This document shows, piece by piece, positions 1 through 34,809 of a stretch of DNA of 34,809 bases; positions within the stretch are counted from its first letter, which is position 1; every line of letters begins with the position of its first letter. Origin of the DNA: a candidate division WOR-3 bacterium (GTDB lineage Bacteria; Hydrothermota; Tepidihabitantia; SM23-42; JAOAFX01); contig JBDRWD010000021.1 of NCBI GenBank assembly GCA_039802205.1, positions 1 through 34,809 of the forward strand, written 5' to 3'. Under the pieces are notes generated by a model that made no database searches, was not told the DNA's origin, and was given only the letters and a program-made list of their open reading frames with translations. The translations under genes and the position numbers were made by a program.

Positions 1-141
1 TAAAGAATGTCAGGGCTAAAACTTACTATTCATTCGTTGACTATTTAATTAACATGGTTCTCGGGTCATTCTCGATATATACAAACACAACCGAAATTGA
101 AGGGAATGTCTCAAAGTAGCAATTAAAATATAATTCTACTC

Positions 142-173
142 AAGGCCTGCTATTTCAGCAAATAGCAGGCCTT
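142..173. terminator. 14-bp perfect hairpin, possible terminator
   Basis: A perfect inverted repeat of 14 bp (arm aaggcctgctattt) surrounds the 4-nt loop cagc. Only a weak T-containing tail (attactatc) follows on the plus strand, and an A-rich stretch precedes it, so termination could work in either direction but is not textbook. It most likely ends a gene lying left of the window. The hairpin is seen directly; its function is inferred. Confidence 0.5.
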
Positions 174-520
174 ATTACTATCATCCAAAACGGTATCTGT
201 GGAATAACCTGGGGGCATTGGAGAACATTTGAAAGTCATTGGCGTCAGATCTCTACTTTCTACATTAAAAATTTTAAAAAACGCTTTCCCCTTCCACTTA
301 CGAACTGGCATAAATCTTAATTTTTAACACTCTTTACTGCCATAACTTCTTTATACATAATCCCCGCAAATTATTATTTTAAAAAAAACGCAAAGATGCC
401 TTCTCCTGTTCTGAGTCCTCTCCACATTTTTATAAAATGTTTTATTTAGTGACAATAAAACCTATGGGCAAAATTGATAAGGGCACCCAATAATTTCAGT
501 GTCGGACAAGGTTTTGATTG

Positions 521-666
521 ATGCCCCTCGTAGGGCAAGGCTTTCGCATTGCATAAATAAAAAGTTAGTCGGGTGGTAACCGGTAAAATGGTAGGCGCAG
601 GCTTTAGCCTGCGGATAAATGTTTTTAAATCCCAGGGTATCTCGCACCCTGAAGGGTGCGGCTACC
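521..666. repeat. Cluster of short palindromic repeats (REP-like)
   Basis: Two perfect palindromes with 8-bp arms and 2-nt loops lie close together: cgcaggct/agcctgcg at 596-613 and cgcaccct/agggtgcg at 643-660. The outer flanks ggtag (590-594) and ctacc (662-666) are inverted relative to each other, so 590-666 looks like one compound element. A decayed relative sits at 523-552, with ccct/aggg followed by an imperfect gcaaggc palindrome. This matches the general look of dispersed intergenic REP or MITE-like repeats. No other copy is present in this window, so dispersal is inferred. Confidence 0.55.
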
Positions 667-730
667 GCTAATAATTTAGCGCATAAAAATGATTTGACAG
701 AAAGCGGAGAGGAGTCAGGCTGTGCTACTC

Positions 731-758
731 TTGACATTCAAAAAATTTTGAATAAAAT
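731..758 (+). promoter_or_regulatory. Promoter with palindromic spacer before cassette copy 1
   Basis: A perfect -35 hexamer TTGACA (731-736) and a -10 hexamer TAAAAT (753-758, one mismatch) are separated by 16 nt. The predicted start of transcription is about 765, which is the A of the first gene's ATG, so the message may be leaderless. The spacer plus one flanking base on each side (736-753) is an 18-nt palindrome, attcaaaaaattttgaat, placed as an operator would be. The hexamers and palindrome are seen directly; use as promoter and operator is inferred. Confidence 0.6.
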
Positions 759-764
759 TATTAA

Positions 765-1844
765 ATGTTATTCCTGCTATTGGTTTTGGGGATGGATATT
801 CAACTGGAGGTTTTTGATACGCCTAATGATGATGGGTCAAGTATTACACTGAAATGGCAGACGGCAGGGCATTTTCAATCCTTTGAGATCTACCGCCGTG
901 CTGCTAATAGTAACGATTTTGAAAAGATCGCTGAAGTTGCCGGGAGTGACCGGGAATATCAGGATTTAGATTTAAACTCGGGGGTTTTTTACTATTACCA
1001 GATTGCCGGAAAGAAAGATACTCTGAAGATTCTTTCTCAACCTGCAGGACCGGTGAGGGCAGTGGTCCAGTACTTCCATACCGCCCGTCTGCCCATGGCA
1101 GTCTGTATCGTTTTTCTTTTTTCGGTGATCATTTTCTATATAAGACGTGCTCGCAAGCGCCAGAAACTTTTTATCCGGAAAATCTCTGCGCTTAACGCGA
1201 TTGAAGAAGCCATTGGCAGGGCAACGGAAATGGGCAAGCCCGTATTATATGTTCCCGGGATAATGGATATCGATGATCCCCAGACAATTGCCTCGATGAG
1301 CATCCTTGCGCGGGTTGCTGAAAAGACTGCAGAATATGGAACTCCCCTTTATGTTCCCACCAGCCGCTCCATGGCAATGACCATGGCCCAGCAGGTGGTA
1401 AAAGAAGCGGCAACCAGGGTGGGACGTCCTGATTGGTATAATCCCGACAATATAAGATACATAACAGATGACCAGTTTGCCTATGTTTCAGCAGTGGATG
1501 GGATTATGGTGCGGGAAAAACCAGCGACCAATCTTTATCTGGGGACATTTTATGCGGAATCGCTTATCCTCGCTGAGACCGGGCATTCCACTGGCGCGGT
1601 GCAGATCGCCGGGACTGCGATGCCGGACCAGTTGCCATTCTTTGTGGCTGCCTGTGATTATACATTACTGGGAGAGGAATTATATGCGGCGAGTGCCTAT
1701 TTATCCCAGGAACCGGTTCAGCTTGGTTCACTTAAGGGACAGGATTTTGGGAAGTTTATATTTATTGTGGTGATCATCATCGGGGTGATAAGCCAGCTCC
1801 TTGACTGGCAATTTTTCATCAATCTATTCAATACCGTAGAATGA
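765..1844 (+). CDS. Cassette gene A, copy 1: FN3 + conserved cytoplasmic domain membrane protein (DUF6754-like)
   Basis: This 359-residue protein has a short hydrophobic N-terminus, one fibronectin type III-like domain (about residues 15-95), a membrane span near 108-127 and a basic stop-transfer patch (RRARKRQK). A conserved domain of about 190 residues follows, then a C-terminal span near 330-350. Positive-inside reasoning places FN3 outside and the conserved domain in the cytoplasm. Signature strings shared with the other two copies are GRATEMG, VGRPD, REKPATN and [16 protein letters not shown]. The domain resembles what I recall as DUF6754, a family without assigned function. The start at 765 is chosen because it alone gives a signal-like N-terminus matching copy 3. 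It has no ribosome-binding site, fitting a leaderless message; ATG 792 would remove the hydrophobic segment. The next gene begins 1 nt after the stop. Confidence 0.8.
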   Translation: MLFLLLVLGMDIQLEVFDTPNDDGSSITLKWQTAGHFQSFEIYRRAANSNDFEKIAEVAGSDREYQDLDLNSGVFYYYQIAGKKDTLKILSQPAGPVRAVVQYFHTARLPMAVCIVFLFSVIIFYIRRARKRQKLFIRKISALNAIEEAIGRATEMGKPVLYVPGIMDIDDPQTIASMSILARVAEKTAEYGTPLYVPTSRSMAMTMAQQVVKEAATRVGRPDWYNPDNIRYITDDQFAYVSAVDGIMVREKPATNLYLGTFYAESLILAETGHSTGAVQIAGTAMPDQLPFFVAACDYTLLGEELYAASAYLSQEPVQLGSLKGQDFGKFIFIVVIIIGVISQLLDWQFFINLFNTVE

Positions 1845-1845
1845 G

Positions 1846-2469
1846 ATGAAGGTAATTTTGCCATTGCTGATCGTCTTTGTTTGTGGATTTTACATGCTCA
1901 TAACTTTTTTTATCCCCGCGAAATTTGCCCAATCCAGTGCTCAAATGCTCCAGTTGTGGTATCAGGGTGTGGCAGCCTTTTTTGTCTTCATCGGGATATT
2001 CAATCTGATAAAGATCAATGTCGATCGGATACAGAGAAGATTGAAAGATTGGGAGTATAGCATAATCCTTCTTTCTTTCTTAGGCATTATGCTCGGAGCG
2101 GGATTTATTGGCGGGCGTGATTCCCGATTATTTCTTTATCTTTTTGAAAATTTTCAGGTACCCCTGGGTGCGACGATGTTTTCCCTCCTTGCCTTCTTTG
2201 TCGCTTCGGCTTCATTCAGGGCATTCCGGGCAAAAACTCCTGAGGCAACGTTGCTTTTGATTGCAGCGGTGTTGGTGATGATTGGAAGGATTCCGCTCGG
2301 CTATCTGCTCTGGCATAAATTTCCAGACCTGGTAGAATGGATAATGCGTGTGCCCAATACCGCGGCGAAAAGAGGCATTTTATTCGGGATTGACCTTGGC
2401 TTGCTTTCCATGGCGTTGAGGGTTCTTTTAGGGATTGAACGGAGTTATATGGGCGGCGGAGAAAAATAG
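1846..2469 (+). CDS. Cassette gene B, copy 1: six-span membrane protein
   Basis: This 207-residue integral membrane protein has about six hydrophobic segments (roughly 2-24, 38-57, 71-90, 105-125, 134-153 and 178-196). Blocks conserved with the other copies are VPLGATMF, the RAFRAKTPEATLLL stretch after span 4, and a C-terminal VPNTAAKRGILFG...LLGIER...GGG signature. It starts 1 nt after gene A, so it is translationally coupled. I recognise no named family. Its invariable place between A and C in three loci suggests a structural subunit of the same inner-membrane complex; that role is inferred. Confidence 0.75.
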   Translation: MKVILPLLIVFVCGFYMLITFFIPAKFAQSSAQMLQLWYQGVAAFFVFIGIFNLIKINVDRIQRRLKDWEYSIILLSFLGIMLGAGFIGGRDSRLFLYLFENFQVPLGATMFSLLAFFVASASFRAFRAKTPEATLLLIAAVLVMIGRIPLGYLLWHKFPDLVEWIMRVPNTAAKRGILFGIDLGLLSMALRVLLGIERSYMGGGEK

Positions 2470-2498
2470 TATGCTTCCGGGCATCAATACTGATAATC

Positions 2499-3320
2499 AT
2501 GAAGGTTTTTGAACGATTAAGTCGTCTGGATCGGAGGGTGATCTTTCTTCTGGTGGCGTTAGCTGTGATCGTTCCAATGGTCGTTCCCCTGAATCTGCCC
2601 GTGGACATCACCAAACCTGTAAAAAGGGTCTATGAGATGGTGGAATCTTTACCTGAAGGTTCGGTGGTGCTTATCTCTACGGATTACGACCCCGGTAGTG
2701 AAGCCGAATTATATCCAGCGACCGAGGCGTTTATTGAACACTGCTTCCGCCGCAACTTGAAGATATATCTGATGGGACTCTGGCCAGCTGGGAGTGAATT
2801 GGGTAATATCGCCCTTAACAAGATTGCGCAGGTTTATAATAAAAAATATGGTGAGGATTTTATCAATATCGGCTACCGACCCGGTGGCGCAGTGATGCTT
2901 TTGAGTCTGGGAAGAAATTTTGGGGATGTGGTAAAAGTGGATTATCAAGGTATCCCCGTCGATTCATTCCCTTTAGGCAGAAAGGTAAAATCAGCCCACG
3001 ACCTCGCGCTGGTGATGACCTTTTCTGCCGGCGACCCGGGAATTTTGCACTGGATAATATATTTTCATGCGCGGTATGGTGTTCCGATCTGTGGAGCAAC
3101 TACGGCAATAATGGCACCCCAGCAGTATCCCTACCTGAGCTCTGGACAGCTCGTCGGACTTTTGGGAGGATTAAAGGGTGCTGCAGAATATGAGACACTC
3201 GTAAATAAAAGGGGACGTGGTTTAAGAGGTATGGATTCCCAGTCGATAGTCCATCTTCTCCTCGTTGGATTTATCGCCCTCGGGAATGTGATACTTTTAT
3301 ATCAGAGGAGAAGGAGATGA
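2499..3320 (+). CDS. Cassette gene C, copy 1: double-anchored periplasmic alpha/beta-type protein
   Basis: The 273-residue protein starts with a basic segment (RLSRLDRR) and a membrane span at about 14-32. A soluble region of about 210 residues follows, then a second span near 248-268 and a basic tail (QRRRR). Positive-inside reasoning puts both ends in the cytoplasm and the main domain in the periplasm. Alternating hydrophobic strands and helices suggest a Rossmann-like or alpha/beta fold. Motifs shared by all copies are DYDP near residue 62 and YPYL.SGQ...G..GG.KGAAEYE near 205-235. No family is recognised and no catalytic site is proven. No ribosome-binding site is obvious in the 29-nt gap, but the N-terminus aligns with the other copies. 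It overlaps gene D by 4 nt. Confidence 0.75.
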   Translation: MKVFERLSRLDRRVIFLLVALAVIVPMVVPLNLPVDITKPVKRVYEMVESLPEGSVVLISTDYDPGSEAELYPATEAFIEHCFRRNLKIYLMGLWPAGSELGNIALNKIAQVYNKKYGEDFINIGYRPGGAVMLLSLGRNFGDVVKVDYQGIPVDSFPLGRKVKSAHDLALVMTFSAGDPGILHWIIYFHARYGVPICGATTAIMAPQQYPYLSSGQLVGLLGGLKGAAEYETLVNKRGRGLRGMDSQSIVHLLLVGFIALGNVILLYQRRRR

Positions 3321-3934
3321 TCAACATAATCGGGACTTGGATTGCAGCATTATTGACCCTGGCAATATATTCCTTTCTTTATAAAGACAATCCCTTCTAT
3401 AAACTTGCCGAGAATATATTTGTCGGCGTTTCCGCTGGATACTGGGCAGTGGTACTTTGGTTTGATTATGCCTGGCCCAATTTGTTTGAGCCCCTTTTTA
3501 AAAGGGGGCAGTGGTATAATATCTTTCCAATTTTTATCGGACTTTTGATGTTTGCACCGCTCATCCCCAGAATCTCGTGGATGGTGCGCATCCCCCTCAC
3601 CTTTACCATGGGTGTAGCAATGGCTGTTTCCATTACCCAGATCGTCCAGGGCGACATCTTCCCCCAATTGCAAGCAACCTTCTTGCCCTTGAAGGGAATT
3701 CCTTTTTTTGAAGCCTTTTCCAATTTCTTGATTATCTGTGGAGTTATTTCTACATTGGTCTACTTCTATTTTTCCAAAGAACATAAAGGGGCATTGGGTC
3801 TCGGCGCCAAGATTGGCATCTGGTTTATGATGATCTCTTTTGGTGCTTCTTTTGGTTATACGGTCATGGCGCGTGTTTCTTTATTTATCGGCCGGGTTTA
3901 TTTTCTGCTCCATAATTGGCTGGGGGTGATTTGA
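3317..3934 (+). CDS. Cassette gene D, copy 1: multi-span membrane protein
   Basis: This 205-residue protein has about six membrane spans. Blocks conserved in all copies are SFLYKDNPFYK at about residues 19-29, the R-SWxVRIP motif in the middle, FYFSKEHKG, and FGASFGYTVMARVSL..GR near the C-terminus. The ATG lies inside the stop of gene C (ATGA overlap), with AGGAG just upstream, so translation is coupled. In this copy the stop overlaps the ATG of the following PATAN-domain gene by 1 nt, tying the cassette directly to signalling-type genes. The family is not recognised; a channel-like or scaffold role is possible but unproven. Confidence 0.75.
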   Translation: MINIIGTWIAALLTLAIYSFLYKDNPFYKLAENIFVGVSAGYWAVVLWFDYAWPNLFEPLFKRGQWYNIFPIFIGLLMFAPLIPRISWMVRIPLTFTMGVAMAVSITQIVQGDIFPQLQATFLPLKGIPFFEAFSNFLIICGVISTLVYFYFSKEHKGALGLGAKIGIWFMMISFGASFGYTVMARVSLFIGRVYFLLHNWLGVI

Positions 3935-4770
3935 TGCCGGATTTGGAAGTGAATTTAAAAGAATTCAATCTTCCAGATGTTTTGCAATTTCTCGTCCAGC
4001 GACAAAAAACTGGGGTGGTGAGGGTTACAGGAGAGTTAAACGGCGAAATCTATCTCAAAGATGGCCGCATTGTACATGCGACGGATGGCACCGAAAAAGG
4101 ATTTGAATCCCTGCTCAACCTTTCGCTGGTTCGCTTAGAGAAAGGAGTATTTGAATCAGGTGTTAGGGCAGTTGAACAAACTATCTCCGAGGATGTGGGC
4201 AGACTAAATGAGAGTATCGAAAGGCGACGGATTGAATTTGAAAAGATTAAAGACCGTTTACCACCAAGGGATGCGGTGCTGGCAAAATCCACAAAGGAAT
4301 TGCCATCAGCCGTAGCTCTGCGTCGGACTGACTGGCAGATTCTGGCGATGATTGATGGAAGAAGAACTGTGAATGAGATCATTGCCCAATCCCAACTCGG
4401 AGGGTATGAGACGATAAAGACGATTGTATGGCTCAAAGAGCAGGGTTTGATTTATGATCCAAAGGAAGCAGAAAGATTGATGGCGGGACTTATAAAATAT
4501 CTCAATGCCTTCTTCAAGACTTTTGGAAAGAATGGTTTGAATTGGTTTAAGCGGTGGTCCGAGATGAATGCTGAGAACCAAATGCTTTCTTCAGCAATAA
4601 AAATAAACGAAGAGACTTTTGAGATTGAAATTCTAAATTCCCTCGCCGAAGACCAGATTGAGACCTTTAAGAAGAGTTTTGAGGAATTTATCAAGAATGA
4701 GGGACCTCAATTATACGGCAAACTTTTGTTCAAAAAGAAACTTGAAGAGATGGGTGCGGAGTTAAGATAA
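3934..4770 (+). CDS. PATAN/DUF4388-domain protein with winged-helix-like region
   Basis: The 278-residue soluble protein opens with a PATAN (DUF4388) domain at about residues 1-100, recognisable by LKEFNLPDVLQFL, the GEIYLKDGRIVHA hairpin and the GFESLLNLSL helix. A winged-helix-like segment follows at about 125-175 (DWQILAMIDGRRTVNEII... WLKEQGLI), as is usual in this family, and then a charged helical tail. PATAN proteins are adaptor or regulatory components in two-component, gliding-motility and polarity systems. I choose ATG 3934, preceded by GGGGGTG, over an upstream TTG. It overlaps the stop of cassette gene D by 1 nt, so it is co-translated with the cassette. It may couple cytoplasmic signals to the A-D membrane proteins; this is inferred. 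Confidence 0.75.
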   Translation: MPDLEVNLKEFNLPDVLQFLVQRQKTGVVRVTGELNGEIYLKDGRIVHATDGTEKGFESLLNLSLVRLEKGVFESGVRAVEQTISEDVGRLNESIERRRIEFEKIKDRLPPRDAVLAKSTKELPSAVALRRTDWQILAMIDGRRTVNEIIAQSQLGGYETIKTIVWLKEQGLIYDPKEAERLMAGLIKYLNAFFKTFGKNGLNWFKRWSEMNAENQMLSSAIKINEETFEIEILNSLAEDQIETFKKSFEEFIKNEGPQLYGKLLFKKKLEEMGAELR

Positions 4771-4782
4771 AAAGGAGTGGAG

Positions 4783-5529
4783 ATGGAAATACTTGATAGG
4801 ATACCCGGGATATTAAACTATGCTGTGGTCAATGCTGAGGACGGTTCAATAAAAGAAGTCAAGGGTTCATCTACTTCACCTGTTGGAGATCTGACAGCCT
4901 TTTTCTCTTCGGGTGCCGAGGTGATTAAGAATACTTTAAATCTGGGTGAGATTGAATTCATCACCATCTGTTACGGAGCGAATCGACTTATTATCTTTCC
5001 TCACGAAAATCATTATCTCGGTATTGAGGTGGTGCGGGAGGAGAATCCAAGGGAGTTTATGGGAAGAGTAAAAGAGCAATTGATTCAGAAAAAAGAGGTG
5101 AAAGAAGAGATAAAAGAAACGGTCACGGAGAAAATTCCAGAGGGGGTTAAAAAAGAGGAGATAGAAGCAGCAAAGGTTACCGAAGAAAAACCACGGATGG
5201 AAATTGAAATACCCAGAAGTATTAAATCCAAACTTTTGCAGCTAAATATGCTGGTAGATGAGTTCGGGAGCGGAGGTAAAAAGGACCACTGGATTGAGAT
5301 ACTCAATCAAGGACTGGGAATTTTGGCGGCGGATATCTTGCCTTTGGTGGGTATTATTGAAGATAAGTTGGCTTTCAAACAAACTCCACCACCGGAGAAA
5401 GAAGAAGATATCGTCCAGATCCTAAGAACACTCATTGATTTTCTGGTGAAAAAAGCCGTAGAAGAGATGGGCTCTTCTCAGGCGCGTGTAAAGGTTCAAT
5501 CGGTTATTGAAAAAATGAAGCAACTGTAA
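4783..5529 (+). CDS. Roadblock/LC7-like protein with charged linker
   Basis: This 248-residue protein has an N-terminal domain (about 1-90) whose pattern fits the roadblock/LC7 fold: an opening helix, VVNAEDGSI, a long helix, then two strands. A highly charged Lys/Glu-rich, probably coiled linker follows (about 93-140), then a helical C-terminal domain (about 145-245). Roadblock proteins regulate small GTPases such as MglA or form scaffold dimers; no GTPase is encoded in the window. ATG 4783 is preferred over GTG 4777, because the latter overlaps the AGGAG ribosome-binding site. The gene lies 12 nt after the PATAN gene and 10 nt before a similar gene. The family call is moderate. Confidence 0.5.
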   Translation: MEILDRIPGILNYAVVNAEDGSIKEVKGSSTSPVGDLTAFFSSGAEVIKNTLNLGEIEFITICYGANRLIIFPHENHYLGIEVVREENPREFMGRVKEQLIQKKEVKEEIKETVTEKIPEGVKKEEIEAAKVTEEKPRMEIEIPRSIKSKLLQLNMLVDEFGSGGKKDHWIEILNQGLGILAADILPLVGIIEDKLAFKQTPPPEKEEDIVQILRTLIDFLVKKAVEEMGSSQARVKVQSVIEKMKQL

Positions 5530-5539
5530 GGGGGGATTT

Positions 5540-6127
5540 ATGGCAGAAGAGATTCTGAACCGTATTGAAGAACGGGGTTTGGGACTTCCCTTCATCGTGA
5601 AGAAGGACGGCACTATCTTCACCTCTAAAGGCGGGGCGGATTTGGGGTATAAATTCAATCAGACCGCGACCGTGGTGTTTGAGACAATCGGTGCGCTTGG
5701 AGGTATAAAGATTGAAAATTTAGAGATAATAGGGAAGAATCAGAGTCTTTTGTGTGAGATTAGCGAGGAAGAGATTATCGGACACCTTTTCGCGACTGTG
5801 CAGATGGCTATATACGACAATATTCTGGAGGCGATAAAAGAATTAAAAAAGAGGGGTGAGGCGATTGTTAAAGAAGAGGCAAAACCAAAGGAGAAGTACC
5901 CTCCAGAATTCCTGGATGAATTAAAAAAACTGGTTCAAGAATATCTTGGTGATTTTGCCGAGCGGGTATTTCAAAACCAACTTAAAGCCCAGCGGATTAA
6001 GCCTGAAGAGCTTTATGAAGAAGAAATCCGACGTTTTATCTTCGCCTTAGGTAAGGCCGCCGGAATGATAATAGGTCCTACCAAGGGTAGAGACCTTACC
6101 AATAAATTGTTAGCCCGATTAAAATAG
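5540..6127 (+). CDS. Second roadblock/LC7-like protein
   Basis: This 195-residue soluble protein has an N-terminal half (about 1-105) resembling a roadblock/LC7 domain and its neighbour: GLPFIVKKDGTIFTSKGG, a long helix (ATVVFETIGAL), strands, and a final helix. The C-terminal half is helical and charged (KYPPEFLDELKKLVQEYLGD onward) and ends in a LARLK tail. The start has GGGGGA upstream. Two adjacent roadblock-like proteins could form a heterodimer, as known for some roadblock pairs; this is inferred. The operon position after the PATAN gene supports a signalling or scaffold role. Confidence 0.5.
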   Translation: MAEEILNRIEERGLGLPFIVKKDGTIFTSKGGADLGYKFNQTATVVFETIGALGGIKIENLEIIGKNQSLLCEISEEEIIGHLFATVQMAIYDNILEAIKELKKRGEAIVKEEAKPKEKYPPEFLDELKKLVQEYLGDFAERVFQNQLKAQRIKPEELYEEEIRRFIFALGKAAGMIIGPTKGRDLTNKLLARLK

Positions 6128-6135
6128 GAGGTGGT

Positions 6136-6504
6136 ATGGCTTTTTTGATATTTTCTGCACCCTTTGGTATCGATGAATCTACTTATCAATCGCTGGCAAT
6201 AATTCCCAATTACCTTTTGGTTTTAGGCGCCCTGCTCTTGTGGTTAGCCTTTATATTTTTAGGGATAATTGCCCGCAGATATGAGATCGTCCTGGGCGAA
6301 AAGACTAACTGGCAGTTTATGGTCATCGCGCCAACAGGTATTCTCATTTTTGCCTTTTTCCAGTTGATATTCTGCGGTATTGGAGGGAAGATGATGCTTC
6401 CCAAAGGAGGGATCAATTATCTCGCCTACGGACTATTTTTCCTATCCGGGATTCTCTCACTCATTGCCAATTTTCGTTTTCACCGGGTGACCCGAGGTAA
6501 GTGA
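6136..6504 (+). CDS. Small three-span membrane protein
   Basis: This 122-residue membrane protein has hydrophobic segments at about 22-46, 57-80 and 91-112 and a short basic C-terminus (RFHRVTRGK). It begins 8 nt after the second roadblock-like gene with a strong AGGAGG, so it belongs to the same operon. I do not recognise the family. Size and topology resemble the next gene, with which it may pair. Confidence 0.65.
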   Translation: MAFLIFSAPFGIDESTYQSLAIIPNYLLVLGALLLWLAFIFLGIIARRYEIVLGEKTNWQFMVIAPTGILIFAFFQLIFCGIGGKMMLPKGGINYLAYGLFFLSGILSLIANFRFHRVTRGK

Positions 6505-6532
6505 GGGGTTTAAATAATATAAGGAGGAATCT

Positions 6533-6883
6533 ATGAGGCCAGATATAATTGCCGAAGTGATCTTTATGGCTGGAATTTTGCTTACCATCATCTCATTGGT
6601 CGTTTTCGGATTGATATTAAAACGGCTGCTGAATTTGATCGGTGGAAAGGGCATTTGGATATTCCCCATCATCGGCAGTATTTTTCTTGTCGCGGTTGCC
6701 GGGTTTCATATTTACCGGATGGTCTTTTATTTTCCGCTTTTGAGTGTGGCTGGACCTGGGGATCTCTTTGAACTTATCGTTGGTTCGCTTGGGCTTGCCC
6801 GTCTGGAAAGTTTTCTTTTTCTCGGCGCCGGGATCTTTCCTCTCATTGGCGGTATCCTCTATTATTCAGCAAGTTCAAAGTAG
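6533..6883 (+). CDS. Small three-span membrane protein, last gene of the first operon
   Basis: This 116-residue membrane protein has hydrophobic segments at about 7-30, 42-65 and 86-112 and few charged residues. A good ribosome-binding site (AAGGAGG) lies 6 nt upstream of the ATG. No family is recognised. No terminator is visible after it, so transcription may continue into exbB, although exbB has its own promoter starting at 6887. Confidence 0.65.
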   Translation: MRPDIIAEVIFMAGILLTIISLVVFGLILKRLLNLIGGKGIWIFPIIGSIFLVAVAGFHIYRMVFYFPLLSVAGPGDLFELIVGSLGLARLESFLFLGAGIFPLIGGILYYSASSK

Positions 6884-6886
6884 TGC

Positions 6887-6914
6887 TTGACATAGTGGAG
6901 TTTTTAGATATAAT
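6887..6914 (+). promoter_or_regulatory. Consensus sigma-70-type promoter for exbB operon
   Basis: TTGACA (6887-6892) and TATAAT (6909-6914) are both perfect hexamers with a 16-nt spacer. The predicted start near 6921 leaves a short leader that contains the AAAGGAGG of exbB (6927-6934). Confidence 0.8.
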
Positions 6915-6942
6915 GGAGAATAACAGAAAGGAGGCATAGCAT

Positions 6943-7566
6943 ATGGTCAAAGAATTTGCAATTGGCGGAAGCGTGATGTGGTTGTTGCTGGTCTGCATCA
7001 TCTTGGGACTGGCAATTATAATTGAGCGGCTTTATTCTTTGTTGATAAAAATAAGGCTGAATCCTAAGAGCTTTATGGAGCGGTTGGTCTCTACAATAGA
7101 TGCTCAGGGTGTGGATGCGGGAATTGCGTTATGTGACCAGACTTCGTCACCAGCAGCCAAGATTGCCAAGGCGATTCTGGAAAAAGCCGATAAAGGCAAA
7201 GATGCGATGGAAGAAGTCGCTACCCGTGCCGCCGCGGTAGAACTGGCATTTTTGGACCGTGGCATGGCACTCCTTGCCGGTTTGACCACGGTTGCACCTT
7301 TTTTAGGATTCTTGGGCACGGTCACGGGTATGATCCGGGCATTTGCCGCGATTGCTGCGGCGGGAGAAGTTGAACCCACAATCGTTGCCAGCGGTATCTC
7401 CGAGGCATTGATAACAACGAAGTGGGGATTGTTAATTGCCACACCCCTGGCAATCATCCATATCCTTTTTTCGGGCAAGGTTGATGGTTATACTAAGGAT
7501 ATGGAAGAAGTGGCAGCAGGATTGATTGATTATCTCATTGAGCATTATCAGAAAAGGAAAAAATAG
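6943..7566 (+). CDS. MotA/TolQ/ExbB-family proton channel
   Basis: This 207-residue inner-membrane protein has a first span at about 11-33, a cytoplasmic region, and the conserved family core: LDRGMALLAGLTTVAPFLG, LGTVTGMIRAF, and a last span around TTKWGLLIATPLAIIHI. In the ExbB family it forms the pentameric channel that uses the proton gradient to drive TonB. The two ExbD genes and the TonB gene that follow point to ExbB rather than TolQ. It carries a strong AAAGGAGG and its own consensus promoter, and it abuts the first ExbD gene with no gap. Confidence 0.88.
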   Translation: MVKEFAIGGSVMWLLLVCIILGLAIIIERLYSLLIKIRLNPKSFMERLVSTIDAQGVDAGIALCDQTSSPAAKIAKAILEKADKGKDAMEEVATRAAAVELAFLDRGMALLAGLTTVAPFLGFLGTVTGMIRAFAAIAAAGEVEPTIVASGISEALITTKWGLLIATPLAIIHILFSGKVDGYTKDMEEVAAGLIDYLIEHYQKRKK

Positions 7567-8031
7567 ATGGAATTGAGACCGAAGAAAAAAAACAAACCCA
7601 GCATTCCCACTGCCTCCATGGGTGACATTGCCTTTCTGATCATCATCTTTTTTATGACCACCACGGTTTTTACACGCGAGAAGGGTATCAAGATGTTGTT
7701 ACCGGAAAAAAGCCAGCAGGAGACCAAAGTAAAACCGGAGAATGTTGTTTCGATCCTGATCAATCCAGAGGGCGCATTGAGATTGAGGGCTGCAGGCTAT
7801 GACGGAATAGATATATCGCCCCAGAATTATTCTGAAGTGCGCCGGATTGTTGAAGAAAAATTACTGGAGCGAGATACCCTTCTTGTCGTTTCTTTGAAAA
7901 CCAGCCGGGATGCGCGTTACCAGGCGATGATTGCGGTTTTAGATCAGATAAAATTGTGCCGGGTTGTCACCCAAGATGGTCGGGAATTGCGGGCTAATAA
8001 GATAAGTTTGATCCCAACGAGTGAGGAGTGA
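7567..8031 (+). CDS. ExbD/TolR-family biopolymer transport protein (first)
   Basis: This 154-residue protein has a short basic N-terminus, one membrane span and a periplasmic domain. The family's proton-coupling Asp is present at residue 20 in MGDIAFLIIIFFMTTTVF. The preceding PSIPTAS is typical of ExbD. With ExbB it forms the motor that energises TonB. The ATG follows the exbB stop directly, and its TGA overlaps the next ATG, so all are coupled. Confidence 0.85.
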   Translation: MELRPKKKNKPSIPTASMGDIAFLIIIFFMTTTVFTREKGIKMLLPEKSQQETKVKPENVVSILINPEGALRLRAAGYDGIDISPQNYSEVRRIVEEKLLERDTLLVVSLKTSRDARYQAMIAVLDQIKLCRVVTQDGRELRANKISLIPTSEE

Positions 8032-8447
8032 TGCGCAAAAGCATTATAAGAAGATTTACCCAGACACCGGAGATTCCTACCGCCTCTACAGCCGATGTCG
8101 CCTTTTTGCTCATCCTGTTTTTTATGGTGACGACTGTTTTTAGGGCCACGACCCTTAATCTAAAACTCACCTTGCCCAAGGCGAAGTCCACGGAACGGAT
8201 TCTAATCCGTCGCAATATCACCCATCTTTTCATTGACCACAATGGGCGTGTATTCATAGATGACAGTTTGGTGCCTAAAGAGCGGGTGAGTTCCCGCATT
8301 GCACCTAAAATCGCTGAGAATCCTGATCTGATTACGATTTTGAATATTCACGAGGATATCGATTATGGGACCGTGGATGTAGTATTGGATCAATTAAAGG
8401 AAGCAAGGGCGTTTAAGATTACATTTGCAACTGAGTTTGGGGGTTAA
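8031..8447 (+). CDS. ExbD/TolR-family biopolymer transport protein (second)
   Basis: This 138-residue ExbD-like protein has the conserved Asp at residue 22 (TADVAFLLILFFMVTTVF), one span and a periplasmic domain. I choose ATG 8031, overlapping the previous TGA, over GTG 8028. The AGGAG at 8024-8028 sits unusually close, so the exact start is uncertain by one codon. Two different ExbD proteins with one ExbB is a common arrangement in the FCB group and suggests an ExbD heterodimer in the motor. Confidence 0.85.
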   Translation: MRKSIIRRFTQTPEIPTASTADVAFLLILFFMVTTVFRATTLNLKLTLPKAKSTERILIRRNITHLFIDHNGRVFIDDSLVPKERVSSRIAPKIAENPDLITILNIHEDIDYGTVDVVLDQLKEARAFKITFATEFGG

Positions 8448-8448
8448 G

Positions 8449-9057
8449 ATGAATGACCACAAGCTAATGTATGGCATCTATTTTCGTGCCGGTATGCTCA
8501 TTGGGATTGTTATCTTGATTCTTTTATTCCTTTTTGTACCTTATGCTGAGGTGGAGCCATATAAATTGAAAAAAGAGATCGTGACGATGGTGGAGCAGAT
8601 ATCGGCTGAGATTGAAAAATACGAAGAACCACCACCAGTCGAAAGACCGAAAGTCGCGGTTGCTGCTGCGGCGACTGAAGTTACAGAAGAGGCCGTGGAG
8701 ACAATTGCTTCCACTGAGTTTCGGGAAGAAATCATCAGAACCCAACCGACGGGCCCGGAAATAGAGATCATTCCTTATGCCCGTGTGGAGGTAAAGCCCA
8801 AGCCGGTTTTTATCCCTAAACCGGAATATCCTGAATTGGCTCGTAAGGCAGGTATAGAAGGTAAGGCATATGTAGAGGCGATAATCGATATCGATGGAAG
8901 TGTGATGGAAGCAAAAATCTTTAAATCAAGCGGTAATCCCATGCTGGATGAAGCAGCACTCGCCGCGGCGAGAAAGGCAAAATTTACACCGGCGAAACAA
9001 CGGGATAAATTTGTCCGGGTCCGGGTCAATATTCCTTTTGATTTTAAGTTGCAATAA
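8449..9057 (+). CDS. TonB-family energy transducer
   Basis: This 202-residue protein has an N-terminal span at about 11-32, a short Pro/Glu-containing linker with an unusual Ala-rich patch (about 60-120), and a C-terminal TonB domain at about 122-202 (YPELARKAGIEGK, VDG-type turn, AAARKAKFTPA). TonB spans the periplasm and transmits ExbB/ExbD energy to outer-membrane receptors; the receptor at 10239 is its likely partner. ATG 8449 is used, 1 nt after the preceding stop; the extra N-terminal residues of the longer frame would start at a non-ATG inside exbD. The linker is short compared with enterobacterial TonB. Confidence 0.85.
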   Translation: MNDHKLMYGIYFRAGMLIGIVILILLFLFVPYAEVEPYKLKKEIVTMVEQISAEIEKYEEPPPVERPKVAVAAAATEVTEEAVETIASTEFREEIIRTQPTGPEIEIIPYARVEVKPKPVFIPKPEYPELARKAGIEGKAYVEAIIDIDGSVMEAKIFKSSGNPMLDEAALAAARKAKFTPAKQRDKFVRVRVNIPFDFKLQ

Positions 9058-9061
9058 GTCC

Positions 9062-9090
9062 TTGACATTTTAAAATATAACGATTATAAT
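9062..9090 (+). promoter_or_regulatory. Consensus promoter for the envelope/secretome operon
   Basis: Perfect TTGACA (9062-9067) and TATAAT (9085-9090) are separated by the optimal 17 nt. Transcription should begin near 9097. The spacer holds the palindrome attttaaaat (9067-9076, including the last base of the -35). No terminator separates it from tonB, so read-through from tonB is also possible. Confidence 0.8.
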
Positions 9091-9107
9091 ATCTGCGTTA
9101 GAATTTA

Positions 9108-9125
9108 ATGAAAGGGGGTGATAAG
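9108..9125 (+). promoter_or_regulatory. Upstream anti-SD-complementary leader element
   Basis: About 10 nt after the predicted transcription start the leader carries ATGAAAGGGGGTGATAAG. It nearly matches the complement of the 16S rRNA 3' tail, yet lies about 60 nt before the true start of the lipoprotein gene, which has its own AAAGGAGG. An in-frame leader peptide of 42 codons (beginning MKGGDKIKN) would run to 9236, overlapping the gene in another frame. A similar element occurs before the barrel gene at 34618. Confidence 0.4.
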
Positions 9126-9180
9126 ATCAAAAATAGCAAAGAAAGCCATTATCTGGAGAGAAACAACAAAGGAGGCTTGA

Positions 9181-10227
9181 ATGAAATATCTAACCTGGCT
9201 GAGTTTAGTTATTATGATTCCTTTGGTGTTTATTAATTGTGGAAATGAGCCACCAGAAGAATTTTATAATGGCACCCCTGAGGATGATTCGCTGATTAAT
9301 AACCTCCTTGCTCAATATCCGTACTTTCTTAAAACCGATGATATCCTTCTCAATCAGTACATCAATGTGAAGCTCAAGGATATAAGCCCGGAGTCCCTAC
9401 CTGCTTCTGATTCCTTCTTCCGTGGTGAATCAATCTTGGTAAAGCAACATGTGGATAGTCTCTGTGACAAGATTGCAAGCAGTGCACGCTTTAAAGATCT
9501 CTGGTATACAAAGGACACGACCTGCACCGTATACCTATTTGACACCTTTAAGGTTGTAAGGAGTGTGCATTTTGATGTGGAATACCGGGGTTTCTATTTC
9601 TATCCTCCCGGAGATACCGACAGAAAACTTGACTCTCTCGGAATTGATAGCACAGGTGGCTACCGATCATATGACACTTTGACTTTGGAAGGTTTACGCC
9701 ATCTCTATGTTGAACCGGTGAAAGAAAAGGTCTGGGACGAAGATGCACAGGATTCGGTCTGGAAGGTTAAGGAACCGAGAGAATGGCTCCTCAAGCGCAT
9801 CTCCTATGGGAATTATGCGATACCCAACCGAGGTGCGAGTATTCCTTATATTTCCAGGGCTTATCTCACCGCGAAAAGCACAGGCAAGACTGACACTATC
9901 TGGGCAGTTAACTATGATACGCTTACTTATCCACATGCCATGAATCGACTCCGCCATATTGATTCACTCCTTGAATACACCAATGGTGATACATTGACCA
10001 TTGATCTATTGATTGGCGGCACAATTCCGGAATCCCTTTGTACCTTCTTCGCCCAGCAGGATGGCAAGAAGGTGCAACTTTTGGATGGGACCGGGAAGAT
10101 TCAGATCACTGGTTCAGGGGTAACTAACTTAGTGATTGAAGCGATAGTAACCGATGCATTCTATTATGTGAAACCCGCAAGTCCGGTCTTGGCGCGCTTC
10201 TGGCTCATACCAATTAGAGTTAAATAA
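9181..10227 (+). CDS. Putative lipoprotein, first gene of secretome operon
   Basis: This 348-residue exported protein has a signal peptide ending near FINC at residues 17-20; Cys20 may be lipidated, but Asn before the Cys is an atypical lipobox. The mature part is rich in Asp, Tyr and Thr and appears beta-rich, and no family is recognised. It precedes the TonB-dependent receptor by 11 nt, a position often held by a surface lipoprotein partner of the receptor. An AAAGGAGG lies 7 nt before the ATG. Confidence 0.6.
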   Translation: MKYLTWLSLVIMIPLVFINCGNEPPEEFYNGTPEDDSLINNLLAQYPYFLKTDDILLNQYINVKLKDISPESLPASDSFFRGESILVKQHVDSLCDKIASSARFKDLWYTKDTTCTVYLFDTFKVVRSVHFDVEYRGFYFYPPGDTDRKLDSLGIDSTGGYRSYDTLTLEGLRHLYVEPVKEKVWDEDAQDSVWKVKEPREWLLKRISYGNYAIPNRGASIPYISRAYLTAKSTGKTDTIWAVNYDTLTYPHAMNRLRHIDSLLEYTNGDTLTIDLLIGGTIPESLCTFFAQQDGKKVQLLDGTGKIQITGSGVTNLVIEAIVTDAFYYVKPASPVLARFWLIPIRVK

Positions 10228-10238
10228 GGAGGTGTGTG

Positions 10239-13007
10239 ATGAAGAAACTTTTGGCAATGGTCCTCGTCGGTGCCTTTCTATTTGCTGCGGAATACGGAAA
10301 GATCACCGGTAGGGTGAGAGATGCAGAGACCGGTGATCCTTTGGTTGGTGCGGATGTGATTGTGGAAGGCACCGAACTGGGTGCGGCAACCGATGAGAAA
10401 GGTGAATTTGTGATTCTTTATGTTCCTGCTGGAACCTATAGCGTCACCGCTTCTTACCTTGGTTATGACCCATTTACTTATACCCAGGTGATTGTAAATG
10501 CGGACCAGACGACGACCTTGAATTTCCGTTTAAAACCTACGGTGATTGAAGTGGAAAAAGTTACCGTCGTGGCGGAAAAACCACCGATTGTCCTTTCCCA
10601 GACCCAGAGCGGTCATTCCGTGACCTCCCAAGATATTGCTCGTTTGCCGGTCACCACGATCAACCAGGTCGTTACCCTTCAGGCAGGGGTTTCAACATCC
10701 AATCTTGGAACTCATGTTCGTGGTGGAAGGGCTGAGGAGATAACCTATTATGTTGATGGTATTATGACCAAGGTTCCTCATACTGGACTTCAATCAACTC
10801 AGGTCAATGCCTCAGCAGTAGAGGAAGTAACGGTAGTGAGTGGGGGATTTGATGCAGAATACGGCGAGGCACTCTCCGGAATCATAAACATTGTTACCAA
10901 AGAAGGTGGTCCAAAGCCCTCAGGCACGTTTCGTTATCTAACCGACGAAGTATTCTTTGCCGGAGATCTTAAGGATAAATTGAATTTTGGTTACAATCTC
11001 TATGACTTTTCCCTTGGCGGACCAATCCCGGGATTCCCAAGAGTGCGTTACTTCCTTTCCGGTGAACTTACGCTCACCGATGCTTACAGGGAAGCATTAT
11101 ACAAAGTACCCTCTCCCCGTAATACTTACCGCGCCCAGACAAGATTATCATATCTGATCCCGAATAATAAAGGAAAGGTGACGCTTACTGGTTTCAATTC
11201 CCGTGACCAGTATGTGACTTGGAGCTCAGGGAGTTTAAAATACTTCCAACGTCGACCGATGAGCCGGACCAAGAACTATATCCTTTCTTCTACTTTCAAT
11301 TACATGCCCAATGCCCAGACCCTTTTCTCGTTCAAGGCAGGTGTCACCCATTATGACCGTGTCTATGGGACCAGGGATTATGAATGGGAAGAGGAGCACA
11401 ATCAGAGGTGGTTCAATGACTACCGGATGAAGGCTGAACACTGCATTAAATACCTGACCGAAGATAGACTCCCGCCCAAAGATGTGATTGTGGATAGTGT
11501 AATGCAATACCACACAGAGTACACAAATCGGGATGTCTATGCCTTGAGAAATAATCCATACGGGATTGAGGGTCTTTTCTATACCTATGGCGATTACCGG
11601 GTTTGGCGTTACTGGCAGAATGATGATATCCAAGCACGGTTTGATGTATCCCGCGGTGTGGGCAAGATTCACGAATTCAAAACCGGCATCGATTATGTCG
11701 GCTACAATTTGAAATACTACGATAATAACCTTCCTTGGGTGACCAATCCCTTCTGGGACTATTATGAGCGTTCGCCCTATAAATTTGCTGCTTATGTCCA
11801 GGATAAGATGGACTTTGAGGGGCTCATTGCCAGGTTGGGTCTCCGTTTTGACTACTTTGACCCCAAGAGCTTTACCTATAAAGTTCCCAATGATCCAAAC
11901 AATGACACCCTGGTGTGGGCAGACAAGAGCTTCAAATTCTCACCGCGTTTAGGTTTCTCCCTGCCGGTAACCGAACGTATGAAATTCCGTTTCAATTATG
12001 GACACTACTTCCAGTTACCAGGACTTGATGATATGTTCGGCACCACCGATACTGCAGTAATTCGACTTGCCCTTTCCCGCGGCAATACCATTGTCGGTAA
12101 CATCTTCATGAAACCTCAGAAAACCGTTCAGTATGAGGTGGGGATTGAAAACCAATTTACACCCGAGGTCGTGTTCGGGTTCACCGCTTACTTTAAAGAT
12201 GTCTATGACCTCTCCCAGATCCGACAGGTCATCGCATTACCTATGCCCTATTTCCAGTTCTTCAATGTCGACTATGGAAATATCAAAGGGTTTGAATTCA
12301 GCCTCCAGAAGACGATGTCAAATATGTGGGCATTCGGTTTAAGTTATACATTGCAGTTCGCCAAAGGAACCGCCTCTTATGCAGGTGAGTTTTATTACGA
12401 TTTCTACTATGGAGGTATTGACCCGATCACCGGCCTGCCCTTGCAACCACCGGTTATTGATTATTGGCTTGATTTTGATGAACGAAACATAGTGAATGCC
12501 AACCTAGACCTCTCGCTCCCTGAAGATTTTGTCTTCATCCCGCTCCAGAACTTCAATTCTTCCTTTGTCTTCTCATACCATTCGGGCCATCCATATACCC
12601 CTGAAGACCTTAGAGGCAATAAACTCGGTGATGAAAATTCTGCACGTATGCCAGGCTACTGGAATGTGAATATGAATGCCAGCCGACCGATAAAGATCGG
12701 TCCAACAAGACTGGTGCTCAGTGCACTCGTCAATAATCTTTTCAACACCCGCCAGATAATTGAGGTCTATACTACAACTGGTGATCCGGATAATCATGGT
12801 GATCCTGAACCGCTGATTACCCAGTTTGGTTATCTCTCACTTGCCTCAGCCCGTTATTCACCGCAGGCGGATTATAACCATGATGGTGTCATCACTCCAG
12901 TTGAGATGAAAAAGGCTTATATTGCGGCCCGGACGGATTACTATCTCGATCCCACAAATTACAACGGACCATTCCGAGTGCAGTTAGGTGTTAGTTTGGG
13001 ATTTTAA
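10239..13007 (+). CDS. TonB-dependent outer-membrane receptor with carboxypeptidase-regulatory-like domain
   Basis: This 922-residue protein has a signal peptide (about 1-17) and a carboxypeptidase-regulatory-like beta sandwich (about 19-104, GKITGRVRDAETGDPLVGA). A plug domain follows (about 118-212, with THVRGGRAEEITYYVDG and the EYGEALSGIINIVTK signature), then a long beta-barrel ending in Phe (LGVSLGF). The substrate cannot be told; the N-terminal domain is typical of SusC-like and other FCB receptors. Near the C-terminus (about 878-890) lies an EF-hand-like loop DYNHDGVITPVEM, odd for a barrel. ATG 10239 is chosen over GTG 10236 because of AGGAGG spacing. Energy probably comes from the adjacent ExbB/ExbD/TonB set. 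Confidence 0.85.
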   Translation: MKKLLAMVLVGAFLFAAEYGKITGRVRDAETGDPLVGADVIVEGTELGAATDEKGEFVILYVPAGTYSVTASYLGYDPFTYTQVIVNADQTTTLNFRLKPTVIEVEKVTVVAEKPPIVLSQTQSGHSVTSQDIARLPVTTINQVVTLQAGVSTSNLGTHVRGGRAEEITYYVDGIMTKVPHTGLQSTQVNASAVEEVTVVSGGFDAEYGEALSGIINIVTKEGGPKPSGTFRYLTDEVFFAGDLKDKLNFGYNLYDFSLGGPIPGFPRVRYFLSGELTLTDAYREALYKVPSPRNTYRAQTRLSYLIPNNKGKVTLTGFNSRDQYVTWSSGSLKYFQRRPMSRTKNYILSSTFNYMPNAQTLFSFKAGVTHYDRVYGTRDYEWEEEHNQRWFNDYRMKAEHCIKYLTEDRLPPKDVIVDSVMQYHTEYTNRDVYALRNNPYGIEGLFYTYGDYRVWRYWQNDDIQARFDVSRGVGKIHEFKTGIDYVGYNLKYYDNNLPWVTNPFWDYYERSPYKFAAYVQDKMDFEGLIARLGLRFDYFDPKSFTYKVPNDPNNDTLVWADKSFKFSPRLGFSLPVTERMKFRFNYGHYFQLPGLDDMFGTTDTAVIRLALSRGNTIVGNIFMKPQKTVQYEVGIENQFTPEVVFGFTAYFKDVYDLSQIRQVIALPMPYFQFFNVDYGNIKGFEFSLQKTMSNMWAFGLSYTLQFAKGTASYAGEFYYDFYYGGIDPITGLPLQPPVIDYWLDFDERNIVNANLDLSLPEDFVFIPLQNFNSSFVFSYHSGHPYTPEDLRGNKLGDENSARMPGYWNVNMNASRPIKIGPTRLVLSALVNNLFNTRQIIEVYTTTGDPDNHGDPEPLITQFGYLSLASARYSPQADYNHDGVITPVEMKKAYIAARTDYYLDPTNYNGPFRVQLGVSLGF

Positions 13008-13020
13008 TTAGGAGGCAAAG

Positions 13021-16014
13021 ATGAAAAGGATACTGGCATTAATCATTATTTTTACCGTACTCGGTTTTTGCCGGACTGCAACTCCGGTGCCTCAGTACCG
13101 GCCTTTCCAGATCGTCAAGCATAATATAAATAATGTGGAGATGTGTGTCTCCAACTACGGCAAGTTTGGCCAGACTGAGGCAGGTAATTCAGGTCTTTTC
13201 TGGCCCAAAGGGAGTGGCAATACCTATATCTTTGGTGCTGGTTCCTGGTTTGGTACGATCGACGGCACGGATACCTTGGTGACGATCGGTTATGGTCCTC
13301 ATGGTGGCGAAAGCGAATATGTTCCTGGATTAGCGACAATGTCATCCGGCGACCCCAACGCGATAATCTTCTTATATCCATCACCTTGGCCACCTCCGGC
13401 TGATGTCTATCAAATGGCGCCACAGGTTCCAAAATCCCATCAGGATTCTTGGTGTGCCTATAATGATCTTGATATCAACCAGCATATGCCTGGTGATACC
13501 AGACCAATCGGACTTGAGGTCTATCAAACGGTCTATGCCTGGAATCTGAGCACAACTCGGGATATCATCTTTGTCAAAGTCGAGTTAAAGAATGTAAGTG
13601 GTAAAAAATTGACCAATTGTTATTTTGGTATTTGTACCGATAATGATATTGGAAATGAAGCTGGGCAAAATGCTAATGATATCATCTCCGGGATTGTCGG
13701 TCAGTGGTATGTCATAAACGGTGAATCGCTCTGGGTTGATAACCTCGGCTATCAATACCAGAAAGAATGGGAACAGGGTTGGTTGAAACCACCGGGTGCA
13801 ATCGGTTTTGATTATCTCCAGAGCCCCTGGGATTTGAAAGAGGGCCAGGATAAAGATAACGATGGCATCCCTGACCAGCATGAAAGGGATAGTGCCTATT
13901 ATGCAGGCAATGTTCCTCAGGCGCAATGGGATGTGGATGGTGATGGCACACCTGACTGGCGCGATCCTTCTGAGATCCCACAGCTCGGTATGACGGCATT
14001 CAAACGGTTTACCCTCAACCTCGAGCCGAATAAAGATAATGAACGTTATGTAACCCTTGCTGGTTACAACTTTAAGACTGGCGAATATACACCTTTTGAC
14101 ACTGCACCTCCTCAGCCTGATGACCAGCGTTTCTTACAGTGTAGCGGTCCCTTTGACCTTGATCCTGATTCAATCGCCACTGTGCTGGTCGGAATTATGT
14201 TGGTCGATTGGCCATATGACCAGGTAGAGCGTCCAGATACCCAGTTGGCAAAGCTTGACCAGACGGTTCAGTACATATATGATATGAACTGGCTTTTGCC
14301 CGGTCCACCTCCTCCGCCGAAATTAACCTGTGTGCCAGGTGATGGAAAGGTTACCCTAATCTGGGATAACACGCCTGAGACTGCACCAGACCCCTACTAC
14401 GATGTAGTCAGTAATCCCCAGAATCCACAGACCTATGATCCTTACTACAAAAAATACGACTTTGAAGGATATCGCATATGGAAGAGTCCGACCGGCAAGA
14501 CCGGTACTTGGAGTTTGATTGCATCCTTTGACTTAGCCAATGGTATTACCTTTAAAGATCCTGAGGCACCGGACTCAATTGCCCTGCAGGCTACCGACGC
14601 CGGCCTTGCCCATTCGTTCGTTGATACCGATGTCCGGAATGGTTTCGGTTACTACTATGCAGTGACTTCATTTGATTACAATTTTGTGAAAGACTACTTT
14701 GACTCGATCTATGTCGTCGATTCCCATGTCTGGATCGATACCATTGTCTATCCGGATACGGTGATCATCGATACATTTATCTATTACTACTATGACACAG
14801 TGAAAGTTGCAGGTCCAAGGCCGATCTATTTTGAGAGTGGCTTGACTGGTGTGGTAGCAGTGCCGAGAAGGGAACCGGCGAATTATAAAGAGGGTAATGT
14901 CCAAGTAGAATGGGTTACAGGTAATCCTCGCTTGACCTCCAATGTAAATGCCAAGATCGTGTATCCTTTGAATATGAAGACCGACGAGCAGTATCTCAGG
15001 TTTGGACCTATAGTCCGGGTCGGGAATCAACCTCAGTATAGTACCTATCTCCTGGATAAGGACCGCAATCCAGTTGATAGTTTCAAATTGGTGATGCCTG
15101 TGGATAGTTTTGCGCATCAATATTTCTATGAATTTAAAGAAGTCAATGGTGTGAGTGTTACACCTTGGTTTATCAAGACGAGGACCAAAGGTAGCGTGGT
15201 GATCTTCAGTGAGGTGGTAAAGGAATCAGGAACTTATCCAGATTCGCTGATCCGTTTAGATGCAACCGCAGCCGGTTGGCCAATCAACTGGGCATATCGA
15301 GGTAATGATTTCCGGGTAATCTGGAAAAAGAAGGATCCCTCAGGAGTGGTGAACACGGTGGTGGTTGTGGATATGATGACCGGTGACACGATACCCTATC
15401 GTCCCTATTTCTTGCCAAATAATGCGGTGGTCGATAGTCTGGCTGATGGCTGGTGTTTTGTATCACTATCGGGTTCTACGGATACGCTCGTTTACTCCAA
15501 TCAGCCCAATTTGGGCACCCGGTATCTATATATTTGCAGTGGCAAAATTGGAATCAGTAAGACCTGGATGAAACCCGGTCATCCACGACCCTCAGAGAAT
15601 GATGTCTGGGTGGTAAAGGCAACCACTCAATATGCACCAGCACCGTTTGGTGCGGAGTTTAAAATTGTTTCCCAACCCGCAGTTCTGTTAGATTCAGTCG
15701 TAACGCTGAATGTAAAAGTCGTGCCCAATCCCTATCTCGTATATAATGAGTGGCAACAATCTTCCCTTATCCGACGCTTACGGTTTATCAATTTGCCTTC
15801 GGATTGTGTGATCCGGATTTTCACCTTGAATGGCGATTTGGTTAAGACGATTGTCCATAAGGCAACGGTCGGTTCGGTCCAGGGTGATGCAGGTGGTGAT
15901 GAGTGGTGGGATTTATTGACGGATAATCGACAGCTGGTGGCGAGCGGAGTCTATGTCTTCCATGTCGATTCCAAGGTTGGTCAGCAGACCGGTAAGTTTG
16001 TTATCATTCGTTAA
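13021..16014 (+). CDS. Large secreted protein with Ca-binding repeats, FN3 region and T9SS-type C-terminal domain
   Basis: This 997-residue protein has an N-terminal signal peptide. At about 277-316 there are DKDNDGIPD and DVDGDGTPD motifs of the thrombospondin type-3/Ca-binding kind. An FN3-like region lies at about 430-555 (GDGKVTLIW...YRIWKS...GYYYAVTSFD). The C-terminal domain (about 893-997) has the VPNPY, FTLNGDLVKT, SGVYVFHV and GKFVIIR elements of the Por secretion (type A) sorting or FlgD-Ig-like fold. It is probably displayed on the cell surface or released. The enzymatic function, if any, is not recognised. It sits 13 nt after the receptor gene and 10 nt before the PorV-like gene. 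Confidence 0.75.
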   Translation: MKRILALIIIFTVLGFCRTATPVPQYRPFQIVKHNINNVEMCVSNYGKFGQTEAGNSGLFWPKGSGNTYIFGAGSWFGTIDGTDTLVTIGYGPHGGESEYVPGLATMSSGDPNAIIFLYPSPWPPPADVYQMAPQVPKSHQDSWCAYNDLDINQHMPGDTRPIGLEVYQTVYAWNLSTTRDIIFVKVELKNVSGKKLTNCYFGICTDNDIGNEAGQNANDIISGIVGQWYVINGESLWVDNLGYQYQKEWEQGWLKPPGAIGFDYLQSPWDLKEGQDKDNDGIPDQHERDSAYYAGNVPQAQWDVDGDGTPDWRDPSEIPQLGMTAFKRFTLNLEPNKDNERYVTLAGYNFKTGEYTPFDTAPPQPDDQRFLQCSGPFDLDPDSIATVLVGIMLVDWPYDQVERPDTQLAKLDQTVQYIYDMNWLLPGPPPPPKLTCVPGDGKVTLIWDNTPETAPDPYYDVVSNPQNPQTYDPYYKKYDFEGYRIWKSPTGKTGTWSLIASFDLANGITFKDPEAPDSIALQATDAGLAHSFVDTDVRNGFGYYYAVTSFDYNFVKDYFDSIYVVDSHVWIDTIVYPDTVIIDTFIYYYYDTVKVAGPRPIYFESGLTGVVAVPRREPANYKEGNVQVEWVTGNPRLTSNVNAKIVYPLNMKTDEQYLRFGPIVRVGNQPQYSTYLLDKDRNPVDSFKLVMPVDSFAHQYFYEFKEVNGVSVTPWFIKTRTKGSVVIFSEVVKESGTYPDSLIRLDATAAGWPINWAYRGNDFRVIWKKKDPSGVVNTVVVVDMMTGDTIPYRPYFLPNNAVVDSLADGWCFVSLSGSTDTLVYSNQPNLGTRYLYICSGKIGISKTWMKPGHPRPSENDVWVVKATTQYAPAPFGAEFKIVSQPAVLLDSVVTLNVKVVPNPYLVYNEWQQSSLIRRLRFINLPSDCVIRIFTLNGDLVKTIVHKATVGSVQGDAGGDEWWDLLTDNRQLVASGVYVFHVDSKVGQQTGKFVIIR

Positions 16015-16024
16015 GGAGGCAAAA

Positions 16025-17137
16025 ATGAAGAGGTACCTTGCAATCATTCTTGTCATCGCCATTCCACTCTTTGCCGATTTTGCAAAACTGGGAACATCTG
16101 GTGCCCAGTTCTTAAAGATCAGCGTGGGCCGGGGTGCTGCTATGGGCGAGGCTTTTGTTGCGATCTCTGATGACGCCTCGGCGACTTACTGGAATCCGGC
16201 CGGACTGGGTGTGATAGGTAATCGGCAGTTTGCCTTACAGCACAACGAATGGATTGCAGATATCAAGCACGAATATCTAACTGGGGCAATACCACTTACA
16301 AATATGGGGACGCTCGGTTTCAGTCTCACAGCACTCACGATGGGCAAAATGGAGATAACCGATGTTGATGATCCGAATACCAAAACCGTGCGCGAGGATA
16401 CAGGAACCGGCAGATATTTCAATGCCTCGGATTTTGCCGTGGGAATCTCCTTTGGCAGGATGTTTACCGACCGTCTTGCGGCTGGTTTTACAATTAAAGC
16501 TATTCAGGAGATGATCTGGGATATGAATGCGACCGGGATTGCGACCGATTTTGGGATTCATTATAACACCGGTTTTAAGGGATTGAAGATTGCCGCTGCC
16601 ATGTCCAATTTCGGTGCGGATATCAGTTTCGGAGGAAGGAATTTAGACCGCTCTGCTGACCCATTCCCGGATTCACCACTCGACTACCAGAAAGTTCCGG
16701 TTTCAGTAAAAACAACTCCCTTCCCCTTGCCGCTCATCTTCCGTTTTGGCATCGCCATGAATCCGGTCGAGACCGAGGCCCAGCGTTTAACAGTCGCACT
16801 TGACCTGAACCATCCCAATGATAATTACGAAACGATTAATTTAGGTCTGGAATACGGTTATCTCAATACTATTTTCTTGCGCGCGGGATACAAGATGTAT
16901 CTCAATATTGATTACATGAAGGCGATGACTGGAGCTGAACCGGTATACGATTCCACTGCCCAGAAATGGACCTATCCAAACTGGGGCGATAACACCGAAT
17001 GGTTGCTCAACAACCTTACCGGTGGTGTGGGGTTCAATCTCAAGATGGGTGGCCGGGAGATGCGTATCGACTATGCCTATATGAATAAAGGAGTGCTCAG
17101 GGCGACACATCGGATCGGCCTGCTCTTTGGGTTTTAA
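16025..17137 (+). CDS. PorV/PorQ-family outer-membrane barrel protein
   Basis: This 370-residue protein has a signal peptide (about 1-17) and the hallmark N-terminal stretch FLKISVGRGAAMGEAFVAI followed by DDASATYWNPAGL, typical of the PorV/PorQ and FadL-like barrel family. The C-terminus ends in a Phe-terminated strand (GLLFGF). In Bacteroidetes, PorV carries type IX secretion substrates to the attachment complex. Its position among genes whose products end in T9SS-like domains supports a comparable role. ATG 16025 is used because AAGGAGG lies just upstream; the longer frame begins inside the previous gene. The exact T9SS role is inferred. Confidence 0.75.
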   Translation: MKRYLAIILVIAIPLFADFAKLGTSGAQFLKISVGRGAAMGEAFVAISDDASATYWNPAGLGVIGNRQFALQHNEWIADIKHEYLTGAIPLTNMGTLGFSLTALTMGKMEITDVDDPNTKTVREDTGTGRYFNASDFAVGISFGRMFTDRLAAGFTIKAIQEMIWDMNATGIATDFGIHYNTGFKGLKIAAAMSNFGADISFGGRNLDRSADPFPDSPLDYQKVPVSVKTTPFPLPLIFRFGIAMNPVETEAQRLTVALDLNHPNDNYETINLGLEYGYLNTIFLRAGYKMYLNIDYMKAMTGAEPVYDSTAQKWTYPNWGDNTEWLLNNLTGGVGFNLKMGGREMRIDYAYMNKGVLRATHRIGLLFGF

Positions 17138-17149
17138 TTAAAAACTTAA

Positions 17150-17182
17150 GCAGGGTGGGGTCGGTCATCGACTCCACCCTGC
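17150..17182 (+). other. Strong intercistronic hairpin
   Basis: A 14-bp stem with one G-T pair (gcagggtgggg tcg against cga ctccaccctgc) closes a 5-nt loop (gtcat). It lies immediately before the AAAGGAG of the next gene and lacks a T-tract, so it looks like an RNA stability or processing element, or a translational gate, rather than a terminator. It separates the PorV-like gene from the C39-like peptidase gene. Confidence 0.6.
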
Positions 17183-17195
17183 AAAGGAGTGGATG

Positions 17196-19844
17196 ATGAA
17201 AAAAATAAGCGTTGTGGTTCTGATAATCGGATTTTTAGGAGCAACAGAATTCATCCCCCGGGAAAAAATTCAGGAGGTTGCCTACAAATTTCTCAATCCG
17301 AGATTCGGTAAGAATTTATCATTGTCGCAGATAATTACTTACTACGGATGGGATGAAAATCCTAATGCCTACGGACTGGTATTCGAGGAGACGGATGGCG
17401 ATTACATAACTATTATCATGGGTGCGCGATACACCACTTCACCGATAGGCGAAGTTTATCAGGGTCAACCCCATTGTATAAGGTTTTTAGACCGGGCAAA
17501 GAAGAGATTGGAAAAAGCTTTTGCTCATATTTCGGAGCTGGATCGCTACTATTACTTTGGGACCGGTGAGGAGTACGCCGGTTTTCGGATTGGGGGTAAA
17601 AAAGTTTTGATCAATGTTTTAAATTTGCAACTGAGGACCGAGGATGAACTTTTCCGGATAAAACCCGAGCCAGTCTTGGAACGCTGGACCCGGGAAAAAT
17701 GGAATTATTATCTTAATAATGAAGATTTTGCAAGCCGGCAAAGCAATTACATCGATTCGGTCCCCTTCATAGATTGGGTATATGGTTGTTCACCAACCGC
17801 GGCTTCGATGATGTTCTGGTACTGGGATCATAGGAATTATGGGAAACTTGTAGATTATTTCTATACTCACTGGGATACGCCGGAGAATGAATGGAACGAC
17901 TGTGCTAATACAAATCGGGAACTTGCATTGGCGATGAATACCGATACCCTAACCGGTGGCACTTACATCAGTAACATTGCACCCGGGATGCTGACAGTGG
18001 CTAATTCCTACAATGGTTATTCATTCAGTGCTTCTACTTCCCCTCAGGGTGGTTACTGGAACCAATGGGTATTTTCTTATCTCAAAAACGAGATCGATGC
18101 CCAGCGGCCATGCCATTGGAATGTTATCCAGTACTGGTATCCGCCAATGAATGAGTATATAAACCATTCTGTGACCGGAGTAGGCTACGAAATTACCAGT
18201 AACGATACTTTCGTGATCGTCCACACCACCTGGGACAACGGTGAACCGCTCTGGCCATTGGGGACATATTACAACGGTGTCTGGTCTTATGATTATGTAG
18301 TAAGTCTAATCCCTGGTGGCTCAAATCCCAATAATGTCATCCTTGATTATCCCCGAGGAGGCGATATCTACAATCTCCCGGTCATGTTCAAAAATTTAAA
18401 ATACGCCATCCGCTGGCATACCACGGGTTCAGACATAAGTTACCTGAAATTGTGGTGGTCAAAGGGTACAGATGGAGAAGGTTATGATTCCCTTCGCTGG
18501 ACGTTGATTGCTAATAACGTGGCTAATACAGGTAAGTATATCTGGACATGTCCCAATTTAAGTTGCTCTCTCCGTGTCAATATTGCAGCAATGAATGCGA
18601 GCAATCTCCGTTTAGCCGCGGACGGTAGTTTCGGAAGGACAAGGGTTACAGAACTAACCCATTCTGCAAACCTCAATCTCATTGGTCATTATGATACTCC
18701 TGGCTGGGCTAATGATCTTGTGATCCATGGAAATTATGCCTATATCGCAGATGGTGCAAAGGGTATAACAGTTTTAGATATCAGTGACTCCACCCTGCCC
18801 GATTTTGTAAATCAGGTAACCATCCCGGGCAATCTTGGAACGATTGGATTGGGCGGTCAGTATCTTTTCGTTGGTGATAAAGAAGATACCTTCCGGGTAT
18901 TGTCGATATCCAATCCTACAAACCCTGTAGAGGTGGCAAAACTTGCTTTGAGTGATGATGTGTTAGGACTTTTTGTGGAAGGCAATCGGGTCTATGTTGC
19001 TGCCCGGAGTCAGGGGCTGGTCATTGTAGATGTCCAAATTCCTTCCAATCCAGTGATCATTGGAACATATAATACCAGTGGCTTTGCTTATGATGTGGTA
19101 GTTGCGAACAACCTTGCCTATGTTGCTGATGCCACAAAGGGAGTGCGAATAATCGATGTCTCTAATCCGGTAAATCCGGTGGAGACCGGTTATTATGATA
19201 CCAATGGTATTACCTATGGAGTGGCATTATTCGGCAATTATCTTTATGCCGCGGATGGGACTGCGGGAATCAAAGTCTTTGATGCCTCAAGTCCAGATAC
19301 ATTAATCCTTTTGGGTTCATGTGATACACCGGGAACAGCTTCCGGCATTCAGTATTATAATGGCTACTGTTTTGTCGCTGATGGGACATTGGGTGGTATG
19401 CGGGTAATAGATGTTCGAAATCCAAACGCTCCAAGCGAAGCTGGATATATCCTTTCTTTAAGTTCCGCAGTCTCGGTATTGGTTAATCGGAGTCTTGTTT
19501 ATCTTCCAGATGGAAGCACCGGGCTGCTTATAATAAGGCAGGATATAGTAGGAATAGAAGAAGGAGTTAAAGGGGGAGTCTCTTTTGGTTTAAAATTATT
19601 CCCTAAACCCGGGAAAATTGGCAATCCAGTCCATCTCCAGTTGACGGTCACCCAAGAATCTGACGGCAGATTAGAATTATTTGATCTCGCGGGCAGGAAG
19701 GTGGCTACTGTTTATCAGGGGAATTTCAAAACAGGTATCAATGAATTTCATTGGATACCCACGGGTCTCTCTTCGGGTATCTACTTTATCAGGGCAAAGA
19801 TCGATTCAAAAACTGCAATCGATAAAATTCTGCTTTTAAAATAA
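17196..19844 (+). CDS. Secreted C39-like cysteine peptidase with LVIVD repeats and T9SS-type C-terminal domain
   Basis: The 882-residue protein starts with a signal peptide and a propeptide-like region (about 20-180). A papain-like C39_2-type domain follows with Cys198 (YGCSPTAASM), His324 (INHSVTGVGY) and Asp347/Asn348 (TTWDNG) as the probable catalytic set. After a beta domain (about 385-490) come six or more LVIVD-type repeats (about 500-785; motifs such as LAYVADATKGVRIIDVSNP) that should form a propeller. A type A sorting-like domain ends the protein (about 795-882; LELFDLAGRKVATV, SSGIYFIRA, DKILLLK). ATG 17196 has better spacing to AAAGGAG than ATG 17193. It is probably a surface protease; the substrate is unknown. 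Confidence 0.75.
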   Translation: MKKISVVVLIIGFLGATEFIPREKIQEVAYKFLNPRFGKNLSLSQIITYYGWDENPNAYGLVFEETDGDYITIIMGARYTTSPIGEVYQGQPHCIRFLDRAKKRLEKAFAHISELDRYYYFGTGEEYAGFRIGGKKVLINVLNLQLRTEDELFRIKPEPVLERWTREKWNYYLNNEDFASRQSNYIDSVPFIDWVYGCSPTAASMMFWYWDHRNYGKLVDYFYTHWDTPENEWNDCANTNRELALAMNTDTLTGGTYISNIAPGMLTVANSYNGYSFSASTSPQGGYWNQWVFSYLKNEIDAQRPCHWNVIQYWYPPMNEYINHSVTGVGYEITSNDTFVIVHTTWDNGEPLWPLGTYYNGVWSYDYVVSLIPGGSNPNNVILDYPRGGDIYNLPVMFKNLKYAIRWHTTGSDISYLKLWWSKGTDGEGYDSLRWTLIANNVANTGKYIWTCPNLSCSLRVNIAAMNASNLRLAADGSFGRTRVTELTHSANLNLIGHYDTPGWANDLVIHGNYAYIADGAKGITVLDISDSTLPDFVNQVTIPGNLGTIGLGGQYLFVGDKEDTFRVLSISNPTNPVEVAKLALSDDVLGLFVEGNRVYVAARSQGLVIVDVQIPSNPVIIGTYNTSGFAYDVVVANNLAYVADATKGVRIIDVSNPVNPVETGYYDTNGITYGVALFGNYLYAADGTAGIKVFDASSPDTLILLGSCDTPGTASGIQYYNGYCFVADGTLGGMRVIDVRNPNAPSEAGYILSLSSAVSVLVNRSLVYLPDGSTGLLIIRQDIVGIEEGVKGGVSFGLKLFPKPGKIGNPVHLQLTVTQESDGRLELFDLAGRKVATVYQGNFKTGINEFHWIPTGLSSGIYFIRAKIDSKTAIDKILLLK

Positions 19845-19850
19845 TAAAGA

Positions 19851-19866
19851 GAAAGGAGGTGAGAGG
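19851..19866 (+). promoter_or_regulatory. Upstream GAAAGGAGGTGA leader motif
   Basis: GAAAGGAGGTGAGAGG occurs about 90 nt before the start of the Asp-box protein gene, which has its own AAAGGAG. As at the other leader sites, it is nearly perfectly complementary to the 16S rRNA tail but far from a start codon. No ATG opens it here. Its role is unknown. Confidence 0.35.
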
Positions 19867-19892
19867 AAAAAGAAAAAAAACAGGTTGCAATC

Positions 19893-19910
19893 TCCCAGCA
19901 AATGCTGGGA
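19893..19910 (+). terminator. Hairpin in leader of the Asp-box protein gene
   Basis: A perfect 8-bp inverted repeat (tcccagca/tgctggga) has a 2-nt centre and is followed by actatttta. The T-run is short, so it may be a weak terminator after the peptidase gene or a leader structure of the following gene. The structure is seen directly; the function is inferred. Confidence 0.4.
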
Positions 19911-19949
19911 ACTATTTTAGCAGGATGGTTTTAAAAGAAAGGAGTGAAC

Positions 19950-21557
19950 ATGAAAAAAATATTGACAATCTTAGGGTTATTATCGGTGGTTTTGTGGGCA
20001 ACCGTGGTGCCGGCAAACATAGATAAGGCAAAATTAGATGATGGGACTGGTCATTGTGATAAACATGTGCCAGTGCTGACCCGTGCCGAGATAATCCCCG
20101 CAGATTCCTCGGCAAATGAGTATTGCATGTGGACTCAGATGCAGGAATGCCTTGCCTATAATCCCACCGATGAATATCTGGAATTTGTCTGCCGGAATTT
20201 TGCGATTGGTAATAATCTTGATGTCTGGCAGACCGATAAGAACTTCACTTTCACTATAACTGATGAGAATGTTTATTCTCAGCAGTTGGGTGGTGGTGCG
20301 CGCTATCCTACCAGTGTTGCTTCAGTTGATGGTCAAGGTCCACATATCTCAGCACCCGTTCTTCAGGCTGGTGCTTGGGGATTGATGATGGGTCAGTATG
20401 AAAGCGGAGGCTGGTTCTCCTCGTTCTGGGATGACCCAGTCAATCTTGCCGGCAATGTTGGCACCCATAAGTGCATTGGCAAACAACTTCCCAATGGCAA
20501 TATCCTCTTCATCGGAGTTACCGGAAGCTATGATATTCTTTATCAAACATACAATTACGACTTGACTCAGCAACTGGGTGGAGGAGTGATTTCTCCGGGT
20601 CCGAGCTACTATTTCGGATTTGATATCAATGGTGGCACGGCCTATGTCTTCTGGTATGATGCAAATTTGAATGTCTACTACAAGACTTCAACCGATGGCA
20701 TCGACTGGAGTTCAACCCAGACCTACAATTTGGTTTGGCCCAATCCCTTTACGAACAATATCTTCTATTGGGGTCAGGTGGCGGTTACCGATGCCGGCAA
20801 CCCGGTGATTGTATTTGATATGGTGAACGGTGATGATAATGAATATCCCTATGAAGGCAAAGTCTATGTCTCGGTTGCTCCGGGTCAACCTTGTATTGAG
20901 GTCGGAGTTACCACCGCCGGTGCAGAGAATTTCTATCCTACCATTGCCACTGGTGGGAATTATGTCGTCGTCTTGTTCGGTGAAACAAGAGGCGGCACTG
21001 GCTCAAATACTTTCTGGGACATTTACTACAACTATTCAACGGATGGTGGAACCACATGGCACACACCGGTTAGTCTTACGAGCGATATCAACGATCACAA
21101 CAACTGTCTCTGGCAGATTGCCAAGAGAGTTGATGCAGTAGGAAATGGTCAGTTCTTCTTCACCTTCGGTTGCGCCATCGCCGATCCTTTGCTCGACCTC
21201 TATGACAATATCCAGAATGGTAGTCCCACACCATCCCGCTGGTATGTGGGCAGAAATCCCATCGTCGGTATTGCGGAGAACAGGACCGAGACTCCAAAGA
21301 AACTGGCACTCAATATTGCACCCAACCCGGTGCGCAATCAAGCACATATTGCCTATGCGTTACCCAAGGCAGGGAATCTCACAATCGACCTTTACAGTGC
21401 TGATGGCCGATTGGTCCGAAAGGTTGAGCAGGGTCACAGGAATGCCGGGTTCTACAGCACGAACATTGATACCCGTGAACTTGCAAATGGTGCCTATGTA
21501 GTGGTTCTCAAGGCTGGCAAAGAGCAACTCTCGGGTAAACTGGTGGTTGCCCACTAA
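19950..21557 (+). CDS. Secreted Asp-box (sialidase-like propeller) protein with T9SS-type C-terminal domain
   Basis: This 535-residue protein has a signal peptide (about 1-17) and a beta-rich body with Asp-box motifs STDGIDWS (about 247) and STDGGTTW (about 362), which mark BNR/sialidase-type propellers. Its C-terminal sorting-like domain (about 450-535) contains APNPVRN, IDLYSADGRLVRKV, LANGAYVVVL and SGKLVV. No sialidase active-site residues are confirmed, so enzymatic activity should not be assumed. ATG 19950 follows AAAGGAGTGAAC; GTG 19944 lies inside the ribosome-binding site. It is the last gene before the bidirectional terminator. Confidence 0.7.
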   Translation: MKKILTILGLLSVVLWATVVPANIDKAKLDDGTGHCDKHVPVLTRAEIIPADSSANEYCMWTQMQECLAYNPTDEYLEFVCRNFAIGNNLDVWQTDKNFTFTITDENVYSQQLGGGARYPTSVASVDGQGPHISAPVLQAGAWGLMMGQYESGGWFSSFWDDPVNLAGNVGTHKCIGKQLPNGNILFIGVTGSYDILYQTYNYDLTQQLGGGVISPGPSYYFGFDINGGTAYVFWYDANLNVYYKTSTDGIDWSSTQTYNLVWPNPFTNNIFYWGQVAVTDAGNPVIVFDMVNGDDNEYPYEGKVYVSVAPGQPCIEVGVTTAGAENFYPTIATGGNYVVVLFGETRGGTGSNTFWDIYYNYSTDGGTTWHTPVSLTSDINDHNNCLWQIAKRVDAVGNGQFFFTFGCAIADPLLDLYDNIQNGSPTPSRWYVGRNPIVGIAENRTETPKKLALNIAPNPVRNQAHIAYALPKAGNLTIDLYSADGRLVRKVEQGHRNAGFYSTNIDTRELANGAYVVVLKAGKEQLSGKLVVAH

Positions 21558-21570
21558 CAGAAAGAAAAAT

Positions 21571-21600
21571 AAAAAAGGGGGCCCAAAAGCCCCCTTTTTT
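21571..21600. terminator. Bidirectional intrinsic terminator
   Basis: The arms aaaaaagggggc and gccccctttttt (12 bp) flank the loop ccaaaa. The A-run and T-run give a U-tract on both strands, so it ends both converging operons. It overlaps the stop codon of the glycosyltransferase gene. Confidence 0.92.
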
Positions 21601-23632
21601 ATTTGGTGAGCAATTGTAAATTTTGAAGTATTGGTTGATAGTGCTTATTTTTTTGTAAACCCATTCGCCAGTATTTTTGGGCGTTTTTTAAATCATGCAA
21701 TTGAAAATAACAAATGCCTGCGAGATTGAATATCTCGGGTGGGATTTCATAGCCCTGCGGATATTTTATTGCTTGAACAAAGCATTGTGCTGCATTCCGG
21801 TAGTCTTTAAATTTTAGGTATAGCCTACCCAAACCTTCGTAAATAATTGGATTTGGAGACGGAATTTTCGTCCGGTAATAATCAAGAATATTCAGTGCCT
21901 TGTTAATTTCACCTTTCATAAGATAGCAGTCTGCGAGATTATAATATAGCATGGCATCGGCGTGCGGTAGATTTAAGGCGATGTTCAAATAATAAACCGC
22001 ACTGTCGATTGCACCAGATTTTTTAAAGAGATATCCAAGTTGGTTATAGGCATAATGAAAATAAGGATTTAATGTGCATGCCTTCTTGAAGCTTTCGACA
22101 CTTTTTCCGAAATCACCAATTTTATCATAATACAAACCTGCTACATAATACAATTCATATTTTAGCTCATCATCCGGCATGTGGAAGCCGGTGGTTAGAT
22201 ATTTTTCAACATCGTATAATCGATTATTTTCAAGAAGTGCCCGGCTGATTTGGATATAAACGAGAGAGGGTGGTTTTTCATACGGGTATTCGTTTTTAAA
22301 AAATTTATTCCTGGTCCCGATCATAGAGAATAAAAAAATACCGAAAATGATTGAGAGAGAAGGGTAATTCTTTTGCTTAAAATCCTTTATAATGGTGATT
22401 AGAATATATCCAGCATACAGGCAAAAGAATGGAATAACCGGCAATCTATAACGGGAGGCGATGAACATTAAAATTATGGTCAAGCTGTAAATAGCATTGA
22501 AAAATAACACGAAGAAAAACAGTATCTTTGATCTTTTATTTTTTTCAAAAACTGTGTAATAAATTAAGCCGGTAAGCGCCAGTGGAAATAAAAGTCCTGC
22601 CCGGGGCAGGGGTAGATGACTGAGAATAGAGAAATTATTAAAAAATTGCTCATCGGTATTACGTGGAAATTCATGGGCATTAAAAAACAAAAGGGCCTTT
22701 TTAGCAGTAATCGAAATCCAGTTTAAAGGATTTTTGATGATAAATTCCAGTGCCTTTTTATACCAATAGTTCTGCATCTGGGCAAAGTTAGTTATTTTTG
22801 TCGAGATGTAAGCCGTCGTCAAGAGACTATCCCATTGATAACCTGGTTGGAGTGCTACAGTTTTATTGATCTCTGGATTATTGCCGATATAAAAATTTAT
22901 CCCCCCATTATAGGATATTACTACCAGTTCCTTAGAGTGGAGAATATTCCGTAGGGTTGATAAAGTCGCGGGCAGTATGGCAATGATGAGAAACATTAAA
23001 ATATATTTTATTTTTGCTAAAAGCGGAAGGTCTCGGAGAACGAGATAAATAAAAATGATTACGATGGGCAATAATATCAAAAAATTTGTGAGGGTTATTG
23101 TTAACAATCCGAAAGCGGAAGCGCTGACAAGGAGTGGGATTAAATTTATATTATTTGTCTCACTCCCCTGAGAAAACTTAATCCAAAAAACGATGTGCAT
23201 CAGCATGAAAAAGATTATCAGTACCGGCGGAAGGATTTCGGAAGCGCTTTGGATTATGGGAAGATATGAGGCATAAAAGATTGCGCCCATCAGAGCGATA
23301 GAGGCATTTAATAGTTTTTGTCCAATGTAATACAACATCAAAAGATTTAGCAAGTCCATAAGAATCTGGATTATTCTGACAGCATCGACTGGATGTCTGA
23401 AAATTTTATAGCTTAGAGCTACGAAGTAGTAATAAAATGGTGGATGGTAATAGGAATTGGGCAATCCTAAGAAGTTTTTATTTACAATATGCTCTGCAAC
23501 TTTTACATATTCGGCTGAATCAACAATGGGCAGATCAAAGATCGGATTATTTTTTTTCAATTGATAAAAATGAAAAAGGCGTAAGATCAAAGCCGCCAAG
23601 ATTACGAAAAATAACAGCTTCTTAGGTTGCAA
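21599..23632 (-). CDS. GT39/PMT-type membrane glycosyltransferase with C-terminal TPRs
   Basis: The 677-residue protein has about ten membrane spans in its first 440 residues. It shows the family's acidic loop (VDSAEYVKVAEHI, about 37-49), the HPPFYYY motif (about 63-69) and the late SRYRLPVIPFF segment. These are features of the PMT_2/GT39/ArnT group, which uses polyprenyl-linked sugars in the periplasm. Residues from about 470 to 677 are TPR-like helices (NPYFHYAYNQLGYLFKKSG, YYNLADCYLMKGEINKAL, AAQCFVQAIKYP), probably for protein partners. It starts with TTG only 3 nt after cassette gene D copy 2 and has no strong ribosome-binding site, implying coupled translation. It may glycosylate proteins connected with that cassette; this is inferred. 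Confidence 0.75.
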   Translation of the reverse strand: MQPKKLLFFVILAALILRLFHFYQLKKNNPIFDLPIVDSAEYVKVAEHIVNKNFLGLPNSYYHPPFYYYFVALSYKIFRHPVDAVRIIQILMDLLNLLMLYYIGQKLLNASIALMGAIFYASYLPIIQSASEILPPVLIIFFMLMHIVFWIKFSQGSETNNINLIPLLVSASAFGLLTITLTNFLILLPIVIIFIYLVLRDLPLLAKIKYILMFLIIAILPATLSTLRNILHSKELVVISYNGGINFYIGNNPEINKTVALQPGYQWDSLLTTAYISTKITNFAQMQNYWYKKALEFIIKNPLNWISITAKKALLFFNAHEFPRNTDEQFFNNFSILSHLPLPRAGLLFPLALTGLIYYTVFEKNKRSKILFFFVLFFNAIYSLTIILMFIASRYRLPVIPFFCLYAGYILITIIKDFKQKNYPSLSIIFGIFLFSMIGTRNKFFKNEYPYEKPPSLVYIQISRALLENNRLYDVEKYLTTGFHMPDDELKYELYYVAGLYYDKIGDFGKSVESFKKACTLNPYFHYAYNQLGYLFKKSGAIDSAVYYLNIALNLPHADAMLYYNLADCYLMKGEINKALNILDYYRTKIPSPNPIIYEGLGRLYLKFKDYRNAAQCFVQAIKYPQGYEIPPEIFNLAGICYFQLHDLKNAQKYWRMGLQKNKHYQPILQNLQLLTK

Positions 23633-23635
23633 TGG

Positions 23636-24256
23636 TTATTTTATCAGCCCCAACCAGGTGCCAAACAAAAACTGGAGCCGTCCGATAAGTAAAGAAAGTC
23701 GTGCCATCACGGTATAACCGAATGAGGCGCCAAAGCCAACCATGATGAATATAATGCCGAGATAGGAGATCGGTTTTAGCACACCCTTATGTTCTCGGGA
23801 GAAGAAGAAAAAGAAAATTGTGCTAAGGACACCGATGAAGATCAGTACTGCCCATAAACCCTGTTGCCAATTCGAAAAGAGGTGGGGATAGATTACAGTG
23901 CCTTGAATCTGTTTGATCACATCTGCCTGGATTATCGCTGGAATACTTACCCCTGAAGAAAAACCGAGGGCAACGGCAATTGGAATGCGCACGAGCCAGG
24001 AGAGACGGGGAACGAAGCGGAAGAAGTATAATAAGCCAATCACCATGGGGATTAAAACCCAGTAATTTCCACCCTGTAACGGTAAAATAAGCCTGGGTGT
24101 CAAAACGAGGTGGTAGGTTACGGCAATTGCATAGCCGTTTGCTACTCCCACGAAGAGATGTTCACAGAACCGATAAAAGGGATTTTCTTTATAAAGAAAA
24201 GAAAGGATTCCGATGGTTAGAAATGCACCAATCCAGATCCAGGGATCCTGGTTCAT
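23636..24256 (-). CDS. Cassette gene D, copy 2: multi-span membrane protein
   Basis: This 206-residue protein is a paralogue of the D genes at 3317 and 28090. It keeps SFLYKENPFYRF, FVPRLSWLVRIPI, FFSREHKG and GFGASFGYTVMARLSLLIGR in about six spans. The ATG overlaps the stop of gene C by 4 nt. The glycosyltransferase gene follows after 3 nt. It looks closer to copy 3 than to copy 1 (for example WLVRIPI, PAIIQADVIKQIQGT against PATIQANIIKQIQGT). Function is unknown. Confidence 0.75.
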   Translation of the reverse strand: MNQDPWIWIGAFLTIGILSFLYKENPFYRFCEHLFVGVANGYAIAVTYHLVLTPRLILPLQGGNYWVLIPMVIGLLYFFRFVPRLSWLVRIPIAVALGFSSGVSIPAIIQADVIKQIQGTVIYPHLFSNWQQGLWAVLIFIGVLSTIFFFFFSREHKGVLKPISYLGIIFIMVGFGASFGYTVMARLSLLIGRLQFLFGTWLGLIK

Positions 24257-25119
24257 TTCTTCCTCCTTGTCGCAAAATACCCAATGTTGCCGATGATCAC
24301 CAATAAAAGAATCATCAGATGGGCGATGGATTGCGAACCCATGCCCCGGGTAGCGGGTGTAGCTCCGGTGAGATTATATTTGGTACTGACCAGATATTCG
24401 TATTCTGAAGCACCTTTTAGCCCAGCAATCATCCCGCACATCTGCCCGGTCTGTAAAAAGGGATAAAAATCTGGTGCAGTCACGGCAGTGGCACCTGACC
24501 CAACCCGGACACCAAAGCGGGTATTGGCATAGATAACCCAGGATTGAGGTATTGCACTTCCAGCAATGGAGATGATTACTCCGATATCGTTATAGTTCTT
24601 TATCTTCTTCATCATTTCTAAAGAAGCAGTCCGGTTTTTGTAATAATCAGCGGGAAATGCCTGACTTATATCCGATCCCATCCTCAATACCGCTGCAAGC
24701 CATAAGGGCGGATAGCCGAGAAAGACATAGTCCCGGCCATAGAGAATTGAATCCTGGTTTGTCTGAGCCCGGGCATTGAATTCTTCCGTTACCTGGTTTA
24801 ATCCTTGCTGTGCCAGTCCCGGACCCTGGATATAAGAGGTCATCACAAGCACCGGAATGCGCCGGGCAAAGGCATGTCTTAACAGGGCAATGAACATCGG
24901 ATGTAATTCAGGCATCGTTTGGGGATCATAATCAGCTGAGATTAAAATTCCTTGGTTTTCCGGGTCAATCGTCTCTATTACATCAAACAATTTCTGGGTA
25001 TATGGCATGACATTCGTTTTTATCCGGAAAGGGAAAAGTAGCGGAATCAACACCGAAAGTCCGACGAGTAAAAAGACTATCCGCCGGTCAATCCTCAAAA
25101 GATATTCCCAGAATTTCAT
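24253..25119 (-). CDS. Cassette gene C, copy 2: double-anchored periplasmic protein
   Basis: This 288-residue protein has a basic start (RIDRR), a membrane span at about 13-31, a periplasmic alpha/beta-like domain and a C-terminal span near 263-281 with a TRRKK tail. The conserved [10 protein letters not shown] lies near residue 64, and YPFLQTGQ...G.KGASEYE near 225-245. Compared with copy 1 it has a longer loop around [11 protein letters not shown]. It overlaps both B and D by 4 nt, giving tight coupling. No family is recognised. Confidence 0.75.
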
Positions 25120-25796
25120 TTCCCGCCTCCTAACCAGTTTCTTTCAATCCCTAAAATAATTTTAAGTGAGGTTGCTGCTACCCCTAAACCTACTCCAAAG
25201 AGAATTCCTCTTTTTGATGCGGTATTGGGCACATCCATTATCCACTGTGCAAGATAAGGAAGTTTGGGTGAGATATAATAGCCGAGGGGGACTACCCCAA
25301 CCATGACAATGAAGGCGGCGACAAGGAGGAGCGTTGCTTCCAATGTCCGGGCACGGAATGCGCGGTAGGCAGCAGATGCCATAAAGAATGCCAACAAAGC
25401 AAACATTGTTGCCCCCAAAGGGGTCATCACATTATCATAGATGGTCTGGATTGAGTATTTCACCACCAGGATTTTATCGCCGATGGGTAATCGGAACTGT
25501 ACTGGTAATGGTCCTTTTCCTTCCATCCCTCCGAATAGTCCAATGATTGCAACGACTACGATGGAGATGAGGGTCACCCAGGAGTATTGCCAGTGCTCTT
25601 TTTTCCTCCGGATCTTATCAATGTGATGGTTTATCAGGCTGCCCAATCCTAAGACTAAGGCAAAAGAGGCGATTATCCCCAGCCAGTCCAGAAAATTCAT
25701 ATAGATATCTTTCGATATCCGGTGGGGTATGAAAAATTGGACAAGCATAGCAATGCCGATGATCAGGACTATCATTAAAGGAATAGTGCGTTGCAT
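25116..25796 (-). CDS. Cassette gene B, copy 2: six-span membrane protein
   Basis: This 226-residue membrane protein is paralogous to the B genes at 1846 and 29588. It carries the [36 protein letters not shown] and [13 protein letters not shown]...[11 protein letters not shown] signatures. Spans 3 and 4 are separated by a longer loop ([15 protein letters not shown]) than in copy 1. A GGAGG lies upstream, and the gene follows A copy 2 by 17 nt and overlaps C by 4 nt. Confidence 0.75.
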
Positions 25797-25813
25797 CTTA
25801 CCTCCTTTAATTG

Positions 25814-27922
25814 TTATTGGACATGGAAGATATTATAGACTGGAATGCCCAGATTCAGCAACGCCAGAATGGTGGCGATTATTAGCACACCGGCAATCAC
25901 CAGTTTGCTGTAGTCCTGACTCTTCAGGGCGGCGAGGAGCGTTGGTTCCCTTGAGATATAGGCACTCGCCGCATACAATTCTTCACCGATAAGGGTATAG
26001 TCACAGGCAGTGATAAAAAATGGTAATTGGGTGATTGCATCGGTTCCTGAAATCTGTATAGCTCCGGTTGAGGCACCACTTTCCGCCATGATCAAGGATT
26101 CGGCCCAGAACATGCCTACCAAAAAATTCGTTGCAGGTTTCTCCCTGATCATTATACCACTTACCGCGGCGGCATAGGCAAACTGGGAGTCGGTGATAAA
26201 ATACACGGAATCCGGATTAAAGGCATCTGGTCGCCCGACTTTATTGTAGGCCTCTTTAACAACCTCGCGTGCCACCGTGAAGACAATTGGGTCACGATTG
26301 GGCACGATCAAGGGGGTATTGTACTGGGCAGACTTTTTCGCCACCTCGCTCAGGATATTTAAAGAGGCGATCGTTGCAACATCGCTAATATCAGAGGTTC
26401 CTGGAACATATAGAATCGGTCGTCCCATCTCGGTTGCTCGTCCCACGGCTTCATCAATCGCGGATAAACCGGCAATCCGGCGCACAAATATATTCTGTTT
26501 TTTCTTGGTATATTCAATAAAGAACACCACCAGGAAAACAAAGATAATGATACCAATCAAAGCATTGATTCTTCCCGTATGGAACCACTGGGGTGAGGAA
26601 ACAACATAGGGTGTGGTCTGGGAAAAGATTCTCTCACCATCCTTAGTAATCGCAACGATTTTATAAGCATAGGGAACACCGTCGTATATGCCAATACGGT
26701 CTTGGTAAGTGTTTACTTGGGAACCCAGACGCGCATACACTCCATAATTTCCACTATCCTTCTCAGCCCGCATCACATAATAACCGAGAAATTCTGGTGG
26801 CTCTTTTGATTTTTGCCAGGATAAAGAGATTGCTCTTTTGTCGCCAATTATCGTGTCTTGGATAATGCGGTGCGGAATTCTTACTTCCTTAACCGCCCGG
26901 GCTTCATAAAGATATTCCTTACCAGGCTCGGCAGTGCCATCAATGAATTTAACCGCATCCGGTGCCGTGTAATCGATATATTTGAACTTATCTGTGCTGT
27001 CCTTCTCTGCACGATAGATTAAGGTCAAATCATAATTCTGCCCCACCACCTTTGGATTTAATTTCCATTCGATCCTTATCACCCTTCCGGTCATTCCTAC
27101 GGAATCAGCAACGATACTTGCCGGCATAACAATCTGGTAGTTCTTACCGATGTAATAATGGTAATCAACCTCGGGTTTTACAGTTGAATCAACATAGAAA
27201 AAGGTGTCCTTGAAAGCAGCGATTGAATCATAAACCAGTCGCATTAATGCATAACTTTTTATAAGTCCATAATTCTGGGATGGTTCCCAGGTGATTTTGA
27301 AACCACCCCCCTCATCATTGGGAATGTCAGAAGCCTGTAAAAACTTGGGCGTGCCAATGGTGAAAAGCGGTGGCGAAGGTTCTGAGCACGCTCTCTCCGA
27401 ACCCCGGACATTGGCGACTTTATAAAAATATTTTACACCGTCTTTGATTGTTGTATCCCGAAAACTCAATTGATTCTTGGAAACGGTGCCGATGATTTCA
27501 TAAGGACCGTTCCGGGCTGTGCGCCAGATTTCATAGATCTCCTTGAGATATAAATCGTTTGGCCTTTTCCATTTTATAATATTCCGGTTATTGATGGTAT
27601 CCCGGATGACCTGGTATCCGATAGATACAACTTTTAAAAAATTTTTCTGTCCGTTATAACATTTCATTCGTTCCTTCTTGACAATGTCGTAGAGGTATTC
27701 GTCATCCGGACGGATATCGGAATCAATGTAGAGGGTATCCTGAATGAGGGTTTTAAGGAGGATATACTGCGAACGGTAGATTTCGTAACACTCAACATTT
27801 TTTTCTTTTGTCTCCCATGTGAGGGTGATGCTTATACTATCCTGATTGATTATTTTTAATGCCCGCACATTCTCGGGCGGACTCAGGGTAAAGAGCAAGA
27901 TTGTAAGTCCATAATTTATCAT
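25814..27922 (-). CDS. Cassette gene A, copy 2: five FN3-like domains + conserved cytoplasmic domain (DUF6754-like)
   Basis: This 702-residue paralogue of the two ~360-residue A proteins has about five consecutive FN3-like domains (about 12-445) instead of one. Each has a YEIYR/YVMR-type strand and a YLY/YFYKV-type strand. A span follows near 448-468, then a basic patch (KKKQN) and the conserved domain (about 474-670: [50 protein letters not shown]), then a C-terminal span. The expansion lies wholly in the extracytoplasmic part. ATG 27922 with AGGGG 6 nt upstream is chosen over GTG 27928, which lies in the ribosome-binding site. The next gene, B, is 17 nt away. Confidence 0.8.
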
Positions 27923-27984
27923 AGTCACCCCTTTTTGCTATTTGATCACGGGCTTTACGCGCCAGATTATCAATCCGATTCTTA

Positions 27985-28012
27985 AGTATATTTAGTGTCA
28001 CTGAAAAATCAA
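27985..28012 (-). promoter_or_regulatory. Probable promoter of cassette copy 2
   Basis: Read on the minus strand, TTGATT (28012-28007) and TATACT (27990-27985) are spaced 16 nt apart. Transcription would start near 27978, leaving about 55 nt before the ATG. The gap to the end of cassette copy 3 has no clear terminator, so copy 2 may also receive read-through. Confidence 0.5.
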
Positions 28013-28089
28013 GAAAAAAGTTGAATCTATATTTCTCAAATCCGGTATCTTTTCGATGCAGAGAAAAATTCTGGATTTGCTCGATAAAG

Positions 28090-28731
28090 CTATTTGATTA
28101 TTCCCAACCAGGGTCCGAGTAAGTACTGTAAGCGACCAATCAATAAAGAGACCCTCGCCATCACCGTATAACCGAAAGCTGCGCCAAATCCGACCATGAT
28201 GAAGATTATTCCGATGCGGGAGGATATTTTGAGCAACCCTTTGTGTTCTTTTGAGAAATAGAAATAAGAGAGGGTACACAGAACGCCGATGAATAGGATT
28301 ATCGACCAGAGGATACCGGTATTTCCGGCATGCCAGGCGAGAAAGTTTTCTTTTGTCAGGATTGTTCCCTGAATCTGTTTGATGATATTCGCCTGAATGG
28401 TAGCAGGGATTGATGCTCCGGTATAATAACCGATGGTGATACCAATCGGTATGCGCACGAGCCAGGAGAGACGGGGAATGAAGCGGGTGAAATATAACAC
28501 ACCGATGATGAGGGAGAGGATGTAGATTAACTTTCCCTGTCTGAATAAGGGGTCAAAGAGTGAAGGAACGAGAATGTTATGCCAGTAGAATGTTACTGCA
28601 TAACCATTTGCAGCACCTACAAAGACATGTTCAGCAAACTTATAGAAGGGGTTGTCTTTGTATAAAAAAGAGAAGATGGCAAGGCTTAAAAGCGCACTGA
28701 TCCATACCCAGGGGTCTAAAGAGATATTCAC
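28090..28731 (-). CDS. Cassette gene D, copy 3: multi-span membrane protein
   Basis: This 213-residue protein is a paralogue of the other D genes, with SFLYKDNPFYKFAEHVFVG, IPRLSWLVRIPI, YFYFSKEHKG and GFGAAFGYTVMARVSLLIGR in about six spans. It starts with GTG overlapping the stop of gene C by 4 nt, preceded by AAGGAG. It is the last gene before the cassette copy 2 promoter region. Function is unknown. Confidence 0.75.
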   Translation of the reverse strand: MNISLDPWVWISALLSLAIFSFLYKDNPFYKFAEHVFVGAANGYAVTFYWHNILVPSLFDPLFRQGKLIYILSLIIGVLYFTRFIPRLSWLVRIPIGITIGYYTGASIPATIQANIIKQIQGTILTKENFLAWHAGNTGILWSIILFIGVLCTLSYFYFSKEHKGLLKISSRIGIIFIMVGFGAAFGYTVMARVSLLIGRLQYLLGPWLGIIK

Positions 28732-29591
28732 TTTTTTCTCCTTTTTATAAAATACCCGATATTGCCGATGATAATAAAAATCATCATTACCAGATGGGCA
28801 TAGGTTAGTGAAGGCAGGGCGGTGCTCGCCTTCCGGTGTTTATAAATAGCCAAACGCGTTTCCACGAGTTCTTCATATTCGGCTGCCCCTTTCATGCCTA
28901 CCATCAATCCGCTGAACTGTCCGGTCTGGAGATACGGATAGTAATCACTCGCCGAGACCGCGGTGCAACCTACACCAACTTTTAGTCCGAATCGATTCTG
29001 GGCATAACCCACCCACCATAACGGTGGGTCACCGCTGCTGATACATATCAAAAGCCCCACCTGATTATAATTTTTCACCCTTTTCATGAGTGGTAAAGTA
29101 TCGGTCTGATTGCCATAATAGTCTTTCTTGTAGACATTGGTGATGCTCTCGCCCATACCCAAGATAGGCACAAGGGGCGGAGGTTGCCAGCCCAAAAATA
29201 TATAATCTCGTCCATAAATGATACTATCCGCCCTTGATTTTGCCTCGGCATTGAATTCTCCCACCACCTGGTCAAGTGCAGCCTTCGCCAGTCCGAGCGG
29301 CTGAACATATAAACTCAAAGCCAGAACTTTTATCCGCTTTTTAAAGGCATGCCTGAGAATAGCTAAAGCCATTGGTTCTAATTCAGGTTGGGTCTGCGGG
29401 TCATAATCAAAATCTATCATCAGGACTTTATCAACCGGGATGGTATCCACTGCGTTATACAATTTCTCAACTGGAGGCATTACCCGAACATGCTGTACCG
29501 AGGGGATGATCAAGGGTAAGATTACTACCACCGCCAGCACAAGATAGATTATTCTCCGGTCGATCTTGAGCATTAAATCTACGAGATTCAC
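28728..29591 (-). CDS. Cassette gene C, copy 3: double-anchored periplasmic protein
   Basis: This 287-residue protein has a basic start (KIDRR), a span at about 14-32, a periplasmic domain with DYDPQTQPELEP near 64 and YPYLQTGQ...G.KGAAEYEELV near 225-250, then a C-terminal span and an IKRRKK tail. It starts with GTG overlapping gene B (GTGA), with GGGAGG upstream. It shares RDYIFLGWQPP, with the aromatic and proline layout of copy 2 rather than copy 1. No family is recognised. Confidence 0.75.
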   Translation of the reverse strand: MNLVDLMLKIDRRIIYLVLAVVVILPLIIPSVQHVRVMPPVEKLYNAVDTIPVDKVLMIDFDYDPQTQPELEPMALAILRHAFKKRIKVLALSLYVQPLGLAKAALDQVVGEFNAEAKSRADSIIYGRDYIFLGWQPPPLVPILGMGESITNVYKKDYYGNQTDTLPLMKRVKNYNQVGLLICISSGDPPLWWVGYAQNRFGLKVGVGCTAVSASDYYPYLQTGQFSGLMVGMKGAAEYEELVETRLAIYKHRKASTALPSLTYAHLVMMIFIIIGNIGYFIKRRKK

Positions 29592-30247
29592 TCTCCACCT
29601 CCCAGCCAGGAACGCTCAATACCCAAAAGAATCTTTAAGGCTGTAGCCAGGGAACCGAGTGCGATGCCGAAGGCGATACCCCTCTTTCCTGCGACATTGG
29701 GCACATCCATTATCCATTGGGCAAAGGAGGGCAAATGGGGTGAGATTTGATTACCAAGAGGTAGAATCCCGAGCATCACCACAAAGGCAGAGATAAGCAG
29801 TAAAGTCGCTTCAGCAGACCGGGCACGGAAGGAGCGATAGGCAGCCGATGCCATGAAAAAGGATAAAAGGGCAAACATGGTAGCACCCAGGGGGACTTCT
29901 ACATGGAGATAAATCGTCTGGATGTCAAAGGGGAAATTACCAATCTTTGTTGGGAGTGGACCGGTTCCGGAAACTCCTCCGAATAAACCGATTATAGAGG
30001 TAACAAAGAAGGTGATTAAAAGAACCCAGGAATATTCCCAATTCTCCCTCCGATGCTGGATTTTGTCAAAATGGACCCGTAAAAGACTTCCCAGACCCAG
30101 AACGAGTGCAAATGCCGCGAGGATGCGTAAAAGGTCGTTGCGTAAAAATTCATCGCTATTCTGGACAACAGGATGGGGAACGACGAAAGGTATGATACCC
30201 AAAATACCAAAGATAAAAACCAAAATTAAAGGTAATGTCCTTGTCAT
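29588..30247 (-). CDS. Cassette gene B, copy 3: six-span membrane protein
   Basis: This 219-residue protein is a paralogue of the other B genes with [35 protein letters not shown] and VPNVAGKRGIAFG...LLGIERSWLGGG. The loop GGVSGTGPLPTKIG resembles that of copy 2 and is shorter in copy 1. It follows gene A by 9 nt with TAGGAG upstream and overlaps C by 4 nt. Confidence 0.75.
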   Translation of the reverse strand: MTRTLPLILVFIFGILGIIPFVVPHPVVQNSDEFLRNDLLRILAAFALVLGLGSLLRVHFDKIQHRRENWEYSWVLLITFFVTSIIGLFGGVSGTGPLPTKIGNFPFDIQTIYLHVEVPLGATMFALLSFFMASAAYRSFRARSAEATLLLISAFVVMLGILPLGNQISPHLPSFAQWIMDVPNVAGKRGIAFGIALGSLATALKILLGIERSWLGGGE

Positions 30248-30256
30248 ATCTTTCTC

Positions 30257-31339
30257 CTATCGGAATAAATTTAGAACAGGAAAGTTGGTTATTAAACCTA
30301 CAATTGAGGCAAAGATGAGGATGCCTGCAATTATCAACTTCCCCCAATCTTCGCCTTTAATTGCACCCATGAGCAGGGGCTCCCTTGAGATATAGGCGCT
30401 CGCTGCATAGAGTTCTTCGCCGATCAATGTGTAGTCACATGCGGTCACAAGAAATGGTAACTGGGCAAGGGAGTCGGTTCCGCTTATCTGGATCGCACCT
30501 GTGGAAGCACCGGTTTCCGCGAGGATGAGGGATTCGGCATAGAAGGTGCCGATGAGGAAATTAGTTGCGGGTCTTTCCCTAAGCATAATTCCGTCAAGGG
30601 CAGCGGCATAAGCAAACTGTGAGTCTGTCACAAAGAATACACTCTCCGGGTCAAAGGCATCCGGACGACCTACCTTGGTATAGGATTCCTTGATGATCTC
30701 CCGTGCTACTGTATACACAATTGGGTCATAATGGGGATTGATCAGTTTGGTATTATATTGGGCAGTTTTTTTAGCAACCTCACCCAATATATTCAATGAG
30801 GCAATCGTCGCAATCTGTTCAATATAGCCGATGCCAGGGCAGTAAAGAATGGGTTTTCCCATCTCTGTCGCCCGACCCACGGCTTCCTCCACCGCCTGTA
30901 AGCCCGAAATTTTTCTTATGTACAATTCTTTTCCCTTGCGTGCCTGAACGATAAAGTAGAGGATTATACCTCCCAATACCAAAAGAGCGATGATGATATT
31001 GGTCTTGCTCCGGTCAAACCATTGGGCAGAGCTCATTACCGGGTTAGAGATTTCAGAAAATACCCTCACTGTGTCTTTGACCGCGGCAACCCGGTAATAA
31101 TATTTTTTTCCATCCTCGGTCTGGTCATCAAGAGAATTCCGACTCCTTCCGATGAACCCGACCTTTTCAAAATTAATTCCATCTTCACTCCTGTAGACCT
31201 CATAACCATCAAGGAGTGCATCATCCGGTGATAACTGCCATTCTAATATCACCATTCCTCCGCCATCATCCGGGGCATCGTGTGCCTGAACCGGTCCGGG
31301 TGGGGAGAGGTTCGTGAACATTAAAAAGATAAGAAACAT
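30257..31339 (-). CDS. Cassette gene A, copy 3: FN3 + conserved cytoplasmic domain (DUF6754-like)
   Basis: This 360-residue protein has a short signal-like N-terminus (MFLIFLMFTNLSPPG), one FN3-like domain (about 18-105), a span near 111-130 and a basic patch. The conserved cytoplasmic domain (about 135-325) carries [24 protein letters not shown] and [22 protein letters not shown], followed by a C-terminal span. The frame stays open for 39 codons upstream, but ATG 31339 is preferred: it has AAGGAGG 6 nt upstream, gives a length equal to copy 1, and clears the MazG-like gene. Its 41-nt distance from that gene suggests co-transcription. Confidence 0.82.
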   Translation of the reverse strand: MFLIFLMFTNLSPPGPVQAHDAPDDGGGMVILEWQLSPDDALLDGYEVYRSEDGINFEKVGFIGRSRNSLDDQTEDGKKYYYRVAAVKDTVRVFSEISNPVMSSAQWFDRSKTNIIIALLVLGGIILYFIVQARKGKELYIRKISGLQAVEEAVGRATEMGKPILYCPGIGYIEQIATIASLNILGEVAKKTAQYNTKLINPHYDPIVYTVAREIIKESYTKVGRPDAFDPESVFFVTDSQFAYAAALDGIMLRERPATNFLIGTFYAESLILAETGASTGAIQISGTDSLAQLPFLVTACDYTLIGEELYAASAYISREPLLMGAIKGEDWGKLIIAGILIFASIVGLITNFPVLNLFR

Positions 31340-31379
31340 AAAACCTCCTTTTGCGGCATATTGAGACCTGACATATCTT

Positions 31380-31664
31380 TTATTCCGGGCATATGCAAGG
31401 TTCTTTCTGGCATTTCGGGCAGCCTTTCCGGTACTTCTCCATTGCCTTTTCCGCATCTATCTCTAAAATTACACCCACGGACAAAAGCCAGGCAAGGCAG
31501 TCGGCGAATTCTTCGTAAATCATTTTTTTATCTTTCTTCCGGATCGCCCTTGCCAGTTCGCCAATCTCCTCGATTAACCAATTAAAAGTTTTATCAAGAC
31601 CTCTCTTTGCATCCTTTTTAAAATAAATATTTTTGATAAGCTGTTGGTATTGGTTCAGGTCCAT
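31380..31664 (-). CDS. Small MazG-like nucleotide pyrophosphohydrolase with C-terminal Cys cluster
   Basis: This 94-residue all-alpha protein has the MazG-type metal-binding pairs E33-x-x-E36 (IEEIGELARA) and E52-x-x-D55 (EEFADCLAWLL). Such enzymes hydrolyse non-canonical or damaged NTPs to NMP and pyrophosphate. The C-terminus has Cys82, 85, 90 and 92 (CPKCQKEPCICPE), a probable metal site seen in some single-domain members. ATG 31664 is set by GGGAGGTG; the frame upstream has no better start. It follows a strong terminator by only 16 nt and precedes cassette gene A copy 3. A functional link to the cassette is not evident. Confidence 0.75.
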   Translation of the reverse strand: MDLNQYQQLIKNIYFKKDAKRGLDKTFNWLIEEIGELARAIRKKDKKMIYEEFADCLAWLLSVGVILEIDAEKAMEKYRKGCPKCQKEPCICPE

Positions 31665-31681
31665 CACACCTCCCAAATAAT

Positions 31682-31715
31682 AAAAAAGGGAAGGGCATTA
31701 TTTAATGCCCTTCCC
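31682..31715 (-). terminator. Strong intrinsic terminator after the Ig-domain lipoprotein
   Basis: Read on the minus strand, a 13-bp stem (gggaagggcatta against taatgcccttccc, 31715-31688) is followed by six Ts and then ATTATT. It should end the barrel/lipoprotein transcript. The MazG-like start codon lies just beyond, so some read-through may feed the downstream cassettes. Confidence 0.88.
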
Positions 31716-31738
31716 TCTGCCTTTCTTTAATTCAGCCT

Positions 31739-32971
31739 TCAGAAGCCACCCTTATAGTCATCCCAGGGTTCGCCGCCGATACCATTGTTGTTGCCATCAA
31801 GTTTATAACCATTCGTTGCTTTCACCTCTTTTGAAACAAATACCCTTCTTCCTGCACTTATTGTTCTTTTGAAGTAGTAATCGATGATAGTTCTGTCCCC
31901 GGCATTGTTGGTATATACACGCATGCTCCCTGGAACATAGCCATTATTATCATAGACAATTATGTTGCTGGAGGTTATGGTCGTATTATCTAAGAGCCGG
32001 GAGAAGGTGATCGTCACTCCGTTAGAACCGATCGGAGTAAGGCTGCTCACCCGGGGTGGATTGTTCGGGTCATCAACCCGGAAATAAGACTGTAAATCAG
32101 GTTCGTTTTCCTCCGGTCCATCTCTGTCACCATCAAGCTTTAATAAGTATTGAGGGGTCTTGGAGTCGCCGAGGCGCTTAATGTTATTGCAGACGACGGT
32201 GATGGTGTAATTTTTCCCCGTGGTCAATGGATTGGCGGGCTGGAGGGTGATGCCGTAAGGAGTGCGCGTGATGAGATTTAAAGCGATGTTGGTTCCATTT
32301 TCGTCAGCGAGTTTGATATTGCTGGTGTTTAATGTGTTTGTATCCATTGGCGATATCACTGGAAAGTCAATCTGGATCTGGGGTGTGGTATTATTTATTG
32401 CCACGGTATCGGGTGAGAAGTTTGAAATCGTGGGTTGGAATGTGGCAATTAAGGTATCCGAGAGGGGTGCGGTCCAGAAGGTGGAATGGTAATCATCATA
32501 GGGTGTCCCATCAGCGAAATCGTCGTTATCACCATCAAGAGGCGAGCCATAGAGATTTTTCATTCCTTGGGCACCCGAGACAAGGCGGAGGAGAAAAGAG
32601 CCGGAATCAGGGACATCCGAGATATTGATATAAAGGGTTTTGATCTCTTGGTAATACTCAGTGGTGATTTTATCCTGGGGGATATTGGTATTCGTTCGCA
32701 CATCAAGGATTACGATGTTATCTTTGTTTGTGACACTCGCCGGATCCATATAATCAGAAAAACGGACGGTTATCAAACCCTGAATGCCTGGTTGATTGCT
32801 GTTATTATCGGTCATCTCGGTGTAATTTGCAGGAACGATACTGGTCACCGTCGGCAGATTACCGGCACCGGTGCCCAGGGGCAAATCAGGATCCGGGGAA
32901 AGGAGATTCTCTGCCTTCTGGCAGGCAATGAGGGTCAACAAAACAAGACCCAAAAGATGCCACCTTTTCAT
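31739..32971 (-). CDS. Lipoprotein with three Ig-like (Big_5-type) domains
   Basis: The 410-residue protein has a good lipobox (LTLIAC, Cys17). Three SbsA/Big_5-like domains follow: about 40-160 (VTSIVPAN...VRFSDYMDPASV), 170-295 (ISNFSPDT...LTTGKNYTITV) and 300-410 (VSSLTPIGS...ITFSRLLDNTTI). Each ends in an acidic loop of similar form: LDGDNDDFADG, LDGDRDGPEE and LDGNNNGIGG, possibly calcium-binding. It is probably anchored in the outer membrane. It lies 9 nt after the barrel gene with TAGGAGG upstream and before a strong terminator, so it forms a two-gene unit with the barrel. Confidence 0.75.
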   Translation of the reverse strand: MKRWHLLGLVLLTLIACQKAENLLSPDPDLPLGTGAGNLPTVTSIVPANYTEMTDNNSNQPGIQGLITVRFSDYMDPASVTNKDNIVILDVRTNTNIPQDKITTEYYQEIKTLYINISDVPDSGSFLLRLVSGAQGMKNLYGSPLDGDNDDFADGTPYDDYHSTFWTAPLSDTLIATFQPTISNFSPDTVAINNTTPQIQIDFPVISPMDTNTLNTSNIKLADENGTNIALNLITRTPYGITLQPANPLTTGKNYTITVVCNNIKRLGDSKTPQYLLKLDGDRDGPEENEPDLQSYFRVDDPNNPPRVSSLTPIGSNGVTITFSRLLDNTTITSSNIIVYDNNGYVPGSMRVYTNNAGDRTIIDYYFKRTISAGRRVFVSKEVKATNGYKLDGNNNGIGGEPWDDYKGGF

Positions 32972-32980
32972 TTTTGCCTC

Positions 32981-34618
32981 CTAAAATTTTAAGGTTGCAG
33001 AAAGACGCCAATTGTCTAATTTGGTAAGTTCACTGAAACCCATGAGATCAATCTGGAGATTATCGGTGACATGCCAGCCGATGCCGTAGAAATAATCAGT
33101 CTGCGGAGTATTTACCTTGTGAGTTTCATCCGAACCAACTGGTATCGGATTGGGATCGATAAGATCTTCAACAACCGTTCCGGTCCCATCTACAGTTCTG
33201 GTACGCTGGGGCTCATACTGGATGAGTTCGGTGACTGTGGTATAATCATCCATGGTGTAGGTGTGCTGGGCACCTAACCGGAAGGCAAGATTGGGGAAGA
33301 GGTTGAATTCTATGCCTACCGGGAGCGCGATGGTATGAGTTCTACCTGTAATTTTCGTCATCCAGGTTGCGCTTGACCAGACCGTCTGGACATAATCATC
33401 GGGGTCAAAACTTATTCCATCGTTATCATCAAAGACCCGGCGCGTGACAGTGGTATCCTTTGCGATAGTGGAATCAAATGTGGAGGTAGTGGTGAACATC
33501 ACACCCAGGCCCAATTTTAATCTCTCAGAAACCTTAAACAATTGTTTTGTACCCAACTGGAGACCTTTGATCTTTGATGATCCATCATAATAAGTGAAGG
33601 TATTTATCGTATCCCAGGTGAATGTCGCCATGATATTTTCCCGGGTTTTGTAGTAGTGATCCCGCGCATCATCGCCGAAATTCAATGACTGTGTAAAGAA
33701 GCCGAGATAGAATCTTCCCTGGGCATTTTCGTTATAGTTATAAAAAGCGCGGAGATTGACGGTGATTATATTTCCGGATTGTTTTTGATTTGTAGAGTCA
33801 AGAATCCCCGCATGTGTGTAGAAGGTAGTGGTGTCGCCCGGACGGGTGTAAATGACGGAATCACCAGTGATTTCGGCATTATCTCCATAACCAAGGAGAC
33901 CAAAGCCTGCAAGGAGACCGAGTTTTAATTTATCCATATCGCGCCAGAGACTGAATAAAAGGTCATTCTCTCCATATGCGTATTTATCATCGCCGGCAAA
34001 TTTAGCCCGATTTATCAAGGTGAGGGTATCAAAATCTTCTATCGTATACTCGTAGGTGAAATTAGACAAGGGATTGGTGAAAATATTTTTGTAGCAGATT
34101 CTCAGATATCCGAGACCGACACGGAGATTATCCAGTTTGTAACCCAGGCCGATGAACATGTTATTATCTTTTAGCTGTTGATAAGCCGAACGGGTTTCGG
34201 TCTGAACTATTTTCTGGTCATAGCTACCGTTATTGTCGGTGTCATTCCAGTCAATGATCTGGACTTTGCCATCACCATAGATAGGATTGCCATTGGGATC
34301 GTTTAATCCGGTGGCCAGGGCTTCTTTATTAACGCTGTGGTCATAGACCATCCCTGGAGAGAATCTGCCCAAATTGGTTGCACCACCTATGAGGATATAA
34401 GGTGCACTACCATTGGAGAAGAGATTCTCATAACCGTTAACAAAATTGGAAAGACTGGTCCAGAGTCTTGAACCTTGTATTTCACAGATGCGTGCCGGGT
34501 CAAAGAGCAGGTCGTAATCATCTTCAAACAACCCGGCTGTTGATTGATATCTGAAGGACTGATAAACCAGTCCTGAGGATAGTGATAAAATCAACGCACT
34601 AATCAAGGCATATCTCAT
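32981..34618 (-). CDS. Outer-membrane beta-barrel protein
   Basis: This 545-residue protein has a signal peptide (about 1-17), many alternating amphipathic strands with aromatic ends, and a C-terminal Phe (LSATLKF), all typical of outer-membrane barrels. The body contains long Asp/Thr-rich loops. I recognise no named family and cannot tell a substrate. AAGGAGG lies upstream of the ATG, and a consensus promoter with an upstream leader motif precedes it. The lipoprotein gene follows 9 nt downstream and is a likely partner. Confidence 0.7.
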   Translation of the reverse strand: MRYALISALILSLSSGLVYQSFRYQSTAGLFEDDYDLLFDPARICEIQGSRLWTSLSNFVNGYENLFSNGSAPYILIGGATNLGRFSPGMVYDHSVNKEALATGLNDPNGNPIYGDGKVQIIDWNDTDNNGSYDQKIVQTETRSAYQQLKDNNMFIGLGYKLDNLRVGLGYLRICYKNIFTNPLSNFTYEYTIEDFDTLTLINRAKFAGDDKYAYGENDLLFSLWRDMDKLKLGLLAGFGLLGYGDNAEITGDSVIYTRPGDTTTFYTHAGILDSTNQKQSGNIITVNLRAFYNYNENAQGRFYLGFFTQSLNFGDDARDHYYKTRENIMATFTWDTINTFTYYDGSSKIKGLQLGTKQLFKVSERLKLGLGVMFTTTSTFDSTIAKDTTVTRRVFDDNDGISFDPDDYVQTVWSSATWMTKITGRTHTIALPVGIEFNLFPNLAFRLGAQHTYTMDDYTTVTELIQYEPQRTRTVDGTGTVVEDLIDPNPIPVGSDETHKVNTPQTDYFYGIGWHVTDNLQIDLMGFSELTKLDNWRLSATLKF

Positions 34619-34667
34619 TTTACCTCCTTTTCATGCCTCTTTTTAGCGAAGACCTTTTATTTTTTAG

Positions 34668-34685
34668 ATTATCACCTCCTTTCAT
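34668..34685 (-). promoter_or_regulatory. Upstream anti-SD-complementary leader element
   Basis: On the minus strand ATGAAAGGAGGTGATAAT lies just after the predicted transcription start and about 50 nt before the barrel gene's ATG, which has its own AAGGAGG. An in-frame leader of 21 codons (MKGGDNLKN... ) stops 1 nt before the barrel start codon. It parallels the element at 9108. Confidence 0.45.
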
Positions 34686-34695
34686 GGATGCGGGA

Positions 34696-34723
34696 ATTAT
34701 AGCAATTTTTCTGATGATGTCAA
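34696..34723 (-). promoter_or_regulatory. Consensus promoter of the barrel/lipoprotein operon
   Basis: On the minus strand TTGACA (34723-34718) and TATAAT (34701-34696) are both perfect, with a 16-nt spacer. Transcription should begin near 34689. A plus-strand TATAAT at 34727-34732 lies right beside it and might serve the divergent gene at 34793, though no good -35 hexamer is visible for it. Confidence 0.8.
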
Positions 34724-34792
34724 GGATATAATGAAAAATAGTTATTCCCATATGCGGAATTTTTAATAAAATTAGTTAAACAGGAGGTACTA

Positions 34793-34809
34793 ATGGCCGA
34801 AGATAAAAA
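34793..34809 (+). CDS. Start of a plus-strand gene cut by the window end
   Basis: An ATG at 34793 is preceded by CAGGAGG at 34781-34787 with good spacing and opens a frame beginning MAEDK. Only five full codons are visible, so no product can be named. It is divergent from the barrel operon. Confidence 0.5.

Follow-up and report, generated by a model that had tools for sequence, protein, structure and literature searches.

In envelope assembly platforms of the PilMNOP and GspL type, a cytosolic protein of an actin-fold ATPase family is coupled to proteins of the inner membrane that extend domains into the periplasm. The four-gene membrane cassette described here (genes A, B, C and D), together with three cytosolic partners (E, G and a MutL/GlmL-family ATPase), invites comparison with these platforms as an analogy of working only; no sequence relation was found to any of their parts, and DUF6754 (the conserved domain of A), B, C, D, E and G gave no match to a pilus or secretion family. 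Other described groups come close in single components. The ATPase is a clear member (PF13941) of the MutL/GlmL family, which includes the GlmL of methylaspartate mutase and has an ASKHA-type ATPase fold. Rnf and Nqr complexes are alike in the weak RnfC_N and biotinyl/lipoyl matches of G and in the pair of polytopic subunits (B and D), but the present system differs from them in that it includes no Rnf/Nqr membrane family, lacks Fe-S cysteines, and has an ATPase as partner. Finally, the Pfam family DUF6754 (PF20539) matches the A domain over its full length and far over the cut-off, yet it is a name without a function, and FN3, B, C, D and the partners lie outside its coverage. A literature search for DUF6754 or PF20539 found no paper.

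The window, by which we mean the whole analysed stretch of 34,809 nucleotides from a candidate division WOR-3 bacterium, had been predicted from its letters to carry the cassette three times within 31 kb. ORF calling recovered all 12 ORFs of the three A-B-C-D copies at the predicted places (Table 1). The junctions were also as described, with a 29-nt B-C gap and a 4-nt C-D overlap in copy 1, and 4-nt overlaps at both B-C and C-D in copies 2 and 3. Every copy contains the motifs quoted for its proteins (GRATEMG and ACDYTL in A; PLGATMF and LGIER in B; DYDP and KGA-EYE in C; FLYK-NPFY and GYTVMAR in D). For A copy 2 there is an in-frame start at 31339, and the longest ORF starts at 31456; A copy 3 has a GTG start at 27928 and an in-frame ATG at 27922.

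Table 1. Genes of the three cassette copies in the window
Feature	Coordinates	Strand	Basis	Layout or family
A copy 1	765..1844	+	ORF, 359 aa; PF20539 E 9.5e-119	N-terminal hydrophobic/signal segment, FN3-like region, TM, DUF6754 domain, TM
B copy 1	1846..2469	+		~six-span membrane protein; no Pfam family
C copy 1	2499..3320	+	domain from model of its paralogue	TM, periplasmic alpha/beta domain, TM
D copy 1	3317..3934	+		~five/six-span membrane protein; no Pfam family
A copy 2	30257..31339	-	360 aa from internal start; AlphaFold pLDDT 93.0, pTM 0.74	signal segment, FN3, TM, DUF6754 domain, TM
B copy 2	29588..30247	-	ORF	
C copy 2	28728..29591	-	ORF; AlphaFold pLDDT 94.8, pTM 0.90	
D copy 2	28090..28731	-	ORF	
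A copy 3	25814..27928	-	704 aa; fn3 2.9e-06 (2 stretches); DUF6754 3e-117	enlarged periplasmic part, several FN3-like repeats, TM, DUF6754 domain, TM
B copy 3	25116..25796	-	ORF	
C copy 3	24253..25119	-	ORF	
D copy 3	23636..24256	-	ORF	

Copies 2 and 3 form a tandem pair, and copy 1 lies ~20 kb off and is the most divergent. Judged by their identities (A 46-55%, B 46-61%, C 33-47%, D 46-60%), the window copies are clear homologues, but old ones. The threefold occurrence is real but does not reflect a recent or local triplication. None of the three is another's nearest relative, and the copies are ancient sub-lineages. Chance is ruled out by two more complete cassettes on other contigs of the same genome, for a total of five, and by the same four-gene order in 72 loci. 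These loci hold 93 complete cassettes under about a dozen phylum labels, with 4-nt overlaps at 38/93 B-C and 42/93 C-D junctions, and the distance matrices of the four genes correlate at r 0.71-0.85, where permutations reached at most 0.16. Members of A-D therefore do not occur mostly apart in other genomes, and the integrity of the cassette and the correlated distances both favor the original prediction of a conserved, probably stoichiometric membrane complex. Within the window's phylum, 134/141 genomes carry DUF6754, as do 54/61 Armatimonadota, and it is absent from all 14 well-known control genomes.

That the conserved domain of A is DUF6754, as named in the original prediction, was borne out by profile matching (E ~1e-114 to 1e-119; 381-396 bits vs. 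a curated cut-off of 27), with the match running from profile positions 2/3 to 249-256 of 257. The predicted topology was supported by hydropathy and positive charges only, with the conserved domain of A inside and its FN3 outside, the C domain outside, and B and D multi-span. FN3 is dispensable, being missing from one A copy in the genome and from most Armatimonadota A proteins, and in the five A copies of this genome the stretch before the EAVGRATE motif measures 63 to 491 residues, a pattern that is variable outside and constant inside. A Foldseek search of A against the PDB was swamped by FN3 and gave nothing beyond it. B, C and D match neither a Pfam family nor anything in the PDB, and a profile search of the PDB found no relative of any domain. 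The claim that no described system has such a composition is also supported. In the AlphaFold models, the cytosolic domain of A and the periplasmic domain of C have the same order, in which a pair of TM helices brackets six beta-alpha units. Profile comparison of A and C by hhalign gave a probability of 11.6% and a score of 26.2; the best of 60 block shuffles scored 22.2, and the reversed profile 17.0; the probability was 2.2% and 1.2% before Armatimonadota diversity was added. We regard this as suggestive only of A-C homology. Homology of B and D was rejected, with a probability of 2.3%.

The original prediction described a four-gene system, which is real as far as A-B-C-D goes but incomplete, since three cytosolic proteins, mostly single-copy, belong as well: E (~100 aa), the MutL/GlmL-family ATPase, and G (~375 aa). 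In several phyla all three share one operon with A-D. G stands directly upstream of A at nine loci under several phylum labels, usually preceded by MutL and E. Among Armatimonadota, E is directly upstream of A in 20/20 loci (MutL-G lies between in two), and MutL-G falls within the same operon in three. In the window's phylum the three are often apart from A-D, including in the genome of the window, where E and the ATPase adjoin on contig C48 and G is on C29, and where A and C each have five copies but E, MutL and G occur once each. One WOR-3 genus has lost A, C, E, MutL and G together: its two genomes (G122 and G123, 94-95% complete) lack all five, and its sister genera have all five. G is present in 13/13 A-positive vs. 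2/7 A-negative Armatimonadota genomes (Fisher p 0.0014), and E is missing from 7/7 A-negative ones. The exceptions, G013, which keeps G, MutL and E without A and C, and G136, which has the cassette without MutL and G, are possibly assembly gaps. Overall, membership of A-D, E, MutL and G in one wider system is well supported. A further gene upstream of E, the two-TM gene P, had been read from sequence as a bacterial PH-domain protein, for which Pfam gave no confirmation.

The family name of the ATPase is misleading. The L087 homologue, to which the copy in the genome of the window is 70% identical, matches PF13941 at 427.8 bits (cut-off 27; E 6e-128). However, the partner scores only 229.5 bits against GlmL proper, below the 475-bit equivalog cut-off of NCBIfam NF040745, is ~600 aa long rather than 460, and is present in genomes without methylmalonyl-CoA mutase. 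A role as chaperone of that mutase was rejected for want of co-occurrence, PF01642 being absent from the system-bearing genomes G120, G121, G124, G125, G053, G018, G178, G170, G211, G171, G184 and G215. Of the mutases, this comparison covered methylmalonyl-CoA mutase only; a literature search found no paper that connects WOR-3 to glutamate mutase. No MutL-family protein is known to drive a membrane machine, which weighs against the reading that follows.

Gene families, gene order, copy numbers, operon links, co-loss and predicted folds were all computed directly. We hypothesize from them that the proteins form a complex, that ATP is coupled to it, and that the work done is transport or assembly. 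Our tentative reading, which we consider plausible though short of probable, is an envelope machine in which a shared cytosolic ATPase module serves between one and seven membrane modules, which are exchangeable and distinguished by what they expose in the periplasm. A-D would be the inner-membrane part and E, the ATPase and G the cytosolic part. B and D would form a multi-span core. A would direct its highly conserved alpha/beta domain to the cytosolic side and, in most lineages, FN3 domains to the periplasmic side, and C would hold a domain of A's topology in the periplasm. In G, the barrel-sandwich-like domain has a hydrophobic FFGLF hairpin at the place of a biotinyl domain's lysine turn; G may dock at the cytosolic face together with E and bring in the ATPase, and hydrolysis would be converted through A into conformational work at the periplasmic face, most likely the moving or assembling of an envelope component. 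The substrate would be chosen by the periplasmic parts, whether FN3 number, the C domain, or a neighboring SLBB protein; the last occurs in one sub-lineage only, at five loci, one of them in the genome of the window. More speculatively, and we think this possible but doubtful, the whole may be a class of ATP-driven envelope machine that has not been described before and that was ancestral to Armatimonadota and to many FCB-related candidate phyla. One cytosolic MutL-G-E engine would then serve several exchangeable A-B-C-D modules, and the alpha/beta domains of A and C, on opposite sides of the membrane, would derive from one ancestor.

That the cytosolic domain is so deeply conserved could reflect an enzyme's active site just as well as an interface for energy coupling, which counts against the machine reading. 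A membrane enzyme complex, in which DUF6754 in the cytosol and the C domain in the periplasm act on a lipid- or glycan-linked intermediate that B and D pass across, would account for the dense invariant polar motifs of A (GRATE, AES, CDYT, GEE) and C (DYDP, KGAxEYE) and for the predicted alpha/beta character of both domains. Foldseek matches of C to glycosyltransferases and PpnN/LOG-type nucleosidases point the same way, but they are weak: none in the PDB falls below E 1e-3, and likeness to the SLOG/LOG-type nucleotide-binding fold reaches only E ~0.01-0.09 for PpnN/LOG, with TM ~0.3 and rank 46 in a viral library. As A has no fold match beyond FN3, neither domain has a PDB relative by profile, and the co-inherited ATPase would be left without a role, we judge an enzyme complex somewhat unlikely. 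The contrast between a variable periplasmic and a nearly constant cytosolic part of A, and between one to seven modules per genome and single-copy cytosolic partners, would suit a signal relay, with FN3 and C sensing a periplasmic ligand or the envelope state, B and D transmitting, DUF6754 with E, G and MutL relaying inside, and the paralogous cassettes acting as receptors of different specificity on one common pathway. Near-universality in two phyla would be unusual for ligand-specific receptors, however, two additional polytopic subunits exceed a receptor's needs, and the neighborhood of the cassette shows no recurring domain for DNA binding, kinase activity or second messengers; we hold a relay to be unlikely.

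There are two further readings. The system could be an ion-translocating Rnf/Nqr-like complex if B and D were its six-span subunits and G, by virtue of its barrel-sandwich domain, its RnfC/NqrA-like part. RnfC_N matched weakly in 9/11 G proteins (best E 3e-4) and Biotin_lipoyl in 8, but the genome's own G reaches 18.4 bits for RnfC_N, under the 25.6 cut-off. B, C and D match no Rnf/Nqr membrane family, neither a conserved Cys cluster nor a His pair of the heme type is among the invariant residues, and the co-inherited partner is an ATPase and not an oxidoreductase, all of which make this reading very improbable. The cassette might also have been the missing export machinery for proteins with T9SS-type C-terminal tails, which are abundant in the genome (144 matches) and in some cases adjoin cassettes. 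To this we give almost no credence and reject it, as tail proteins number 73 in G122 and 52 in G123, yet neither genome has A, C, E, MutL or G. Anti-phage defense was rejected as well (no PADLOC match for A-D, E, MutL or G), as was phage origin (no PHROGs match).

Returning to the envelope machine, the larger assembly around the cassette is apparently undescribed. One phylum keeps the system in ~95% of its genomes and another in nearly 90%, it occurs under about a dozen phylum labels, and a single genome can hold as many as seven copies; with no function assigned, this points to a basic process of the envelope that present knowledge does not include. It has been overlooked in part because its carriers are mostly uncultivated, A is filed as a DUF, the name of MutL misleads, and no family covers B, C, D, E or G. 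A single-copy version occurs in the cultivated Chthonomonas calidirosea T49, with E-A-B-C-D at ~3,195,326-3,198,913 and G at 1,744,570-1,745,715, which makes the function testable.

The original prediction described a four-gene membrane cassette, A-B-C-D, present three times in the window, and that observation is correct, and understated. ORF listing and the sequence place the twelve genes where they had been reported, with the quoted motifs, and the claimed junctions were borne out (copies 2 and 3 each have two 4-nt overlaps, B-C and C-D; copy 1 has a 29-nt B-C gap and a C-D overlap of 4 nt). The genome, which comprises 95 contigs and 2.65 Mb and is 96% complete, contains exactly five genes with DUF6754, the domain in which A ends (PF20539, matched by A at E ~1e-114 to 1e-119), and both of those outside the window likewise stand first in A-B-C-D cassettes. 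For B, C and D, no family was found in Pfam or NCBIfam.

Of 141 genomes from the window's phylum, the WOR-3 group, 134 contain DUF6754, at 1 to 7 copies each (90/93 among good-quality genomes); all 14 well-known genomes taken as controls lack it. A public scan returned 79 loci, whose phylum names are depositors' labels: WOR-3/Stahlbacteria, Latescibacterota, Eisenbacteria, Edwardsbacteria, Coatesbacteria, CSSED10-310, Armatimonadota, Zixiibacteriota, Fermentibacteria, Poribacteria, Celaenobacter, and others. Loci L045 (labelled Latescibacterota) and L083 (labelled Proteobacteria) lie in genomes whose coordinates are the same as those of G090 and G008, both of the window's phylum, so these deposited labels look wrong. 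The members were not found mostly apart from one another, and the proposal that A-D are a unit held: the order is complete in 93 cassettes from 72 loci, a count that takes in the window and its genome's other two cassettes, and solitary A genes are few (L055, L065, L066, and L102). The 4-nt start/stop overlap recurs at 38/93 B-C and 42/93 C-D junctions, and the distance matrices of A to D correlate with one another (r 0.71-0.85, versus a permutation maximum of 0.16); the four genes are thus inherited together. In a tree of concatenated A-D sequences, the copies form one clade in 0 of 17 multi-cassette loci, and copies 2 and 3, although tandem neighbours, are not sisters. For every cassette of the window's genome, the nearest cassettes belong to other species (L042/L038 for copy 2, L048/L047 for the copy on contig C31, and L070/L082 for that on contig C25); thus, the window samples several old sub-lineages.

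The first interpretation, of A-D as a complex in their own right, was right in spirit but incomplete, as a wider system that adds three cytosolic partner proteins is well supported and very probably exists. These are E (~100 aa, core PAIxFLExxKP), MutL (~600 aa, PF13941), and G (~375 aa, with weak RnfC_N, Biotin_lipoyl, and KOW matches). At nine loci G lies directly upstream of A, usually as E-MutL-G-A-B-C-D, and visible coordinates show G adjoining A also in G001-G005 and G010, six members of the window's phylum. Among Armatimonadota, 54/61 genomes have DUF6754, mostly in a 255-340 aa protein without FN3. There, E is upstream of A in 20/20 loci fetched (at L134 it overlaps another frame in one listing and is visible in a second), directly except at L130 and L131, where MutL-G intervene, at L131 with two more frames; at L143, MutL-G are 3' of the cassette. 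A two-TM gene, P, is upstream of E in ~11 of the 20. Loss follows the same grouping: A, C, G, MutL, and E are all missing from G122 and G123, two genomes of a single genus at 94-95% completeness, and all present in four sister genera. In Armatimonadota, G is found in 13/13 A-positive versus 2/7 A-negative genomes (Fisher p 0.0014), and E in 3/3 tested A-positive and 0/7 A-negative genomes. Two exceptions, G013 (G, MutL, and E kept; A and C missing) and G136 (cassette present; MutL and G missing), may be explained by assembly gaps. Several other loci have glycine decarboxylase and lipoate-protein ligase genes flanking the E-MutL-G-A-D operon.

Coordinates of cassettes, partner genes, and neighbouring genes
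Sequence	Position	Feature	Remark
Window	3916-6127	DUF4388 protein, then two proteins without Pfam match	directly 3' of copy 1
Window	6943-9057	ExbB/TolQ-like, two ExbD/TolR-like, and TonB-like genes	after copy 1 and the DUF4388-containing genes next to it
Window	13021-21557	three large, secreted-looking proteins	T9SS-type C-terminal tails
Window	21599-23632	PMT_2-type glycosyltransferase-TPR repeats fusion	directly downstream of copy 3, same strand
Window	31380-31676 and 32981-34618	MazG-type pyrophosphohydrolase and 545-aa member of a recurrent protein family	upstream of copy 2
L006 (window's genome)	7535-10505	fourth cassette	A without FN3 region, preceded by SLBB family protein
L007 (window's genome)	3510-6748	fifth cassette	headed by DUF6754 gene
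L118 (contig C48, window's genome)	6115-9609	conserved GcvPB-E-MutL run	
L129 (contig C29, window's genome)	9165-9797	DUF4388-like protein	near G, which is on this contig
G178 (Armatimonadota)	~3,194,880-3,198,913	P-E-A-B-C-D	single DUF6754 gene
G178 (Armatimonadota)	1,744,570-1,745,715	G	

AlphaFold models of the copy 2 proteins (C: pLDDT 94.8, pTM 0.90; A: pLDDT 93.0, pTM 0.74) each contain six beta-alpha units with one TM helix ahead of them and one behind. Hydropathy and charges place the C domain outside (RIDRR ahead of the first TM, RRKK past the last) and the A domain inside (signal segment, FN3, TM, and then ARKGKxLxIRK), so the same topology would occur on either side of the membrane. 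Comparing the profiles of A and C (hhalign score 26.2, probability 11.6%; 60/60 block shuffles lower, maximum 22.2) gave a result that is suggestive of relatedness, not decisive. Foldseek found no PDB structure convincingly related to either (for C the best hit had E 0.003 at TM ~0.34; for A, FN3 only), and PDB profile searches with B, C, D, and the DUF6754 domain found none.

For the machine's mechanism we offer a tentative, rather doubtful proposal. We infer that A-D form one complex, on which E, G, and MutL would act from inside. GlmL relatives have the ASKHA fold, and MutL could be a putative ATPase engine common to several A-D membrane modules, because this genome has five such modules and one copy each of E, MutL, and G, and because A varies outside and hardly inside (63 to 491 residues precede the EAVGRATE motif in the copies here). 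An SLBB protein of polysaccharide-export type (Pfam) is directly upstream of A in a five-locus sub-lineage including L006; this and the FN3-less A of L006 weakly favour a role in transporting or assembling envelope material rather than in signalling alone. Export of T9SS-type cargo was rejected, as it fails the co-loss test, as was a link to methylmalonyl-CoA mutase, which does not co-occur with the system; defence and phage libraries gave no match for it. Matches to TIGR04183, the T9SS-type C-terminal tail, number 144 in the window's genome, very many for its size.

If G178 is Chthonomonas calidirosea T49, as we take it to be, it is an organism in which the system can be tested. Of the neighbouring genes, the MazG-type and 545-aa proteins also precede the cassettes of L038, L040, L041, and L044, and L115 keeps the window's order from A through the ExbB/ExbD-like genes.
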